Origin: Chitinophaga vietnamensis
GTDB taxonomy: Bacteria > Bacteroidota > Bacteroidia > Chitinophagales > Chitinophagaceae
Reading direction: 5' to 3'
DNA: 64,000 nucleotides
Assembly: GCF_902167635.1 (NCBI RefSeq)
Contig: NZ_CABHMS010000001.1
Location: forward strand, 930,001 to 994,000
Shown here piece after piece: positions 1 to 64,000 of the stretch; positions within the stretch are counted from its first letter, which is position 1, and each line of letters opens with the position of its first letter. Under the pieces are notes generated by a model, which ran no database searches, was not told where the DNA came from, and saw only the letters and a program-made list of their open reading frames with translations. The position numbers and the translations under genes were made by a program.

Positions 1-463
1 CATTTTTTGTAACACCCAGGCGGCTGGCCAGGGGATAGGCCACTAGCGTATGTGTGGCAAACATGCTCGATACCAGCAGTGTGGCCATGAAATTGAAATG
101 CAGCACATAGGAACATACCAGAAAACCCATCACCAGCGGAATGAGGAAGGTGAAGGCGCCGAAAACCATGCTGCGGTAGCGGTTCTTGCGGAACTCTGTC
201 ATGTCCAGCTCGAGGCCGGCGAGGAACATGATATAGAGCAGGCCTGCTTTTCCAAACAGGTCTATGCTGCCTTTTTCTATGATCTTGAAGCCATGGTCGC
301 CGATCAGCATGCCGGCCAGTATCAGCCCGATAATGCTGGGAATACGGAACTTGCGCAGGATGATGGGCGCCAGCAAGATGATAAACAATACCAACGAAAA
401 AATAGGTACCGGATCTTTCAACGGCAAGCTGGTACTCATCAATAAAACCAATCTGTTCATCAT
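1..463 (-). CDS. Cation:proton antiporter, N-terminal part (runs off window)
   Basis: The N-terminal ~154 residues of a membrane protein, read on the minus strand and cut by the left edge. Translation by eye gives hydrophobic segments separated by RKFRIPSIIGLILAGMLIG, then GLLYIMFLAGLELDM. This pattern is typical of the CPA2 (KefB/NapA-like) monovalent cation:proton antiporters, which exchange Na+ or K+ for H+ across the inner membrane. Two ATG codons are adjacent (461-463 and 458-460); the first is chosen. The ion carried, and whether a regulatory C-terminal domain (RCK/TrkA-N) follows, cannot be seen. The gene is divergent from clpS with a 100 nt gap. Confidence 0.75.
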   Translation of the reverse strand, partial: MMNRLVLLMSTSLPLKDPVPIFSLVLFIILLAPIILRKFRIPSIIGLILAGMLIGDHGFKIIEKGSIDLFGKAGLLYIMFLAGLELDMTEFRKNRYRSMVFGAFTFLIPLVMGFLVCSYVLHFNFMATLLVSSMFATHTLVAYPLASRLGVTKN

Positions 464-538
464 AACCAATTTTTAAAAATTACAGAAAATCGTCCGATCT
501 CAGCTATCAAATATGGATAAATTAACGAATAATCCATG

Positions 539-546
539 TAATTTTG
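539..546 (+). promoter_or_regulatory. Putative -7 box upstream of clpS-aat
   Basis: TAATTTTG matches the Bacteroidota -7 consensus TAnnTTTG and lies 17 nt before the clpS start. A good -33 TTTG at the expected spacing is not obvious, so this is a moderate call. Confidence 0.4.
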
Positions 547-563
547 CATAAAGCTTTTTTTAA

Positions 564-872
564 ATGAGCGATCGTACAAGTACTGAGATAATTCCTGAGG
601 AATTGGAAGATGTGATGGTAGCGGAAGATGAGCAGTTTCCCTTCAGCCTGATCGTTTGGAATGATGAGGTAAATACGTTTGACTGGGTCATCGCATCGCT
701 CGTAGAGGTGTGTGGCCACTCCAATGAGCAGGCAGAGCAATGTGCCCTCATCATCCATTTCAATGGTAAATACGCCGTAAAGCATGGTGAGTACCTGAAG
801 TTGCGCCCGCTGTGCGAGGCATTGCTGGAGCGGGGCCTCAGCGCCACCATCGAGGAAATGGCCGGCAAGTAG
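564..872 (+). CDS. clpS: ATP-dependent Clp protease adaptor ClpS
   Basis: ClpS binds proteins with a destabilising N-terminal residue (Leu, Phe, Tyr, Trp) and hands them to ClpA-type unfoldases for degradation. The 102-residue length is usual for the family. An acidic, flexible N-terminus (1-25) is followed by the core LIVWNDEVNTFDWV. N33-D34 and H65 correspond to the residues that form the N-degron pocket in the characterised E. coli protein. The next gene, aat, starts 11 nt downstream, so the adaptor and the enzyme that creates its substrates are co-transcribed. The partner ClpA or ClpC is not in this window. Confidence 0.93.
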   Translation: MSDRTSTEIIPEELEDVMVAEDEQFPFSLIVWNDEVNTFDWVIASLVEVCGHSNEQAEQCALIIHFNGKYAVKHGEYLKLRPLCEALLERGLSATIEEMAGK

Positions 873-883
873 TTTCTTTCAAC

Positions 884-1522
884 ATGTCTGTTTTCCGTCT
901 TAATAAAAAACTGATCTTTCCTCCTGTGCAGCTATCGGAATCCGATGGTTTGCTGGCGGTAGGCGGCGATCTTTCCACCGAACGTCTTCTGCTGGCCTAT
1001 CAATCCGGTATCTTCCCCTGGTATGATGAACCGCCCATCCTGTGGTGGAGCCCTGATCCCCGTTTCGTACTTTTTCCCGAAAATCTCAAAGTGTCTGCCA
1101 GCATGAAACAGGTGCTGAGGCAGCAGCGTTTCCGTATCTCCTTCAATGAAGCCTTCCCGGCGGTAATCCGCCGCTGTAGCGAGATTCCGCGGGCCGGGCA
1201 AAGCGGCACCTGGATCACCAAAGAGATGCAGGAGGCCTATATACGCCTGCATCGCGAAGGCTATGCCATGTCGGTGGAATGCTGGGATGGCCCCCTGCTG
1301 GCCGGCGGCCTCTATGGCGTAAAAATTGGCCGCTTCTTTTTCGGCGAGTCCATGTTTGCGGATGTCAGCAATGCCTCCAAAGCCGCCTTCATCACGTTTG
1401 TACAAACCTTTGGCCACGAGCTCACCATGATCGATTGCCAGGTACATACCCATCATCTTGCATCGCTGGGGGCCAGCTTCATCACACGCGAAGAATTTCT
1501 ACAGCTACTGGATTTTTCGTAA
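884..1522 (+). CDS. aat: Leucyl/phenylalanyl-tRNA--protein transferase
   Basis: Cytosolic enzyme that transfers Leu or Phe from aminoacyl-tRNA to proteins starting with Arg or Lys, turning a secondary N-degron into a primary one read by ClpS. The family signature FPWYDEPPILWWSPDPR is near residues 40-55, and TYG-like GGLYGVKIG and FGESMF lie in the C-terminal GNAT-like fold. The start MSVFRLNKKLIFPP at 884 is preferred over an in-frame ATG at 812, because that one lies inside clpS and adds residues with no family resemblance. At 212 residues it is a normal-length bacterial Aat. Operon partner of clpS. Confidence 0.93.
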   Translation: MSVFRLNKKLIFPPVQLSESDGLLAVGGDLSTERLLLAYQSGIFPWYDEPPILWWSPDPRFVLFPENLKVSASMKQVLRQQRFRISFNEAFPAVIRRCSEIPRAGQSGTWITKEMQEAYIRLHREGYAMSVECWDGPLLAGGLYGVKIGRFFFGESMFADVSNASKAAFITFVQTFGHELTMIDCQVHTHHLASLGASFITREEFLQLLDFS

Positions 1523-1586
1523 CTTTTGGCCCTGCTGTAATTCCTCTTTTTCATTCAATTATTTACTGGCACTAAAAAATTAAACT

Positions 1587-2192
1587 ATGAAACGTACACT
1601 CCTGCTGTTGGCTGTTGTTGTGTGCTCGGCATTTCTTGTCCCCAAACAACCCACTGTTCGGGAAGACCGCAGCCTGCTCCTCTCGGAATTGAAAAACACC
1701 AAAGAGAACCTGCTCAAAACAGTGCAGGGGCTCAGCGACGCCCAACTGCAATACAAGCCCGCACCTGACCGCTGGTCAGTAATAGAATGTGTGGAGCACA
1801 TCACCCTGATCGAAAGATTTTTCCGCGAAGCGGAACAATCCATGATAAAGGAACCTGCCAACCCCGACAAAAAGAAAGACGTAAAGGTAACGGACGACTT
1901 TATCGTGAAGTCGGTAGAAGACCGCAGCCACAAACGCCAGGCGCCGGAATTTGGGCAGCCTAAAAATACTTTTGGCTCGCCATCCGCTACCATAGCGGCT
2001 TTCAGCGCACAGCGCGATTCCCTGATCGATTATGTTACTAACACCACGGATGATATGCGCAATCATCTCACCGACAAATCCCCTTTTGGCACTATCGATG
2101 CCTATCAACTGCTCCTGCTGGATGCCGCCCATACGGCCAGGCATACTAAACAAATGCAGGAAGTGAAGGCGGATAGCGGATTTCCTAAATAA
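1587..2192 (+). CDS. Exported DinB-like four-helix protein
   Basis: A 201-residue protein with an N-terminal hydrophobic signal (1-18) and a DinB_2-type body. The stretch PDRWSVIECVEHITLIE and the late HTARHTKQ carry the histidines that bind a metal in the DinB/YfiT superfamily. Family members are mostly uncharacterised metal-binding proteins; some are thiol transferases. The signal peptide places this one in the periplasm, and no specific substrate can be inferred. Its Lys-stop codons form the first bases of a long palindrome shared with the convergent mtaB gene. Confidence 0.7.
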   Translation: MKRTLLLLAVVVCSAFLVPKQPTVREDRSLLLSELKNTKENLLKTVQGLSDAQLQYKPAPDRWSVIECVEHITLIERFFREAEQSMIKEPANPDKKKDVKVTDDFIVKSVEDRSHKRQAPEFGQPKNTFGSPSATIAAFSAQRDSLIDYVTNTTDDMRNHLTDKSPFGTIDAYQLLLLDAAHTARHTKQMQEVKADSGFPK

Positions 2193-2270
2193 TTTATAGT
2201 ACAAAGGAGAAGGGCTTTTGTTGTGCACTGGCACAGCAAAAGCCCTTCTCCTTTGTACTATAAATTATTT
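2187..2270. repeat. 40-bp-arm palindrome between convergent stop codons
   Basis: Left arm 2187-2220 and right arm 2237-2270 are perfect reverse complements (34 bp). Six more inner positions pair with one G-T (2221-2226 with 2231-2236), leaving a 4-base loop. The left arm begins with the last sense codon and stop of the DinB-like gene; the right arm ends in the mtaB stop. It would work as a terminator in both directions, but its length is far beyond a normal terminator stem. Confidence 0.95.
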
Positions 2271-3546
2271 ATCTAAGTTCCCAGTCGATGATCTGATTGC
2301 TCCATTCTTCACGGAAAGGAGTGGTGATCTTGATGTAATTATCTGTATAGCCTTCCATCATACCATCTTTGTTGTGTGATTCAAACAATACTTTCCTGGT
2401 TTGATGAAGATGTTGTTCGGTGAAGAACTGCATCTTTTTATGGCTGAGGTTACGCAGCGCCTTGTTGCGCTCGTGGCGTACATTTACGGGCACTACCGGC
2501 TGAATATCCAGTGCCTGGGTATTGGCGCGTTCAGAATAGGTGAACACGTGCAGGTAGGATATATCCAGCTGATGAAGGAAGTCGTAAGTATCGCGGAAAT
2601 GTTCATCGCTTTCGGAGGGGAAGCCTACGATCACATCCACGCCGATGGCGCAATGCGGCATGAACTGTTTGATGAGCGCTACTTTTTCGGCATAGAGCTC
2701 GCGGCGGTAGCGGCGGCGCATCAGGCCGAGAATATGATTGCTGCCGCTTTGCAGCGGAATATGGAAATGCGGCATGAACTTGCGGCTGTTGGCTACAAAT
2801 TCGATGATCTCATTGCTCAGCAGGTTCGGCTCTATTGAAGAGATGCGGTAACGCTGGATACCTTCCACCTGGTCGAGCGCCTGTACCAGTTCATAAAAAG
2901 TTTCTTCTCTTTTTTTGCCGCCTTCGAAGCCTTTACCGAAATCGCCCAGGTTTACGCCGGTGAGTACGATCTCTTTCACGCCGCTGGCAGCAAGGGTTTC
3001 CGCGTTTTTAATCACGTTGGTGATACTATCGCTGCGGCTTTTGCCACGAGCCATCGGGATGGTGCAGAAAGCGCAGTTATAGTCACAGCCGTCCTGCACC
3101 TTCAGGAAGGTACGGGTGCGGTCGTTGATAGAGTAGGAAGAATGGAAGGAGTTTACTTCCTCGATATCGCAGGAACATATTTTAGTGCTGTCGCCTTTGG
3201 TGAGCGTTTTCAGGTGTTCGGCGATATTGAATTTTTCAGCGGCGCCCAGTACGAGGTCAACTCCTTCGATGGAGGCGATCTCCTGGGGTTTGAGCTGGGC
3301 GTAGCATCCGGTGATCACGACCATGCTTTCGGGCGCGCGGCGCTGTATGCGCCGTACCAGCTGCCGGCATTCCTTGTCGGCATTGTCTGTTACCGAGCAG
3401 GTATTGATCACATATACATCTGCGGTGTTGTCGAAATCTGTTTTCACAAAACCATCCTGTTCCAGCAACCTGCTTAAAGTGGAGGTTTCTGAAAAGTTCA
3501 GCTTACAGCCGAGTGTATGAAATGCTACTGTTTTTACTTGTTCCAT
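2269..3546 (-). CDS. mtaB: tRNA N6-threonylcarbamoyladenosine (t6A37) methylthiotransferase MtaB
   Basis: Radical-SAM methylthiotransferase that adds a methylthio group to t6A37 of ANN-decoding tRNAs. The UPF0004 N-terminal domain has cluster cysteines C14, C50 and C81. The radical-SAM motif CDYNCAFC gives C154, C158 and C161. A TRAM-like C-terminal end follows. The order and the GCKLNF start match MtaB rather than MiaB or RimO. The start at 3546 (MEQVKTVAFHTLGCK) is chosen because an earlier ATG at 3567 adds seven residues that relatives lack. 425 residues, a normal length. Confidence 0.9.
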   Translation of the reverse strand: MEQVKTVAFHTLGCKLNFSETSTLSRLLEQDGFVKTDFDNTADVYVINTCSVTDNADKECRQLVRRIQRRAPESMVVITGCYAQLKPQEIASIEGVDLVLGAAEKFNIAEHLKTLTKGDSTKICSCDIEEVNSFHSSYSINDRTRTFLKVQDGCDYNCAFCTIPMARGKSRSDSITNVIKNAETLAASGVKEIVLTGVNLGDFGKGFEGGKKREETFYELVQALDQVEGIQRYRISSIEPNLLSNEIIEFVANSRKFMPHFHIPLQSGSNHILGLMRRRYRRELYAEKVALIKQFMPHCAIGVDVIVGFPSESDEHFRDTYDFLHQLDISYLHVFTYSERANTQALDIQPVVPVNVRHERNKALRNLSHKKMQFFTEQHLHQTRKVLFESHNKDGMMEGYTDNYIKITTPFREEWSNQIIDWELR

Positions 3547-3628
3547 AAAGGAGGGCAAAGGTAGCAACTTTTTATGTCATAGACAGGTCAGGAATTTTAA
3601 CTATTTTACGCTGCGCTTTTAATTGATT

Positions 3629-4066
3629 ATGAAATCTCTGCAGAAATACCTTCCAGTTGGATTGTTGGCCTTGTTACTGGTGGCCGGATGGCACCAGCAT
3701 TGGTGGAAAAGTAATATACCTGGCGCCGGCGACCGGCCGTCGATGACCCGGGTGCCGCGTCCAACGGCCGCCCAGGCAGGTGATATCCTCAACCGCCACG
3801 CACATCTTGAATATACGAAACATGCCAGGTGTCGGATGGAATGCCGTCATGTGACTGAAGCCGAAGTGGGAGAGATCCTGAGCGACGGTAAAGTGAACAT
3901 GGAGAAGTCCAATCCCAACGATCATCCCTGCCCAACGTATGCCCTGGAGGGATATTCCCATGAAGGGCAGCACCTGCGGATTGTTTTCGCACCTTGCGAT
4001 GATAGTAATACGCGGGTGATTACCTGCATCGACCTGGATAAGGACTGGTCTTGCAGTTGTGAATAA
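3629..4066 (+). CDS. DUF4258 domain protein with N-terminal membrane anchor
   Basis: A 145-residue protein. Residues 6-20 form one hydrophobic segment (signal or anchor), followed by a Pro/Thr-rich linker. The body LEYTKHARCRMECRHVTEAEV, later PTYALEGYSHEGQHLRIVFAPC and a Cys-rich end (CSCE), matches DUF4258. This small alpha/beta fold is related to RelE/BrnT-like toxins, but the anchored form has no known toxin role. No antitoxin partner lies beside it, so a toxin call is not supported. ATG at 3629 is used; an in-frame TTG lies two codons before it. Confidence 0.6.
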   Translation: MKSLQKYLPVGLLALLLVAGWHQHWWKSNIPGAGDRPSMTRVPRPTAAQAGDILNRHAHLEYTKHARCRMECRHVTEAEVGEILSDGKVNMEKSNPNDHPCPTYALEGYSHEGQHLRIVFAPCDDSNTRVITCIDLDKDWSCSCE

Positions 4067-4080
4067 TTTCGACCCTGCAA

Positions 4081-4106
4081 TTCATAATTCGTAATTCGTA
4101 ATTATT
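4081..4106. repeat. Single arm of the AATTACG repeat family
   Basis: ATAATTCGTAATTCGTAATT is two to three tandem copies of the 7-nt unit CGTAATT. It is the same sequence as one arm of the palindrome at 32811-32896, but here no second arm is present. It lies 15 nt after the stop of the DUF4258 gene. Confidence 0.8.
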
Positions 4107-4149
4107 GTTGTAGTTTTCGGCCTTAATTCATCACTCTCAAGGGGCGTTT

Positions 4150-4917
4150 ATGAAATTTCTTTTGAAACTGTTGCGTGTTATTTATGTAGTATACGCCGCC
4201 ATTATCTTCTTAGGGATCATGTTCCTGATACTGCCGCCGATATTCCTGGCGTCCTTGCTGGGAAAGGAAAAGGGCGGAAATATCATTTTCTATTTTCTCC
4301 GTTTCTGGGCACATGCCTGGTTTCCGCTGGTAGGCATGCGCGTATCGCGTGAATATCTTTGTGAGAAAGATAAAGAGCCGTGTATCTACGTGGTGAATCA
4401 CCGCTCTTACCTGGATGCCGCCATCGCGGTGAAAGTGATGCGCCTGCCTTTCAGGCCGCTGGGCAAAGTGGAAATGTCTAAAATTCCCTTCTTCGGTTTT
4501 ATTTACAGAAATTCTGTTGTGCCGGTAGACCGCTCCAATGCGCCTGCCCGCGCCCGCAGCGTACGTGAGATGATGACCGCTCTCAAAGCAGGCATCTCCA
4601 TCCTCATGTTCCCCGAAGGCACCACCAATGAAACCAATCAGCCGCTGAGGCCCTTCCACAACGGGGCTTTCCGCATGGCCATCGAAATGCAGATACCCAT
4701 CAAACCCGTACTGTACATCGATGCCGGCGACCGGCTGCCGCATACTGGCCCCATGCATTTGAATCCCGGTAAATGCCGCGTCGTGTTCCTGCCCACCATC
4801 CCTGTGTCGGGGCTGACCCTCGATGATATCAATACCCTGAAAGAACAGGTATATGAGGTAATGGAAAGCACCCTGCGCAAATACCGGCATTATCCAACCT
4901 TGCAGCAAGTAGGATGA
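4150..4917 (+). CDS. plsC: 1-acyl-sn-glycerol-3-phosphate acyltransferase (PlsC family)
   Basis: Transfers a fatty acyl chain to lysophosphatidic acid to make phosphatidic acid at the inner membrane. A hydrophobic N-terminal segment (residues 5-37) is followed by the catalytic HX4D motif NHRSYLD (H84, D89). The glycerol-phosphate-binding block is FPEGTTN near residue 156, and a further conserved block IPIKPVLYI follows. 255 residues is usual. It overlaps priA by four bases (ATGA), so the two are translationally coupled although their functions are unrelated. Confidence 0.88.
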   Translation: MKFLLKLLRVIYVVYAAIIFLGIMFLILPPIFLASLLGKEKGGNIIFYFLRFWAHAWFPLVGMRVSREYLCEKDKEPCIYVVNHRSYLDAAIAVKVMRLPFRPLGKVEMSKIPFFGFIYRNSVVPVDRSNAPARARSVREMMTALKAGISILMFPEGTTNETNQPLRPFHNGAFRMAIEMQIPIKPVLYIDAGDRLPHTGPMHLNPGKCRVVFLPTIPVSGLTLDDINTLKEQVYEVMESTLRKYRHYPTLQQVG

Positions 4918-7358
4918 AATACGCAGATGTAATACTGCCATTGGCTTTACCTAAAAATTATACTTATGCCGTTCCCGAAAAAATGGAGGCCATCCTCCAG
5001 GTAGGGAGCCGTGTGGCCGTACAGCTGGGCAAACAAAAGAAATATGCCGGCATCGTAAAGGCCATCCATGAACAGGCGCCGCCAGACTATAAAACCAAGC
5101 CGCTGCTGGATATGCTCGACAAAGAGCCTGTCGTATATCCGACACAGTTAGCCTTCTGGAACTGGATCGCCAGCTACTATATGTGCAGTGAGGGAGAAGT
5201 GCTCAACGCCGCATTGCCCGCACATCTCAAACTATCCAGCGAAACACTGCTGCTCTTCAACGACGCCTACGGCGAAGATTTCTCCGCCCTCGACGATGAT
5301 GAATACCTGATCGCAGAAGCATTGCTCATCCGCAAAGAGCTGCGCATAGACGAAGTACAACTCATCCTCGATAAATCAGAAGTATATACCGTCATCAAAA
5401 AACTCATCGAGAAAAAAGTTTGCCTGGTATACGAAGAGCTGAAAGAAGTTTATAAAGAGAAGAAAGAAAACTACGTACTGCTCCACCCTGCCTATCATGA
5501 AGAAGAGCAGCTGGCGGCGCTTTTCAACGATATGGGCCGCGCTCCCAAACAAATGGAATTGCTGCTCGCTTATCTTCACCTGCAAAAAACGCAGGGAGAA
5601 GTACTGCAAAATGAACTGCTGAAAAAATCCGGCGCTACCACCGCGCAACTCAAAGGGCTGATCGATAAAAATGTATTGTTCATTGAGAAACGCAGGGTAG
5701 ACCGTATCCAGAACAGCAAGGTAGATACGCAGATCGATTTCGAGTTGAGCCCGGCCCAGGAAACCGCGCTGGCAGCGGTACGCAGCCATTTTAAAGAAAA
5801 GCAGGTATCCCTGCTCCACGGCGTTACCTCCAGCGGTAAAACACAGGTATACGTGAAGCTGATGGAAGAATGCCTTGCCAGTGGTAAACAAGTGCTGTAC
5901 CTGTTGCCCGAGATCGCGCTCACCGCGCAGATCATCCGGCGCTTACAAAAACATTTCGGCAAAAGCATCGGCATCTATCACTCCCGCTTCAATAATAATG
6001 AACGTGTGGAGATATGGAACAAGGTCAAGAACGGCGAGCTGCAAATATTGCTGGGCGCGCGTTCCAGCCTGTTGTTGCCTTTCCGCGACCTCGGCCTCAT
6101 CATCCTCGATGAAGAGCATGATGCCTCTTACAAACAGCATGATCCGGCGCCCCGCTATCATGCGCGCGATGCCGCTATCTATTATGCCGGCCTCTTCAAA
6201 GCCAAGGTGCTGCTGGGTTCTGCCACACCCTCGCTGGAGTCCTACTTCAATGCGCAGCAAGGTAAATACGGCCTGGTAGAACTAAAAGAACGTTTTGGCG
6301 GCATCGAAATGCCGGCCATCGAAATAGTGGATGTGAAGAAAGAAACCGCCGAAAAGACCATGGACGGCAACTTCACACAAGCCTTGAAAGATGCGATTAC
6401 ACAAAGCATCGCGGAAGAGAAACAGGTGATCCTCTTCCAGAACAGGCGCGGCTATGCACCTTTCATGATGTGCACCACCTGCGGCTGGATACCGCATTGC
6501 AAACAATGTGATGTATCGCTCACTTATCATCGTAACCAGGACAAGCTCCATTGCCACTATTGCGGCACGCGTTATCCTTATGTGTATACCTGCGCCGCCT
6601 GCGGGAGCCAGTCGCTCGTACCGAAAAGTTTCGGTACTGAAAAGATCGAAGACGACCTGCAACAGGCTTTCCCGGAAGCGCGCATCGCCCGTATGGACGT
6701 GGACGCCGTGAGGAATAAGGATAGTCACAATAAAATGATCAAACTCCTCGAAGAAAGAGGGATCGATATTTTAGTAGGCACGCAGATGGTGGTAAAAGGC
6801 CTCGACTTCGAAAACGTGAACCTGGTGGGCATCCTCAGCGCTGATAGTCTCCTGAGCTACCCCGATTTCCGTGTGAACGAGCGTGCCTTTCAGCTGATGG
6901 AGCAGGTAAGCGGCCGTGCCGGCCGTAAACACGGCAAGGGCAAAGTATTAGTACAGGCCAGCAACACGCGTCATCCGATATTGCACTATGTGACCGAACA
7001 CGATTACAAAGCTATGTATGATGCCGAGATCGCAGAGCGGCAACAGTTCGGCTATCCGCCATTTTACCGCCTGTTGAAGATCACGCTCCGTCACAAGAAC
7101 CAGCAGATCGTAGACCAGGCCGCGCAGATATTAGCCAGCTGGCTGCAACCACATCTCGGCCCTCAGCTGGTAGGGCCCGCCGCCCCGCTCGTAGCCAGGG
7201 TGCGCAACAACTACCTTCAGGAAATGCTGATCAAACTCCCCCGCGAAACCCGCGTGATCGCGCATACCAAACAAGTGCTCCGCGAATACTTTATACAACT
7301 GCTCGCAGAAAAACGCTTCCGCTCCGTAACAATTGTGCCAGACGTAGACTGCATGTAA
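4914..7358 (+). CDS. priA: Primosomal protein N' (replication restart helicase PriA)
   Basis: Superfamily 2 DNA helicase that recognises stalled forks and reloads the replicative helicase. The N-terminal 3'-end-binding domain starts MKYADVILPLALPKNYTYAVP. Walker A GVTSSGKT is near residue 303 and the Walker B box DEEHD near 399. The zinc-binding insert with CTTCGWIPHCKQC and CHYCG...CAAC spans about 519-568. The helicase C-half includes VGTQMVVKGLDF and QVSGRAGR. At 814 residues it is longer than the ~730 of E. coli, as is common in Bacteroidota, with an expanded middle. It starts within the plsC stop codon. Confidence 0.95.
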   Translation: MKYADVILPLALPKNYTYAVPEKMEAILQVGSRVAVQLGKQKKYAGIVKAIHEQAPPDYKTKPLLDMLDKEPVVYPTQLAFWNWIASYYMCSEGEVLNAALPAHLKLSSETLLLFNDAYGEDFSALDDDEYLIAEALLIRKELRIDEVQLILDKSEVYTVIKKLIEKKVCLVYEELKEVYKEKKENYVLLHPAYHEEEQLAALFNDMGRAPKQMELLLAYLHLQKTQGEVLQNELLKKSGATTAQLKGLIDKNVLFIEKRRVDRIQNSKVDTQIDFELSPAQETALAAVRSHFKEKQVSLLHGVTSSGKTQVYVKLMEECLASGKQVLYLLPEIALTAQIIRRLQKHFGKSIGIYHSRFNNNERVEIWNKVKNGELQILLGARSSLLLPFRDLGLIILDEEHDASYKQHDPAPRYHARDAAIYYAGLFKAKVLLGSATPSLESYFNAQQGKYGLVELKERFGGIEMPAIEIVDVKKETAEKTMDGNFTQALKDAITQSIAEEKQVILFQNRRGYAPFMMCTTCGWIPHCKQCDVSLTYHRNQDKLHCHYCGTRYPYVYTCAACGSQSLVPKSFGTEKIEDDLQQAFPEARIARMDVDAVRNKDSHNKMIKLLEERGIDILVGTQMVVKGLDFENVNLVGILSADSLLSYPDFRVNERAFQLMEQVSGRAGRKHGKGKVLVQASNTRHPILHYVTEHDYKAMYDAEIAERQQFGYPPFYRLLKITLRHKNQQIVDQAAQILASWLQPHLGPQLVGPAAPLVARVRNNYLQEMLIKLPRETRVIAHTKQVLREYFIQLLAEKRFRSVTIVPDVDCM

Positions 7359-7360
7359 TA

Positions 7361-7506
7361 TTTAGGGATTTAGGGATTTTCGGATTTATGAATTTAATTG
7401 GAGCGGAGATGATATTGTTTATCTCCGCTCCAATTAAATTCATAAATCCGTAAATCCGTAAATCCGTAAATTCATAAATCCGTAAATCCATAAATCCGTA
7501 AATTCT
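7361..7506. repeat. Family A palindrome with tandem 8-nt units (AAATCCGT)
   Basis: The inner arms 7381-7410 and 7421-7450 are perfect (30 bp, 10-base loop). Outside them pairing continues to 7361/7470 with three mismatches. The right side then goes on as a tandem array of about eight units of AAATCCGT and variants (AAATTCAT, AAATCCAT) to 7506. The element starts two bases after the priA stop codon. No protein-coding potential is seen in it. Confidence 0.93.
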
Positions 7507-7604
7507 GCGGGGGCGCCGCAGTGAAATATCCTATCTTAAATGATCATCTCCACGTTATTATATGATCACCCGCTCATTGTTCACCTTTTTTAATTGCAAA
7601 TTCC

Positions 7605-8813
7605 ATGAGAGTAAAACCTATTTCGTTCCACGTTGGCGCGTTACTGTTAGTCGCCATGAGTTCCTGTACAAAAGATGTAAAAGATAAAGCGGCCCTTGAT
7701 CCGCTGAATGCGTCTAAAAGCGCCATCACAGCCCAGGCGGCCGCTACTTATAACCTGATATGGTCTGATGAATTTAATGGTACCAGTGTTGACGGCAACA
7801 AGTGGCAGTTTGAGACCGGCCCCGGTGTTAATAATGAGAAAGAATATTACCAGGCGGCCAATGCTACGGTAAGCAATGGTAACCTGGTGATCACCGCAAA
7901 GAAAGAATCAGTGAATGGCTGGCCGTATACTTCGGCGCGCCTCAATACTGCCGGGCGTTTCACCACCACTTACGGACGTATAGAAGCGCGCATCAAACTA
8001 CCTTCGTTCCAGGGCCAGTGGCCTGCATTCTGGATGCTGGGTAACAATATCGGTTCCGTTGGATGGCCCAAATGCGGCGAGATCGATATTATGGAACAGG
8101 TGAATACCAGCAACACTATCTATGGCACTATCCACTGGGATGTGAATGGACACGTGTCTTACGGTGGCAATATGGCATCTACCCCCACTGATTATCACGT
8201 GTATGCGGTAGAGTGGGACCCCAGCTCTATCCGTTGGTATGTGGATGGTACGCAATATCTCACTGCCAATATTTTAAATAATATCAACAATACAGGCGCT
8301 TTCCATAATCCTTTCTTCATTATCCTGAACCTCGCTGTGGCAGGGGATTTCCCGGGACAAACGGTAGACGAGAGCAAGCTGCCCGCCAGCATGTATGTGG
8401 ATTATGTGCGTGTATATTCCATTACGCCAGGCAGCAGTGCGCCGATTGGTTCCACGATCACACTGAAAGGATTTAATAACGCTTATGTAAGCAGCGAGAA
8501 CGGCACACAACCCATGACTTGCAACCGCGCTACTGCCCAGGCATGGGAACAGTTTTATGTGGAAGATGCCGGCGGCGGCAAGATCGCATTGAAGAGCATG
8601 GGCAAGTACGTATCATCTGAAAACGGTGTGAACCCGATTACCTGCAATCGTACAACAGTAGGGGATTGGGAGAAGTTCGACTGGGTGGTGAATGCAGATG
8701 GTACTATTGCGCTGCACGGCAACAATGGCCGTTATGTATCGTGTGAGAATGGTACACAGGCCATGACCTGCAACCGTACGGCTATTTCAGGTTGGGAATC
8801 GTTCCATTATTGA
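7605..8813 (+). CDS. Glycoside hydrolase family 16 lipoprotein with C-terminal beta-trefoil
   Basis: Endo-beta-glucanase-like enzyme, probably acting on beta-1,3 or mixed-linked glucans. The lipoprotein signal ends at C21 (MSSC). The GH16 jelly-roll covers about residues 50-272, with the catalytic motif GEIDIMEQ: E159 is the expected nucleophile, D161 the helper and E164 the acid/base. Residues ~283-402 hold three similar lobes, each with YVSSENG or YVSCENG, then MTCNR or ITCNR and W-E-x-F. This looks like a complete fascin-like or CBM13-type beta-trefoil, likely for carbohydrate binding. It stands alone with its own terminator, so the exact glucan is not shown by context. Confidence 0.88.
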
Positions 8814-8838
8814 CAACATATTATCTTCGGGTGATCAG

Positions 8839-8878
8839 TGGCCGGCTGTTTTTGCAGCCGGCCATCTTTTTATTTTTT
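8839..8878 (+). terminator. Rho-independent terminator after the GH16 gene
   Basis: A 10-bp GC-rich stem (TGGCCGGCTG at 8839-8848 with CAGCCGGCCA at 8855-8864) is followed by a T-rich run at 8866-8878. The run overlaps the stop codon region of the convergent gene. Confidence 0.85.
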
Positions 8879-10837
8879 CTCAAGGATAATACCTTGTTGC
8901 TGTATATGTTTGATCCGCTTCATCATGGCTTCGAATGCCGGTTTTTCCGCATCGTTGAAATCGGTGTTGCGGTACCATTCTATCAGGTAAATGTGCAACT
9001 GGTTGCCGGATTCTTCGCAACGCATTTTATATCCCAGTGCATTGCTTTTGCTGCTGATATCAGCGCTGAAGTCGGCTTTGTTCATCACTTTGTATCCCGC
9101 CGGTATTTCGATGTGCAGTTTCTTTTCCTGGTAGAATGGAAAGCCTATCTGCGCGGGCGTTCCGGCCGGCGGCATTGCGGTGGCAACAGTATTGCTGCCA
9201 CCCAGTAAAGAACCGATCTTTATATACAACTGGTTGCCTTGTTCCAGCACAAGGTTGGGCGTGGTGAGCGTGCTGTTGAGCACAAAAGGCTCATCGGTGA
9301 AAGGATTGTAAGCTTCATTTTTCATGGTAACGCCTGTTACGCGGCGATCGCCGGGCTCCATCGGCAGCAGGAGATTGAGCAAAGCGTTCCTGCGTTCCGT
9401 GCTGCTATTACCTTTGAGCGCCTCGCGGATATTGGCCGCAGGGTAGCCGCCGAAGGATTGCACCAATTGCCAGCTGCGGTCTTTGAAAGAAGAGAGCGTG
9501 GCTTCCAGTGTGATGTTGCTGTTGGTATAAGTAGGCAATGGCGTGCGTATGAAATCCGTGATCACCTTGCTTTCCTGGCCAATGAGCGTATCGCGGGCGC
9601 GTAGCGCGAGGGTGTTGATCCACATCGGTGGGTAGCAGGGAAAGCGTATAGCCGTTTCCGTTGGCGCCAGCGCTTGCCCCAAGGTAGGGAAATACAGCAG
9701 CACGTTTTTAGCCAGCGAGCGGTTTACCAGCTGCGAATCCAGCGGGAGCGTATCTCTTGCGGAGGTGAACAGCATCTGCACCGGAACATTGAGCATGTAG
9801 TAGATGGCGTTCATCAGGCGGGTGTAGCCGATCTTGTCTGTTCTTTTGGTGCGCAGCGTAGCGATGATATCGCCGGGCTCATACACCTCATCGGGATTAT
9901 CGACGGTGAAATTGGTTTTCACAAAATTCTCCACCTGGTACACCAGCTGGGCCATCGGCATGCGGCGTTGTGCGAAAGACAAGCGGCTCATCTCTTTTTC
10001 CAGCGCTTTGTATTCAGCCTTGCTTACGGCCACATAAGGTACGTAGGCCTCCTCACCGAATTGTTTCCAGGTTACTTTGGTGGTGTCGCGGCCTTCAACG
10101 AAAGAATGCAGGGCATAGTCGATACGGCGCAGGCGTGGCAGCGTATAGGCCAGCTCGCTGTTTTCTATTGCAGGAATATTATGTACCGAGAGATCATATA
10201 CATGGTTGTTGCCGGAGATGCTTTCCGTTACATCGGGCAAACCATTGACGCTCTTGAAACTGAATATCAGATCTTTGGGGGCTACTGCCCTGAAAGTGGC
10301 TTCCACACAGGGAATCGCGGACTGTATATATTCAGAACCGGCATAATCGAACTGTGATTTGAGGTTGATCTCATATTCCAGTTCACAGCCGGGTTGAAGG
10401 GCGAGATTACTAACGACGATGGCTGTACGATCATCTTTAAGGCGGAGGCTGCGGGTTTGGTTATCGTAGTTCATCACATTGCCATCCGGCATGATCGCAC
10501 GTACACGAAAGCCGCGCAGGGCCTCGGTTTGTTCGAGTTCCAGCACCAGTTGTGTGAGGCTGTCGGCCGCCGGTTTGGAATTGATGCGCACATTTTTATA
10601 CACCGTTTTATAGGTGGCATAGCCATCGGCCTTATCACGGTTGGAAGCATTGAAATCCTTGATCACCAGGTATTGCAAGGCGGTATAGGATGAATGAAGT
10701 TGACTGGCATCAGGCGCCGGATGCAGTGTGGGCGTAGCTTTCCAGGTATCAGGGAAATAATTGTTCACCTGTGCCTGCGTGGTGGCTGGCCGGGCAAATA
10801 TAGCGGTGAGGGTCAGGAAGAATATAAGTCGTTGCAT
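8870..10837 (-). CDS. Exported DUF3857 / transglutaminase-like protein lacking the usual catalytic Cys
   Basis: A 655-residue periplasmic protein with a signal peptide (MQRLIFFLTLTAIFARPATT, cut near AQA). The N-terminal half matches DUF3857, with RVRAIMPDGNVM and an ELEYEINLKSQF-like strand pattern. The central part has the layout of a transglutaminase-like domain (LVYQVENFVKTNFTV, then ATLRTKRTDKIGYTRLMNAIYYMLNVPVQMLF in order). The position where relatives have GDCKDKA reads RTDKIGYT, with no cysteine, so enzymatic activity is doubtful. The start at 10837 is chosen over an upstream ATG because the extension lies inside the neighbouring gene and the signal peptide begins here. Function unknown. 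Confidence 0.7.
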   Translation of the reverse strand: MQRLIFFLTLTAIFARPATTQAQVNNYFPDTWKATPTLHPAPDASQLHSSYTALQYLVIKDFNASNRDKADGYATYKTVYKNVRINSKPAADSLTQLVLELEQTEALRGFRVRAIMPDGNVMNYDNQTRSLRLKDDRTAIVVSNLALQPGCELEYEINLKSQFDYAGSEYIQSAIPCVEATFRAVAPKDLIFSFKSVNGLPDVTESISGNNHVYDLSVHNIPAIENSELAYTLPRLRRIDYALHSFVEGRDTTKVTWKQFGEEAYVPYVAVSKAEYKALEKEMSRLSFAQRRMPMAQLVYQVENFVKTNFTVDNPDEVYEPGDIIATLRTKRTDKIGYTRLMNAIYYMLNVPVQMLFTSARDTLPLDSQLVNRSLAKNVLLYFPTLGQALAPTETAIRFPCYPPMWINTLALRARDTLIGQESKVITDFIRTPLPTYTNSNITLEATLSSFKDRSWQLVQSFGGYPAANIREALKGNSSTERRNALLNLLLPMEPGDRRVTGVTMKNEAYNPFTDEPFVLNSTLTTPNLVLEQGNQLYIKIGSLLGGSNTVATAMPPAGTPAQIGFPFYQEKKLHIEIPAGYKVMNKADFSADISSKSNALGYKMRCEESGNQLHIYLIEWYRNTDFNDAEKPAFEAMMKRIKHIQQQGIILEKK

Positions 10838-10862
10838 AGGCGCTAAAGATACGTACTTTGCC

Positions 10863-11537
10863 TCAACAAGCTCCCGGTGTTTCTCCGATCTCCTGTATCG
10901 CATCTGATTCAAATACATGGATGCCGGCTTCGCCCCTGATTGCCGTTTTTACCATGGCGCTCGCCACGATGGCGGCTTTGATGCCCCGGTATTTCTTCCA
11001 TCTTCCCTGTAACAAAAAATAGAACAGCTGGATAAGATATTTAGCGATCCATTCGCCCAGGCGAAATTCTTTTCTTTGCCCCAGCAGGAAAGAAGGCCGG
11101 AAGATATAAGTAGCGCGGAAGCCGGCACCGGCGATCACGTTTTCTATTTCGCCTTTGGTGCGCAGGTAAAATGAGCGGGAATGCTGGTTGGCGCCGATAG
11201 ACGACATCAGGAGAAATTTATCTGTTCCTTGCTGCCGCGCGATGCGGGCGCATCTTGCCGGGATATCAAAATCCACTTCGCGGAAGGCTTGCTGGCTGCC
11301 AGCCTTTTTAATGGTAGTACCGATGCAACAAAAGAGGTCATCGCCATGCAGTGCAGCGGCCAGGCTTTCGTCATCTTTAAAGTCCACGATCACGCTTTCC
11401 AGTCCCGGCCGCGGATGCGCCCAGGGCTGGCGTACGAGCACTTTCACCTTGCTGTAATATGGCTGTTGCAGCAGCGCTGCCACCACATGTGCGCCGGTCA
11501 TGCCCGTAGCGCCGATTACTATGGCTGTTTTATTCAT
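10863..11537 (-). CDS. NAD(P)-binding Rossmann protein, TIP30/HTATIP2-like atypical SDR
   Basis: A 224-residue protein with the N-terminal dinucleotide motif GATGMTG (residues 9-15), then VKVLVRQP, a CIGTT turn and LLMSSIGAN with a nearby FYLRTKGE. This pattern matches the atypical short-chain dehydrogenases called HTATIP2/TIP30-like or NAD(P)H-binding family proteins. The tyrosine and lysine of YLRTKGE take the place of the classical YxxxK pair. Substrate unknown. It is divergent from murB: its start codon is 50 nt from that of murB, and the murB promoter lies between them. Confidence 0.7.
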   Translation of the reverse strand: MNKTAIVIGATGMTGAHVVAALLQQPYYSKVKVLVRQPWAHPRPGLESVIVDFKDDESLAAALHGDDLFCCIGTTIKKAGSQQAFREVDFDIPARCARIARQQGTDKFLLMSSIGANQHSRSFYLRTKGEIENVIAGAGFRATYIFRPSFLLGQRKEFRLGEWIAKYLIQLFYFLLQGRWKKYRGIKAAIVASAMVKTAIRGEAGIHVFESDAIQEIGETPGAC

Positions 11538-11545
11538 GTATCGAT

Positions 11546-11553
11546 TATCTTTG
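11546..11553 (+). promoter_or_regulatory. Putative -7 box for murB
   Basis: TATCTTTG is an exact match to TAnnTTTG, 33 nt before the murB start and just outside the divergent gene. The -33 element would fall inside that gene's first codons and is not clear. Confidence 0.5.
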
Positions 11554-11586
11554 CCTGATTATAAAGTTAAGTTATTGAAGCTTTTT

Positions 11587-12603
11587 ATGCGCATCTCCGA
11601 AAATGTTCCGCTCCAGCCATATAATACGTTTGGTATTGCCGCTACGGCACGCTATTTCGCATCTTTCAGCCATGTAGAAGACCTGCAGGCGCTGCTGGCC
11701 GATACCCGCGCCAGCAGTCTGCCTCACATGATATTGGGCGGCGGCAGCAATATCCTGCTCACACAGGATTACAATGGTATCATCCTCAAAAATGAGATCA
11801 AAGGCATCACTACCATCAGGGAAGATAACGACTACGTATATGTGAAAGCCGGCGCAGGGGAGAACTGGCATGGCTTTGTGCAGCATTGCATTGCCGCCAA
11901 CCTCGCCGGACTGGAAAACCTGTCGCTCATACCCGGCAACGTAGGGGCCAGCCCGATGCAGAATATTGGCGCATATGGCGTGGAGATAAAAGACTGCTTT
12001 CATGAACTGGAAGCGCTGCACCTGAAAGACCAGCAGGTAGCGACTTTCAGCAATGCGGACTGCCAGTTCGGTTACCGTGAAAGCGTTTTCAAAAAGCAAT
12101 ACCGTCAGCAATTTGCGATCCTGTCTGTCACCTATCGTTTAAATAAAACACCTCATTTCAATACCAGCTACGGCGCGATAGAAGAGGAGCTGCGCCGCAT
12201 GGGGGTACAGGAATTGTCTATCCAGGCGATCAGCCAGGCGGTGATCAATATCCGTTCGTCCAAACTGCCTGATCCTGCGCAGATCGGCAATGCCGGCAGC
12301 TTCTTCAAAAACCCTTCTATTGATCAAGCCAAATACGAACAGCTGAAAGCCGCTTTCCCTGACATTGTCGCATACCCGTTGCCCGACGATCATTACAAAC
12401 TTGCCGCCGGCTGGCTGATCGAGCAATGCGGCTGGAAAGGCTATCGCTCCGGCGATGCCGGCGTGCACGCCAAACAGGCGCTGGTACTGGTGAACTATGG
12501 CCATGCCAAAGGCAATGAGATCTATGCGCTGTCGCAGGAGATCGTGGATAGCGTGATGGAAAAGTTTGGTGTGGAGTTGGAGAGAGAGGTGAATATTATT
12601 TGA
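11587..12603 (+). CDS. murB: UDP-N-acetylmuramate dehydrogenase (UDP-N-acetylenolpyruvoylglucosamine reductase)
   Basis: FAD enzyme that reduces UDP-GlcNAc-enolpyruvate to UDP-MurNAc in the cytosolic branch of peptidoglycan synthesis. The FAD-binding half has NTFGIAATARYF and GGGSNILL. The catalytic half has IPGNVGASPMQNIGAYG, the GSFFKNP serine motif and the end HAKQALVLVN. At 338 residues with an extended C-domain it is a type I (E. coli-like) MurB. ATG at 11587 (MRISENVPLQPYNTFG) is the family start; an in-frame ATG at 11500 lies inside the divergent gene. Its TGA stop forms the end of a palindrome shared with ypdA. Confidence 0.93.
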   Translation: MRISENVPLQPYNTFGIAATARYFASFSHVEDLQALLADTRASSLPHMILGGGSNILLTQDYNGIILKNEIKGITTIREDNDYVYVKAGAGENWHGFVQHCIAANLAGLENLSLIPGNVGASPMQNIGAYGVEIKDCFHELEALHLKDQQVATFSNADCQFGYRESVFKKQYRQQFAILSVTYRLNKTPHFNTSYGAIEEELRRMGVQELSIQAISQAVINIRSSKLPDPAQIGNAGSFFKNPSIDQAKYEQLKAAFPDIVAYPLPDDHYKLAAGWLIEQCGWKGYRSGDAGVHAKQALVLVNYGHAKGNEIYALSQEIVDSVMEKFGVELEREVNII

Positions 12604-12713
12604 GGATTTTTTGATTTACGGATTTATGAATTTATGGCGGATCTGAAGTCTGCCACAAATTCGTAAATCCGTAAATCCGTAAATTCGTAAATCCGTAAAT
12701 CAAAAAATTCTCA
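12601..12713. repeat. Family A palindrome running exactly from stop codon to stop codon
   Basis: Outer arms 12601-12633 and 12681-12713 are reverse complements with two mismatches in 33 bp. Each arm begins with TGA, the stop of murB on one strand and of ypdA on the other. Inside, GAATTTATGGCGGA (from 12628) pairs imperfectly with TCTGCCACAAATTC (to 12662). The right half carries five tandem 8-nt units (AAATTCGT, AAATCCGT). It shares its sequence with 7361-7506, 24278-24348 and 41335-41455. Confidence 0.95.
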
Positions 12714-13673
12714 AATCTTAATATTGCTTATAATCCTGTCCGCATGTTCCCTTGAATTCTCAATAAACCACAAATGCGTGTCCATGCCGCCGCACACTAC
12801 CCCTGCTAAATAAATACGCGGCATATTTGTTTCCATCGTTATCGGATTGTAGGCCGGATGTTTCTTGCCATCGTCAGACAGTGCAATGCCTGTTTGTTCG
12901 AGGAAGCGGAAGTTAGGCTGGTAGCCTGTCATGGCGATCACAAAATCGTTAGGGATGGTGATCATACCTTCCGGGGTGTTGATATCCACTTCCTGCTCGC
13001 GGATAGCCTGTACGGTGGAGTGGAAATAGGCTTTGATCGAGCCTTCCTTGATACGGTTTTCGATATCAGGTTTTACCCAGTATTTCACACGGGAGCCGAT
13101 ACCTTCTTCCCGGATCACCATGGTCACATGTGCGCCTTTGCGGTAGGTTTCGAGAGCCGCATCCACAGCGGAGTTGTGGGCGCCGATCACGAGCACTCGC
13201 TGGGTAGCGTAGAAGTGAGGATCTTTATAGTAATGCGTTACTTTAGGAAGATGTTCACCGGGTATGTTGAGCATGTTGGGGATATCATAGAAACCGGTGG
13301 CGATCACTACATGCCGGGCATGGTATGTTCCTTTGGAAGTAGTAATCGTATACTCGTTGGCGTTAGGTGTTACCTGTTGTACTTCTTCAAACAATTTAAT
13401 GTTGATGTGATGGGAGGTGGCTACGCGGCGGTAGTATTCCAAAGCCTCTGGCCTGGTGGGTTTCGGGTTGATGGAAACAAAGGGCACGCCTCCGATCTCC
13501 AACCTTTCGGAGGTGGAGAAAAAGGTCATATACAGGGGATAGTTGAATAAGGAATTGACGAGACATCCTTTCTCTATCACTATGTAAGTAAGTCCGGCCT
13601 TCTGTGCCGAGAGGGCGCAGGCGATACCAATAGGCCCTCCGCCTATGATCAGTACATCAAATGCAGCATTCAT
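12711..13673 (-). CDS. ypdA: YpdA-type FAD-dependent disulfide reductase
   Basis: A 320-residue flavoprotein of the thioredoxin-reductase fold, with FAD motif GGGPIG (11-16), NAD(P)H motif VIGAHNSAVDAA and the C-terminal LAGVVCGGMDTHLWFIENSREHA. NYPLYMTFFSTSERLEIG is characteristic of YpdA, which reduces bacillithiol disulfide (BSSB) with NADPH in Firmicutes. Like those enzymes it lacks a CxxC redox pair. A bacillithiol role is inferred; the biosynthesis genes bshA/B/C are not in this window. It is the last gene of a probable minus-strand operon with the amidotransferase, 12 nt away. Confidence 0.8.
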   Translation of the reverse strand: MNAAFDVLIIGGGPIGIACALSAQKAGLTYIVIEKGCLVNSLFNYPLYMTFFSTSERLEIGGVPFVSINPKPTRPEALEYYRRVATSHHINIKLFEEVQQVTPNANEYTITTSKGTYHARHVVIATGFYDIPNMLNIPGEHLPKVTHYYKDPHFYATQRVLVIGAHNSAVDAALETYRKGAHVTMVIREEGIGSRVKYWVKPDIENRIKEGSIKAYFHSTVQAIREQEVDINTPEGMITIPNDFVIAMTGYQPNFRFLEQTGIALSDDGKKHPAYNPITMETNMPRIYLAGVVCGGMDTHLWFIENSREHADRIISNIKI

Positions 13674-13685
13674 GTTTCCATATTT

Positions 13686-14384
13686 TTACAACGCGGCCAT
13701 AAATTGCAACAGGCGTTTCATGGTGTTGTTGTTGTCTTTTAACAGGTGTTGTTGTGCCAGTATATCTTCCCGGCTTTGAATGAACTGGCCGCCTTTTGCG
13801 ATCACTTCTTTTCCGAAGTCGAGCATGCCGGGCAATGCATCGGGTGTTACTTCCATATGAAATTGCAGCCCGATCACGCGGTCGCCATAGATAAACGCCT
13901 GGTTATTGCAAGCCGAAGAGGCGGCGAAACGGGTAGCATTGGCGGGTATATCGAAGGTGTCGCCGTGGAAATGGAAAGTATCCATATGTTGTGGCAGCAC
14001 ATCGATGAGTGGTGCGGCATTGTCCTGGAAAGTAAAGTCGATGGGATAGATGCCCAGCTCTATCTGTGTATGTGGATATACTTTAGCGCCGAGTGCGGCG
14101 GCCAGCAGCTGTGAGCCGAGACAGATGCCCAGCACTTTTTTGTTTTGTTGTATGGCTTCGCGGATGAGTGTTATTTCTCCGGCCATCCAGGGATATTGAT
14201 CCGCTTCATATACGCCCATGGGGCCACCCATGATGATGAGCCAGTCGGCATCGACCAGTGGTGCGGTGTCGGCTGTTGCTTCGTACCAGCGGGTACCGGT
14301 GAGGCGGTGTCCTTCCTGCTTTATCCAGTCTTCAATGCAAGCCAGCCCTTCAAACGGAACATGTTGGAAATAGTGAATATGCAT
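13686..14384 (-). CDS. Type 1 glutamine amidotransferase domain protein
   Basis: A stand-alone class I amidotransferase of 232 residues, of the GMP-synthase-like or YfeJ-type group. The nucleophile elbow VLGICLGSQ puts the catalytic Cys at 88, and IGLQFHMEV supplies the His-Glu pair. IIMGGPMGVYE gives the oxyanion region. The synthetase partner domain is absent, so the acceptor of the ammonia, if any, is unknown; some relatives hydrolyse gamma-glutamyl compounds. The start at 14384 (MHIHYFQHVPFEGL) fits relatives; an upstream ATG at 14432 adds 16 unrelated residues. Confidence 0.75.
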   Translation of the reverse strand: MHIHYFQHVPFEGLACIEDWIKQEGHRLTGTRWYEATADTAPLVDADWLIIMGGPMGVYEADQYPWMAGEITLIREAIQQNKKVLGICLGSQLLAAALGAKVYPHTQIELGIYPIDFTFQDNAAPLIDVLPQHMDTFHFHGDTFDIPANATRFAASSACNNQAFIYGDRVIGLQFHMEVTPDALPGMLDFGKEVIAKGGQFIQSREDILAQQHLLKDNNNTMKRLLQFMAAL

Positions 14385-14434
14385 ACGGATCTTTTTTGCC
14401 TGACAAAGTTCCGGCAAAGATCCGATATTCAAAA

Positions 14435-15316
14435 TTATTTCAGCTCTGCTTTTACGACGCAGAAGTATTCATAGCCGTGCATGTGGTTGGCGGCGGCGCC
14501 GAAGTATTGAGCGCGATATTTGTCAGCGCCGCCTTCATAGAGCACGCGCATATTACGTTCCCGCATAAACGAATCCCATTCTGCCGGATGCATGCCGTAG
14601 TTCCATTTGTCGCCACCGGCGCGCATCGTGCGGGCGATGCGGCGGAAACCGCGATAGGCGGTAGGGTTGTCGAGCGCGGCTTTGTTCATATACGTAAAGA
14701 TCACTTGCGTGCCTGCCGGGAAACGGTTGATATACCGGAAGATGGTATCGGCTTCACGTGCTTTCAGGTCGCTGGTGAGGCCTTCCCAGAGGAACAAGGT
14801 CTTGTAATGCTGGCGCTGCAATAGTTGATCGAATACCTCCGACATGGGCTGGGTGTTGATATCCAGCGGGATATAGTCTACGAACTTCGCCGGTTCTTCC
14901 AGTAATTCGTATAGCCGTTGCTGTTTGCGATACTGGCTTTCAGGATGGTCTATCTCTACAAACTGCACCGGCGATTCGGTTTTCAGGCGATGAGCGCGGG
15001 TATCGATACGGGCGTTCAGGATGATCACCTGGTTGATACCTTGCTTGTCTACCGCTTCCACGATCATGTCATCGATCAGGCGGGTACGGGCGATACCTGC
15101 GGTATAGGTGCCCGGCCAGAAGAATTGTATATACGCGGTGAACAGGCGCCGGAACAGCGGAAATGCGCAACAGGCAATAGCTGTCTGGTACCTTTTGTCA
15201 ACAAAAGCGGCCGCAAAGGGATCATAAAGCAATCTCTTGTCGGCGGGTTTGCTGCTCTCTATAGCTCTGAACACGGCCATATAGATGGATGACCTGCTGG
15301 CGGGACTCCAGCTCAT
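14435..15316 (-). CDS. Class I SAM-dependent methyltransferase, PKS_MT/Ppm-like (LCMT family)
   Basis: A 293-residue protein resembling the TIGR00027-type methyltransferases related to leucine carboxyl methyltransferases. It shows ARTRLIDDMI, a motif I region IILNARIDTRAHRL, FVEIDHPESQYRKQQRL, and LFLWEGLTSDLKAREADTIFRYI. Relatives usually read GAGLDTRAYR at motif I. Here the glycines are replaced (NARIDTRA), although the rest of the fold markers stay, so SAM binding may be altered. Substrate unknown. It is the first gene of a likely operon with the amidotransferase and ypdA. Confidence 0.7.
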   Translation of the reverse strand: MSWSPASRSSIYMAVFRAIESSKPADKRLLYDPFAAAFVDKRYQTAIACCAFPLFRRLFTAYIQFFWPGTYTAGIARTRLIDDMIVEAVDKQGINQVIILNARIDTRAHRLKTESPVQFVEIDHPESQYRKQQRLYELLEEPAKFVDYIPLDINTQPMSEVFDQLLQRQHYKTLFLWEGLTSDLKAREADTIFRYINRFPAGTQVIFTYMNKAALDNPTAYRGFRRIARTMRAGGDKWNYGMHPAEWDSFMRERNMRVLYEGGADKYRAQYFGAAANHMHGYEYFCVVKAELK

Positions 15317-15425
15317 AAAACAGGTTTGTGCATAATGGTTATTTTTTCCTGCAAGGAGATTTTGGCTATCTCAACATTCTATGTTTCCAAATTTAACGAA
15401 TCAAAATGAGAATTCCAGCATTAGA

Positions 15426-16385
15426 TCATGCCCAATGAAGGATGGCCGCCAAAGCGCCGGCGCTGATAGCGATCCATAGTACAATGCCCTGTAGTAGCGG
15501 TTTCCAGCCGATGCTGGCCAGCGTTTGGCGGGTAAGGCCCGCGCCGATCAGGAAAAGCGTGAGCGAGAGTCCTGTTTTGGCGCCGCTTACCAGCCAGGGG
15601 CCGATCGTACGCACTGCTGGTACCCAGGTGTTGAGCAACATGACCAATACAAAGCCGGCGATGAACCAGGGTATCTTTATTTTTTTAGCGCCGCTGCGGA
15701 AGAAGAAGGTAGTGAGCAAGGCCATGGGAATGATCCACAGCGCGCGTGACAACTTCACGGTGGTGGCCACTTGCAGGGCTTCGTCGCCATATTTGGCGGC
15801 GGCGCCTACCACGGAGCTGGTATCGTGTATGGCTACCGCGCTCCACAGCCCGAACTGTGTTTGCGACAATTGCAGCCAATGGCCTACTGCAGGGAAGATG
15901 AACAAGGCGGCGCTATTGAGGAGAAATATGATGCCCAGCGCAGCGGATATCTGTTTCTCTGTTGCTTTGATCACGGGGGAGATGGCCGCGATGGCGCTAC
16001 CGCCGCAGATGGCGGTGCCGCAAGCTACCAGGTGCGAAGTGTGTTTGTCTATGCGCAGCCAGCGGCCCAGCAATGTGCCGAGCAGCATGGTGGCGGCGAT
16101 GGATGCGATGGTGAAGATCCAGCCTTCGCTGCCCGCTTTCAGGGCGCTGTGCGCATCCATGCCGAAGCCCAGCCCTATCACCGACAGCTGCAACAGCCAG
16201 TGGGTAAGCCCCGGCGTTACATTGGCGAAAGGATTGCCGATGGTTTGCGCCAATGCGATACCGAGCAGCAATGCTATGGGCGGTGTCATGAAAGGCAGCA
16301 GGGTAGCGGCTCCTGCCAGCAGGAACACTGTTTTGTAAAGGGCTGACGCCTGTTGCCAGCTGCTGATGAATGGCTGTTGTTGCAT
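15426..16385 (-). CDS. YeiH/UPF0324 family putative sulfate exporter
   Basis: A 319-residue inner-membrane protein with about ten hydrophobic helices. The family markers are VIGLGFGMDAHSALKAG, CGTAICGGSAIAAISPVIKA, IHDTSSVVGAAAKYG and KLSRALWIIPMAL. Members were named putative sulfate exporters from physiological data on a relative; the true substrate is uncertain. The start at 16385 (MQQQPFISSW) is preferred to an ATG nine codons upstream because it begins directly before the first conserved segment. It is transcribed alone or with the downstream methyltransferase (109 nt gap). Confidence 0.82.
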   Translation of the reverse strand: MQQQPFISSWQQASALYKTVFLLAGAATLLPFMTPPIALLLGIALAQTIGNPFANVTPGLTHWLLQLSVIGLGFGMDAHSALKAGSEGWIFTIASIAATMLLGTLLGRWLRIDKHTSHLVACGTAICGGSAIAAISPVIKATEKQISAALGIIFLLNSAALFIFPAVGHWLQLSQTQFGLWSAVAIHDTSSVVGAAAKYGDEALQVATTVKLSRALWIIPMALLTTFFFRSGAKKIKIPWFIAGFVLVMLLNTWVPAVRTIGPWLVSGAKTGLSLTLFLIGAGLTRQTLASIGWKPLLQGIVLWIAISAGALAAILHWA

Positions 16386-16479
16386 GTGCTGATCCTTTGT
16401 TTCGAGGTACAAAGTTCAGCAGTATCCGGTCGCAAGTCAAATGCCTATTGGTGATAGATCATAACCAGAAGTTATAGGA

Positions 16480-17304
16480 TCAATCAACGGAAAGAATAAA
16501 GGAATTGAATTTTTTGCAGAAATCATCCCGGAGGGTTTTGTCGATCCCGTTGAGGAAGTTGATGGCAAACCCGCGCTGCATACGGCGCGAGGTGGTGCCT
16601 TCGATGCTAAGGGGGCGGGCATGTATCACACCAATCAGCTCATTGCCCTGGAATACCAGCGCCAGCCGGTACATAGGACTGGGATCATCGATACCGCTTT
16701 CGTAGTTGAACCAGAGCACGTAGGGTTTCAGCACTTTTTCTTCTTCCAGCTTGAAGTTGCGGATGAAGGGTTGCATGGCGTCCAGGCTGTAGTTCTTGTG
16801 TTGTTTGAGGTAGCTGGCCACGGCATTTTCGATGATGGTGCCGCTACGGATGCTGGTTTGCTCCGTATAGCCGTTTACGGTAGCCCACATCTTTTCGCCG
16901 TTGGTGGCTACGGGCAGGCGGGTATCGCGTTTCAGCTCGCCGGCCACTACGCCATTCACTTTCAGCTTGCGGCCTTTGCGGAAGAGCGGCTTGCGGTACT
17001 CGTCCGGCGTGATGTCGATATCCACGCTCACAGGGTACCATCCTTTTTGCAAACTGGCGCAGCGCACAGGGATATAGTCCGCGAGCGTGGCCAGCACATC
17101 GCCGTTGGGGGCGGTGCGCAGCGTGGCGGCGCCGCTGATGCGTTCTCCGATCACAGGGGCAGCAGCGGCTGTTTTCTTCTTCGTATTGTTGGTATGGGAA
17201 CTGGAGGTAGTGTCTTCTTCGTTATCGTATTTACTATGCCTGCCCTTCTGGTCGCAGGCGGCCAGCAGCATGACTGCCAGCACCAGGTGGATGATCTTCT
17301 TCAT
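16480..17304 (-). CDS. Lipoprotein with N-terminal SH3-like domain, function unknown
   Basis: 274 residues. The lipobox LLAAC gives a lipidated Cys17. A Ser/Thr/Lys-rich linker (22-45) follows, then a short SH3-like stretch (GAATLRTAPNGDVLATLADY, then the strand WYPVSVDI) and an unassigned C-terminal domain (about 120-274). I do not recognise the C-terminal half. No catalytic motif is visible. Adjacent genes on the same strand are small proteins of unknown function, so context does not help. Confidence 0.5.
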   Translation of the reverse strand: MKKIIHLVLAVMLLAACDQKGRHSKYDNEEDTTSSSHTNNTKKKTAAAAPVIGERISGAATLRTAPNGDVLATLADYIPVRCASLQKGWYPVSVDIDITPDEYRKPLFRKGRKLKVNGVVAGELKRDTRLPVATNGEKMWATVNGYTEQTSIRSGTIIENAVASYLKQHKNYSLDAMQPFIRNFKLEEEKVLKPYVLWFNYESGIDDPSPMYRLALVFQGNELIGVIHARPLSIEGTTSRRMQRGFAINFLNGIDKTLRDDFCKKFNSFILSVD

Positions 17305-17335
17305 AAATCACTCTGATACAGGCCGTAAGATAATC

Positions 17336-17364
17336 AATTACGAATTACGAATTAAGAATTACGG
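17336..17364. repeat. Single arm of the AATTACG repeat family
   Basis: Three to four tandem 7-nt units (AATTACG, AATTACG, AATTAAG, AATTACG) in a 139 nt gap between two minus-strand genes. The sequence and the order of units are the same as in the left arm of the perfect palindrome at 32811-32896. No second arm is present here. Confidence 0.85.
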
Positions 17365-17443
17365 TGTTTATTAATCAATGTATGGGCAGAATGTTAATGA
17401 ACCATATTGCATCTACCAATATCCAGCCCCGTAGGGGCGATAT

Positions 17444-17806
17444 CTATTCTTTAATGGAAAATAAAATGCTGTCGCCGGATTGAATACGGTTGATCTGTTT
17501 CATACTGGAGAATGGATCGAGTGGCGACCAATCGCTGGAAATATAGAGCAGTACCGGCTTTCCAATGAAGGCTTGGAATTGGGCGGCATTTTTTTTATGC
17601 GCGATATAATAAATACGGGGATCCTCTTTCAGGTGAATAACAGTACCGGGCGATCCATCTTTTACGATCTCCACGATTCCTCTTCTGGCGGTACAACGGT
17701 GTAAGGATGCATGGCTGCTGCCGGGGAGGCCGGAGATCAGCAATACCAAAATCAGTGCAGCGGCCAGCAACAGGGCCATGCCGCCTTTCTTGTAGGTTGT
17801 CGTCAT
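17444..17806 (-). CDS. Small single-pass membrane protein, unknown
   Basis: A 120-residue protein with one N-terminal transmembrane helix (residues 10-27) and a small extracytoplasmic domain of about 85 residues. GIVEIVKDGSPGTVIHLKEDPRIYYIA suggests a short beta-rich fold. I do not recognise a family. It lies between an acidic protein and an SH3-like lipoprotein on the same strand, possibly one transcript. Confidence 0.5.
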   Translation of the reverse strand: MTTTYKKGGMALLLAAALILVLLISGLPGSSHASLHRCTARRGIVEIVKDGSPGTVIHLKEDPRIYYIAHKKNAAQFQAFIGKPVLLYISSDWSPLDPFSSMKQINRIQSGDSILFSIKE

Positions 17807-17859
17807 AAGTACAGGGGATAAGGTTCTTCAAGCGCGGATAGCGCCTGAAGAACGAATAA

Positions 17860-18414
17860 TTATTTCTCTTCTTCTTCTTCCCATTCACCGGTTTCATTCC
17901 ACTCTTCATCGTCCCAGTCTTCCTCTTCTTCCTCGATGAGCAAACTCGCTTCTGATCCGGGTTCTACATTGTTGCTACGCCAGTGGGCCACGATTTCGTC
18001 GGCACGTTGTTGTACGGGCCCGAAGTTGTCGATCTTTTTTCCTTCAAAGAAAACTTCGGTATTGAGCACGTCTTTTATTTGCTGATAACAATCGGCTAAC
18101 AGGGAAATGTTGACGGGCGCATTGCGCAGCGCGCTGTAAGACAGGCGCAGGGAATCGAAAGGGCCGGCGTTGTGAAATACTTCTTCGCCATTCTGCATGG
18201 GGAAGAGCCATACCAGTACATCATCTCCTTCTTCCTCACCGTTAAGTATGCCGAAGAAATCATCTAGTTGTTCAAAGCCCAGCGAGGCCAATTGTTCAAA
18301 GGCCCTGTTTTTGGGCGGGAATTTCGGATGATCTTCTCCGGTAATTAAAAAAAGTTCTCCGAATCTTGGTTTTTCTTTCGTGAACCTGAAGTCAATGAGG
18401 ATATCATTTTCCAT
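17860..18414 (-). CDS. Acidic cytosolic protein, unknown
   Basis: 184 residues with no signal peptide. The body (1-155) is a mixed alpha/beta sequence without a motif I can name. The last ~25 residues are almost entirely Glu, Asp and Trp (EEEEEDWDDEEW and WEEEEEK), a highly charged tail. Its length, codon pattern and clean spacing to neighbours support a real gene. A protein-binding or chaperone-like use of the acidic tail is only a guess. Confidence 0.5.
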   Translation of the reverse strand: MENDILIDFRFTKEKPRFGELFLITGEDHPKFPPKNRAFEQLASLGFEQLDDFFGILNGEEEGDDVLVWLFPMQNGEEVFHNAGPFDSLRLSYSALRNAPVNISLLADCYQQIKDVLNTEVFFEGKKIDNFGPVQQRADEIVAHWRSNNVEPGSEASLLIEEEEEDWDDEEWNETGEWEEEEEK

Positions 18415-18477
18415 CGATGGGTAAACTTTTGCTTATGTAATTTAATTGTTTAATCGGGAAAGCTGTTCAATTTTTAT

Positions 18478-18912
18478 TTAAGTGCGGGCAAGCGCTGCTG
18501 AAATGCGTTGCCATGCGTGCAGATACTTATTGAGCCGTGCAACATCTTTATCTTGTACGATGGACATGCGTTTGATGTCCATATTATCGGTGAGGTCATT
18601 GAGTTTCACCAGGCATGCGAGCCGGTTTTGCAGGGTACGGTTTACAAAATGTTCGTAGTCCTCTTCATCAGAAAGTTTCGTCACGCAGCGAAGCGCTTCG
18701 AGGATATGCGGTGCGAGGCCTTCCCGGGCAAGGGCTTCAAAGGTCCAGTCGCTGTCTTCGACCACATCATGTAGTACGCCCAATATTTTCTCATCCTCCG
18801 TACGGCCTTGCTGCATCACACGGAACACATGGCCGATATAAGGCTGACCATATTTATCTACCTGGTTCTTGTGTGCATCGATCGCGATTTCAATGGCACG
18901 GCTGAGCGTCAT
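18478..18912 (-). CDS. Stand-alone HD-domain phosphohydrolase, (p)ppGpp-hydrolase-like
   Basis: A 144-residue all-helical protein. AIDAHKNQVDKYGQPYIGHVFRVM, the HD pair in LHDVVEDSDWT and the late KLNDLTDNMDIKRM line up with the hydrolase domain of RelA/SpoT and with small MESH1-type hydrolases (there HDxxED and KLADKLHN). It lacks synthetase, TGS and ACT domains. A role in removing (p)ppGpp or another nucleotide is inferred from this likeness; a different substrate is possible. It is separated from nagB by a bidirectional terminator. Confidence 0.62.
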   Translation of the reverse strand: MTLSRAIEIAIDAHKNQVDKYGQPYIGHVFRVMQQGRTEDEKILGVLHDVVEDSDWTFEALAREGLAPHILEALRCVTKLSDEEDYEHFVNRTLQNRLACLVKLNDLTDNMDIKRMSIVQDKDVARLNKYLHAWQRISAALART

Positions 18913-18977
18913 GTGAGGATATTTTGTTGTAGGGGTGAAGGTAGATCAGATTTTTGATTTTTTGATATGTTGAAAAT

Positions 18978-19008
18978 AAAAAGTCCCGCCGGATAGCGGG
19001 ACTTTTTT
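18978..19008 (-). terminator. Terminator downstream of the nagB fusion
   Basis: AAAAGTCCCGC pairs with GCGGGACTTTTTT around a short loop. On the minus strand it follows the nagB stop by about 19 nt and ends in a T-rich run. Confidence 0.85.
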
Positions 19009-19026
19009 ATGATCATATGAAGATGA

Positions 19027-20952
19027 TTACATGAAATGATAACGTACGAAAGCCTCCATGGCGGCGTATTTCTGCAAGCCGAGCTTATCATACAACTCTG
19101 CGGTATTGGCGTTGCGGTCTTCTGCGCGCTGCCAGAACTCGCGGAGGTCGGTACCCTGGAAAGGCACCACATCTTTCTGACTTTGGTGGATGAAGATACC
19201 AAGACGTTTCTGCATCACCTGGTCAGGGCTCATGGGCACTGCCATTTCAATCTCATGGATATCCCATTCCTGCCATGCGCCTTTGTAAAGCCATACCCAG
19301 CAATCTTTTGCCCAGTCGTCGTGTTTCACGATCTCCAGTGCAGCGAAGATGATATCCAGGCAAACTTTGTGGGTGCCATGCGGATCGGCGAGATCGCCGG
19401 CGCAATAAATTTGTTGTGGTTTTATTTTACGCAGCAGGTCTACCGTGAGCTGCACATCTTCAGGACCCATTGGTTTCTTTTCTACCAGACCGGTTTCATA
19501 GAAAGGCAAGTTCATAAAGTGGGCATTCTCTTCGGGGATACCTACGTAGCGGCAGGTAGCTTTGGCTTCGCAACGGCGGATGAGGCCTTTGATAGCGCGG
19601 ATCTCCGGAGTATCTTTCTGGCTGGGCTTTTTCACGTTGATGAACGCTTTGGCATCTTCCAGGATATTGGAGCTTTTGCTGTTGTTGATATCGAACATGC
19701 TTTCAAAGCCTACGGCGAAGTCGATGAAACGCAGCAGGAACTCATCATTCACGGCGATGTTACCGGAAGTCTGGTAAGCTACGTGTACATCATGGCCTTG
19801 CTCGTGCAGGCGGATGAAAGTACCGCCCATAGAGATGATATCATCATCCGGGTGGGGAGAGAAAATGATCACGCGTTTTTTCGCGGGCTCGGAGCGCTCG
19901 GGATGTTTGGGCAGCTGTGGGCCTGGTTTGCCGCCGGGCCAGCCAGTGATGGTATCACGGAGCGCATTAAATTCTTTGATGTTAAGCTCATATGCCGAAC
20001 CGTATTGTACGATCAGGTCGTTCAAACCGTTCTCGTTATAATCCCTGTCGGTGAGCATGAGGATCGGTTTGTTCAGCTTGAGAGCCAGGTTGGTAACGGC
20101 TTTGCGGATAAGACCGGGCGTCCATTCGCAATCGCCGGTGAGCCATGGCTCTTTGAAGCGTGTCAGTTCCTGTGATGCCTGTTCGTCGATCACGAACTTG
20201 GCATTAGGATGCTGTTGGAGCAGGGAAGCAGGCACCTGGTCAGTGCTCTGACCTTCTACAGAGCGGCGTACGATCTTGGCTTTGTGGGAACCCCAGGCCA
20301 TGAGCAGTATACGTTTCGCTTTGAAGATAGTGCCGATACCCATGGTGATGGCCAAACGCGGCACCTGGCTCATGTTCGGGAATTCGTAAGCGTTTGCCAG
20401 ACGGGTGCTGTTATCCAGCGTGATCAAACGGGTATGTGAGTTGATATTGGAACCGGGTTCGTTGAAACCGATATGGCCGTTGTTACCAATGCCCAGTATC
20501 TGGATATCGATGCCACCAGCCGCTTCAACGCGTTTGTCGTATTCTTCGCAGTATTTTTTGATCTGGTCTTTCGGGATGGTGCCATCTGGTACAAAGTAGC
20601 TGCCTTCCGGAATATCCACATGGTTGAACAGGTGTTCTTTCATAAAGCGGTTGTAGCTCTGCAGCGCATCCGGCTCTATGGGGTAATATTCATCCAGGTT
20701 GAACGTAATAACATTTTTGAAGCTCAGACCTTCTTCTTTGTGAAGGCGAACCAGTTCGGCATAAAGGTACTTGGGAGTGGAGCCTGTAGCTAAGCCCAAT
20801 ACACATTTCTGATTGGCAGCCTGCCTTTCGCGTATCAGCGCGGCAATTTCCTGTGCCACAGCCTTTGAACCTTCTTTCGCCGAGGGATAGATATCCACTG
20901 CGATCTGTTCAAAGCTGTCAATCAGTTCGATTTCCTGATGATTAATCGTCAT
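19027..20952 (-). CDS. nagB: Glucosamine-6-phosphate deaminase fused to a PIG-L/LmbE deacetylase domain
   Basis: 641 residues with two modules. Residues ~10-285 are NagB-type: GLATGSTPKYLY phosphate loop (53-64), NLDEYY (D87) and GNNGHIGFNEPGS (H160, E165). It converts glucosamine-6-P to fructose-6-P and ammonia. Residues ~355-600 are a PIG-L/LmbE zinc hydrolase: IIFSPHPDDDIISMGG supplies the HPDD metal motif and DPHGTH the late histidine, so the site looks intact. PIG-L enzymes deacetylate GlcNAc compounds. No NagA deacetylase is present in this cluster, so the fused domain may supply that step (inference). Last gene of the minus-strand GlcNAc train. Confidence 0.88.
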   Translation of the reverse strand: MTINHQEIELIDSFEQIAVDIYPSAKEGSKAVAQEIAALIRERQAANQKCVLGLATGSTPKYLYAELVRLHKEEGLSFKNVITFNLDEYYPIEPDALQSYNRFMKEHLFNHVDIPEGSYFVPDGTIPKDQIKKYCEEYDKRVEAAGGIDIQILGIGNNGHIGFNEPGSNINSHTRLITLDNSTRLANAYEFPNMSQVPRLAITMGIGTIFKAKRILLMAWGSHKAKIVRRSVEGQSTDQVPASLLQQHPNAKFVIDEQASQELTRFKEPWLTGDCEWTPGLIRKAVTNLALKLNKPILMLTDRDYNENGLNDLIVQYGSAYELNIKEFNALRDTITGWPGGKPGPQLPKHPERSEPAKKRVIIFSPHPDDDIISMGGTFIRLHEQGHDVHVAYQTSGNIAVNDEFLLRFIDFAVGFESMFDINNSKSSNILEDAKAFINVKKPSQKDTPEIRAIKGLIRRCEAKATCRYVGIPEENAHFMNLPFYETGLVEKKPMGPEDVQLTVDLLRKIKPQQIYCAGDLADPHGTHKVCLDIIFAALEIVKHDDWAKDCWVWLYKGAWQEWDIHEIEMAVPMSPDQVMQKRLGIFIHQSQKDVVPFQGTDLREFWQRAEDRNANTAELYDKLGLQKYAAMEAFVRYHFM

Positions 20953-20955
20953 TTG

Positions 20956-20966
20956 TAAACGTTTTT
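20956..20966. promoter_or_regulatory. Candidate LacI-type operator immediately upstream of nagB
   Basis: TAAACGTTTTT contains the palindromic core AAACGTTT, four bases before the nagB start codon. The same core occurs in the divergent transporter region at 30167-30178 as a perfect 12-mer. Confidence 0.35.
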
Positions 20967-21048
20967 GATTAGATGCGGTTTAAAAACGAGCCGGAAAATT
21001 AAAGAAAATACTGCTAAATATGTGCAAATATTAGCGGGTATTTAATTT

Positions 21049-21174
21049 TTATTTCTCGCAAAGTTCGCAGAGGAGCAAAGCAGCAAAGGCGGGCTTCGCC
21101 CGCAGAAAAAATATTTTTACCCGCGGGCGAAGCCCGCCTTTGCTGCTTTGCTGCTTTGCCCCTCTGCGGGAAAT
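21049..21174. repeat. Family C palindrome (CGCAAAG / GGGCGAAGCCC type)
   Basis: The left half (21049-21111) and right half (21112-21174) are near reverse complements: TTTCTCGCA..GCAGAGGAGCAAAGCAGCAAAGG against the complement of CCTTTGCTGC..CCCTCTGCGGGAAA, with one extra 9-nt unit (GCTGCTTTG) on the right. Each arm holds GGCGGGCTTCGCCCGC, itself a hairpin (21088-21103 and its mirror). It starts two bases after the GH20 stop, inside the minus-strand glycan train. Confidence 0.92.
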
Positions 21175-21175
21175 A

Positions 21176-23485
21176 TTATTGCACGATCAGCTCATCGGCG
21201 AATACCCAGGCCGGATTACCCGCGCCTGCTGCGCCGGCAGGTATCTTGCCCGCATTTTGAACATTCATTTTAATATAACGGCCACGCACATTGTCCAGCT
21301 TGCCGCGCACACGGTTGATGCCGGTCTGCGGGAAAGCAGTTTGCTTATACACTTCTTTCCACATCTTGCCATCTTCAGAAACAGAGAAAGTGACCTGTTT
21401 GGGTGGATAGATCCAGTTGCCTTTTACGCTCAATGTATTCATACCTACAAGATGAATGTCCTGCACGCTATCCAGTTCCACTGTAGCTTCCATATCGGCG
21501 CCATTGTAGCCGAACCACTGGTTATCGTTATAGGTGTCGGAACCTTCGATACCGTTCACCAGCGCAAAGCTGCTGCCCGGATTGTAGGACTGGCTGGGCG
21601 GAGCAGCCAATGTTACTTTTTTGCCCAGGGCTTTATGGAAGATAAAATACTGGTTGTATTCATTACCGAAAGGTTTGCCATCAGCGGTGAACACCTGCGC
21701 GCGCACTGTGCCGCTCTGTTGTATGGGCAGTGGCGCAGCGTAAGCGTGCGATTGCATCGTGGGCGCGCTGCTATCGGTAGTATAGAAGATCTTGCCGCCA
21801 TCCAGCTTGCTGTCGAGCTGCACTTCGATACCGCCTTTCTTGCTTGCTGCTACTGTGCCGCGTGCTTCAAACACATGTTTGGCGTAATTCACTTTTTTCA
21901 TGTCGAGGCGCTTCACATGCAATTTCAATCTTTCGAGAAAGTTGTCATAGTTCTTTCTTTCCGGCTGGCTCCACAATACTTCTGCCAGTGCGCTGGCCCG
22001 TGGATACACCATATATTCGAGATAGTCGGCATTGTTGATGTATTCTGTCCATACATTGGCTTGCGCGCCTTTGATGTATTTCGCTTCATCTTTGCTCAGT
22101 TCTGTGGGCACTGGCTCGTAGGCATATACCATGCTTACCGGCGTGTAGCCGCCGATGGCAATAGGTTCGTTCTTGCTCTGTGATTGATAGTGATCGAAGT
22201 AGCAGTAGTTGCCGGGCGTCATGATCACCCCGTGTTTTTGTTTCGCTGCTGCGATACCGCCTTCGATGCCTCTCCAGCTCATTACGGTAGCATTAGGAGC
22301 AAGACCGCCTTCGAGTATCTCATCCCAGCCAATGATCTGACGACCTTTACTGTTGAGGTATTTCTCCATGCGCTGGATGAAATAGCTCTGCAAGGCATGT
22401 GCATCTTTCAGGCCTTCCTGTTTCATGCGGGCCTGGCATTTGGGGCATTTCTCCCAGCGTACTTTGGGGCATTCGTCGCCACCGATGTGGATATACTTGC
22501 TGGGGAAGAGTTCCATCACTTCGTCGAGCACGCCTTCGAGAAACGTATATACGCTATCGTTACCTGCGCAGTATACATCGTCGTATACGCCCCAGTGGGT
22601 GCCTACTTCGTAGGGGCCGCCGGTGCAGCCGAGGTTGGGATAGGCGGCGAGTGCGGCGAGAGAGTGGCCGGGCATTTCGATTTCAGGAATGACGGTCACG
22701 AAATGTTCGCTGGCATATTTCACTACTTCTTTCACCTGTTCCTGGGTGTAGAAGCCGCCGTAAGGTTTACCATCGTATTTGTTGTCGGCATAGCGGCCGG
22801 CCATGGTTTCCTTGCGTTTGGAGGCTACTTCCTGCAAGCGCGGATAACGCTTGATCTCGATGCGCCAGCCCTGGTCTTCGGTGAGGTGCCAGTGGAAGGT
22901 GTTGTATTTGTGCATCGCCAGCAGGTCGATATATTTCTTGATAAATTCTACCGGGAAGAAGTGACGGCCCACATCGAGGTGCAGCCCGCGGTAAGCGAAG
23001 CGGGGCGCATCTTTCACGGCTACGGCAGGGATATACAGGGCATTGCCTTTTTCTACGGGCAGCAGCTGGATGAGCGACTGCACGCCATAAAAAGTGCCGG
23101 CGCTGCTGTTGCCATGAATGGCGATATTATTATGATCTACATCCAGCGTATAGGCTTCTCCGTTAGTACTGTCGCTACCGCTTTGCAACAGTATGGCGTT
23201 GCGGTCGGCCTGGTCTTTAATGGTGAGTTCGTAGCCGGTGAGTTCTTTGAGCCAGCTATTGAACAGGGCGGCAGTTTGTTTATCGGCTGCATTGGAAGCA
23301 ACGATCACGGTGTGTTTGTCGAGCAGAAAGGAGTCTGTCTTTTCTGTGATGCTTGCAGGCATCGGGATAATGCTCACCTTACCTTTGGGCGCGTCTGCAT
23401 GTTGGGTGGAGGAGCAGCTCCAGAGGCCTGCTGCGGCCATCACCACGCAAAGGCGGGAGATGTTTTTCTTTATCATCATTGGCAT
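21176..23485 (-). CDS. GH20 beta-N-acetylhexosaminidase lipoprotein
   Basis: Removes terminal GlcNAc or GalNAc from glycans by substrate-assisted catalysis. 769 residues with lipobox LWSC (Cys24), so it is anchored in a membrane. A GH20b domain (~40-165) is followed by a TIM barrel with YRGLHLDVGRHFFP, FHWHLTEDQGWRIEI and the catalytic pair D-E in HIGGDECPK (near residue 331). The C-terminal part has a chitobiase-type strand domain (IFYTTDSSAPTMQSHAY) and a discoidin-like end. It is 6 nt from the EEP gene; the cluster suggests it trims GlcNAc from glycoprotein glycans. Confidence 0.93.
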   Translation of the reverse strand: MPMMIKKNISRLCVVMAAAGLWSCSSTQHADAPKGKVSIIPMPASITEKTDSFLLDKHTVIVASNAADKQTAALFNSWLKELTGYELTIKDQADRNAILLQSGSDSTNGEAYTLDVDHNNIAIHGNSSAGTFYGVQSLIQLLPVEKGNALYIPAVAVKDAPRFAYRGLHLDVGRHFFPVEFIKKYIDLLAMHKYNTFHWHLTEDQGWRIEIKRYPRLQEVASKRKETMAGRYADNKYDGKPYGGFYTQEQVKEVVKYASEHFVTVIPEIEMPGHSLAALAAYPNLGCTGGPYEVGTHWGVYDDVYCAGNDSVYTFLEGVLDEVMELFPSKYIHIGGDECPKVRWEKCPKCQARMKQEGLKDAHALQSYFIQRMEKYLNSKGRQIIGWDEILEGGLAPNATVMSWRGIEGGIAAAKQKHGVIMTPGNYCYFDHYQSQSKNEPIAIGGYTPVSMVYAYEPVPTELSKDEAKYIKGAQANVWTEYINNADYLEYMVYPRASALAEVLWSQPERKNYDNFLERLKLHVKRLDMKKVNYAKHVFEARGTVAASKKGGIEVQLDSKLDGGKIFYTTDSSAPTMQSHAYAAPLPIQQSGTVRAQVFTADGKPFGNEYNQYFIFHKALGKKVTLAAPPSQSYNPGSSFALVNGIEGSDTYNDNQWFGYNGADMEATVELDSVQDIHLVGMNTLSVKGNWIYPPKQVTFSVSEDGKMWKEVYKQTAFPQTGINRVRGKLDNVRGRYIKMNVQNAGKIPAGAAGAGNPAWVFADELIVQ

Positions 23486-23491
23486 ATAGTT

Positions 23492-24265
23492 TTAATTGCT
23501 GATCATCGAGAGTTCACTGAGTACAGGGCGGTGGTCGGAAGCGATGGTTTCCTCTATCACGCGGGCGCTGAGGGGCTGCCAGCGATGTTTCGGATGTACC
23601 AGTATATAGTCCAGCTTCACCTTCGGCGTATCGGAGGGGAAGGTATGACCTGCTTTTTCAGTGATGTCGGTGAAGAGTTGTTTCATCACGGCGATCTCTT
23701 TGCTGGACGGACTTGCATTGAAATCTCCTGCGAGGATCACCGGCGCTTTCAAAGTATTAAAATATTCAACGAGGGTATTGGCCTGCGCTATGCGTTCATT
23801 GCTGTTGTCTGATGCATCGAGGTGTGTACAGGCAAAATGCAGGAGGCTATCGTTAGGCAGTTTTACGCTTACAATGCCAACGGCTCTCGGCTCTTGTCCT
23901 TTGGCGCCGGGCAGCGGCAGCGTAGTGCCTTCTGTGATCGGGTAGCGGGAGAGGATGCCGGTGCCATAGGCGCCGCCATCGAAATCCATCGACTTCGCAA
24001 AGTAGGTGTACATGCCGGTGACGGAGGCAAGTTCTTTCAGCTCATCCAGTTTTTGGGTGCGCTGAGTGGCGCTGTCTACTTCCTGTAATGCCACCAGATC
24101 CGGATTGGTGGCCAGTATCACGTTGGTGATGCCTTGAAGGTCCACCACGCCTTTCACATTTTCTCCATGATGGATGTTGTAGGTCAGCACCGTGATCTTT
24201 TGCGCCTGTGCAAACAGGGATAAGCTGGTGAAGCAAACAGCTGTAACGAGTAGCAATTTTTTCAT
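23492..24265 (-). CDS. Secreted endonuclease/exonuclease/phosphatase-family hydrolase
   Basis: 257 residues with a signal peptide (MKKLLLVTAVCFTSLSLFAQ). EEP-fold motifs are LTYNIHHG, VALQEVD (metal Glu), CTHLDA, LAGDFNASP and the closing SDHRPV His. Members cleave phosphodiesters or phosphoesters in nucleic acids, inositol phosphates or sphingomyelin. Its place between an alkaline-phosphatase-like gene and GH20 suggests removal of phosphate or phosphodiester decorations from glycans or lipids, but this is inference. Confidence 0.82.
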   Translation of the reverse strand: MKKLLLVTAVCFTSLSLFAQAQKITVLTYNIHHGENVKGVVDLQGITNVILATNPDLVALQEVDSATQRTQKLDELKELASVTGMYTYFAKSMDFDGGAYGTGILSRYPITEGTTLPLPGAKGQEPRAVGIVSVKLPNDSLLHFACTHLDASDNSNERIAQANTLVEYFNTLKAPVILAGDFNASPSSKEIAVMKQLFTDITEKAGHTFPSDTPKVKLDYILVHPKHRWQPLSARVIEETIASDHRPVLSELSMISN

Positions 24266-24277
24266 AGCACAAAATAT

Positions 24278-24348
24278 TTATGGATTTACGGATTTTTTGA
24301 TTTTGGGATTTAAATCAGAAAATCCGTAAATCCGTAAATCAAAAAATT
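24278..24348. repeat. Family A repeat, partial palindrome
   Basis: GGATTTACGGATTTT (24282-24296) pairs with AAAATCCGTAAATCC (24319-24333). A flanking ATTTTTTGATTT and its complement are in shuffled order. The block begins directly after the stop of the alkaline-phosphatase-like gene on the minus strand. Confidence 0.85.
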
Positions 24349-25231
24349 ATTTGAATGCTTCTGCCACGGGCCTGCCAATCCATACCTGTGGCGTTTTGAG
24401 GCCGAATATCCAGGCGAGGGTAGCGGCGGTGTCGAAGGTCATTACGCTGCCGGTGATCTCTTTGTTCTGGCGAACGCCGGGCCCGCGCATGATCCAGGGT
24501 ATCTGCATCTCCTCCATGGTTTTACCGCCATGTCCTTTTTTGATGCCGCCATGATCTGCTGTGAGCAGGATGATGGTATTATCCCACATGCCGGCATCTT
24601 TCACCGCTTGTAAAATTTTCCCTAGCAGGATATCGTTCTTGTGTACCTGTGCAAAATATTCGGGAATATTATGACCGATATTATGACCGGTGCCATCCGG
24701 CTCATCGAAATGTACGAAAAGAAAATCCGGTTTTTTTGATTTGATGTAATCCACGGCAGTGGCGGTGGCCAGACTGTCGTTATCGTGGCAGGGCACTGCG
24801 TAGTTCACCGCTTCTTTCGGGAAAAGGTAGCCGATGCCTTGCCAGCTGTAAATAACGCCTATTTCCGCATTGGGTTTCTGTTCGCGCAGCAGGGTGTAGA
24901 TAGAAGGGAACATGCCGTATTTGTCGAGCATGCGGGAAGGCAGTTCCGGTTTTTTGCTGTCCCATTCTGTATATCCGTGGATCTCGGGGCCGGCGCCCAT
25001 TACCATAGATGCCCAGTTAACGGCACTGGAAGAGGGGAGTACACTGCGTGCCTGTAATGTCCAGGCGCCGTCTTTCATCATTTGTTTCATGTTAGGATTG
25101 TCTACTTTCGGGAAGCAGTAAGCGCCGAAGCCGTCCATTCCTACCAGGATCACGTGTTTCACGCCTTTCACTTGCGCATGCGCGAAAAGCGCAGCCAGCA
25201 TGCATCCTGTTGCAATGATCAGTTTTTTCAT
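24347..25231 (-). CDS. Secreted alkaline-phosphatase-superfamily hydrolase (type I phosphodiesterase/NPP-like)
   Basis: 294 residues with signal peptide MKKLIIATGCMLAALFAHAQ. ILVGMDGFG gives the first metal Asp, LPSSSAVNWASMVMG the nucleophile region, HFDEPDGTGHNIGH the middle metal ligands and LTADHGGIKKGHGG the late Asp-His pair. This is the metal layout of nucleotide pyrophosphatase/phosphodiesterases (PF01663). The natural substrate is unknown; glycan-cluster context suggests a phosphodiester in a host-derived molecule. Confidence 0.8.
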   Translation of the reverse strand: MKKLIIATGCMLAALFAHAQVKGVKHVILVGMDGFGAYCFPKVDNPNMKQMMKDGAWTLQARSVLPSSSAVNWASMVMGAGPEIHGYTEWDSKKPELPSRMLDKYGMFPSIYTLLREQKPNAEIGVIYSWQGIGYLFPKEAVNYAVPCHDNDSLATATAVDYIKSKKPDFLFVHFDEPDGTGHNIGHNIPEYFAQVHKNDILLGKILQAVKDAGMWDNTIILLTADHGGIKKGHGGKTMEEMQIPWIMRGPGVRQNKEITGSVMTFDTAATLAWIFGLKTPQVWIGRPVAEAFK

Positions 25232-25296
25232 TCCTTGTTCACTTTATGTTGATGATTAAATTGTCGCGATCATCCCGCCGCTAAATAACTGAAATA

Positions 25297-26055
25297 TCAG
25301 TTTGATTTTAATGCTTTTTCAGCAATTTCACGTATTAATAATACTTCATTTTTTTGTGTGAGAGAGATACCGTATTCCGGTACGCCGGGAATGCCGCCCA
25401 TGCTGACATTGGGATTGCGGTACTGCATCTGGCTGTCTACATAAGCTTTGGCGGTGGTATGATATTCTGTGACGCCGGTAGTTTTCACCAGTTCGGCGAT
25501 ATTGGTGGAGCGCACGCCGGAACCGGCCATGATGGCGATGCGGTCGTTGGCGCGGATCACTAATTCTTTCAGGAGGGAAGCGCCTTCCAGCGCGGTGTTG
25601 CGGCAGCCGGAGCTAAGTATTCTTTCGCAGCCGATGCTGATAATATCTTCCAGTGCTTCAAATGGATTGTCGGTCATATCAAACGCACGGTGAAAGGTAA
25701 CGCCCATGGGCCATGCGGTATCCACGAGCGCTTTGCAGCGGGCTTTGTCTACCCTGCCATCGGCGGTGAGGATGCCGATCACTACGCCATTACAGCCGAG
25801 TTGCTTGCAAAGCTCCACATCTTTTTTCATGACTTCAAATTCCAGGTCGGAATAGAGGAAATCGCCGCCACGCGGCCTGATGATAGGATACAGGTCGATC
25901 TTCACTTTTTCACGGGCAATGGCAATGGTAGCGTAACTGGGTGTGGTGCCGCCTTCCAGCAGGTTGTCGCATAGTTCAATACGATTGGCGCCGCCTTCTT
26001 CCGCAGCAATGCAGGAAGCGACTGATGCAGCGCATATTTCGAGGGAGATTTTCAT
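25297..26055 (-). CDS. cutC: CutC family TIM-barrel protein
   Basis: 252 residues of a TIM-barrel family long called copper homeostasis protein. Recognised by MKISLEICAASVASCIAAEEGGANRIELC, IIRPRGGDF.YS, VTFHRAFDMT, ERILSSGC and GVTEYHTTAK. In E. coli the copper phenotype of the locus was later attributed to the small RNA MicL encoded with it, so the protein's role is open. Here it sits inside a run of GlcNAc and glycoprotein-glycan genes, which suggests a function in amino-sugar metabolism. It is preceded on its strand by a 33-bp palindrome. Confidence 0.9.
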   Translation of the reverse strand: MKISLEICAASVASCIAAEEGGANRIELCDNLLEGGTTPSYATIAIAREKVKIDLYPIIRPRGGDFLYSDLEFEVMKKDVELCKQLGCNGVVIGILTADGRVDKARCKALVDTAWPMGVTFHRAFDMTDNPFEALEDIISIGCERILSSGCRNTALEGASLLKELVIRANDRIAIMAGSGVRSTNIAELVKTTGVTEYHTTAKAYVDSQMQYRNPNVSMGGIPGVPEYGISLTQKNEVLLIREIAEKALKSN

Positions 26056-26070
26056 ATTTGTTTATTTGTT

Positions 26071-26140
26071 TATTTTTTTATTTGGCTATTTCGCTTCCAG
26101 GAACTTTTTCCTGGAAGCGAAATAGCCAAATAAAAAAATA
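26071..26140. repeat. Perfect 33-bp-arm palindrome with 4-base loop
   Basis: Left arm 26071-26103 and right arm 26108-26140 are exact reverse complements around CTTT. The core GCTATTTCGCTTCCAGGAA is not shared with the other repeat families; the outer part is A/T-rich (TATTTTTTTATTTG). It lies between glycosylasparaginase and cutC, both on the minus strand, 14 nt after the former's stop. Confidence 0.95.
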
Positions 26141-26154
26141 ATAAAATGATGAAA

Positions 26155-27210
26155 TTAAAAGTAGTGTTTGCCATCGATCAGCACATTGCTGGTATCGCTG
26201 GTGCACACAGCATAGCTAAAGCCTTTCTGGAGGCAATATGCGCCGTGCTGGCCTTTTTTGTTGAGGGCAAGAAAACCTACCTGTATCTCTTTGGCTTTTG
26301 ACGGGCTTCTCTTTACGATGCGGTTCACTGCTTCTTTGCAGGCGGCTTCCGGAGGGTAACCCTGACGCATCAGTTCCACTACGAGGTGGCTGCCTACGAT
26401 CTTGATCACTTCTTCGCCTACGCCGGTGCTGGTGGCAGCGCCTACTTCATTATCTACGTATAGTCCTGCGCCGATGATCGGCGAGTCGCCTACGCGGCCA
26501 TGCAGTTTGAAGGCCATGCCACTCGTGGTGCAGGCGCCGGAGAGGTTGCCTGCGGCGTCCATGGCCACCATGCCGATGGTATCGTGATTGTATACATTGC
26601 CGGGCAGCATCAGCGGATTAAAGGCGGTAGCGCCTTCCTGCTTGCCGTACGACTGGTTTTCGATGTTGATGACTGGTTTGTATTCAGATTTTTTCAGCCA
26701 CTCTTTCCAGGCTTTTTCTGATTCGGGCGTGAGCAGGTTCTCTTTCTGGAAACCATTGGCCAGCGCGAATTGCAGGGCGCCGTCGCCAACGAGCATCACA
26801 TGCGGCGTTTTTTCCATCACGAGGCGCGCCACGGAGATGGCGTGGGTCACATGTTCCAAAGCCGCTACAGATCCGCAGTTGCCGAATTCGTCCATGATGC
26901 AGGCATCGAGCGTTACGCGGCCGTCGCGGTCGGGATAGCCGGAGTAACCAACGGTGTGGTTGTTGGGATCTGCTTCCGGTACGCGCACGCCGGCTTCTAC
27001 AGCGTCGAGGGCGCGGCCGTTCTTCTTCAATATCTCCCAGGCGGCAGCATTGGCGGCACGGCCAAAATCCCAGGTGGATACCACGATGGGCTTACCTGTC
27101 ACGACGCCTTTTTTCGACTGTGCGCGTAGAGGCGTTCCCGTTACTCCGTCTAAAGAGAAAACAGCGGCGCCCAGGGCCGCTGTTTTCAAAAAATGTCTTC
27201 TATCTTTCAT
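26155..27210 (-). CDS. N4-(beta-N-acetylglucosaminyl)-L-asparaginase (glycosylasparaginase)
   Basis: N-terminal nucleophile hydrolase that splits GlcNAc-Asn, the last linkage of N-glycoproteins, into aspartate and the amino sugar. 351 residues with a Tat-like leader DRRHFLKTAALGAAVFSLDG. Autocleavage and catalysis should be at the Thr of YNHDTIGMVAMD (about residue 208), followed by GRVGDSPIIGAGLYVD and GVGEEVIK, as in the family. It is 10 nt from the ROK kinase gene. It is the strongest pointer that this block handles N-linked glycoprotein cores. Confidence 0.93.
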   Translation of the reverse strand: MKDRRHFLKTAALGAAVFSLDGVTGTPLRAQSKKGVVTGKPIVVSTWDFGRAANAAAWEILKKNGRALDAVEAGVRVPEADPNNHTVGYSGYPDRDGRVTLDACIMDEFGNCGSVAALEHVTHAISVARLVMEKTPHVMLVGDGALQFALANGFQKENLLTPESEKAWKEWLKKSEYKPVINIENQSYGKQEGATAFNPLMLPGNVYNHDTIGMVAMDAAGNLSGACTTSGMAFKLHGRVGDSPIIGAGLYVDNEVGAATSTGVGEEVIKIVGSHLVVELMRQGYPPEAACKEAVNRIVKRSPSKAKEIQVGFLALNKKGQHGAYCLQKGFSYAVCTSDTSNVLIDGKHYF

Positions 27211-27220
27211 ATAAATATTA

Positions 27221-28186
27221 TTAGTCTTTCATCTCCCATGCCAGGGCGCTCGCGCCGAGGATGGCGGCATCGCTTTCCTTCAGTTCAGAGAACACTAATT
27301 TAACTTTATTCTGGAAAATAGGAAGCAGGTTGGCTTCCATATGTTCGCGGACAGGCTTCATGATCAGGTCGCCAGCTTTGGTGAGGCCACCGAAGAGGAT
27401 GATAGCTTCCGGGCTGGAGAACATCACGAAGTTGGCCAGCGCTGCGCCGAGTATCTTGCCGGTGAACTCATACACTTCCATCGCCAGCGGATCGCCTTTC
27501 ATGGCGGCTTCGTAGATCAGCTTGGAGTCGATCTCTTCTTTGGTATGCTCGCGCAGAAGGCTGTTCATTTCCGGGCGGGTAGCCAGCAGTTCCAATGCAG
27601 AGTTGGTGACGCCGGTAGCGGAGGCATAGGCTTCCAGCGAGCCATGGGCGCCGGTTCCGGGATGCAGCCTTCCACCGGGGATCACGATGCAATGGCCCAG
27701 CTCTCCGGCAAAGCCGTCATGACCATAGATCAGCTGGCCATTGGCAACGATACCGCTGCCTACGCCAGTGCCCAGGGTGATCACGATGAAATCTTTCATA
27801 CCTCTGGCTGCGCCGTAGATCAGTTCGCCCAATGCGGCGGCATTGGCGTCGTTGGTTAATACTGCGGGCAAGTTGAATTTAGCCTCCAGCAGCTTGGCCA
27901 ATGGTATAATGCCTTTCCAGCGCAGGTTAGGCGCATATTCAATGTTGCCATTGTAATAGTTGCCGTTCGGCGCGCCCACGCCGATACCCCTGATATTTTC
28001 GATTCCACCTACCTGCGCAATCAGCGGAGCTAGTTGGTTGCTGAGGTCTTCAAGAAAACAATTGACATCTTCATGCTTGTTGGTAAGCATTCTGCCATCG
28101 CATAAAATATTTCCCCGACGATCTACAATACCGAATTTGGTGTTAGTACCCCCAATATCAATGCCCACCACTAATTGCTGACTCAT
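27221..28186 (-). CDS. ROK-family sugar kinase (glucokinase or GlcNAc kinase) without the usual zinc cysteines
   Basis: Phosphorylates a hexose or N-acetylhexosamine in the cytosol. The 321-residue protein has ATP motif [13 protein letters not shown] (7-19), catalytic Asp in [11 protein letters not shown] (111-121), GTGVGSG and [15 protein letters not shown] proteins normally continue with CxCGxxGC; here the segment is [17 protein letters not shown] (173-189), with His instead of Cys, so the structural zinc site is altered. The start is ATG 28186, overlapping the upstream transporter gene by 29 bases. GlcNAc is the likely substrate from context. Confidence 0.8.
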
Positions 28187-30065
28187 AATCAATTCCTTGA
28201 GATTTTAATATGTTTTTTACTCTGAAAGCGAAGAATGCAAGATATGCAAAGCACAGGCCCGGGATCACATAAGAATAATGGATACCGATGCTCGGGATAT
28301 CGGCCAAACCGCCCTGTACTGGCGGAACAAGCGAGCCGCCGAGGATCATCATCACAAGGAAGGCAGCGCCCTGACCGGTATATTTACCCAAACCGGCGAT
28401 AGACAATGCGAAGATGTTCGGCCACATTACAGAGCAGAACAATCCACCGCTGATGAAGGCGAAGGTAGCAAGCGGACCATGGGAGGCGAGACCTATCAGC
28501 ACAGAAACGATGCCCAGCAAACCGAATATCATCAAGGTTTTGGCAGGTTTGTCCTGGCCGGCGAAGAAGCCTACAATCTGAATCGCGATGCAGATCGCAT
28601 AAGGATAAAGCTGGCTGATATCGTTGCCTTTGATCACGTTAGCGCCCAATACTACGCCGTAAGCAACGAAGGGCACGATCACGCAAAGTATCTTGCGGGT
28701 ATTTTTAGAAACGTTGAAAACGCTGATGGCGCCTGTCCAGCGGCCGATCATCATACTACCCCAGAAGAGGGATACATAAGGATCGAGTTCTGACTCGGCG
28801 AGGCCATTAGGCGTAAGGAAGCCCGGATGTTTCAGCAGTGCGCCGAGGTTGCTGGCGATGGTCACTTCTACGCCTACATAGATGAAGATAGCCAGCATGC
28901 CCAGTGTGAGCTGCGGATATTTCATCGCGCCCCAGCCTTCGCTGTTATTTTGCGAAGCTATTTTTGTATAGAATAGAATGCCGATGATACCAATAATACC
29001 GGTGATGAACAGCGGCAATTCCACTTTCAGATAGAGGCCCAGCAGGATCAGGATGAACATGAGAGAAATACCGACGATAGATTTGGTTGCTTTCGGTGAT
29101 GACTCAAATGGCTCATCGCCGCCGCCTTCCGGCATTTTCACAAATGCGAAGATCGCTGCCGCAATCAGGAAAAGCACGATGAGCATGATATACAGCGTGT
29201 TGATCTTGCTGATATCAGTACTCACTGCACTGCCTTTGATATTGCCGAACAACAGCATGCTCACGATGATGGGACCGATGGTGGTACCAAATGAATTCAC
29301 GCCTCCTGCAAGATTGAGGCGGTGAGAACCTTTGGCCGGATCGCCCAGCAGCACGGCAAATGGATTGGCTGCCGTTTGTTGTAAGGAGAAGCCCAGCGCT
29401 ACGATGAACAATGCCATCAGGATGAGGACAAAGTAGCCGAAGGTAGCCGTTTGTTTGAATTGTGTATCCAGCACGCCGAGCACTTTAGGCAGTTCCGCCT
29501 TTTCGAAAGTGCCCGTGTAATGATCTTTATCTTTGGTGAAGCCTGCCGGTACGGTAGACAGCAGATCCGCATTGCTGGTGTATTTGGCGGCTGCTTCATT
29601 ATCTGCAATGATGAGCGAGTAGTTGTTGCCTTTTTCGCGGCGGATCTTCACCTGCCTGTCGGATGATTGCAGTTGTTGTTCCGGTTGGAAGCCGCTCACA
29701 TCTTTCAGCGTTTCGCTGATGGGAACGATCTTTTCTTTGTTTACACAAGGGATCATGATCGCCGATCCGAGTACAGAGATGAGGAGACCGTAGATGATAC
29801 CTTTTTTGTAGCCGATCTTGTTGAGGATATCCACTTTTCTTGCGGCAGAAGCGAGGTACAGAATAACAGAACCAATGAAATACGCGCTGTAAAAGGAGAA
29901 GTCGATCAGTTGTGACTCAAGCTGTGTAAGGTTGAAATGAGATTTACAGAACGGGATAAAGATACTGTTGGATGCAGCCAGAAACCCCCAGAAAAAGAAC
30001 ACCAATATTAGCACAAAGAACGATGGATGAGTGCTCTGTGCGCCTTGCTTTGTTTGCTGAGCCAT
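28158..30065 (-). CDS. MFS sugar transporter of the FucP/NagP type with two insertions
   Basis: An inner-membrane symporter of 635 residues, against about 430 for relatives such as the neighbour at 30248. Family signatures are [39 protein letters not shown] and [19 protein letters not shown] soluble stretch of about 95 residues (roughly 108-205) is inserted between the third and fourth helices. A second addition (about 320-380) brings two further hydrophobic segments into the central loop. It heads the minus-strand GlcNAc train and is probably the GlcNAc permease, though this is inferred. Confidence 0.8.
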
Positions 30066-30166
30066 AAACGTGTTAAGTTACAGTGAAATTTTGCCCGATA
30101 AATGTATAAATATTTTTTTAGGAATTTCTAAAAAACCTAATAAACCCTTGTATTTTTTTTGGTTGA

Positions 30167-30178
30167 TAAAACGTTTTA
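30167..30178. promoter_or_regulatory. Candidate LacI-type operator in divergent transporter region
   Basis: TAAAACGTTTTA is a perfect 12-bp palindrome with the central CG usual for LacI-family sites. It lies in the 182 nt between the divergent transporter genes; its core recurs just upstream of nagB. No LacI gene is in the window. Confidence 0.45.
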
Positions 30179-30247
30179 GCTAAGATATTTAATAAAATAT
30201 AGATAAAGTTGTTTATGTTCGCGTTTATCTTAAACAATTGACAGCTT

Positions 30248-31570
30248 ATGTCCAACCAAACAGCAACAATGGAAATTCCCGCCAAGCAAGCGAGTTATGG
30301 ACAATCTATGGCCATCATGGGCATGTTGTTCTTTATATTCGGCTTCGTTACCTGGCTGAACGGCACCCTCATCCAGTTCTTCCAGATCGTGTGTGAACTT
30401 AACGTATCCCAGGCTTTACTGGTAACCTTTGCGTTCTTTCTCGCCTATTTCTTTCTGTCATTACCTTCTTCGTACATCCTCGGAAAAACAGGATTCAAAA
30501 ACGGGATGTCGCTCGGCCTGCTGATCATCGCTGCAGGCTCACTGGTATTCATTCCCGCGGCCAATGCCCGCAGCTTTGGCATGTTCCTCACGGGCCTGTT
30601 CATACAGGGCGCCGGACTGGCATTGCTGCAAACGGCTTCCAACCCTTATGCAAGTATCATCGGTCCTAAAGAAAGTGCTGCCAAAAGGATCAGTATCCTC
30701 GGTATCTGTAACAAGGGCGCAGGCGCGCTGGCGCCGCTCATCCTCGGTTCCATCGTACTGAAAGGCGCAGAGAAACTGGAAAGCGATATCAAAGCCGCAA
30801 CGGATGTAGCACAGAAAAACGCGTTGCTCGATAGTCTCGCCTCCCGTGTGATTGGTCCTTACGTAGTGATGGCCATCGTGCTCACGATCCTCGCCATACT
30901 GCTGAAACGCTCTTCCCTGCCTGAAATTGATACCAACGCGGAAGATGAAGGTACAGCTGCCGTTACCAATGGTAAAACCAGCGTGTTCCAGTTCCCGCAC
31001 CTGCTGCTCGGCGTATTGTGCATCTTTGTATATGTGGGCGTGGAAGTAATGGCGGGCGATGTGATTGGCTCCTACGGTAAATCGCTGGGCATGAGCGTGG
31101 CGGATACCCGTTACTTCACCACCTTCACGCTACTGGCGATGATGGTCGGATATATTATTGGCATTGCTACCATTCCCAAGATCATCAGCGGCCAGAAAGG
31201 TTTGCAGATATCTGCGGTATTGGGCGTGCTGTTCACTGTGTGCGCTTATCTTACCAGCGGTTTTTCTGCGGTAACATTCATCGCGCTGCTGGGCCTCGCC
31301 AATGCACTGATGTGGCCCGCTATCTTCCCGATGGCGATCGATGGCCTGGGCCGCTTCACCAAAACCGGTTCTGCCTTGCTCGTAATGGGTATCGTTGGTG
31401 GCGGCGTGCTGCCGCAGATCTACAGCGGTATGTTCAACGAAAAAAGTATGTTCAGTTTCCTTTATAGCAGCAGCATCGATTTCAAACATGCCTTCCTGTA
31501 TTGCATGGTGCCCTGCTACGTGTACATCCTGTTCTATGCAGTGGCGGGCTATAAAGTAGGCAAGGAATAA
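30248..31570 (+). CDS. MFS sugar transporter (glucose/galactose, GluP-like)
   Basis: 440 residues with about 12 transmembrane helices. MLFFIFGFVTWLNGTLIQFFQ, LLQTASNPYASIIGP, GICNKGAGALAPLILG and ALMWPAIFPMAIDGLGRFT are typical of the FucP/GluP branch of the major facilitator superfamily, which co-transports hexoses with H+ or Na+. The next gene on the strand is galK, so galactose is the most likely cargo. Divergent from the longer transporter with a shared 182-nt control region. Confidence 0.85.
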   Translation: MSNQTATMEIPAKQASYGQSMAIMGMLFFIFGFVTWLNGTLIQFFQIVCELNVSQALLVTFAFFLAYFFLSLPSSYILGKTGFKNGMSLGLLIIAAGSLVFIPAANARSFGMFLTGLFIQGAGLALLQTASNPYASIIGPKESAAKRISILGICNKGAGALAPLILGSIVLKGAEKLESDIKAATDVAQKNALLDSLASRVIGPYVVMAIVLTILAILLKRSSLPEIDTNAEDEGTAAVTNGKTSVFQFPHLLLGVLCIFVYVGVEVMAGDVIGSYGKSLGMSVADTRYFTTFTLLAMMVGYIIGIATIPKIISGQKGLQISAVLGVLFTVCAYLTSGFSAVTFIALLGLANALMWPAIFPMAIDGLGRFTKTGSALLVMGIVGGGVLPQIYSGMFNEKSMFSFLYSSSIDFKHAFLYCMVPCYVYILFYAVAGYKVGKE

Positions 31571-31589
31571 ATTTATTCAACACATCTCG

Positions 31590-31626
31590 CAAGGAACAAT
31601 CAAATTTGTTGTTCCTTGTTTTTTAT
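31590..31626 (+). terminator. Terminator after the sugar transporter
   Basis: CAAGGAACAA (31590-31599) pairs with TTGTTCCTTG (31609-31618), followed by TTTTTTATT. It separates the transporter from galK, so galK may have partial independent expression. Confidence 0.8.
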
Positions 31627-31671
31627 TCTTTATTTTTAGGTGTAAAAATTACGTTTAATTCCACTTTTTTG

Positions 31672-32814
31672 ATGATACAGACAACAAGAGAGCAATTCAT
31701 CCGCCTCTTCGGAAAAGAGCCACTGATAGTAGTTTCGCCCGGAAGGATCAATCTTATTGGAGAACATACCGATTACAACGACGGTTTTGTACTACCCGCA
31801 GCGATCGATAAAAAAATTGTATACGCCATTGCGCTGAATGGCACGCAACAATGTACCGCGCATGCTGTATTCACAAATGAAACGGTGTCTTTTTCACTCG
31901 ACAAAGTGCAGCCCACCAAAGGCTGGATCAATTACCTGATGGGCGTAGTGTTCCAGTTGCAGGAACGTGGCTTGCCGATGCAGGGCTTCGATTGTGTGGT
32001 GGCGGGTGATATTCCGGTAGGCGCGGGCATGTCTTCATCCGCAGCAGTAGAAGGCGGCCTGGTAGCGGCGCTGGACAAACTGCTCGGCTATGGCCTCGAT
32101 CGCATGCAGATGGCGCTCATCGGCCAGAAAGCTGAACACACCTTTCCTGGCGTGAAATGCGGTATCATGGACCAGTTTGCAAATCTTCACGGAAAGAAAG
32201 ACCAGGTGATGCGCCTCGATTGCCGCAGCCTGGCCTATGAATATTTTCCTTTCAATTTTCCCGAATACAAAGTGGTGCTTTGCAATTCAATGGTGCATCA
32301 CTCGCTGGCATCATCAGCGTACAACGTACGTCGTCAGCAATGTGAAGAAGGCGTGAAGGCCATCCGGCTGAAACACGCTGCCGTGCAGTCTTTGCGCGAT
32401 GCCAGCATGGCCATGCTGGAAGAAGTGCGCGCACAGCTTGATCCCAAAGTATACGACCGCTGCGCATACGTGATCGCCGAGATACAACGCGTGCAGGATG
32501 CCACCCAGCTCTTGCAGGCCGGCGATCTTGCGAAATTCGGGGAACTGATGTATGCTACTCATGAAGGACTCAGCAAGCTCTATGAAGTGAGTGTACCGGA
32601 ACTGGATTTCCTCGTGTCGCTCGCCCGCCAGCGGGAAGAAGTGGCTGGCGCGCGCCTGATGGGTGGCGGCTTTGGCGGCTGTACCATCAACCTCGTAAAA
32701 GCAGATAAGGTAGATGATTATATTTCGTTTATACAATCCCGTTATAAAGCGGAATACGGAAAAGTACCGGAAGTGTACGTAACAACGATACAGGACGGTG
32801 TAACAGTCTTATAA
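31672..32814 (+). CDS. galK: Galactokinase
   Basis: GHMP kinase that phosphorylates galactose at C1, the first Leloir step, in the cytosol. The galactokinase signature GRINLIGEHTDYNDG is at about residues 24-38, the ATP loop PVGAGMSSSAAVEG at about 110-123, CGIMDQFANLHG carries the catalytic base Asp, and GARLMGGGFGGC closes the fold. 380 residues, a normal length. ATG 31672 (MIQTTREQFIRLFG) is the family start; the longer frame from 31606 includes the upstream terminator region. Its TAA stop lies in the first bases of an 86-bp palindrome. Confidence 0.93.
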   Translation: MIQTTREQFIRLFGKEPLIVVSPGRINLIGEHTDYNDGFVLPAAIDKKIVYAIALNGTQQCTAHAVFTNETVSFSLDKVQPTKGWINYLMGVVFQLQERGLPMQGFDCVVAGDIPVGAGMSSSAAVEGGLVAALDKLLGYGLDRMQMALIGQKAEHTFPGVKCGIMDQFANLHGKKDQVMRLDCRSLAYEYFPFNFPEYKVVLCNSMVHHSLASSAYNVRRQQCEEGVKAIRLKHAAVQSLRDASMAMLEEVRAQLDPKVYDRCAYVIAEIQRVQDATQLLQAGDLAKFGELMYATHEGLSKLYEVSVPELDFLVSLARQREEVAGARLMGGGFGGCTINLVKADKVDDYISFIQSRYKAEYGKVPEVYVTTIQDGVTVL

Positions 32815-32896
32815 TTACGAATTACGAATTAAGAATTACGGCCTGCCTGGTAGCTACCAGGCAGGCCGTAATTCTTAATTCGTAATTCGTAATTAT
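32811..32896. repeat. 86-bp perfect palindrome with no loop (family B arms)
   Basis: 32811-32853 and 32854-32896 are exact reverse complements: 43 bp per arm, no spacer, no mismatch. The outer 30 bases of each arm are the AATTACG/AATTAAG 7-nt array; the centre is GCCTGCCTGGTAGCTACCAG with its complement. The galK stop (32812-32814) is inside the left edge, and the GH109 stop (32896-32898) meets the right edge. Confidence 0.97.
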
Positions 32897-34290
32897 TAAT
32901 ATTGATCGTCGAAAGCGAAGATCGGCTTCCTGTTCATCCAGCGGCCGCGGGTGAAGTCAGGAATGTATTGTACGCTGCCGCCTTCTGCTACTGATTGCTC
33001 GCTCAGCGGAGTGATCGCGTACCAGGTAGCCATATCGTATACGTCCAGCTGATAAGGAGCGCCACGTTTGATGCTCTCGATGAAAGAGTTCATCACGAAC
33101 CAGTCCATACCGCCGTGACCTGCGCCTGCAGCGTCGTTGGCATAACGCTTCCACAGCGGGTGATCGTATTTACCGAAGTAAGAGGCTTCGTCTTTGAAGT
33201 CGCCTGTTTTCTCCCATTCATCGTACGGACTTTTCTTTTCGATGTAGATAGATTTCTGATCATCCATCCACAGGCCGTTGGTGCCTTGCACGCGGAAATT
33301 GAGGGAGTAAGGGCGTGGCGAGTTAGTATCGTGCGACAGCATGATCGTTTCACCATTATTGGTTTTGATCAGGGTAGATACGATATCGCCGAGTTTAAAT
33401 TCCACTTTGGCATTGGGATGACTTTCGCCGCCATTGTCAACGATATATTTGTGCAGGCCGCGTGATTTCGTTGCTACGGAAGTGAGCGACAGCAGGCGGT
33501 TTCCACGGTTGATGTTCACAGCGTTGCAGATAGGACCGAGGCCGTGAGAAGGATACAGGTCGCCGTTGCGATGCACGGAGTGGTTAGTTCTCCATTTCGC
33601 TTCGGAGAGGCCTTTCTCGCCAAATTCCACGCCGCCGCCATAATATTGTTTGCCATTGTTGAACTTCACCCCGCGGAGGTCGTGCTGGTAGCCGCCTTGC
33701 AGGTGTGTGAGCTCACCGAAGAGGCCCTGGCGTACCATGTTGAGCACGGCCATCACATCTCTGCGGTAGCATACGTTTTCCATACCAAACACTTGTACGC
33801 CGGTGGATTCACTGGTGTTCACCAGTTCCCAGCATTCCTGGATATCGGAAGCGCCGCAAACCTCTACAGCAGGGGTTTTGCCGGCTTTCATCGCAGCAAC
33901 GGCCATGATGGAGTGCCATTCCCAGGGTGTAGCGATGATCACTGCGTCGATATCATCACGTTTCAGCATATTGCGGAAATCTTCCGGACCATTGGTGTAT
34001 TCAGCCACTTTCCTTTTGCCGCCATAGGCTTTGGTGATCATGTCTCTGGCTTTCGGTACCGTGAAGGCGGTATCAGGATCAGCAAAGGCAATTACTTCTA
34101 CATCTTCACGACGCAGGCAGAGGTTCAGGTGACCCAGTCCGCGGGCGCCTACACCGATCAAACCTACTCTAACCTTTGGCTTTTTTTCATTGGCAAACAG
34201 TTTTGCAGAAGAGCCCAACATGGAAAGGCCTATTCCTGCCGCTGCCGTGTTTTTGAGAAAACTTCTGCGATGCAGTGGTTGTTTAATCAT
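32896..34290 (-). CDS. GH109-type alpha-N-acetylgalactosaminidase (Gfo/Idh/MocA fold)
   Basis: NAD-dependent glycosidase that removes alpha-linked GalNAc. 464 residues with a Tat-type leader LHRRSFLKNTAAAGIGLSML. The Rossmann motif is VGLIGVGARGLGHLNLC (42-58). ATPWEWHSIMAVAAM, VEVCGASDIQECW, FGMENVCYRRDVMAVLNMV and GDLYPSHGLGPICNAVN are features of GH109 rather than sugar dehydrogenases. Divergent from the GH29 gene with a 223-nt shared control region. Together they suit removal of terminal GalNAc and fucose from O- or N-glycans. Confidence 0.85.
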   Translation of the reverse strand: MIKQPLHRRSFLKNTAAAGIGLSMLGSSAKLFANEKKPKVRVGLIGVGARGLGHLNLCLRREDVEVIAFADPDTAFTVPKARDMITKAYGGKRKVAEYTNGPEDFRNMLKRDDIDAVIIATPWEWHSIMAVAAMKAGKTPAVEVCGASDIQECWELVNTSESTGVQVFGMENVCYRRDVMAVLNMVRQGLFGELTHLQGGYQHDLRGVKFNNGKQYYGGGVEFGEKGLSEAKWRTNHSVHRNGDLYPSHGLGPICNAVNINRGNRLLSLTSVATKSRGLHKYIVDNGGESHPNAKVEFKLGDIVSTLIKTNNGETIMLSHDTNSPRPYSLNFRVQGTNGLWMDDQKSIYIEKKSPYDEWEKTGDFKDEASYFGKYDHPLWKRYANDAAGAGHGGMDWFVMNSFIESIKRGAPYQLDVYDMATWYAITPLSEQSVAEGGSVQYIPDFTRGRWMNRKPIFAFDDQY

Positions 34291-34461
34291 TGTTCAGTTG
34301 TTTAAATATCGTATTAATACTACGTTCAGGAGGGTTTAAATTTATAAAATAAGATCTATCTTATGCAATCCTGCCGCTTATTTTCTTACATTTTTGTGAT
34401 AAACGGCAGATAATTTTTTTGATAATAGTGAAGATAGGATCATGAATGGATAATAACGTTC

Positions 34462-34480
34462 AGTTATCGGCAGGATAACT
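34462..34480. promoter_or_regulatory. Inverted repeat between GH109 and GH29 genes
   Basis: AGTTATC-GGCAG-GATAACT, 7-bp perfect arms with a 5-base spacer. It lies just upstream of a weak -7-like TATCTTCG (34485-34492) before the GH29 start. A possible operator; no regulator is identified. Confidence 0.35.
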
Positions 34481-34513
34481 ACATTATCTTCGCTCTGATC
34501 TAATTACTTATTA

Positions 34514-36544
34514 ATGAAAAGAACACTGCTGATTGCCTGCCTCCTGGGCAATGCGGCGATGGCGCAACAAACCATCAAGCCTTACGGTGCATTGCCATCC
34601 AAAGCCCAGGTAGCATGGAATGACATGGAGTATTACATGTTCATTCATTTCGGTCCCAATACCTTCACTAACCGCGAGTGGGGGCATGGCGACGAAGATC
34701 CGAAAGTATTCAATCCAACGCATGTAGATGCCCGCCAATGGGCGCGTACCGCCAAACTCGCCGGTATGAAAGGCATCGTGCTCACAGCCAAACATCACGA
34801 CGGCTTCTGCCTCTGGCCCAGCAAATACAGCACGCACACGGTGCGTGAAAGCAGTTACAAAGGCGATATCCTCAAGGAGCTCTCTGCTGCCTGTAAAGAA
34901 TATGGCCTCAAGTTCGGCGTATACCTTTCGCCCTGGGACCGCAACCATCCCGAATATGGCACGCCCACCTATAACCAGGTGTTCGCCAATACGCTCAATG
35001 AGGTGCTATCCAGCTATGGGCCTGTGTTTGAGCAGTGGTTCGATGGCGCCAACGATGGTACCAAAAAGCAACAGTACGACTGGCCCCTGTTTCACAGCGT
35101 AGTATATAAAAATCAGCCCAACGCCGTTATCTTCAGCGATGTAGGCCCCGGTTGCCGCTGGGTGGGCAATGAAAACGGCATCGCCGGTACCACCAACTGG
35201 AGCACGCTCAACGTAAAAGGCTTCTCGCCCGGCGCTGGCGGCCCTCCCGCCAAATCGCTCAACGAAGGCAATGAAGATGGCGAACGCTGGATACCCGCAG
35301 AATGTGATGTGAGCATCCGCCCGGGATGGTTCTACAGCCCCGATACCGACGACAAAGTGAAATCCCTTTCCGAGCTGCTAGATATCTACTATGGTTCCGT
35401 AGGCCGCAATGGTAACCTGATCCTCAATGTGCCGGTAGACCGCGACGGGGTGATACATCCCAACGACTCTACCCGCCTGATGGAGCTGCGCCGCGTGCTG
35501 GACGCCTCTTTCAAAGATAATCTCGCTAAAAAGGCGGTAGTAACGGCTACGCCTACACGTAAAAATAACAGCGCCGTGAAAGTGGCCCACCTCACCGATG
35601 GCAACAGCGACACTTACTGGGCTACCCCCGACGAGGCCACCACAGCGGATATCACGTTGAGCTACGCCCAGCCGGTCACTTTCAACCGCGTGGTATTGCG
35701 CGAGTTCATTGCGCTGGGGCAGCGTGTGCAGGCTTTCTCTGTATCCATCTGGGACAAAGGCGCCTGGAAGGAAGTGGCCAAAGAAACCACCATCGGGCAT
35801 AAGCGCATCCTGCGCCTGCCGGACTATACCACTACTAAAGTGCAGGTGAAAATACTGGCGGCAAAAGCAGCGCCGGTGATCAGCGAAGTACAGCTCTTCA
35901 AAGCGCCTGCCGTGCTGGCCACGCCGGAGATCAGGCGCAACAGGGAAGGCATTGTGCAGATACGTTGCGCCTCTGCCGATCCGGAAGTACATTATACCCT
36001 CGACGGCAGCGATCCCGTGCTCAGCTCACCTTTATATGATGGCAGCATGCCGCTGGCGCTCCCGCAGGGCGGCATCGTGAAAGCCCGCGCCTTCATCAAC
36101 AAAGGGCAGCAGGCCAGCCAGGTGGTGACGGCTCATTTCGATGTGGCCCCCGCCAAATGGACCGCTACCGCTGCCGGCAAAGATGCATCTAAAGCCATCG
36201 ACGCCAACCCGGGCACTGCCTGGGTAGCAGAGAAAGGCTTCCCGCAGGAACTGAAGGTAGACCTGGGCGAAACCCTCACCCTGAAAGGGTTTACTTATCT
36301 GCCTGTTACCGGTCACCAGGGCGGCGTAATATATAAATATGCTTTCTATACCAGCGAAGATGGCCAGCAATGGGGCAATCCCGCTGCCAGCGGCAGTTTC
36401 GCGAATATTAAAAATAATCCGGTACTGCAAATAGTACCCTTTGCGCCTGTGAAGGCCCGCTACATCCGCTTTGTAGCGCTTTCACCTGCCGATGAAAAAG
36501 ATACACAGGCCACCGTGGCCGAACTGGGCGTGATCACGCGATAG
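34514..36544 (+). CDS. GH29 alpha-L-fucosidase with C-terminal binding modules
   Basis: Retaining fucosidase, secreted by a signal peptide (1-18, cut after AMAQ). The catalytic barrel (about 25-345) has MEYYMFIHFGPNTFTNREWG, LTAKHHDGFCLW and the nucleophile D177 in EQWFDGANDG; the acid/base is in the region around NVPVDRDG or later and cannot be fixed by eye. C-terminal modules: a discoidin-like domain (about 365-480), a chitobiase-type strand domain with YTLDGSDPVLSSPLYDG (about 505-540) and a second discoidin-like domain to the end. 676 residues. A composite palindrome begins on the base after its stop. Confidence 0.92.
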   Translation: MKRTLLIACLLGNAAMAQQTIKPYGALPSKAQVAWNDMEYYMFIHFGPNTFTNREWGHGDEDPKVFNPTHVDARQWARTAKLAGMKGIVLTAKHHDGFCLWPSKYSTHTVRESSYKGDILKELSAACKEYGLKFGVYLSPWDRNHPEYGTPTYNQVFANTLNEVLSSYGPVFEQWFDGANDGTKKQQYDWPLFHSVVYKNQPNAVIFSDVGPGCRWVGNENGIAGTTNWSTLNVKGFSPGAGGPPAKSLNEGNEDGERWIPAECDVSIRPGWFYSPDTDDKVKSLSELLDIYYGSVGRNGNLILNVPVDRDGVIHPNDSTRLMELRRVLDASFKDNLAKKAVVTATPTRKNNSAVKVAHLTDGNSDTYWATPDEATTADITLSYAQPVTFNRVVLREFIALGQRVQAFSVSIWDKGAWKEVAKETTIGHKRILRLPDYTTTKVQVKILAAKAAPVISEVQLFKAPAVLATPEIRRNREGIVQIRCASADPEVHYTLDGSDPVLSSPLYDGSMPLALPQGGIVKARAFINKGQQASQVVTAHFDVAPAKWTATAAGKDASKAIDANPGTAWVAEKGFPQELKVDLGETLTLKGFTYLPVTGHQGGVIYKYAFYTSEDGQQWGNPAASGSFANIKNNPVLQIVPFAPVKARYIRFVALSPADEKDTQATVAELGVITR

Positions 36545-36759
36545 GTTCTCGCAAAGGCGCAAAGCAGCAGAGCAGCGAAGGCGGGCTTCGCCCGCATAAA
36601 TCTGGCTCAGGATTACAGGATTGAAAGGATTTATCAGGATTTTCGAATTGATCTTCGCGAATCTTTTTTAATCCTGTAATCCTGGGTTTAATCCTGTAAT
36701 CCTGAGCCAGATTTATGCGGGCGAAGCCCGCCTTCGCTCCTCTGCGCCTTTGCGGGAAC
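36545..36759. repeat. Composite palindrome: family C outside, family D (AATCCTGT) inside
   Basis: The outer arms (from 36545 and to 36759) hold CGCAAAGGCGC and GGCGGGCTTCGCCCGC (36580-36595) with its mirror. The next inner part, ATAAATCTGGCTCAGGATTACAGGATT read in two pieces, is exactly mirrored, giving about 48 bp of perfect arm. The centre (36623-36689) contains further AATCCTGT/AGGATT units. The outer arms differ by a small indel near 36560-36575. It abuts the GH29 stop codon. Confidence 0.93.
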
Positions 36760-36819
36760 GCCTTTTGAAAAAAAATTGGTTTCCCCAAAAAAATTGGACC
36801 ATTTAAAAATATATTGTTA

Positions 36820-36827
36820 TAACTTTG
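36820..36827 (+). promoter_or_regulatory. Putative -7 box of the arginine operon
   Basis: TAACTTTG is an exact TAnnTTTG match. An ATTGG at 36793-36797 could serve as the -33 element, with a spacer longer than ideal. Transcription from here leaves a leader of about 285 nt before the first gene. Confidence 0.5.
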
Positions 36828-36831
36828 CGGA

Positions 36832-37116
36832 TATTCTAAACTAAAGACAATATTTATAACAATTTAACGCTGAACTGAAGTTGGAAAAAATCGCAACTCA
36901 TACCAACATCTCCGCATATCATCCCGCTTTAAACGAAGGGGTATATTCTGTTGGGTTCAATGTCTTTAGATACCTTTCCCGACGACCTAGGATTTGATAG
37001 CGTTTGTCATATGGCCCGCTGTCGCACCGTGATTCCCAATCATATGGTGTTCCTTTTATTTCCGCCAAGGAAATTTCTCAATGTAGTTTATTGATTCACG
37101 ATTTCAATTTAAAAAG
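36832..37116 (+). other. Long untranslated leader before the arginine operon
   Basis: About 285 nt between the -7 box and the first arginine gene without a convincing gene. AAGGGGTAT (near 36937) can pair with ATACCTTTC (near 36970) around a 23-nt loop, and CATATG occurs twice (37008-37013, 37043-37048). ATG-TAG at 37081-37086 is a start codon followed at once by a stop, 31 nt before the TTG start of the first gene. I do not recognise a known riboswitch class here. Confidence 0.4.
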
Positions 37117-37884
37117 TTGGAAAATCAGCATATCATCGTTAGGGTAGCCACTCCTGACGATATACACTATTCAAAGACCATCACCGATGAGATGGAATCG
37201 TCTGCAAAGGCGCGTGGAACCGGCATTGCCAAGCGTTCCCCCGCTTATGTAGAGCTGAAGATGCAGGAAGGCAAAGCCGTTATCGCCGTTACAGAAAAAG
37301 GAGACTGGGTAGGCTTCTGTTATATTGAAGCCTGGGGACATGAGAAATTTGTTGCCAACTCCGGACTGATCGTGAATCCCGCATTCCGTGGGCATGGCGT
37401 AGCTAAATCTATCAAGAAAAAAATATTCGAGCTTTCCCGGGAGAAATATCCTGACGCAAAAATATTCGGTCTTACCACCGGCCTCGCCGTGATGAAGATC
37501 AACTCTGAACTGGGTTATGAACCGGTTACCTATTCCGAGCTCACCGATGATGAGGAGTTCTGGAAAGGCTGCCGCAGCTGTGTCAACTTCGATATCCTCA
37601 CTGCCAAAGGTCGTAAGAACTGCCTCTGCACGGCCATGCTCTATGACCCCCTGGAAAAGCTCCGGGAAGCGGAAGAGAAAGCCAAAGCCGCTGCCGAAGA
37701 GCAATCCAAACTGGCCGTGAACGCCGGCGGGCACATGCACCACGAACATCGCCGCAGAAGAAGATTTAAAGGAAATATAAAACTCTACGAGCGCTGGCTC
37801 CGATTTAAAAGATTTGTTTTGCTGAAAAGCAAAAAAGAAGGCGGCGCCGCCGGATCAAAAAAGAAATTCTTTTTCTTCTTCTGA
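37117..37884 (+). CDS. GNAT N-acyltransferase, probable first enzyme of arginine synthesis
   Basis: 255 residues with a GNAT fold: IIVRVATPDDIHYSKTI, VIAVTEKGDWVGFCYIE, the acetyl-CoA loop NPAFRGHGVAKSIKK, and FGLTTGLAVMKINSELGY. A Cys-rich patch (CRSCVNF, CLC) and a basic tail with HHEHRRRRRF follow. As the first gene of the arginine operon it probably acylates glutamate (acetyl- or succinyl-CoA as donor). No ATG is available between the upstream stop (37084-37086) and the conserved start, so TTG 37117 is used, a rare start that may limit expression. Confidence 0.72.
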   Translation: MENQHIIVRVATPDDIHYSKTITDEMESSAKARGTGIAKRSPAYVELKMQEGKAVIAVTEKGDWVGFCYIEAWGHEKFVANSGLIVNPAFRGHGVAKSIKKKIFELSREKYPDAKIFGLTTGLAVMKINSELGYEPVTYSELTDDEEFWKGCRSCVNFDILTAKGRKNCLCTAMLYDPLEKLREAEEKAKAAAEEQSKLAVNAGGHMHHEHRRRRRFKGNIKLYERWLRFKRFVLLKSKKEGGAAGSKKKFFFFF

Positions 37885-37932
37885 TCTCTTTAAAAAAAAT
37901 AAATATTGTTATTCGTATAAAACGTTGTCATA

Positions 37933-39123
37933 ATGAAAAAAGTAGTATTGGGATTTAGCGGAGGACTTGATACTTCCTATTGCGTTAAATATCTGACGGA
38001 TGAAAAAGGTTATGAAGTGCATTCAGTGATCGTTAACACCGGCGGCTTCTCCGATGAAGAGTTGCAGGAAATTGAAAAGCGCGCTTACAGCCTGGGAGTA
38101 AAGAGCCATAAAACCGTTAATGCCATCCGCTCTTATTATGACGGCGTGATCAAATATCTCATCTTCGGCAATGTGCTGAAGAATAACACCTACCCGCTGA
38201 GCGTGAGCGCCGAGCGCATGAGCCAGGCCCTCGCTATCGCGGAATATGTGAAGGAAGTAGGCGCCGACGCTGTAGCACACGGCAGCACCGGCGCTGGCAA
38301 CGACCAGGTACGTTTTGATATGGTATTCCATATCATGATCCCTGGCGTAGAGATCATCACGCCCATCCGTGATATGAAACTGAGCCGCGAAGAAGAGATC
38401 TCCTACCTTAAAGCCAAAGGCGTGCAGATGAACTTCGACAAGGCCATGTACTCTATCAACAAAGGTATCTGGGGCACTTCTGTTGGCGGTAAAGAAACCC
38501 TTAGCTCCAATGGCATGCTGCCGGAAGAAGCCTGGCCTACACAGCTCACTAAAAAAGAAGAAGAGCAGGTGAAACTGGTATTCGAAAAAGGTGAACTCAG
38601 CGGTATAAACGATAAAACATTTGCGCATCCTTCCGAAGCGATCCAGTACCTGCAAACACTGGCAGGACCTTTCGCGATCGGCCGCGATATTCATGTGGGC
38701 GACACCATCATCGGCATTAAAGGCCGCGTAGGCTTCGAAGCCGCCGCTCCCATGGTGATCATCAAAGCGCACCACGCCCTCGAAAAACATGTGCTCACCA
38801 AATGGCAGCTCAGCTGGAAAGACCAGCTGGCGCAGTTCTACGGCAACTGGATGCACGAAGGCCAGATCATGGACCCCGTAATGCGCGACATCGAAGCCTT
38901 CCTGCAAAGCACCCAGCAGCACGTGAGCGGCGAAGTGTTCGTTACCCTCATGCCATACCGCTTCCAGGTTACAGGCATCCAATCTGCCTACGACCTGATG
39001 AGCAGCAAATTCGGCAAATACGGCGAAATGAACAGCGGCTGGACCGGCGACGACGTAAGAGGCTTCAGCAAGATCTTCGGTAACCAGACGATGATCTGGC
39101 ACCAGATCAAGAATAATTTATAG
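37933..39123 (+). CDS. argG: Argininosuccinate synthase
   Basis: Joins citrulline and aspartate with ATP to give argininosuccinate. The PP-loop is at the start, LGFSGGLDTSYCVKYL (5-20), followed by AHGSTGAGNDQVRFDM and SYLKAKG. 396 residues, the usual length. In pathways that keep the acyl group until late, this enzyme acts after the deacylase encoded four genes downstream. Clear ATG 48 nt after the acyltransferase gene. Confidence 0.95.
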   Translation: MKKVVLGFSGGLDTSYCVKYLTDEKGYEVHSVIVNTGGFSDEELQEIEKRAYSLGVKSHKTVNAIRSYYDGVIKYLIFGNVLKNNTYPLSVSAERMSQALAIAEYVKEVGADAVAHGSTGAGNDQVRFDMVFHIMIPGVEIITPIRDMKLSREEEISYLKAKGVQMNFDKAMYSINKGIWGTSVGGKETLSSNGMLPEEAWPTQLTKKEEEQVKLVFEKGELSGINDKTFAHPSEAIQYLQTLAGPFAIGRDIHVGDTIIGIKGRVGFEAAAPMVIIKAHHALEKHVLTKWQLSWKDQLAQFYGNWMHEGQIMDPVMRDIEAFLQSTQQHVSGEVFVTLMPYRFQVTGIQSAYDLMSSKFGKYGEMNSGWTGDDVRGFSKIFGNQTMIWHQIKNNL

Positions 39124-39202
39124 ATTTCTTGATTTGAGAATTGATGAATTGTATTGAAGCGGTTTAATAAATCAAAAAATCCGTAAATCCATAAATCAGT
39201 AA
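39124..39202. repeat. Family A repeat, one main arm, between argG and argC
   Basis: AAATCAAAAAATCCGTAAATCC (from 39170, in two pieces) repeats the family A array; the 5' side, ATTTCTTGATTTGAGAATTGATG, is a weak mirror. The block fills the gap between the argG stop (39123) and the argC start (39203) completely. Confidence 0.75.
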
Positions 39203-40177
39203 ATGACCATGGTAAAAGTTGGAATCGTAGGCGGAGCAGGATATACAGGAGGGGAGATGATCAGGTTATTGCTGCATCATCCGGCGGTAACTATTTCGTT
39301 TGTACATAGCCGTAGTAATGCCGGCAACCCGCTGTATGCGGTGCATGCCGACCTGCTGGGAGATACGGACCTCACCTTTACCGGTGAGCTGAGCAATGAT
39401 ATTGACGTGATGTTCCTGTGCCTCGGCCATGGCGAATCCAGAAAGTTCCTGGAAGCTAATGATGTTGCGCCACACGTGAAAGTGATAGACCTGAGCCAGG
39501 ATTTTCGTTTAGGCGAAACCGTCAATGGCCGCGAATTTATCTACGGCCTGCCCGAAATGCAACGTGAGAAGATACAATCAGCAAAGAACATCGCCAACCC
39601 CGGCTGCTTTGCTACCGCCATACAGTTAGGACTCCTGCCACTGGCTAAAGCCGGTCTGCTACAGGAAGTACATGCTACCGGCATCACCGGCTCCACCGGC
39701 GCAGGACAGAGCCTTCAGGCTACCTCGCACTTCACCTGGAGAGCTAACAACGTATCTACCTACAAAGTGCTTACCCACCAGCACCTCAAAGAGATCCGAC
39801 GAAGCCTTCAGCTGCTGCAGCCGGAATTCGCCGCCGATATCAACTTTGTACCGGTACGGGGCGATTATCCAAGAGGTATCTGGATCACTTCCTACACACA
39901 GAGCGATCTGTCGCTGGAAGCCGCTGTGCAGCTGTATAAAGACTACTACGCCGGTCATCCGTTCACACACGTGAGCGATAAACAGATCGACCTCAAACAG
40001 GTGGTGAATACCAACAAATGTCTGATCCAGCTGGAGAAGGTAAACGGCAAACTCGTGATCCACTCCATTGAAGACAACCTGCTCAAAGGCGCTTCCGGTC
40101 AGGCCGTACAGAACATGAACCTGATGTGCGGCCTGGATGAAACGGCAGGACTTAAACTGAAGTCCATCGTTTTCTAA
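39203..40177 (+). CDS. argC: N-acyl-gamma-glutamyl-phosphate reductase
   Basis: NADPH-dependent reduction of N-acylglutamyl phosphate to the semialdehyde. The Rossmann motif is VGIVGGAGYTGGEMIRLL (6-23) and the catalytic Cys is in ANPGCFATAIQLG (about residue 134). The closing catalytic His region is TGAGQSLQATSHFTWRANNVSTYK in the family order. 324 residues. The start is directly at the end of an intergenic repeat; two ATGs (39203, 39209) are possible. Confidence 0.93.
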   Translation: MTMVKVGIVGGAGYTGGEMIRLLLHHPAVTISFVHSRSNAGNPLYAVHADLLGDTDLTFTGELSNDIDVMFLCLGHGESRKFLEANDVAPHVKVIDLSQDFRLGETVNGREFIYGLPEMQREKIQSAKNIANPGCFATAIQLGLLPLAKAGLLQEVHATGITGSTGAGQSLQATSHFTWRANNVSTYKVLTHQHLKEIRRSLQLLQPEFAADINFVPVRGDYPRGIWITSYTQSDLSLEAAVQLYKDYYAGHPFTHVSDKQIDLKQVVNTNKCLIQLEKVNGKLVIHSIEDNLLKGASGQAVQNMNLMCGLDETAGLKLKSIVF

Positions 40178-40209
40178 TCGTTTTATCATTTTCAATTCCA
40201 ACGACGAAC

Positions 40210-41334
40210 ATGAAACTTTTTGATGTATATCCGGTTAATAATATTGTTATAGATAAAGCGCTCGGCTCTCATGTATGGGACGACCAAGGCACTGAATACC
40301 TCGATCTCTACGGCGGCCATGCCGTGATCTCTATCGGTCATACGCATCCGCATTATGTAAAGCGCCTCACCGACCAGCTGCACAAAGTAGGTTTCTATTC
40401 CAACTCTGTGAAGATGCCTTTGCAGGAACAGCTGGCAGCCTTGCTGGGCAAGGTTTCCGGCAAGGAAGACTATCAGCTCTTCCTCTGCAACTCCGGCGCG
40501 GAAGCCAATGAAAATGCACTGAAACTGGCTTCTTTCCATAATGGGAAAAAGAAGATACTGGCATTCAAAAAATCTTTTCATGGCAGAACATCACTGGCGG
40601 TAGCAGCTACCGACAACCCGAAGATCGTAGCGCCGGTGAATGAAACAGATAACGTTGTGTTCCTGCCCTGGCAGGATGAAGCTGCGCTGGAACAGGCTTT
40701 CAAGGATCATGAAGTATCTTCTGTGATCATCGAAGGTATACAGGGCGTAGGTGGCATCAATGTGGCCAGTCCGGCATTCCTGCAAAAGATACGCAGTCTT
40801 TGCGATGCCCACAATGCCGTATTCATAGCGGATTCCGTGCAATGTGGCTATGGCAGGAGCGGTAAATTTTTCTCCCACGATTTCGCTGGCGTAAATGCAG
40901 ACATTTACACCATGGCGAAAGGGATGGGTAATGGTTTCCCGATCGGCGGTATCATCATCTCCCCGAAAATCGCGCCCAGTCATGGTATGCTGGGAACTAC
41001 CTTCGGCGGCAACCACCTCGCCTGCGCGGCAGCACTGGCCGTACTGGAAGTGATTGAATCTGAAAAGCTGATCGACAATGCCGCTAACATCGGAAATTAC
41101 CTGATGGAGCAGCTGCGCACTTTCCGGCAAGTAAAAGAAGTAAGGGGTCGTGGCCTCATGATCGGTATCGAGCTGCCGGAAGAACTGGCGCATGTAAGAA
41201 AAGCATTGCTCGGCGCCCACAAGATCTTCACCGGCGAAGCCAAGCCCAACGTGATCCGCCTGCTCCCGTCGCTGGCACTCACCAAAGCCCACGCAGATCA
41301 ATTTTTAGAAGCATTCGGAAAAGAAGTTAAATAG
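40210..41334 (+). CDS. argD: Acylornithine aminotransferase
   Basis: PLP enzyme that transfers an amino group from glutamate to N-acylglutamate semialdehyde. It has CNSGAEANENALKLA, the FKKSFHGRT block, ADSVQCGYGRSGKFF and the Schiff-base Lys in YTMAKGMGNGFPIGG; the end is GRGLMIGIELPEE. 374 residues. Its stop codon meets a family A palindrome that fills the gap to the next gene. Confidence 0.93.
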   Translation: MKLFDVYPVNNIVIDKALGSHVWDDQGTEYLDLYGGHAVISIGHTHPHYVKRLTDQLHKVGFYSNSVKMPLQEQLAALLGKVSGKEDYQLFLCNSGAEANENALKLASFHNGKKKILAFKKSFHGRTSLAVAATDNPKIVAPVNETDNVVFLPWQDEAALEQAFKDHEVSSVIIEGIQGVGGINVASPAFLQKIRSLCDAHNAVFIADSVQCGYGRSGKFFSHDFAGVNADIYTMAKGMGNGFPIGGIIISPKIAPSHGMLGTTFGGNHLACAAALAVLEVIESEKLIDNAANIGNYLMEQLRTFRQVKEVRGRGLMIGIELPEELAHVRKALLGAHKIFTGEAKPNVIRLLPSLALTKAHADQFLEAFGKEVK

Positions 41335-41455
41335 ATTTTGGAATTTTTTGATTTACGGATTTATGGATTTGTGGAAACGGGAATATGGTAAAATGCAAGA
41401 TGTTGCCGTTCCCACAAATTCGAAAATCCGTAAATCCCAAAATTCCAAAATCCCA
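41335..41455. repeat. Family A palindrome between argD and argF'
   Basis: GATTTTGGAATTTT..GATTTACGGATTT on the left (41334-41380) mirrors AAATCCGTAAATC..AAAATTCCAAAATC on the right (41409-41455), about 47 bp with a handful of mismatches around a loop of about 28 bases. It starts at the argD stop and ends five bases before the argF' start, inside an operon. Confidence 0.9.
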
Positions 41456-41460
41456 ATCAA

Positions 41461-42417
41461 ATGTCAATGAAGCAATTTATTTCTACAGCAGATGTTCCCA
41501 GTGTCCCGCGGCTGGTGGACATTGCATTGAACTACAAGAAAGATCCTTTCAGGGATCAGGAATTGGGTAAGAACAAAACCCTGGGTATGATATTCCTGAA
41601 TCCCAGTTTGCGCACGAGGCTCAGTACGCAGGTGGCTGCAAAGCACCTGGGCATGGAAGCGGTGGTGTTCAATATTGACAAGGAAGGATGGCAGCTGGAA
41701 ATGAATGACGGCGTAATCATGAATGGCAATACTTCCGAACACGTGAAAGAGGCCGCCGCCGTGATGGGACAGTATTTCGATATACTGAGCATCCGTACTT
41801 TTCCCGGATTGAAGAATAAAGAAGAAGATTATACAGAGAAATATATCAATCAGTTCATCAAGTACGCCGGCGTGCCGGTGGTAAGCCTGGAAAGCGCTAC
41901 CCTGCATCCTTTGCAGAGCCTTACCGATGCCATCACCATCAAAGAACGCTGGCAGGCCACCAGCAAACCGAAAGTGGTGATGACCTGGGCGCCCCACGTA
42001 AAAGCGCTGCCACAGGCCGTTCCCAACTCCTTCGCACAGTGGATGAATGCCTGGGGGGAAGTGGATTTCGTGATCACGCATCCCGAAGGCTATGAGCTGG
42101 ATGAGAAATTCTCCGGCAATGCACGTATCGAACATGATCAGGACAAAGCCCTCGAAGGCGCCGATTTTGTTTACGTGAAAAACTGGTCGTCTTACAAAGA
42201 CTACGGCAAAGTAACCTGCACCGACAGCAGCTGGATGATGACCAACGATAAACTCAAACATACCAATACCGCCAAAGTAATGCACTGCCTGCCCGTGAGA
42301 AGGAATGTGGTGATCGCCGACGAAGTGCTCGATGGCCCGCAATCCATCGTGATACCGGAAGCCGGCAACCGTGTGTGGGCCGCACAGGCAGTATTGAGCG
42401 AAATTCTGAAAGGATAA
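41461..42417 (+). CDS. argF': N-succinylornithine (or N-acetylornithine) carbamoyltransferase
   Basis: Transfers the carbamoyl group to acylated ornithine. 318 residues. The carbamoyl-phosphate motif is SLRTR (49-53); HPLQS and MHCLPVRRN are family blocks, and the order is close to the Bacteroides fragilis succinylornithine enzyme. The residue reported to decide succinyl against acetyl substrate (Pro90 in B. fragilis, Glu92 in the Xanthomonas acetyl enzyme) aligns with Ser92 in MNGNTSEHV. A non-Glu residue here favours the succinyl form. ATG 41461 or 41467. Confidence 0.9.
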   Translation: MSMKQFISTADVPSVPRLVDIALNYKKDPFRDQELGKNKTLGMIFLNPSLRTRLSTQVAAKHLGMEAVVFNIDKEGWQLEMNDGVIMNGNTSEHVKEAAAVMGQYFDILSIRTFPGLKNKEEDYTEKYINQFIKYAGVPVVSLESATLHPLQSLTDAITIKERWQATSKPKVVMTWAPHVKALPQAVPNSFAQWMNAWGEVDFVITHPEGYELDEKFSGNARIEHDQDKALEGADFVYVKNWSSYKDYGKVTCTDSSWMMTNDKLKHTNTAKVMHCLPVRRNVVIADEVLDGPQSIVIPEAGNRVWAAQAVLSEILKG

Positions 42418-42419
42418 TT

Positions 42420-43208
42420 ATGATCGACCTGTTTATTATTAAAGTAGGCGGAAATGTAATTGACAACCCGGAACTGCTGCAATCTTTCATCGGAAAGTTT
42501 GCAGCCATTCCCGGTAAAAAGATATTGATACACGGTGGCGGCAAGATCGCTACGCGTATCGGCGACAAGCTCGGCATCGAATCTAAATATGTGGATGGCC
42601 GCCGCATCACAGATGCCGATACCATCGACGTAGTAACGATGGTATATGGCGGTCTGGTGAACAAGCAGCTGGTGGCCCGTTTGCAGGCAACAGGCTGCAA
42701 TGCTATCGGTCTCACCGGCGCTGATGCCAACATCATCCCGGCGGTGAAACGTCCTGTGAAAGAGATCGACTACGGTTTTGTAGGGGATGTATACCCGGAG
42801 CAATTGCAAACAGCGCCTTTGATCGCCCTGCTGGAAAACGGCATCACACCGGTGTTTGCGCCCCTGACGCATGATGGCAAAGGCCAGATGCTCAATACCA
42901 ATGCGGACACCATCGCCTCTTCTCTCGCCATCGCATTATCTTCAACATATAAGGTAAGACTGATCTATTGCTTCGAGAAGAAAGGCGTACTGAGTGATCC
43001 GAACGATGATAACGCTGTGATCAATCTCATCAACAAAGATATTTATCAACAATTGCTGACCGATAAGGTATTGTCCGACGGTATCCTGCCCAAGCTGCAA
43101 AACGCTTTCAGCGCGATCGGTAACGGCGTGAAAGAAGTGCTGATAGGCCACGCCGCTGATGTGCTCAGCAACACCACCGGCCAGGTAGCCGGCACCTTAA
43201 TATGCTAA
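42420..43208 (+). CDS. argB: N-acylglutamate kinase
   Basis: Phosphorylates N-acylglutamate, the second step. Amino-acid kinase fold with IIKVGGNVIDN (6-16), LIHGGGKIATRIG, VDGRRITD, GLTGADANII and LNTNADTIASSLA. 262 residues, without the N-terminal helix of arginine-inhibited hexameric kinases, so feedback control by arginine at this enzyme is not expected (inference). It starts 2 nt after argF'. Confidence 0.92.
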   Translation: MIDLFIIKVGGNVIDNPELLQSFIGKFAAIPGKKILIHGGGKIATRIGDKLGIESKYVDGRRITDADTIDVVTMVYGGLVNKQLVARLQATGCNAIGLTGADANIIPAVKRPVKEIDYGFVGDVYPEQLQTAPLIALLENGITPVFAPLTHDGKGQMLNTNADTIASSLAIALSSTYKVRLIYCFEKKGVLSDPNDDNAVINLINKDIYQQLLTDKVLSDGILPKLQNAFSAIGNGVKEVLIGHAADVLSNTTGQVAGTLIC

Positions 43209-43211
43209 CCT

Positions 43212-44276
43212 ATGTGGAACGAGAAATTATATGATGTGGCCGTGGCGCTCCTGAAACAGCTGATCGCCACCCCCTCATTGAGCCGCGAAGAAGAAGGGAC
43301 CGCACAAGTGATCAGCGATTTCCTCGCTGCCATGGACATCCCGCACGAACGGCATCTCAACAATATCTGGGCGTACAACCAACACCACGACCCGGCGAAA
43401 CCCTATATCCTGCTCAATTCCCATCATGATACCGTAAAACCTAATCCGCAATATACCCGCGATCCTTTCAGTCCGGATGTGGAAGACGGCAAACTGTTCG
43501 GCCTCGGCAGCAATGATGCCGGCGGCTGCCTGGTAAGCCTCATCGCCACTTTCCTGCATTTCTATCAGCGCACGGATCTCTCTTATAACATCATCCTCTC
43601 TGCTACCGCAGAAGAAGAGATCAGCGGTCATAACGGCATAGAAAGTATCCTCGATAAATTGCCTGTGATCGATTTTGCGATCGTGGGCGAGCCTACGCAA
43701 ACGCAGCTGGCCGTAGCCGAAAAAGGCCTGATGGTGCTGGATTGCACGGTTACCGGCAAAGCAGGTCATGCTGCGCGTGAAGAAGGAGAGAACGCGCTCT
43801 ATAAGGCATTGCCCGACCTGCAATGGTTCAGGGATTTCCGTTTCCCGAAAGTATCGGAAACACTGGGCCCCGTGAAGATGAGCGTAACGGTGATCAACAC
43901 TTCCAACAAAGCGCACAACGTAGTGCCGGCAGATTGCACCTTTGTGGTGGATGTGCGGGCCAATGATCAATACACCCTCGAAGAGCTGCTGGATATCATC
44001 CGCGCCAACGTGCACTGCGACGTGAAGCCACGCTCCATGCGCATGCGGCCTTCATTCATCCCGCTGGATCACCCCTTTGTGAAAGGAGGCATCTCGGTAG
44101 GGAAAACCTGGTATGGATCGCCTACAACATCCGACCAGGCGCTGATTCCGGCTACTTCGGTGAAGATGGGACCCGGCGATTCCGCCCGTTCGCATACCGC
44201 CGACGAGTTCATTTATCTGGAAGAGATAAGAGCTGGTATAGATAGTTATATTAAATTGCTGGAAATAATCATGTAA
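43212..44276 (+). CDS. argE: M20-family deacylase, ArgE-like (acyl-citrulline or acyl-ornithine deacylase)
   Basis: Zinc hydrolase that removes the acyl group. Metal and catalytic motifs are LLNSHHDTVKPN (His and Asp), GLGSNDAGGCL (bridging Asp), SATAEEEISG (catalytic Glu pair) and AIVGEPTQ; a dimerisation domain with TGKAGHAAREEGENAL is in the middle. 354 residues. Since the carbamoyltransferase works on acylated ornithine, the substrate is probably acylcitrulline. It starts 3 nt after argB. Confidence 0.87.
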   Translation: MWNEKLYDVAVALLKQLIATPSLSREEEGTAQVISDFLAAMDIPHERHLNNIWAYNQHHDPAKPYILLNSHHDTVKPNPQYTRDPFSPDVEDGKLFGLGSNDAGGCLVSLIATFLHFYQRTDLSYNIILSATAEEEISGHNGIESILDKLPVIDFAIVGEPTQTQLAVAEKGLMVLDCTVTGKAGHAAREEGENALYKALPDLQWFRDFRFPKVSETLGPVKMSVTVINTSNKAHNVVPADCTFVVDVRANDQYTLEELLDIIRANVHCDVKPRSMRMRPSFIPLDHPFVKGGISVGKTWYGSPTTSDQALIPATSVKMGPGDSARSHTADEFIYLEEIRAGIDSYIKLLEIIM

Positions 44277-44277
44277 G

Positions 44278-44859
44278 ATGGATTTCTTTCCTACACTAGA
44301 GAATAAACGTGTATTGCTGCAACCGCTGGAAATGGAGCACCTCGACGACCTGTTGCCCATTGCCCTGCAACCGGTGTTGTGGAAACTGACACCCACCGCA
44401 GTGAGCAGTCAACAGGACCTGGAAAGATATATCCAGACGGCCCTCGACGAGCGCACAGCGGGCGTTTCCATCCCCTTTGTGATCATCGACAAACAAACGC
44501 ACCGCGTAGCCGGCAGCACCCGCTTTGCCGCACTAACGCTGCCGCATAAACGAACCGAGATCGGCTGGACCTGGATAGATCCATCCCTGCATGGCACCGG
44601 CCTCAACAAAGCGATGAAGTTCGCCATGCTGCAACACGCCTTTGAAGTGCTGCATCTTAATCGTGTAGAGCTTAAAACCGATGAACTGAATACGCAATCG
44701 CGCAACGCCATGCTGAGCATCGGCTGTCAGCAGGAAGGCATCTTCCGCAGCCATATGATCACCAGCAGCGGCAGGGTCAGGAATACCGTATATTTCAGCA
44801 TCATCAAAGAAGAATGGCCGGAAGTGAAGGAAAGGATCTTCGGCAAATACGATCTATAA
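44278..44859 (+). CDS. RimJ/RimL-type GNAT acetyltransferase inside the arginine operon
   Basis: 193 residues with the RimJ/L layout: ENKRVLLQPLEMEHLDDLLPI, IGWTWIDPSLHGTGLNKAMKFAML (acetyl-CoA loop), LNRVELKTDELNTQSRNAMLSIG. Members acetylate protein N-termini or small amines. One nucleotide separates it from the argE-type stop, so it is co-translated with arginine genes. Either an unrelated passenger or a second acyltransferase in the pathway; the sequence does not decide. Confidence 0.75.
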   Translation: MDFFPTLENKRVLLQPLEMEHLDDLLPIALQPVLWKLTPTAVSSQQDLERYIQTALDERTAGVSIPFVIIDKQTHRVAGSTRFAALTLPHKRTEIGWTWIDPSLHGTGLNKAMKFAMLQHAFEVLHLNRVELKTDELNTQSRNAMLSIGCQQEGIFRSHMITSSGRVRNTVYFSIIKEEWPEVKERIFGKYDL

Positions 44860-44860
44860 C

Positions 44861-44935
44861 ACGCAAAGCCGCGAAGTGGCAAAGAACGCAAAGAATATCT
44901 TTGCTGCTTATGCTGCTCCGCTGCTTTGCGAGAAC
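44861..44935. repeat. Degenerate family C repeat before argH
   Basis: ACGCAAAGCCGCGAAGTGGC and further CGCAAAG units on the left face CTTTGCTGC...CTGCTTTGCGAGAAC on the right. The mirror is imperfect and lacks the GGGCGAAGCCC core. It begins two bases after the acetyltransferase stop. Confidence 0.8.
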
Positions 44936-44947
44936 AAATACTCGATT

Positions 44948-46279
44948 ATGAAATTGTGGCAAAAAGATAAAGCATCGCTGGCAGCAGTGGAAACGTTCAC
45001 CGTCGGTAAAGACCGTGAAATGGATGCTTTCCTCGCACCCTTCGATGTACTCGGTTCCATGGCCCACATCACCATGCTGCAAAGCATCGGGCTGCTCGAA
45101 AAAGAAGAACTGACCGTACTTAAAGCGGAACTGAAAAATATTTACCAGGAAATACAGGAAGGGAATTTTACGCTGGAAGAAGGCGTAGAAGATATTCACT
45201 CCCAGGTAGAACTATTGCTCACACGCCGTTTGGGCGAAGTAGGCAAGAAGATACACAGCGGCCGTTCCCGCAACGACCAGGTGCTGGTTGACCTCAAGCT
45301 GTTCCTGCGCCACGAACTGCAGCTGATGGTAGAAGAAGTACAGGCCCTGTTCACTTTACTGCAATCGAAAAGTGAGGAGTACAAACATCAGCTGATGCCG
45401 GGTTATACACACCTGCAAATAGCGATGCCCTCCTCTTTCGGGCTGTGGTTCGGCGCCTACGCCGAAAGCCTGGTGGATGACCTCACCATGCTGCAAGGCG
45501 CTTACCGCGTGGTGAACAAGAACCCGCTTGGCTCTGCCGCCGGCTATGGTTCTTCGTTCCCCCTTGACCGTGAGCTCACCACCTCCCTGCTCGGGTTCGA
45601 CACGCTCAACTACAACGTCGTATATGCCCAGATGGGCCGCGGCAAAACAGAAAAGCTGGTGGCCTTTGCATTGGCAGGCATCGCCTCTACCATCGCTAAA
45701 ATGGCCATGGACGCCTGTTTGTTCATGAACCAGAACTTCGGCTTCATCAGCTTCCCCGATGAGCTCACCACCGGCTCCAGCATCATGCCGCACAAAAAGA
45801 ACCCGGATGTATGGGAACTGATCCGCTCTCATGGCAACAAGATACAGGCATTACCCAACGAGATCGCCATGATGATCACCAACCTGCCATCGGGCTACCA
45901 CCGCGACTTACAGCTGCTGAAAGAAAACCTGTTCCCGGCTTTTCAAACGTTGAAAGACTGTATCCGCATGAGCCGCCTGATGCTGGAAAATATCCGCATC
46001 AAGGATCATATTCTCGACGATGAAAAATACCAATACCTTTTCAGCGTAGAAGTGGTGAACAACTTCGTGCTGCAAGGCACGCCATTCCGGGAGGCGTATA
46101 AAAAAGTAGGACTGGATATCGAAAACGGAACGTTCTCTCCTGAAAAAGAAGTGAAACATACACATGCCGGCAGCATCGGCAACCTCTGCACCGCGCAGAT
46201 CAAAGCTCAGATGGATGCGGTGGTTAAAGGTTTCCCGTTTGAAAAAGTAGAACAGGCAATTGCTGCGTTACTAAAATAA
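44948..46279 (+). CDS. argH: Argininosuccinate lyase
   Basis: Splits argininosuccinate into arginine and fumarate. Fumarase/aspartase superfamily signature GSSIMPHKKNPD near residue 280, with SGRSRNDQVLVDLKL and MPGYTHLQIAMP upstream. 443 residues. ATG 44948 (MKLWQKDKASLAAVETF) is used; the open frame extends upstream to 44876, but that part is only translated intergenic repeat. Last gene of the operon, followed by a terminator. Confidence 0.93.
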   Translation: MKLWQKDKASLAAVETFTVGKDREMDAFLAPFDVLGSMAHITMLQSIGLLEKEELTVLKAELKNIYQEIQEGNFTLEEGVEDIHSQVELLLTRRLGEVGKKIHSGRSRNDQVLVDLKLFLRHELQLMVEEVQALFTLLQSKSEEYKHQLMPGYTHLQIAMPSSFGLWFGAYAESLVDDLTMLQGAYRVVNKNPLGSAAGYGSSFPLDRELTTSLLGFDTLNYNVVYAQMGRGKTEKLVAFALAGIASTIAKMAMDACLFMNQNFGFISFPDELTTGSSIMPHKKNPDVWELIRSHGNKIQALPNEIAMMITNLPSGYHRDLQLLKENLFPAFQTLKDCIRMSRLMLENIRIKDHILDDEKYQYLFSVEVVNNFVLQGTPFREAYKKVGLDIENGTFSPEKEVKHTHAGSIGNLCTAQIKAQMDAVVKGFPFEKVEQAIAALLK

Positions 46280-46293
46280 TTATTACTAGAATA

Positions 46294-46332
46294 AACTAAA
46301 AGGTCCCGGCAAAACGCAGGGACCTTTTAGTT
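46294..46332. terminator. Bidirectional terminator between argH and the TonB receptor
   Basis: AACTAAAAGGTCCC (46294-46307) pairs perfectly with GGGACCTTTTAGTT (46319-46332), 14 bp. It serves both convergent genes; it is unlike the tandem-unit palindromes. Confidence 0.88.
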
Positions 46333-46335
46333 TTA

Positions 46336-48696
46336 TCAGAAGCCAATATTCACGCCCACGAAGAAATTAAATCCCGCCATCGGGTAATAGTAATTATCCG
46401 GTCTTACTCTACCATCCACATACGAGCCATAGGTGCTGCCATTAGGCTGATAGAGATTGTTGAAGATATTGTTGAGCAACAGCTGTACACCCAGTTCGCG
46501 GAACAGTGGCTGCGGCACCAGGTAGTTGAAACGCAGGTTGCTCACGAAGTAAGGATCGAGGCTGCTGGCTATATTGGATGTGTTATCCATATATTGGCGG
46601 CTTACATATTTTCCTTGCAGATCGATGGTCAGGTTCTTCACTGGTCGCGCAGTTAACGTATATCCACCTACGAAAGCGGGGGAGTAGGAGATGTTGGTAT
46701 TGCCAAACTGCAATACATGTGGCGCATTGGCAGCGTCATAATATACGCCGCTGAAATCCTGTACTTTGTTCTCGCTCAAAGCCGCATTGGCAGCGATGTT
46801 GAACATACTGCCCAATTTCACATTGCCCTGTACCTCCAGGCCCAGGCGGTAGCTTTTCGGGATGTTGGTGCGCACATACGCGCCTACATCGTTGAGTTGC
46901 CCGGTTTGTACAAGCTGGTTGCGGTAGCTCATGTAATATACATTGGCTTGTATGTTGGCGATGTTGTTGTTCCACACGTAGCCTGCTTCAAGATCGCGCA
47001 GCATTTCCGGTTTGGGCATGCCTGCTCCGATGTTGGACTCAAAGTCGGTACGGTTGGGCTCTTTGTGGCCGATGGCAACAGATGCAAAGATGCGGTTGTT
47101 GGTATTGAGATAATAATACAAGCCTGCTTTCGGGTTGAAGAAATCGTAGTTCACATGCGGCATGTATTGTGGCGCCGCATCGAAGCCGTTCATGTTATAC
47201 TGGATATTGCGGTACTGCAGATCGGCGAAGAAGCGGAGGGCCTCTGTGATCTTGTATTCTCCTTTCCAGTAGATGTTGAAATCATTTTTGTCTGCCGGAA
47301 AGCGGTGATATTCGTGGTCTTTATCGATGCCGGCGAAGGCCCAGATCACTTTCCCGAAGTGTTGCCCTTCGTAGCGGTTCCAGCCGCCGCCAAGGCTCCA
47401 GTTGAATTTATTGCCGGTACGGTTAACGGAGAAAATGGAGCCATAGAAGTAGTTGTCGAGCCATAGCTGGCGCACGAGATCGGTGGTATCTACTTTACCG
47501 CCATTGATCACCGGCGCTGCAATGCCGTAATCGGCGAGGGCTTGCGCGGCTTTGTATTCTTCATAGTAGCCGCGGCCGCGTGTGAGGTGGAGCGCAACGT
47601 TGAAGTTGAGATGCGTATTGATCTCCTGGTTGAGGAACAGTTGATAATGATCCTGCTGGTAGTTATCTGTTTCGTTATCGTAAGGTGTGCCGGGCTTTTC
47701 CGTGCCTGCGGGGTTGTAGGTACGGTTTGTTTTCAGCATGGCTTCTGGTACGCCATACCAGGCCTGGTAAGTTTTTTCTTTACCGGAGAAGATGTTGAGG
47801 CGGATCGCTGTTTTTTTGGAGATGTAAGCAGCAGAGGTGTAGAAGGACCGGAGATCGGAAGATGCGCGGTCGATATAACCGTCTGACGATATTTTAGACA
47901 GGCGCGCATCGATGGTGAAGTGATCGTTGATCAGGCCGGAACCCGCTTTCACGGTATGTTTCCAGCTATTGAAAGAACCGTAGCTGTTATTCAGTTCGCC
48001 ATATGCTTTCTCATGAAATTCGTTGGTGCTGAGGTTGAGGGTGGCGCCGAATGCGCCTGCGCCGTTGGTGGAGGTGCCTACGCCGCGCTGCAGTTCTATA
48101 CTGCTGACAGAAGAAGCGAAATCAGGCATGTTCACAAAGAAAGTACCTTGTGATTCTGCATCGTTGATGGGGATGCCGTTCACGGTTACGTTGATGCGGG
48201 TGATGTCGGAACCCCGCACCCGCAGGCCGGTGTAGCCGATGCCGGTACCTGCGTCGGAATTGGTGACTACGCCGGGGAGTTCATTCAGCAGGATGGGGAG
48301 GTCTTGTCCGAGGTTTTGTTTTTTGATCTCTTCCGCAGATAAAGTGCTGTGTACGAAAGGCGCATTTTTTCCTGCGCGCAGGCTGCTGATCTCGATCGGT
48401 TTTACGAACAAACCGGTTTCTTCCAGTGCGATGTTGATGGTTTCACCAGTGTTAACGCTGGTATTGAATGCCTTGAAACCCAGGTAGGTGGCGGAAAGCG
48501 GGTAATGACCTTTTTTATGCAGCTGAATGGTGAAGTGTCCTTTGCTATCGGTGAGTGCGCCTTGCTGGTTCACGGATATCGATACGCCTTCGAGCGGACT
48601 GCCATTGGTTTTGTTGATGACGGTGCCGGTAATCAGGGATTGTGCTTGCAAGATGCCTGGTATAGCCAGCAGCATCCACAACATGAGCTGTTTCAT
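46336..48696 (-). CDS. TonB-dependent outer-membrane receptor, predicted thiamin uptake
   Basis: 786 residues. Signal peptide 1-19 (to LQAQS); a CarboxypepD_reg-like domain (about 20-105, ITGTVINKTNGSPLEGVSI); plug domain with LPGVVTNSDAGTGIGYTGLRVRGSDI (about 140-165); a 22-strand barrel ending in an aromatic-terminated strand, FNFFVGVNIGF. It transports a scarce nutrient using TonB energy. The TPP riboswitch in its leader means it is made when thiamin pyrophosphate is low, so thiamin or a precursor is the likely cargo. Stands alone; no other thiamin gene is nearby. Confidence 0.9.
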   Translation of the reverse strand: MKQLMLWMLLAIPGILQAQSLITGTVINKTNGSPLEGVSISVNQQGALTDSKGHFTIQLHKKGHYPLSATYLGFKAFNTSVNTGETINIALEETGLFVKPIEISSLRAGKNAPFVHSTLSAEEIKKQNLGQDLPILLNELPGVVTNSDAGTGIGYTGLRVRGSDITRINVTVNGIPINDAESQGTFFVNMPDFASSVSSIELQRGVGTSTNGAGAFGATLNLSTNEFHEKAYGELNNSYGSFNSWKHTVKAGSGLINDHFTIDARLSKISSDGYIDRASSDLRSFYTSAAYISKKTAIRLNIFSGKEKTYQAWYGVPEAMLKTNRTYNPAGTEKPGTPYDNETDNYQQDHYQLFLNQEINTHLNFNVALHLTRGRGYYEEYKAAQALADYGIAAPVINGGKVDTTDLVRQLWLDNYFYGSIFSVNRTGNKFNWSLGGGWNRYEGQHFGKVIWAFAGIDKDHEYHRFPADKNDFNIYWKGEYKITEALRFFADLQYRNIQYNMNGFDAAPQYMPHVNYDFFNPKAGLYYYLNTNNRIFASVAIGHKEPNRTDFESNIGAGMPKPEMLRDLEAGYVWNNNIANIQANVYYMSYRNQLVQTGQLNDVGAYVRTNIPKSYRLGLEVQGNVKLGSMFNIAANAALSENKVQDFSGVYYDAANAPHVLQFGNTNISYSPAFVGGYTLTARPVKNLTIDLQGKYVSRQYMDNTSNIASSLDPYFVSNLRFNYLVPQPLFRELGVQLLLNNIFNNLYQPNGSTYGSYVDGRVRPDNYYYPMAGFNFFVGVNIGF

Positions 48697-48722
48697 TAGT
48701 AATATGTATTTCTTGTTTTCAA

Positions 48723-48797
48723 ATTCCTAACCAGCATTACCTGGTCCAGGTTCGGTGGGTGTGATCTCAGCCTGAAAGTAAGGCACCCCATTGGAAC
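48723..48797 (-). promoter_or_regulatory. TPP (THI-box) riboswitch
   Basis: Read on the minus strand: GTTCC, AATGGGGTGCC, CAGGCTGAGATCACACCC, GAACCTGGACCAGGTAATGC, TGGTTAGGAAT. These are the conserved GGGGUGC, CUGAGA, ACCC, GAACCUG and UAAUGC elements of the thiamin pyrophosphate aptamer. P1 can form from 48793-48797 with 48723-48727. The receptor start is only 26 nt further, so ligand binding probably blocks translation, not transcription. Confidence 0.93.
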
Positions 48798-48821
48798 GCT
48801 TGTGCAGCGCTATTTCCAGTA

Positions 48822-48829
48822 CAAAGGTA
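48822..48829 (-). promoter_or_regulatory. -7 box for the TPP-riboswitch transcript
   Basis: TACCTTTG on the minus strand, exact TAnnTTTG, with TTTG at 48851-48854 as the -33 element (21-nt spacer). It is about 25 nt before the aptamer. Confidence 0.6.
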
Positions 48830-48944
48830 TTTTGTTGGCGCTAAAAAAGGCAAATTATTTTTTGCGAAGAGAAAAATCAGTAATTTGATGTGGCTTCTCT
48901 CAATCATCGGTATAAATTTTTAATCATTTAAATTTTTATTGAAG

Positions 48945-49355
48945 ATGATCAAGATGCAGTTGATCGGCTACCTCGGCCGCGATGCGGTAAAGCGTGAGGT
49001 AAACGGCGTATCCGTTCTTAATTTCTCGGTAGCGGTAACAGAGCGTTTCAAGAACGCGCTGGGCGTATTACAGGAAAGGACCACCTGGGCAGATTGTTCC
49101 CTTTGGGAGCGCGACTATCTGGCGCCTTTTCTGAAACTGGGTACGCAGGTATTTATAGAAGGCTCTCCGCGGGTGGAAGGTTATGTGAGTAACAACACCG
49201 GCGAAGTAAGCGGAGCCTTGAGGATACGTGTAGGCCAGTTGCAATTGCTCAGCCGTAAAGACGACGACAAACGCCGCGCTACCACTTCCATTGAACCGCC
49301 TGTACCGGAGGCCTCGCCCGAACAGGAACTACCGGCAGACGATCTCCCATTTTAA
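48945..49355 (+). CDS. ssb: Single-stranded DNA-binding protein
   Basis: 136 residues. OB-fold start MIKMQLIGYLGRDAVKREVN, then VLNFSVAVTERF, TTWADCSLWERDYLAPFLKLG and VFIEGSPRVEGYV. A short linker and the acidic tip ADDLPF follow, the docking tail for replication and repair partners. ATG 48945 is used; an in-frame TTG lies two codons before. Single gene with its own terminator. Genomes of this group often have several ssb copies; whether this is the main one is unknown. Confidence 0.9.
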   Translation: MIKMQLIGYLGRDAVKREVNGVSVLNFSVAVTERFKNALGVLQERTTWADCSLWERDYLAPFLKLGTQVFIEGSPRVEGYVSNNTGEVSGALRIRVGQLQLLSRKDDDKRRATTSIEPPVPEASPEQELPADDLPF

Positions 49356-49379
49356 ATGTTCATGTGCATTCCAATATGA

Positions 49380-49412
49380 AAGCCAACCTGTTATGGTTGG
49401 CTTTTTTGTATT
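49380..49412 (+). terminator. Terminator after ssb
   Basis: AAGCCAACC (49380-49388) pairs with GGTTGGCTT (49396-49404), followed by TTTTTGTATTTTTT. Confidence 0.88.
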
Positions 49413-49424
49413 TTTTCAAAAAGA

Positions 49425-49455
49425 TTTGGTGTTAATTGAAAAACACCTATCTTTG
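49425..49455 (+). promoter_or_regulatory. Promoter of the initiator tRNA
   Basis: TTTG (49425-49428), 19-nt spacer, TATCTTTG (49448-49455). Both boxes and the spacing match the Bacteroidota primary sigma consensus exactly. It ends 9 nt before the tRNA. Confidence 0.85.
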
Positions 49456-49464
49456 CACCCTCAT

Positions 49465-49536
<72 letters not shown>

Positions 49537-49549
49537 CAAAAAAACAAGG

Positions 49550-49572
49550 GCCGAAGAAATTCGGCTTTTTTT
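49550..49572 (+). terminator. Terminator after the initiator tRNA
   Basis: GCCGAA (49550-49555), GAAA loop, TTCGGC (49560-49565), then seven T. Confidence 0.85.
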
Positions 49573-49650
49573 ATTTAGGAATTTACTGATTTTCGGATTT
49601 TTGGATTTGATGTAAATCCTTAGATCCAAAAATCAATAAATTCCTAAATT
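49573..49650. repeat. Family A-like palindrome between tRNA-fMet and era
   Basis: ATTTAGGAATTTACTGATTT and GGATTTTTGGATTT on the left (49573-49608) mirror 49615-49650 with about five mismatches in 36 bp around a 6-base loop. It begins right after the tRNA terminator T-run and ends 16 nt before era. Confidence 0.88.
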
Positions 49651-49666
49651 CATTCAAGGTTATATC

Positions 49667-50536
49667 ATGCATAAAGCTGGTTTTGTAAATATCTTCGGTA
49701 AGCCCAATGCGGGAAAAAGTACATTGCTGAACGCCATCATCGGCGAGAAGCTGGCCATTATCTCCCCCAAAGTGCAAACCACCCGCCACCGTATCACAGG
49801 AGTGCTAACGGAACCGGGCTATCAGATCGTATTCTCGGATACGCCGGGTATCATCGATCCCAAATACAAGCTGCATGAAAAAATGATGAGCGCCGTGAAA
49901 TCCGCCCTCGAAGATGCGGACGTAGCGCTGCTGATCGTAGATGCGAAAGACTCGCTCGACGAGAACCTCGCTCTCTTTGAATCGCTGAAGCTGAAAGTGC
50001 CCTGTATCCTCATCCTCAACAAAATGGATGTGATCAGCAAAGAAGATATGGCCGCGCTGGTAAGCCGCTGTGAGGCCTGGGGCCATGCCAAAGCAGTGAT
50101 CCCCATCTCCGCCCGCCAGCAGAAAGGCGTAAAGGAACTGATCGCCAAAATAGTGGAACTCATCCCCGAAGCCGAAGCCTTCTACCCGGATGACACACTA
50201 ACGGATAAGTCTACACGCTTTTTCGTCGCCGAGATCATACGCGAAAAAATATTCCATCTCTTTGAAGAAGAGATCCCCTATCACACCGCCGTGATCGTAA
50301 CACAATTCCAGGAAAAGGAAACGCTCACCAAAATTACTGCCGAGATCATCGTTACCAGGGAAACACAGAAAGGTATCATCCTCGGTGAAAAGGGTAAATC
50401 CATCCGTGAGCTGGGAACCCTTGCCAGGAAAGAGATTGAGCAGTTCATCGACAGGAAGGTGTTCCTTGAGCTCTTTGTAAAAGTGCGGGGCAAGTGGAGA
50501 GATAATGACCTGTATCTGAAAGAATACGGATACTAG
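49667..50536 (+). CDS. era: GTPase Era
   Basis: Ribosome assembly GTPase that binds the 3' end of 16S rRNA. G1 FGKPNAGKST (10-19), G3 DTPG, G4 NKMD, then a KH domain with KGIILGEKGKSIRELGTLARKEIEQFI and the closing VKVRGKWRDNDLYLKEYGY. 289 residues. Followed 41 nt later by der; the pairing of these two ribosome-assembly GTPases is common in Bacteroidota. Confidence 0.95.
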   Translation: MHKAGFVNIFGKPNAGKSTLLNAIIGEKLAIISPKVQTTRHRITGVLTEPGYQIVFSDTPGIIDPKYKLHEKMMSAVKSALEDADVALLIVDAKDSLDENLALFESLKLKVPCILILNKMDVISKEDMAALVSRCEAWGHAKAVIPISARQQKGVKELIAKIVELIPEAEAFYPDDTLTDKSTRFFVAEIIREKIFHLFEEEIPYHTAVIVTQFQEKETLTKITAEIIVTRETQKGIILGEKGKSIRELGTLARKEIEQFIDRKVFLELFVKVRGKWRDNDLYLKEYGY

Positions 50537-50577
50537 GTAAGGACTGAAAATTTTTAGAATATCAAATCAAAGTAATA

Positions 50578-51891
50578 ATGGCTGGATTTACAGTAGCTAT
50601 AGTGGGCCGCCCTAACGTGGGCAAATCAACGTTGTTCAACCGTTTGCTGGAACAGCGCAAAGCTATCGTGGATGACCAGAGCGGCGTTACGCGCGACCGC
50701 CAGTATGGTATTGCCGACTGGAACGGCAAAACTTTTAACGTAATCGACACCGGTGGATTTGTAGCAGGTAGCGACGATGTGTTTGAAAGAGAGATCCGCA
50801 AACAGGTGAAGATCGCGATGGAAGAGGCCAACCTGCTGATCTTTATGTGCGATGTAACTACCGGTATCACCGACCTCGATGCCGACGTGGCAGACCTGCT
50901 GCGCCGCACCTCCAAACCGGTATACCTCGTAGTGAATAAAGTGGATAACCAGCAACGCCAGCTGGAAGCGACCGAGTTTTACAGCATGGGTTTCGAACAT
51001 ATATTTTTCCTTTCTTCCATGACCGGCAGCGGCACCGGCGAACTGCTGGATGATATCGTTACACATATCACCGACGATATGGGCGAAGCCACCATGGAAA
51101 CAGACCTGCCCAAGATCGCCATCATTGGCCAACCTAACGTGGGTAAATCTTCCCTGCTGAATGCCCTCATTGGCGAAGAACGTAACATCGTTTCTGATAT
51201 CGCCGGTACCACAAGAGATACCATTCACACGCATTACAAGCTGTTCCAGAAAGAATTTATGCTCATCGATACCGCTGGTATCAGACGTAAAACAAAAGTA
51301 ACAGAAGACCTGGAGTTCTACTCTGTGATCCGCGCCATCAAAGCGCTGGATGAAGCTGATGTAGTGATGCTGCTGCTGGATGCCGAAAAAGGTATCACTG
51401 CGCAGGACCTCAACATTTTCAGTCTGGCTGCCCGCAAAGGTAAAGGAGTAGTAGTGCTGGTGAACAAGTGGGACCTCGTGGAAAAGGCTACCAATACGGC
51501 CCGCGACTACGAAAAAGAACTGAAGCAACGCCTGGCGCCATTCTCTGATGTGCCTATCATCTTCACCTCAGTAATGGAAAAGCAGCGTATCTTCAAAGCC
51601 ATAGAAACCGCGCTGGAAGTGTATGAGAACCGTACCCGCAAAATACAGACCTCCAAATTGAATGAGGTGATGCTGAAGGCCATCGAGGCTTATCACCCGC
51701 CAGTAGTAAGAGGTGTGCCTATCCGCATTAAATATGTAACGCAGCTGCCTACGCATACGCCGGCCTTTGCGTTTTTCTGTAACCTCCCGGATGATGTGAA
51801 AGCGCCTTACCGGAATTACCTGGAAAACCAGCTCCGTAGCCACTTTGACTTCCGCGGCGTACCCTTAAAGATATTCTTCAGGAAAAAATAA
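50578..51891 (+). CDS. der: GTPase Der (EngA)
   Basis: 50S-subunit assembly factor with two tandem G domains: GRPNVGKSTL (about 8-17), DTGG, NKVD and GQPNVGKSSL (about 181-190), DTAG, NKWD. A C-terminal KH-like domain ends RGVPLKIFFRKK. 437 residues, the usual length. In a probable operon with era. Confidence 0.95.
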   Translation: MAGFTVAIVGRPNVGKSTLFNRLLEQRKAIVDDQSGVTRDRQYGIADWNGKTFNVIDTGGFVAGSDDVFEREIRKQVKIAMEEANLLIFMCDVTTGITDLDADVADLLRRTSKPVYLVVNKVDNQQRQLEATEFYSMGFEHIFFLSSMTGSGTGELLDDIVTHITDDMGEATMETDLPKIAIIGQPNVGKSSLLNALIGEERNIVSDIAGTTRDTIHTHYKLFQKEFMLIDTAGIRRKTKVTEDLEFYSVIRAIKALDEADVVMLLLDAEKGITAQDLNIFSLAARKGKGVVVLVNKWDLVEKATNTARDYEKELKQRLAPFSDVPIIFTSVMEKQRIFKAIETALEVYENRTRKIQTSKLNEVMLKAIEAYHPPVVRGVPIRIKYVTQLPTHTPAFAFFCNLPDDVKAPYRNYLENQLRSHFDFRGVPLKIFFRKK

Positions 51892-51926
51892 ATTCGGATC
51901 CGGATGCAAACATGACGAAATAAATA

Positions 51927-51957
51927 TTTTGTATTTTGATTTTATTCAATACCTTTG
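51927..51957 (+). promoter_or_regulatory. Strong promoter of the Ala-rich lipoprotein
   Basis: TTTTG (51927-51931), 18-nt spacer, TACCTTTG (51950-51957), an exact -7 box. The start codon follows 33 nt later after an A-rich leader, which is typical of strongly translated genes in this group. Confidence 0.7.
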
Positions 51958-51990
51958 CGCCGGTTTTTAAAAAATAAAAAAACACAGAAA

Positions 51991-52206
51991 ATGAAAAAAG
52001 TATTTGTATTCGCAGCTGCTGCCAGCCTGTTCTTCGTAGCTTGCAATGGTGGTAAATCTACTACTACTGATTCTACTGCTGCTCCAGTTGACACTGTAAC
52101 TGCTGCTGCTCCTACAGCTGCTCCTGTTGCTGATTCAGCTGCTAAAGTTGACACTGCTGCTCACGCTGCTGCTCCTGCTGCTGATTCAGCTGCTGCTAAA
52201 AAGTAA
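51991..52206 (+). CDS. Small Ala-rich lipoprotein
   Basis: 71 residues. The lipoprotein signal VFVFAAAASLFFVAC gives lipidated Cys18. The mature 54 residues are about 37% Ala with Thr, Pro, Asp and Ser, no aromatic residue and one His, and repeated ADSAA and AAP units. Ala is coded almost only by GCT, unlike the mixed GCC/GCG/GCA of neighbours, which points to high expression. It has its own promoter and terminator. Likely an unstructured surface or periplasmic spacer lipoprotein; function unknown. The reverse-strand open frame here is a shadow. Confidence 0.75.
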   Translation: MKKVFVFAAAASLFFVACNGGKSTTTDSTAAPVDTVTAAAPTAAPVADSAAKVDTAAHAAAPAADSAAAKK

Positions 52207-52244
52207 GAGATTATTAGTATAATAATATCTTTCTTGCAAGAAAT

Positions 52245-52277
52245 AAAAAATGTCCCGTCATTGGCGGGACATTTTTT
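52245..52277. terminator. Bidirectional terminator
   Basis: AAAAAATGTCCCG (52245-52257) pairs with CGGGACATTTTTT (52265-52277). It ends the lipoprotein on the plus strand and the beta-helix gene on the minus strand. Confidence 0.9.
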
Positions 52278-52289
52278 ATTTTATATAGG

Positions 52290-54617
52290 TTAAACAGCAT
52301 TGCCTGTCATATCTTTCCAGTTGGCGCCCCACCAGATGATTTTCTTTTGTATAGTGAGATCCAAGAATTCCAGTCCTGCGGGCTGTGCCACCGGCCTTTC
52401 AGCGGAGGCTCCTGAGACAGGTGATACAACCAGGTTGGCGCTGCCGATCTTGTTACAGATACGCATTGGTGCTTGGTCATTTCTGTTGGTGATGCTATTA
52501 TTGATGATATTATTTAGTCCCATAAATACCGTGAAAGCCGGGAACTCAATAGAATTGAAGGTAAGATCGGAAATAAATGAATTGCTGATCATATTGCAAT
52601 GTTCCAACTGCAGAGAGGTAGAGGATGGGTCAAATCCGTAGATACCAAATCCATTTCCTTCGAAAATATTGTGTGTAATATCACATTTAGACAACAGTGC
52701 GTTAATCAGCAGCAATCTGTTTTTAAAGAGATTCTGTGTAATATGTAAATAGTTATGGGTGCCTTTGAGGCTCACCGACGCCATGAAAGTATTACCACGA
52801 ACATCAGATTCCACCAACAGATTATTCAGTACCGTTTCCCCATAAACGATGTTGCCGGTGATATTGGCAGCAACATTAGTGTTGGTGAGCAGACTGATCT
52901 TGCCTATTGCAGAATTATTGATGATACTGATTTTACTGTTTTGGGTGGCAGTAGGGGACCAGTTCCACATAAATTCCAATGTAGGTGCATAGTTGCGGGC
53001 GACGTGTACATCGAGAGTCCCATTGATCATATTGATTTTACCGGCCTGCACGACGTTGTTGTCGCTGATGAGTAAACTGGAATCCGTATTGCCATATTCT
53101 CCTCGCTGATTAAAAAGATCTCCTGAGCATATAATGGCGGGATTATTAGCGATAACGATCTGTTTGGGCAATTTGAAGAAATTAGTACCGGTGAAGACTT
53201 CGCCGTTGTAGCCCATTACAAATTCTCTACAAGTCACATTGTTTCCTGTCACATGGAGATATTCGCAAGGCCGGGAAGCACTGTTGGTATTAAGGTAAAT
53301 AAAATCACTGAGGGGAGCGTGATGCATGTTATCCTTGATATTGATCACTGCATCATTGCTATTGGTAATGATGCTGATGGTGGCAGTGGTATCGTTGGCT
53401 GTATCGGCAGCTATATAAGTGTTACCTGAGTATTCGAAGTACGGTTTCTCGGTATTATATTGCGCTATAGCAAACCTACACAACTGGAACGCACCGTCAC
53501 CGGTGGCGCGCTTTCTGAATGAGAAGCGGTTGTTGGTAACAAGTGCGGACTGATGATTTTCCACCCAGATAAATCCAGGCGGATTAAAGCCTTTCAATCT
53601 GTCGGAATTAGCGATAAAGCTATTTTCACTGATTAGTATCCTGCTTTCCGGAAGGCTACTTGTGTTGTAATGATCGGCGCCTATGCTTAATCCGCTGCTA
53701 TTCTCAAACAGGTTGTTGATAACATTCATTTTGTTGCCTAGTAATGAAATGGGCTGTCCAAACTGCCACGCGTATTTCGTGGTGGTGAAATCTTGAGGGG
53801 TTTCTACGCCTTTGGCATCTACAAGTACAAATTGATCTGGCATTAATGCGATATTATAGAATCTGTTTCCTTCTATATTCAGTCCTCTATTTGTCCATTG
53901 CGCATCGCCCCATATTTGCACGCCACAGTCCACAAAGCAATCGTCGTGAATATTGTTTCCGATGAAGTCCACATCGCACTGAACAAGCTGGAAAATGGCC
54001 ACGCCATAAACAGCAGTGATATCGCAATGGTGTATGTTAACGATATTACAGCCGGAGAAGGTGAAGATATAACCTGCTTGCCCGGAAACGGTAAATTGAT
54101 ACAATTTTGTTTGGTCATAATGATCACTAAACTTTAGTACGGCGGGTAAGCTATTCCTTACGTTTACCTAAAAATCTACCAGTGGACAACTAATAAATGT
54201 GATCATGTCTCCGGTTGTAAAACGCTTGTTCAGAAAGCCATCAGGCGCCGAAGAAATAGTAATGCGTTTGTTGCTAATGGTTACAGGCGCGGTAATGGCG
54301 TAGTCGCCTTTGTCGATATAAACATTATCGGAAAAGGTGAGGCATTGTTGAATGGCAGCCGTATCGTCATTGGTACCATTGCCTTTAGCACCAAACCATT
54401 TCACGTTGATGGCGCCACTATATACTCTTTTCCATCTGCCGCTGGCAATACCATTTGCCTGTATCACAGTACCTCTGTTATCTGTTTCCATACTGGTGTC
54501 GTCCCAATAAAAATCGCCACCACCGCCATCTCCAGGGGTATAATAGCCCAGCACGTTCCTTAATTCCATAGATGTTCCGCCTGCGTTTTTCAGCGCGGCA
54601 ATAGATGTTACTGTCAT
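52290..54617 (-). pseudogene. Pectate-lyase-like right-handed beta-helix protein interrupted by one in-frame TAG
   Basis: The first part (54617-54168, 149 residues) holds the Pectate_lyase_3 start VKWFGAKGNGTNDDTAAIQQCL and ends CPLVDF-TAG at 54170-54168. The same frame continues without another stop: 21 residues (VNVRNSLPAVLKFSDHYDQ and on), then 604 residues beginning at 54104, to the stop at 52290. The continuing part has many N-x-I/V-turn rungs of a parallel beta-helix. The total would be about 775 codons, like tailspike or polysaccharide-binding helices. No frameshift is needed, only the TAG. No signal peptide is seen. Either a recent nonsense mutation, readthrough, or a sequencing error. 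Confidence 0.85.
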
Positions 54618-54682
54618 ACTTTTTTGGGGTTTTAAATAAAAGTATGCCGTTGTTGCGCATTGGATATACGCAGCCTTGATGT

Positions 54683-55555
54683 TTAATCTTCCAGGATAGA
54701 AGAGAGATTCATCAGCTCATCCTGCTTATACGCGTCTTTATCATCGCGGAAGCATTTGGAAAGCTCTTCGAGCAGAAATTGTATAATGCGTTTGTTGGAT
54801 TGCGGTTTGAAATAGGCAGGCACAGAAGGCACGGAAACGCGCTTCAGGTAAGTGTCTACATCCTGCTGTGTGTAGATCTGTCCTTGAATGGGATCAATGA
54901 AAAAGAGGATGCGGTGATCGCTGCTGGCTACGGGCTCGTCGAAATCGATGAAGGAATCGAAATAGGCGAGAATGAACTGTCGCGGGATATTCACGGCATA
55001 CACCGGCAGATCCAGCATGGTGCAAAGGCTTTGGTAGATGACGCCGTTGGTAACAGGATTTCCTTTTTTAGATTCTATTACCTGGTTGATGAAGAACTGG
55101 TTTTTGCGCTGGTACGATACTTCTTCGCCTTTCAGCCCAAAATAATTATAGATCATGCTGTTGAGCACATTGATCTGTTCCAGTGGTGTGAGGTAGTTAT
55201 TCAGTTCAAGCCAGATGTTGCGTTTGATGCGGTCTATTTCCGTCATCACCTGTCCGGCGCTGAGGTCGGGGAATTGGTACCTGGCCGCCAGGATAGCGCC
55301 CTGGAGCAGGTCTTGCGCGGCAGACAGGCCCCATTCACGCAGGGCTGCTTGCAGATCCTGGTAGTGAACCCGGTGGATCAGCAATTCTATCCTTTCCTGT
55401 ATAGACTCGTCAATCGTATTCTCCCACAAATTCTCCAGGTTCGGAATAATATCTTTGCCGTACAATAATATCTTATTGGCAACGGTGTCAAATACTTCCT
55501 GATCAGGATCATCCAACAGGTGGAACAAAGCGTTTATTTCTCTGTTTTCGTGCAT
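54683..55555 (-). CDS. SirB1/Transglut_core2 family protein
   Basis: 290 residues. An N-terminal HEAT-like helical part (1-75, DPDQEVFDTVANKIL) precedes the SirB1 core: NYFGLKGEEVSYQRKNQFFINQVIESKKGNP, GVIYQSLCTMLDLPVYAVNIPRQFIL and FIDP. This is a transglutaminase-like fold whose members are uncharacterised; the catalytic Cys found in true transglutaminases is not evident at the GNPV position, although a Cys follows in YQSLC. Function unknown. It lies 65 nt from the beta-helix start on the same strand. Confidence 0.75.
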   Translation of the reverse strand: MHENREINALFHLLDDPDQEVFDTVANKILLYGKDIIPNLENLWENTIDESIQERIELLIHRVHYQDLQAALREWGLSAAQDLLQGAILAARYQFPDLSAGQVMTEIDRIKRNIWLELNNYLTPLEQINVLNSMIYNYFGLKGEEVSYQRKNQFFINQVIESKKGNPVTNGVIYQSLCTMLDLPVYAVNIPRQFILAYFDSFIDFDEPVASSDHRILFFIDPIQGQIYTQQDVDTYLKRVSVPSVPAYFKPQSNKRIIQFLLEELSKCFRDDKDAYKQDELMNLSSILED

Positions 55556-55680
55556 GTCATCTTAATGAGCAATGATCAATCTCCGCATGCGATCCTACAG
55601 GCAAATTTAAATAATAAATAAAGTGAATGCGCAGCAGTTGCTTTACTTATTTTTTCCCCCACGTTGGCCCCACACGGTTA

Positions 55681-58032
55681 TCAGGCTTTCTTTTTTCTCG
55701 GCGGCGCTTTCTTTTTCGGCGGATTGGCTTTGGCTTCTTCAATGATGGCCTTGGCATCTTCTACCGTCAGGTCAGCGGCGTGATCGATCTTTTCTTTGGG
55801 TATCTTGTAGTTCTTCAGGCCTTGCTTGATGTAAGGACCATAAGGACCTCTCAATACCTGTATCTTTTCTTTTTCAAAAATCTTGATGGTGCGTTCGTCT
55901 TTTGCAGCGCGCTTTTCCACGATCAGCGGGGCTATTTCATCCAGCTCCACCGTGTATGGGTCCATTTCCTTTTTGAGGGAATAGAATTTTTTATCGTGCT
56001 GCGCGTACGGACCGAAGCGGCCTATGTTCACCACTACGTCGGTGCCTTCAAAGAGGCCGAGGTTGCGGGGCAGTTTAAACAGCTCCATGGCCTCTTCCAG
56101 CGTGATGGTCTCTATGCTTTGCGTTGCTTTCAGTTTGGCGAAGCGCGGCTTCTCTTCATCTTCCACCTTACCGATCTGGATCATCGGGCCATAGCGTCCC
56201 ATGCGGGCTACGATGGGCTTGCCGGTGGATTCCTCGATGCCCAGCTGGCGTTCGCCTTTTACGCGTTCCGCATTTTCCAGCGTGTTTTCCACATCCTTAT
56301 GGAAAGGACTGTAGAATTCTTTGAGCATCTTGTTCCATACTTTTTTGCCGTTGGCAATCTCGTCAAATTCCTCTTCAATCTTCGCAGTGAAGCCATAGTC
56401 CATCACGGAGTTGAAGTACTGGTTGAGGAAATCGGTGACGATCATGCCAAGGTCGGTAGGGAACAGTTTCGCTTTTTCGGCGCCGGTATTTTCGTTGTCG
56501 GTTTGTTTGTTGATCTTGTCTGCCTTCAGGATCAGGATGCGGAACGCTCTTTTCACGCCTTCCTTATCTCTTTTTTCCACATAACCACGTTTTTGAATAG
56601 TGGTGATGGTGGGCGCATAGGTAGACGGGCGGCCGATTCCCAGCTCTTCGAGTTTTTTCACCAGACTGGCTTCCGTGTATCTCGGTGCAGGACGTGAGAA
56701 GCGTTCGGTAGCTTTCATTTCCTTCAGGTCGAGCGATTGTTTCACGGAAAGCGGCGGCAGTGAGCCTTCCTGAGCCTCGTCTTCATTCACATCTTCATCA
56801 TCATGGCTTTCCATATATACTTTGAGGAAGCCGTCGAATTTCAGCACTTCACCGCTGGCGGTCAGCTCTTCATGGTTGGTGGAGATATCGATTTTGGCGA
56901 TGGTCTTTTCCAGTTCTGCATCGGCCATCTGGCTGGCGATGGTACGTTTCCAGATGAGCTCATAGAGGCGACGGGTATCGCTGTCGTCTACAGAGGCATT
57001 TTCCATATAAGTGGGGCGGATCGCTTCGTGCGCTTCCTGAGCCGATTCGTTCTTGTTCTTGAACTTGCGGTGTTGATGGTAACGCTCGCCGTAGTTGCCG
57101 ATGATCGCTTTCTGGATATCGGCGATGGCGGTATCGGAGAGGTTCACCGAGTCCGTACGCATGTAGGTGATATTACCGCTTTCATACAGCTTCTGCGCCA
57201 GCAGCATGGTTTTAGACACGCTGTAGCCCAGCTTGCGGCTGGCTTCCTGTTGCAGGGTAGAGGTGGTGAAAGGGGCTGCCGGCGTTTTTTTGCCGGGCTT
57301 TACCTGGATATCTTTTACCGTATAGGCGGCGCCGATACACTGCTGAAGAAATTTCTCCGCATCTTCGGCGGTCTTGAATTTATTGGGTCCTTCTGCTTTG
57401 AAAGAGATGTTCTTTCCATTGATGTCCTTACCGGTGAACCAGGCTTCTACTTTAAAGGTGCTGGTAGCGTTGAAGGCGTTGATCTCTCTTTCTCTCTCTA
57501 CGATCAGCCTTACCGCTACTGATTGTACACGGCCGGCAGAGAGGGAATTGCGCATGCTCATCTTGCGCCACAGTACGGGGGAGAGCTCGAAACCCACGAT
57601 GCGGTCCAGTATGCGGCGGGCCTGCTGGGCGTTCACGCGGTCCATATCCAGCTTGCGCGGATGTTGTACGGCGGCCTCGATGGCAGGCTTGGTGATCTCA
57701 TGAAAAACGATGCGCTTGGTACTCTTTGGATCGAGGCCCAATACCTCGCACAGATGCCAGGAAATGGCCTCCCCTTCACGGTCCTCATCCGTTGCCAGCC
57801 ATACCTCATCGGTATCCTTCGCCAGCTTCTTCAGGTCTTTTACTACCTTTTCCTTATCTTCCGGTATCACATATTTAGGCTTGAAATTATTATCAATGTC
57901 AATCCCCATGTCATCCTTCTCCAGGTCACGGATATGACCGAAGCAGGATTTGACTTCGAAGTCCTTGCCCAGGATCTTTTCAATGGTCTTGGCCTTGGCC
58001 GGGGACTCAACTATAACTAAATTTTTTGCCAT
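55681..58032 (-). CDS. topA: DNA topoisomerase I
   Basis: Relaxes negative supercoils. 783 residues. TOPRIM domain LVIVESPAKAKTIEKIL with the metal motif TDEDREGEAISWHL (about 92-105), SAGRVQSVAVRLIVERE, active-site Tyr in GNITYMRTDS (about 290). The C-terminal part lacks four-Cys zinc fingers and has repeats of the type GRYGPMIQIGK, GRFGPYAQHD, GPYGPYIKQG, then a Lys/Ala/Pro tail. ATG 58032 (MAKNLVIVESPAK) is used; the open frame extends upstream only through intergenic repeat. Confidence 0.95.
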   Translation of the reverse strand: MAKNLVIVESPAKAKTIEKILGKDFEVKSCFGHIRDLEKDDMGIDIDNNFKPKYVIPEDKEKVVKDLKKLAKDTDEVWLATDEDREGEAISWHLCEVLGLDPKSTKRIVFHEITKPAIEAAVQHPRKLDMDRVNAQQARRILDRIVGFELSPVLWRKMSMRNSLSAGRVQSVAVRLIVEREREINAFNATSTFKVEAWFTGKDINGKNISFKAEGPNKFKTAEDAEKFLQQCIGAAYTVKDIQVKPGKKTPAAPFTTSTLQQEASRKLGYSVSKTMLLAQKLYESGNITYMRTDSVNLSDTAIADIQKAIIGNYGERYHQHRKFKNKNESAQEAHEAIRPTYMENASVDDSDTRRLYELIWKRTIASQMADAELEKTIAKIDISTNHEELTASGEVLKFDGFLKVYMESHDDEDVNEDEAQEGSLPPLSVKQSLDLKEMKATERFSRPAPRYTEASLVKKLEELGIGRPSTYAPTITTIQKRGYVEKRDKEGVKRAFRILILKADKINKQTDNENTGAEKAKLFPTDLGMIVTDFLNQYFNSVMDYGFTAKIEEEFDEIANGKKVWNKMLKEFYSPFHKDVENTLENAERVKGERQLGIEESTGKPIVARMGRYGPMIQIGKVEDEEKPRFAKLKATQSIETITLEEAMELFKLPRNLGLFEGTDVVVNIGRFGPYAQHDKKFYSLKKEMDPYTVELDEIAPLIVEKRAAKDERTIKIFEKEKIQVLRGPYGPYIKQGLKNYKIPKEKIDHAADLTVEDAKAIIEEAKANPPKKKAPPRKKKA

Positions 58033-58080
58033 GTATGCTTCTTTAATAGGAATACGAATTTTGCAAGTATATAAAATATT

Positions 58081-58206
58081 TCTCGCAAACTCACAAAGCT
58101 GCAAAGTCGCAAAGTTTTTTTCTTTATTTACAGAAGATTTATATAGATTATAAATTTTATATATAAAATCTTTGTTGCTTTGCTCCTCTGCGAACTTTGC
58201 GCGCAA
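58081..58206. repeat. Family C repeat in a divergent promoter region
   Basis: TCTCGCAAACTCACAAAGCT and GCAAAGTCGCAAAG on the left face CTTTGTTGCTTTGCTCCTCT and GCGAACTTTGCG on the right. The centre is A/T-rich and also self-complementary around TTTATATATAAA. It lacks the GGGCGAAGCCC core. It lies between topA and the DUF2520 gene, both starting outward, so it cannot be a 3' terminator here. Confidence 0.85.
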
Positions 58207-58223
58207 CTCAAAAAACCTGATCC

Positions 58224-58997
58224 ATGGAAATTGTAATCGTTGGCACCGGGAATATAGCCCACTGCTTTGGTCATCTACTGAAACTACACGGCCACCAGAT
58301 CAAACAGATCGTGAGCCGCAACCGGCAACATGCAGAAGAGCTGGGCGAAATGTTACATGCTCCCTTCACCGACGACCTGCTGGATATTAATATGGAAGCA
58401 GACATGTACCTGCTGGCGGTGAGCGACGGAGCCATCCCCGAGCTGAACGACCAGCTGCGCCTCGGCAGGCGCATGGTGGCGCATACCGCCGGCGCAGTGC
58501 CACTCGGCGCCATCTCAAAAATATCCACACATACTGGCGTGATCTATCCCCTGCAATCTATCCGCAAGGAAATTAAAACATACCCGCCCATCCCCATCAT
58601 GCTGGAAGCCAGCAGCGATGAGGTATTGCGCCGACTGCAAGCCCTGGCACAGAGCATCGCTTCCCGCATTGAAGTGGTGAACTCGCACCAACGCCTGCAA
58701 TATCATCTCACCGCCGTGCTGTGCAACAACTTCACCAACCACCTCATTGCGCAAGCCAAAGCCTTCTGTGATAAAGAGCAGCTCGACTTCACCCTGCTGC
58801 AACCTATTATTAAGGAGACCTTCGACCGCCTCGAGAAATATCCGCCGGAATCAGTACAAACCGGCCCGGCCCTGCGCCGCGATGAAGCGACCATGAACCT
58901 GCACCGCGGCCTGCTCGCGGATAATGAATACCTGCAGCTGGTGTACCAGGTGATGTCCGACAGCATCTCCCAGTTTCATCAGCGGCAACAACAGTAA
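58224..58997 (+). CDS. Rossmann-like and DUF2520 domain protein
   Basis: 257 residues. Rossmann start MEIVIVGTGNIAHCFGHLL, then LLAVSDGAIPEL, HTAGAVPL, GVIYPLQSIRK and the DUF2520 helical half with LTAVLCNNFTNHLIAQA and TGPALRRDEATMNLH. It resembles NADP-dependent ketopantoate/F420-type reductases; some relatives are linked to pantothenate or cofactor pathways, but the reaction is unproven. First gene of a four-gene operon. Confidence 0.8.
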   Translation: MEIVIVGTGNIAHCFGHLLKLHGHQIKQIVSRNRQHAEELGEMLHAPFTDDLLDINMEADMYLLAVSDGAIPELNDQLRLGRRMVAHTAGAVPLGAISKISTHTGVIYPLQSIRKEIKTYPPIPIMLEASSDEVLRRLQALAQSIASRIEVVNSHQRLQYHLTAVLCNNFTNHLIAQAKAFCDKEQLDFTLLQPIIKETFDRLEKYPPESVQTGPALRRDEATMNLHRGLLADNEYLQLVYQVMSDSISQFHQRQQQ

Positions 58998-59036
58998 TTA
59001 ATAAGTGGTGTCTTCTTCGTATTTTCGCCCCCGACT

Positions 59037-59558
59037 ATGAACGTATTATCGCTTTTTAAGCCCATCACCACCTTTGTGCTGGATGTAGACGGCGTACTCA
59101 CGGATGGCACCCTGCAATTGTTGCCCGGTGGTGAGATGTCGAGGAAAATGAATATCAAAGACGGCTATGCCATGCAACTGGCTATGAAGAAAGGTTACCG
59201 CGTAGTGATCATCTCCGGCGGCAGATCAGAAAGTGTAGTGAGCAGGTTGCAAGGACTGGGCATCAAAGATATCTATACAGGCATCACCGATAAAAAGGAA
59301 AAGCTGCAGGACTATGTTTTTGAACACGATTTACGTTGGGATGAGATATTGTACATGGGAGATGATATCCCGGATTATCAGGTAATGCAGCTGGTATCAT
59401 TGCCGGTATGTCCTGCTGATGCTGCCGCAGAGATCAAAAGTATCTCCCGTTATATTTCCCCTCAACCCGGCGGCCATGGCTGCGTGCGCGACGTGATGGA
59501 AAAAGTGCTGAAGCTCAATGGCCATTGGCTGATGGACGAAGGTATTGCCTCGAAATAA
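59037..59558 (+). CDS. kdsC: KdsC-type HAD phosphatase (KDO-8-phosphate phosphatase)
   Basis: Removes phosphate from KDO-8-P in lipopolysaccharide core synthesis. 173 residues, cap-less C0 HAD: nucleophile motif LDVDGVLTDGTLQL (16-29), motif II IISGGRSESV, motif III-IV YMGDDIPDYQVM, and the short tail HGCVRDVMEKVL that in KdsC reaches the neighbouring subunit. 39 nt after DUF2520. Could also be another short-chain HAD sugar phosphatase, but the tail favours KdsC. Confidence 0.85.
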   Translation: MNVLSLFKPITTFVLDVDGVLTDGTLQLLPGGEMSRKMNIKDGYAMQLAMKKGYRVVIISGGRSESVVSRLQGLGIKDIYTGITDKKEKLQDYVFEHDLRWDEILYMGDDIPDYQVMQLVSLPVCPADAAAEIKSISRYISPQPGGHGCVRDVMEKVLKLNGHWLMDEGIASK

Positions 59559-59576
59559 TAAAAGAATCAAGAAACT

Positions 59577-60518
59577 ATGAAGCTCTGGGCCGCATTTTTC
59601 AGACTGGTGAGGTATCCCAATCTATTGTACATTGCCCTTACCCAGTTCCTCTTGCAATATTGTGTAGTGGAACCAGTGCTGCGCAGCACGGGGGAAATGC
59701 CTTCCCTCACCGTGCCGCAGTTCGTGCTGCTATGCCTCTCCACCGTACTGGTGGCTGCCGCAGGATATATCATCAACGACTATTTTGATATCAATATAGA
59801 TATCATCAACAAACCGGAGAAGATGGTGCTGGACAAGATCATCAGCCGGCGCTGGGCCATGGCATGGCACACCATTTTCAATATGACCGGCGTATCGCTC
59901 GGGTTTATTGTGGCCTGGAAAACAGGACAGATCTACCTCGGCTTCACACAGGTGATCTGTTCTCTCTTGTTGTGGTTCTATTCCACCTCTTTCAAAAGAC
60001 AGGTACTCATCGGCAATGTGATCATCTCGCTGCTCACCGCGCTGGCTGTGGTGGTGGTAGGCTTCTACGAAAAGCAGATCTATGAAAGCTTTGAGGCTAT
60101 CATGTCGCCAACGGGCCGCAAGCTGATACAGATCATCGGCGTATATGCGCTCTTTGGTTTCGTGATCTCGATGGTGCGTGAAATTGTGAAAGACCTGGAA
60201 GATATGATTGGCGACAGCAAAGATGGTTGTCGTACCATTCCCATCGTTTGGGGCGTGTTGCCGGCGAAGCGCCTGTGCAATGCTTTCCTGCTGATCCTGT
60301 TTGTAACGATACTGGCGGTAGAAGTGCGCGTATGGCTGCTGGGCTGGTATGTAGCAGTGATCTACCTGCTGTTGTTCGTACAACTGCCATGCCTATACGT
60401 TTATCAGCAATTGAAAAAGGCGCATCTGCCGGAGCATTATCATAAGGTCAGTGCTGTTGTGAAGCTGATCATGCTCACTGGTATCTTATCCATGATATTC
60501 TTTAAAATATTTTTGTAG
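59577..60518 (+). CDS. UbiA-family prenyltransferase
   Basis: An inner-membrane enzyme of 313 residues with about eight helices. First Asp-rich motif NDYFDINIDIINKP (about 83-96) and second VREIVKDLEDMIGDSKDG (about 202-219), which bind Mg and a prenyl diphosphate. Relatives in Bacteroidota are often labelled geranylgeranylglycerol-phosphate geranylgeranyltransferase, but the acceptor (quinone ring, lipid or other) is not shown by sequence. 18 nt after kdsC; maf starts on the base after its stop. Confidence 0.85.
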   Translation: MKLWAAFFRLVRYPNLLYIALTQFLLQYCVVEPVLRSTGEMPSLTVPQFVLLCLSTVLVAAAGYIINDYFDINIDIINKPEKMVLDKIISRRWAMAWHTIFNMTGVSLGFIVAWKTGQIYLGFTQVICSLLLWFYSTSFKRQVLIGNVIISLLTALAVVVVGFYEKQIYESFEAIMSPTGRKLIQIIGVYALFGFVISMVREIVKDLEDMIGDSKDGCRTIPIVWGVLPAKRLCNAFLLILFVTILAVEVRVWLLGWYVAVIYLLLFVQLPCLYVYQQLKKAHLPEHYHKVSAVVKLIMLTGILSMIFFKIFL

Positions 60519-61088
60519 ATGTATAAAGGAGGACCTGTGATACTGGCTTCACAGTCGCCGCGCCGCAAGCAGCTGCTGGAGCAGGCCGGCATTTCATTCC
60601 AGGTGAAAGTGGCAGACACTGAAGAAACATTTCCGGCAGGGATGCCTATCCCGGATATACCGGTGCATATCGCGCGGCAGAAGGCAGATGCTATACAAGC
60701 GCTGAGCGATGCCAACGAAGTGATCATTGCCGCAGATACGGTAGTAGTACTTGACAGCGATATCATCGGCAAACCGAAAGACCGCGCCGATGCCATCCGC
60801 ATCCTCACAGCACTCAGTGGCCGCGAGCACCGCGTGATCACAGGTGTGATCATCCGCGGCAAAGGGAAAGAGCAGGCCTTCTCCAAAGAAACAGTGGTGC
60901 ATTTCAAGGCACTTACACAAGAGCAGATCATTTATTACGTAGACCATTTCAAACCCTTTGATAAAGCCGGCGCTTATGCCATACAGGAATGGATCGGTGC
61001 AGTGGGCATCGATCGTATCGATGGCTGCTTTTATAATGTGATGGGCCTCCCGGTAAGCAAGGTAGTGGAGGAGTTGGAAGCATTTTAA
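60519..61088 (+). CDS. maf: Maf-family nucleoside triphosphate pyrophosphatase
   Basis: House-cleaning enzyme that hydrolyses non-canonical or modified nucleotides (dTTP/UTP type). 189 residues: ILASQSPRRKQLLEQAG (9-25), AADTVVVLD, GKPKDRADAIRIL, SGREHRVITGV and DKAGAYAIQEW. Directly abuts the ubiA-like gene, last of the operon, followed by a stem-loop. Confidence 0.93.
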   Translation: MYKGGPVILASQSPRRKQLLEQAGISFQVKVADTEETFPAGMPIPDIPVHIARQKADAIQALSDANEVIIAADTVVVLDSDIIGKPKDRADAIRILTALSGREHRVITGVIIRGKGKEQAFSKETVVHFKALTQEQIIYYVDHFKPFDKAGAYAIQEWIGAVGIDRIDGCFYNVMGLPVSKVVEELEAF

Positions 61089-61095
61089 ACAACAA

Positions 61096-61117
61096 ACGGT
61101 GCAGAAAACTGCACCGT
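61096..61117 (+). terminator. Stem-loop after maf (no T-run)
   Basis: ACGGTGCAG, AAAA loop, CTGCACCGT (9-bp perfect). No U-tract follows, so termination strength is uncertain. Convergent hom begins its stop at 61176. Confidence 0.55.
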
Positions 61118-61175
61118 TGTAACATGGTTGGCTGCGCATCCTGCGCAAATGCAATACTGGTTGGTTTTTGCTGCT

Positions 61176-62357
61176 TTATTCGAGTACCAGCAGGTTCACG
61201 TCTTTGTTCTTCAGCCAGCTGGCGTCTTTTAATTTTTGCAGGTTGATGGTGCCTACTACATAGCGCCAGCCTGGAGATTCGTATTTCTCTGAAATATTGA
61301 AGAACTCCGTCAGGTCCACCTGGTCGGGCGTTTTGTAGCGCAGATATACTTTCAGCTTCACATCGTTGGTGAATGCCGGCTGATTGGATTGTTTGATTTT
61401 TTTGTATTCGTAGCGGTAGTTATACAGCAGCGCGGAGATGTCGGACAGTACAGCGCTGCCGGTGGCGGTGCCGCCTGCGCCCTTGCCTACGAAGAACTGT
61501 TTGTCGGTGAAGGCGCTTTCCAGCAAGATGCCGTTGTATTCGTTGTACACATCATAGAGCAGGTTATGTTCTTTGATGAGATGAGGTAATACATAGGCGA
61601 ACACGCTGCCGTTCTGGCGGCGGCATTGGCCTATCAGCTTGATGGTGGAGCCGCGTTGTTTGGCGAACTGGATATCGAAATCGTTGAGGTGATGGATACC
61701 GAAGTTGAACACTTCTTCCGGTTTTACGAAGGTGCCGAAAGCGTGGAGCAGGAGGATCACGATCTTGAATTTAGGATCGAATCCTTCGATGTCGAGCGTA
61801 GGGTCGGTTTCCGCGAAACCCAGTGCCTGCGCCTGTTGCAGGGCAGTTTCGAAGCTGAGGTTCTCTTCAAATATTTTGGTGAGGATATAATTCGTAGAGC
61901 CGTTACAGATACCTTCTACTGCGTTGAGCAGGTCGTTATCATAATATTCTTCCAGGTTGCGGATGATGGGAATGCTGGCGCAGCTGGAGGCTTCGTACAG
62001 GAAAGGTACTTTGTTCTCTGCCTGCAATTGATACAGTGATGCCAGGTTTTCGGCGATCATGCGTTTGCTGGCGCTTACTACGGCTTTGCCGTTGCGCAGT
62101 GCGGTGCTTACAATTTCGAAGGCCGCTTCCGTGTCGTTGATCAGTTCCACTACCACGTCAATGGTGGGATCTTCGAGGATCTCGTTCTTATCTGTAGTAA
62201 AATAACTGCTGTCTATCGGTCTTGACTTATTAGGATCTTTGATGCATATTTTTTTGATGCGTGCATTGATACCTTTAGTCCTGTTCAATACTTCGTACAG
62301 TCCTTGTCCTACGCAACCGAATCCGAAAATACCCAGATTGATGATCTTTTTTTCCAT
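61176..62357 (-). CDS. hom: Homoserine dehydrogenase
   Basis: Reduces aspartate semialdehyde to homoserine, the branch point to methionine and threonine. 393 residues. NAD(P) motif LGIFGFGCVGQGL (7-19), SASKRMIAENL, CNGSTNYILTKIFE, FAETDPTLDIEGFDPKFKIVIL with the catalytic Asp-Lys region, and GKGAGGTATGSAVLSDI. No ACT domain and no fused aspartokinase. ATG 62357 (MEKKIINLGIFGFG) is used; an upstream ATG at 62411 adds 18 residues without family match. Behind metB in the SAM-riboswitch operon, so it probably supplies homoserine for methionine. Confidence 0.92.
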   Translation of the reverse strand: MEKKIINLGIFGFGCVGQGLYEVLNRTKGINARIKKICIKDPNKSRPIDSSYFTTDKNEILEDPTIDVVVELINDTEAAFEIVSTALRNGKAVVSASKRMIAENLASLYQLQAENKVPFLYEASSCASIPIIRNLEEYYDNDLLNAVEGICNGSTNYILTKIFEENLSFETALQQAQALGFAETDPTLDIEGFDPKFKIVILLLHAFGTFVKPEEVFNFGIHHLNDFDIQFAKQRGSTIKLIGQCRRQNGSVFAYVLPHLIKEHNLLYDVYNEYNGILLESAFTDKQFFVGKGAGGTATGSAVLSDISALLYNYRYEYKKIKQSNQPAFTNDVKLKVYLRYKTPDQVDLTEFFNISEKYESPGWRYVVGTINLQKLKDASWLKNKDVNLLVLE

Positions 62358-62424
62358 ACTTTTTTTCAAACTTGTTGATGCGTATGCGAACCGGTTTGCG
62401 AAGGCCGACACGGCTGCATCTGCA

Positions 62425-63603
62425 TTATTGTAAAACGGTAATTTGTTTTCCTGCCGGATGGTTTAGCTTATCCAGCGCTTGTTTCAGGTCGTTGATCAGG
62501 TCATCGGCATCTTCGATGCCTACTGATAGCCGGATGCAGGAGTCCTGTAGTCCTGTTTTTCTGCGGAAGTCTTCCGGTATGTTGCGATGTGTCATGGTGG
62601 CCGGGTGGGCCAGCATACTTTTCACGCCGCCGAAGCTCTCCGCGAGTTTGAACAGCTTGGTAGCGTTCACGATGCGGATCGCATTTTTGATATTATCGGC
62701 TTTCAGTGAGAAGCTCACGAGTGCGCCGTAGTTCTTTTGTTGTTTCCGCGCGATGTGATGATTTTTATGTGTGGCCAGGCCCGGGTAGTACACTTTATCT
62801 ATCGCGGGATGTGTGGCCAGCCAGTTGGCGATGGCGCTGGCATTGCTGCATTGTTTTTCCAGCCGCAGGTATAATGTTTCGATGCCGCGGATGGTAAGCC
62901 AGGCTTCGAAGGGGCTGAGGATACTGCCGGAGATGTTCTGGTTATATCTCAGCTGATCGGCCAGGGGCTTGGCGTTCACCACTACCAGTCCGGCGATCAC
63001 ATCACAGTGGCCGGCGAGGTATTTGGAGGCGCTGTGTATCACGATATCCGCGCCCAGTGTGATGGGTTGTTGTAGCAACGGCGTGCTGAAAGTATTATCT
63101 ACTACGAGCAGGATATTGTGCTGCCGTGCGATCTTGCTGATAGATTTGATATCAGAGATGCGCAAGGTAGGATTGGTGGGAGATTCCAGCCATATCACGC
63201 GGGTATTGGGCGTGATGGCAGCCAGCACTTTGTCGGTATTGCTGGTATCCACGAAATTCACTTTGATACCGAAGCGTTCGAACATGTGGTTGAATATCTG
63301 GAAGATGCCGCCATAGGTATCTTCTACCGCCATGATCTCATCGCCGGTTTTCAGCAGCTTGAGCACCGCATCAATGGCCGACATACCGCTCGCAAAGGCG
63401 AAGCCGGCATAGCCTTCCTCAAGGTGGCAGATGAGGTCTTCCAACACCTTACGTGTGGGGTTGTTAGCCCTGGAAAACTCAAAGCCTTTATTGATGCCTG
63501 GTGATTCCTGCACAAAGGTGGACGTTTGATAGATAGGCACGGAGATCGCGCCTGTCAGTTCATCTACCGGAATGCTGTGAATCAGTTGTGTAGCTGTTTT
63601 CAT
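62425..63603 (-). CDS. metB: Trans-sulfuration enzyme, cystathionine gamma-synthase type
   Basis: PLP enzyme joining an activated homoserine and cysteine to cystathionine, or the reverse lyase reaction. 392 residues: YQTSTFVQESPG, EFSRANNPTR, FASGMSAIDAVL, ESPTNPTLRI, DNTFSTP and the Schiff-base Lys194 in HSASKYLAGHCDVI; end FAD-like ESFGGVKSMLAHPATMTH. MetB and MetC-type enzymes are hard to tell apart by sequence; the SAM riboswitch supports a methionine-making role. First gene of the operon with hom (67-nt gap). Confidence 0.88.
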   Translation of the reverse strand: MKTATQLIHSIPVDELTGAISVPIYQTSTFVQESPGINKGFEFSRANNPTRKVLEDLICHLEEGYAGFAFASGMSAIDAVLKLLKTGDEIMAVEDTYGGIFQIFNHMFERFGIKVNFVDTSNTDKVLAAITPNTRVIWLESPTNPTLRISDIKSISKIARQHNILLVVDNTFSTPLLQQPITLGADIVIHSASKYLAGHCDVIAGLVVVNAKPLADQLRYNQNISGSILSPFEAWLTIRGIETLYLRLEKQCSNASAIANWLATHPAIDKVYYPGLATHKNHHIARKQQKNYGALVSFSLKADNIKNAIRIVNATKLFKLAESFGGVKSMLAHPATMTHRNIPEDFRRKTGLQDSCIRLSVGIEDADDLINDLKQALDKLNHPAGKQITVLQ

Positions 63604-63714
63604 GTTATTATAATATTTTTTAATGATGTCGGAAGCATAGTATATCTATTGCAACTTTATCATTAAAAATCAACTTAAACAACCACTAAATCCATGAGGG
63701 GGCGGGAAGAAGGC

Positions 63715-63744
63715 AAAAAAAAAGCTCTTCCTTGTTGGAAGAGC
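63715..63744 (-). terminator. Intrinsic terminator of the SAM riboswitch
   Basis: On the minus strand GCTCTTCC, 5-base loop, GGAAGAGC (63744-63724) followed by nine T (63723-63715). It stands between the aptamer and the metB start, as in transcription-attenuating S-boxes. Confidence 0.88.
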
Positions 63745-63785
63745 CTTTCTGAATATATTATTCCGGTGAAGAATTATCTCTGCCA

Positions 63786-63905
63786 ACTTATCTTTCCCAC
63801 GCTGTTACGTGGGCAGGAATTAGCACCTTTTCTGTTGATCATTACTGATCAGAGATGGTTGCTAAGGCATCGCAGGGCCAAGTCCCTCCGCCTTTCTGGA
63901 TAAGT
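63786..63905 (-). promoter_or_regulatory. SAM-I (S-box) riboswitch
   Basis: Minus strand, in order: ACTTATCCAGAAAGGCGGAG, GGACTTGGCCCTGCGATGCC, TTAGCAACC, AGAAAAGGTGCTAATTCC, GCCCACG..CGTGGG, AAAGATAAGT. These are the S-box P1 strand, GGAGGGA-GGCCC, GGCAACC-like and AAGGUGCUAAUUCC elements, with P1 closed by ACTTATC/GATAAGT. SAM binding should end transcription before metB-hom. Confidence 0.95.
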
Positions 63906-63924
63906 GATGTGTAAGAACTGGGCG

Positions 63925-63932
63925 CAAATATA
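63925..63932 (-). promoter_or_regulatory. -7 box of the met transcript
   Basis: TATATTTG on the minus strand matches TAnnTTTG, about 20 nt before the aptamer. The -33 region lies in a family A repeat and has no clear TTTG. Confidence 0.5.
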
Positions 63933-63942
63933 AGGCACATTT

Positions 63943-63985
63943 TCGAATTTTCGAATTTTTTGATTTTCGGATTTATTTTTTTGAT
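63943..63985. repeat. Family A repeat arm at the window edge
   Basis: TTTTCGAATTTTTTGATTTT and CGGATTTATT repeat the family A array seen at 12601 and 24278. The rest of the element, and the gene it follows, lie beyond or at the window edge. Confidence 0.7.
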
Positions 63986-64000
63986 CAGGCAGACAAAATC

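Follow-up and report, generated by a model that had tools for sequence, protein, structure and literature searches.

The window, a 64,000-nt stretch of Chitinophaga vietnamensis DNA, holds palindromes at many gene ends, most of them assembled from short tandem units. We consider it rather probable that the tandem-armed palindromes belong to a class of small mobile elements whose ORF-bearing form encodes a PF05635 protein, and that they are its ORF-less, presumably non-autonomous, representatives. This reading is carried by a common architecture, by arms that match inside one genome, by the joint occurrence of palindromes and PF05635 ORFs, by elements gained, lost and exchanged in orthologous gaps, and by symmetric change at one hairpin.

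Palindromes in the window

Sixteen places in the window were read and scored. Inverted arms 20 nt or longer are present at ten of them, pairing is weak at three, and three hold single arrays. As background for the pairing scores, 300 random 120-nt windows of 464 kb, palindromes included, gave a mean of 6.8 and a maximum of 35.

Family A palindromes, built from ATTTNNGG units, are located at 7360–7503 (inner stem GAGCGGAGAT, with the right array exceeding the left), at 12598–12716, where the arms reach into the stop codons of two convergent genes, at 24270–24353, and in the argD–argF gap at 41334–41452. Family B forms a perfect palindrome with no loop over both stop codons of the galK/GH109 pair (32811–32896). 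Family C, with GCAAAGCA units and the inner stem GGGCTTCGCCC, is found at 21066–21168, and a nested palindrome at 36545–36759 is composed of an outer family C and an inner family D (AATCCTGT) repeat. The palindrome 3′ of tRNA-Met (49573–49649) consists of ATTT-octamers, and that at 26056–26155 has TATTTGNN units and the inner stem CGCTTCCAGG. The remaining clear case (2186–2271) is near-perfect, with 41-nt arms and a 4-nt loop, and lies over both stop codons of a convergent pair. It has no tandem units, since its best 24-nt 7/8 periodicity is 0.59. In five of the elements listed above the inverted arms cover a narrower interval: 7360–7471, 21067–21159, 24276–24339, 26070–26141 and 36558–36754.

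Pairing is weak (scores of 10.5–13.5) for an imperfect family A repeat that occupies the whole argG–argC gap (39124–39204), for an imperfect family C repeat between genes of the arg cluster (44861–44948), and for family C arrays at 58083–58210. Array searches and pairing scores of 6–6.5 reveal arrays that have no second arm: AATTCGT (family B; 4079–4103), AATTACG (family B; 17336–17363) and ATTTTCGA (family A-like; 63939–63974). Because of the weak pairs, the lone arrays and the unit-less palindrome at 2187, the initial annotation's count of at least 14 tandem-unit palindromes is nearer to nine clear and three weak cases. The TATTTGNN repeat at 26071 is an additional type that it did not name. 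As intergenic 7-nt tandem units, the family B arrays match the definition of heptameric SSR/STRR repeats; family A units are 8 nt long.

Abundance and placement in the surrounding 464 kb

Within 464 kb around the window, 51 intergenic inverted repeats have arms of at least 20 nt, a set that takes in some plain terminator-like hairpins and REPs. None was found in called coding sequence, and one run of an order-2 Markov simulation of equal intergenic length also yielded none, which indicates that the intergenic palindromes did not arise by chance. In the window their density is about one per 6 kb, and over the 464 kb about one per 9 kb, below the earlier estimate of about one per 4 kb. Most of the 51 touch a stop codon.

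Convergent gaps hold 23 of these palindromes, co-directional gaps 28 and divergent gaps none, the available gaps of at least 40 nt numbering 38, 164 and 57, respectively. Divergent gaps do hold palindromes in two relatives (L039 and L051). The proposed anchoring to stop codons is borne out: 21 of the 28 co-directional palindromes start within 16 nt of a stop codon, versus a mean of 7.7 and a maximum of 15 in 2000 trials of uniform placement in the same gaps.

A position 3′ of genes, together with the absence from divergent gaps of the studied genome, would suit intrinsic terminators, or mRNA 3′-end stabilisers under selection for RNA structure, and long hairpins could indeed protect 3′ ends. 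However, a stem followed by a U run is seen at just 7 of 74 transcribed palindrome 3′ ends (at least six T in 10), and palindromes sit inside the arg cluster, between genes. Arm mismatches exhibit no G–U bias toward the transcribed strand, and RNA-structure selection was rejected as the source of the symmetry for this reason. We regard this explanation as improbable, also in view of the orthologous gaps described below.

Gain, loss and renewed symmetry

Comparison of orthologous gaps across relatives reveals that elements have been gained and lost and that unit types have been exchanged; the palindrome is missing from some gaps or has other units. The palindromes therefore are not simply old terminators, and the pattern expected of such terminators, in which the same palindromes diverge by substitution only, did not occur. 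These differences agree with the initial annotation's description of the elements as spreading, as do stretches of at least 18 nt that are common to 83 of 1649 same-genome palindrome pairs versus 26 of 8647 cross-genome pairs.

Sharing within genomes is greater for outer than for inner parts of the arms. In a like-for-like test of 16-nt stretches, which covered 664 same-genome pairs among 76 palindromes whose arms measure 32 nt or more, 19 pairs share outer and 5 share inner sequence. When 16 nt is compared with the whole arm, the numbers are 62 and 23, and an earlier test gave 109 and 12 under a criterion more lenient for outer arms. No target-site duplication was evident by eye at the arg and galK gaps.

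The suggestion that the elements renew themselves is supported by a single example, a plain hairpin 3′ of argH compared in eight species. Here, both partners differ in 13 of 38 pairs, and pairing is kept in 212 of 213 cells, a percentage that is raised because rows were trimmed to the extent of the detected arms.

PF05635 ORFs between arms of the same kind

The initial annotation pointed to a RAYT/IS200-type transposase as a possible partner. That the palindromes are REP/REPIN-like elements moved by a RAYT (Y1/HUH transposase) might be supposed from the single Y1 gene of the studied genome and from REPINs being a known palindromic class, but this gene is flanked by arrays of a different REP (CGCCCC..GGGGCG with TACCAATAT). 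At the 3.3-kb Y1 locus, a scan detected no A units and reading revealed no B–D units. A RAYT origin is highly improbable and was rejected for the studied genome because the Y1 gene's own repeats differ. Reverse transcription was also rejected for this genome since PF00078 has no match there at E ≤ 0.001; 3 of 14 control genomes were positive.

The likely partner is instead a PF05635 ORF located between arms of the palindrome kind, which had been overlooked. PF05635 is the protein family of 23S rRNA intervening sequences (IVSs) and is known mainly from inserts inside rRNA genes; the protein is an Avd-related four-helix bundle. The studied genome contains one such ORF (61.8 bits, cut-off 33.8), and the family is present in 22 of 60 genus genomes. 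TIGR02436 matched four of four PF05635 proteins, the Avd family NF033474 matches one of four ORFs (E = 2e-4), and the family hits of these proteins include no nuclease or polymerase domain.

To detect inverted flanks, 300 nt upstream of each ORF were compared with the reverse complement of 300 nt downstream, with a threshold score of 14. This score is reached by 23 of 30 genus loci versus 2 of 154 control genes. For other Bacteroidota, the test was positive at 12 of 30 top-scoring loci versus 4 of 120 offset controls, and for plasmid loci at 10 of 16 versus 4 of 64 offsets. The same architecture occurs on plasmids of Cyanobacteriota, Azospirillum and Gemmatirosa. The ORF of the studied genome has unequal arms and a flank score of 10. 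The arms of these ORF elements are inverted arrays of 7–8-nt units, as in the palindromes, and the window palindromes themselves contain no PF05635 ORF. The elements do not appear to be insertions in 23S rRNA genes: wherever the flanking genes of the displayed loci could be recognised, they encode proteins. The 34 PF05635 loci fall into 13 clusters, and many are vertically inherited.

Large loops in the 464 kb and in 100 kb from each of 20 relatives revealed no second recurring family of cargo ORFs. One ORF, which we take to be RibD_C/DHFR-like, is enclosed by family D arms (G000:C1:649636-650502). In genome G053, a 445-nt loop contains a tandem array and no ORF.

Matching of arms, units and PF05635 genes

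Palindromes with 7/8 periodicity number 7, 3, 10, 5, 5, 1, 0, 0, 1, 2, 0, 3 and 6 per 100 kb in 13 PF05635 genomes, three of which thus have no tandem palindrome within 100 kb, and 0, 1, 0, 0, 0, 0, 0 and 0 in eight genomes that do not have the family (p = 0.0045, uncorrected for species relatedness). Palindromes of all types average 2.33 in the 21-kb arg loci of nine PF05635 genomes versus 0.87 in 23 others (p = 0.0099, relatedness uncorrected); counted per 100 kb, they do not differ (p = 0.11).

Genomes own particular arm units, which are used by both ORF elements and ORF-less palindromes. When 11-mers from ORF-element arms were traced in 21 genomes, the own genome ranked first in 6 of 13 cases (one tie) and among the top four in 10 (permutation p = 5e-5, relatedness uncorrected). 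Unit copies were then counted in the whole genomes of 60 species. The A unit is present in all eight genomes whose ORF falls in the hemF–hemB locus cluster; of the 52 others, three have it, at one copy each. Five of the eight have A-like arms and contain 148, 30, 8, 7 and 5 copies, and three have TATTTG-type arms and contain 6, 3 and 1, a grouping noticed after the count; in one A carrier (G054), the single copy is not above the reversed-pattern control. For AGCTTTT, the top four genomes (105–210 copies; next 46, 37 and 16) are exactly those named from the flank test as having this ORF-element arm.

Among ORF loci fetched later, two of four carry units known from palindromes of their own genome and two have no match. 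In C. solisilvae, AATTACGAATTGCGAATTACGAATG occurs in the ORF element and also in three or more ORF-less palindromes. The inner motif GCGRAGAT occurs in 31 of 124 palindromes versus 1.95 expected (maximum of 6 in 200 draws) and in 0 of 20 palindromes from genomes that do not have PF05635.

Other data fit this matching less well. Families B, C and D and the TATTTGNN type have no partner ORF in the studied genome. AATTACG is present at 41 and 40 copies in two genomes devoid of PF05635 and at 80–185 copies in several whose ORF element bears other arms. C. silvatica, which also does not have PF05635, has a family C palindrome. Protein and arm similarity are not correlated (Mantel rho about 0, p = 0.49; one representative per locus).

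These orphan unit families would be expected if the palindromes were primary and spread solely through the host's own template switching, slippage or gene conversion, with PF05635 ORFs as passengers in loops, like IVSs in rRNA stem-loops. Renewal of the argH hairpin points the same way, as seven of the eight species gave no PF05635 match (L048 was outside that search). Conversely, tandem-arm palindromes are concentrated in PF05635 genomes, and the abundance of two unit types tracks the arms of the ORF element. Both patterns are nevertheless compatible with primary palindromes, because an ORF that needs palindromes as homes would produce them as well. We judge this explanation to be unlikely, but with a real chance of being correct.

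Proposed mechanism and significance

The ORF-bearing form comprises inverted arrays of 7–8-nt units, often with an inner stem, in which a PF05635/TIGR02436 ORF replaces the loop. Its layout is that of the IVSs in some 23S rRNA genes, but its sites are the 3′ ends of ordinary genes. We infer that these elements move and that their movement is catalysed. The PF05635 protein, a candidate trans factor of the palindromes, would recognise the tandem arms at the DNA or RNA level. The folded strand might then be self-primed or template-switched by host replication, and re-copying of the arms would generate near-perfect inverted repeats. Gene ends may be favoured for two reasons: stop codons occur in many units, and selection would purge other insertions. 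More tentatively, PF05635 four-helix proteins could be a new kind of mobility factor that has no nuclease or reverse transcriptase, with each lineage reading its own 7–8-nt arm and copying hairpins into gene ends via host polymerases.

This hypothesis joins three loose ends: the orphan heptameric repeats of bacteria, the PF05635 family, which has no assigned function, and rRNA intervening sequences. Protein and cognate arm form a testable pair for an element in which no recombinase is recognised. If the hypothesis is true, the class would account for many families of heptameric repeats in different bacterial phyla, for 23S rRNA IVSs, and for PF05635 genes listed as CRISPR-associated; where such a gene lies among cas genes, it may be an insertion and have no role in immunity. 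A literature search, in which subscription journals were thinly covered, found no report of a general link between PF05635 and tandem heptamer arms, which is weak evidence of novelty.

Comparison with known systems

Like REPIN/RAYT systems, the Chitinophaga elements are palindromic and intergenic, with scattered ORF-less copies that are apparently matched to a protein gene. They differ in that no HUH partner was found, the arms are tandem arrays, and inner stems are less shared than outer arms. ORF-less copies that have ends in common with ORF-bearing relatives recall MITEs; unlike for those, no transposase partner is recognised, and target-site duplications were not seen by eye.

Cyanobacterial STRR are comparable tandem 7-nt intergenic repeats. 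Heptameric repeats of Xanthomonas and Nostoc likewise are 7-nt tandem intergenic units, located near the upstream ORF, and about 70 inverted heptamer pairs are described for X. campestris, whose genome carries inverted GGGAATC heptamers (PMC4692102). The same strain encodes XCC0516, the PF05635 protein of structure 2gsc. In Xanthomonas, 90% of heptamer repeats have kept their inter-ORF position in a comparison of two species (PMC4692102), so their movement is rare. Unlike the elements reported here, these heptamers are studied as G-quadruplex repeats, hold mostly conserved positions in the two species, and are not linked to PF05635 in the available text of that paper.

The Avd protein of diversity-generating retroelements is described as homologous to the PF05635 protein (PMC10053308), but the studied genome, unlike such retroelements, has no reverse transcriptase match. 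The closest architecture is that of the Coxiella IVS, in which a PF05635/S23p ORF is placed in the loop of a terminal-inverted-repeat stem, with tandem heptamers beside the ORF (PMC4990558). As in 23S rRNA IVSs, the PF05635 ORF of Chitinophaga elements is found in a loop between inverted repeats. In contrast to those IVSs, the Chitinophaga elements reside between ordinary genes, have tandem 7–8-nt arms, and are accompanied by many ORF-less copies with genome-specific units.

Palindromes in and around the window

The initial annotation listed 16 gaps of the window as holding repeats, and counted at least 14 palindromes built from tandem units (families A–D, with AATTACG as the B unit). When each gap was checked singly, ten proved to have arms 20 nt or longer, one of them without tandem units; three pair weakly and three are lone arrays. 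The host genome is 6.31 Mb, and 464 kb of it, including the window, was examined (21–100 kb for relatives). Chitinophaga species give the top matches to the window's ArgD protein, and the host is assigned to that genus accordingly. This region holds 51 intergenic palindromes, with none inside coding sequence as called by a simple custom hexamer caller, and one simulation run as a control produced none. The proposed stop-codon anchoring holds in these data: 21 of 28 co-directional palindromes start no more than 16 nt from a stop codon (7.7 expected). None of the region's 57 divergent gaps that reach 40 nt contains a palindrome; divergent-gap palindromes do occur in two relatives. Arm complementarity is 96%, with 84 of 2084 positions mismatched and no G-U bias among these.

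The initial annotation also proposed looking for a RAYT/IS200-type transposase gene. The single-copy Y1/RAYT-like gene of the host (L009, G000:C4:222211-222555) is a poor candidate, being flanked by arrays of another REP (CGCCCC..GGGGCG with TACCAATAT). This REP type is also present at window positions ∼17410–17450 and at several sites in the 464 kb. Family D arms of 54 nt (87% complementary) surround an ORF at G000:C1:649636-650502, which we take to be RibD_C/DHFR-like and which is possibly cargo. In a relative, a palindrome with 55-nt arms (G053:C46:6161-6715) has a 445-nt loop formed by some five long units in tandem. The window also carries SAM (63785–63906, −) and TPP (48707–48800, −) riboswitches at the Rfam gathering score, and a CTG-rich repeat array (52100–52197) in a stretch without a gene called by the custom caller.

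Orthologous gaps

If the palindromes were plain old terminators, orthologous gaps would be expected to retain them. Gaps were compared in 34 of 80 fetched loci from Chitinophaga and near kin. The argG-argC gap holds a family A element in the window, and measures 0–41 nt in 30 of the 33 relatives with both genes and 91 nt in another (L098). In C. rupis and GbtcB8 this gap is 482 and 481 nt, respectively, each comprising an ORF of the 23S rRNA intervening-sequence protein family (PF05635) between AAAGCATAAAGC arms. The argD-argF gap carries A in the window versus B in C. solisilvae, and is 90 nt or less in 29 of 34 relatives. Among 13 relatives with both galK and GH109, the intervening gap holds B with a different core in C. 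solisilvae (B in the window), C in C. silvatica, AGCTTTT units in C. niastensis, and short terminator-like hairpins in L035–L037. A T run is present at only 7 of 74 palindrome 3′ ends. Unit types differ or the element is absent between relatives, so on sequence grounds these palindromes are not just plain old terminators.

PF05635 elements

Of 60 genus genomes, 22 have a PF05635 match (21 above the curated cut-off); across Bacteroidota the figure is 157 of 198 genomes, with copy numbers reaching 16. The ORFs are flanked by inverted 7–8-nt arrays of AATTATG, AATTACG, AATTAAG, AGCTTTT, AAAGCAT, AGTTGGC, AGTCCAT, GTCTTAA, ATTTNNGG, and other units. Flank alignment scores reach at least 14 at 23 of 30 genus loci versus 2 of 154 control genes. 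The host copy, which has A units on one flank and TGTGAGGA on the opposite flank, is among the seven below this value, scoring 10. Beyond the genus, 12 of the 30 top-scoring loci reach 14 (4 of 120 offsets), as do 10 of 16 plasmid loci (4 of 64 offsets), the latter drawn from 20 matching plasmid records. These ten are 8 of 14 from Cyanobacteriota plus Azospirillum and Gemmatirosa, whose ORF ends were set by hand where the records are unannotated. Array-flanked ORFs of cyanobacterial plasmids (L294, L299, L298, and L297) separate cas6 from cas4 in two cases, cas10 from cmr3 in one, and the two ribonucleotide reductase genes in another.

Several sequence correlations suggest that these elements and the ORF-less palindromes belong together. 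Palindromes with 7/8-nt periodicity number 0–10 per 100 kb in 13 genomes with PF05635 (10 above zero) versus 0–1 in 8 genomes without (one above zero; p = 0.0045, kinship ignored); counting all palindromes, the same comparison gives no clear difference (p = 0.11). The 21-kb arg loci, taken from 32 named species, average 2.33 palindromes of any kind where PF05635 is present and 0.87 where it is absent (p = 0.0099, again ignoring kinship). Arm 11-mers of the ORF elements match their own genome (permutation p = 5 × 10−5, kinship not considered), with no own-sample match for G039, G044, and G002.

Whole-genome counts cover 60 genomes. Unit A is present in 8 of 8 genomes with a hemF-hemB cluster ORF versus 3 of 52 others (relatedness ignored). 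Among the eight, those with A-like arms have 148, 30, 8, 7, and 5 copies, and those with TATTTG-like arms 6, 3, and 1. The highest AGCTTTT counts are in exactly the four genomes carrying an AGCTTTT-armed element. AATTACG counts are highest in three of five carriers (1422, 480, and 320; the remaining two have 116 and 10), and 40–185 copies occur in eight genomes with a differently armed element or without PF05635. The inner motif GCGRAGAT, common to several unit families and genomes, is found in 31 of 124 palindromes (1.95 expected). No local ORF partner was found in the host genome for families B, C (which includes CGCAAAG), D, and TATTTGNN.

Copying and symmetry of arms

Long arm stretches are common to 83 of 1649 same-genome pairs versus 26 of 8647 between-genome pairs. 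Outer arm ends are shared ∼3–4-fold more than inner ones (19 versus 5, or 62 versus 23, of 664 pairs), and inner stems remain symmetric. A plain argH 3′ hairpin in eight species retains 212 of 213 pairs, a share inflated by trimming rows to the detected arms. Both sides have changed at 13 of 38 pairs and one side in only one cell, an excess that trimming does not affect. Such a pattern would result if one arm were re-copied from its partner. None of the seven species tested (all but L048) has a PF05635 match, so arm symmetry is probably renewed by the host, through a process that the elements exploit.

We infer that PF05635 proteins may contribute to copying. Structure 2gsc has five chains, and a relative is described in the cited passage as a homopentamer of four-helix bundles (PMC4990558). 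It is attractive to imagine that a ring could read successive arm units.

Comparison with known systems

In the cited passages, X. campestris has ∼70 inverted GGGAATC heptamer pairs at a mean distance of 28 nt to the upstream ORF. Of all its repeats, 90% keep their flanking ORFs in a second species, and no general mobile-element link is reported by the authors (PMC4692102). The TAACTGA arrays of Beggiatoaceae are described as mostly direct (PMC4679880). PF05635 genes are listed among cas-locus genes (PMC3936711; a figure legend in PMC10910872), and homology to Avd is stated in PMC10053308. The Coxiella intervening sequence, as outlined in PMC4990558, combines tandem heptamers with a PF05635-type (S23p) ORF and a terminal stem of 28 bp.
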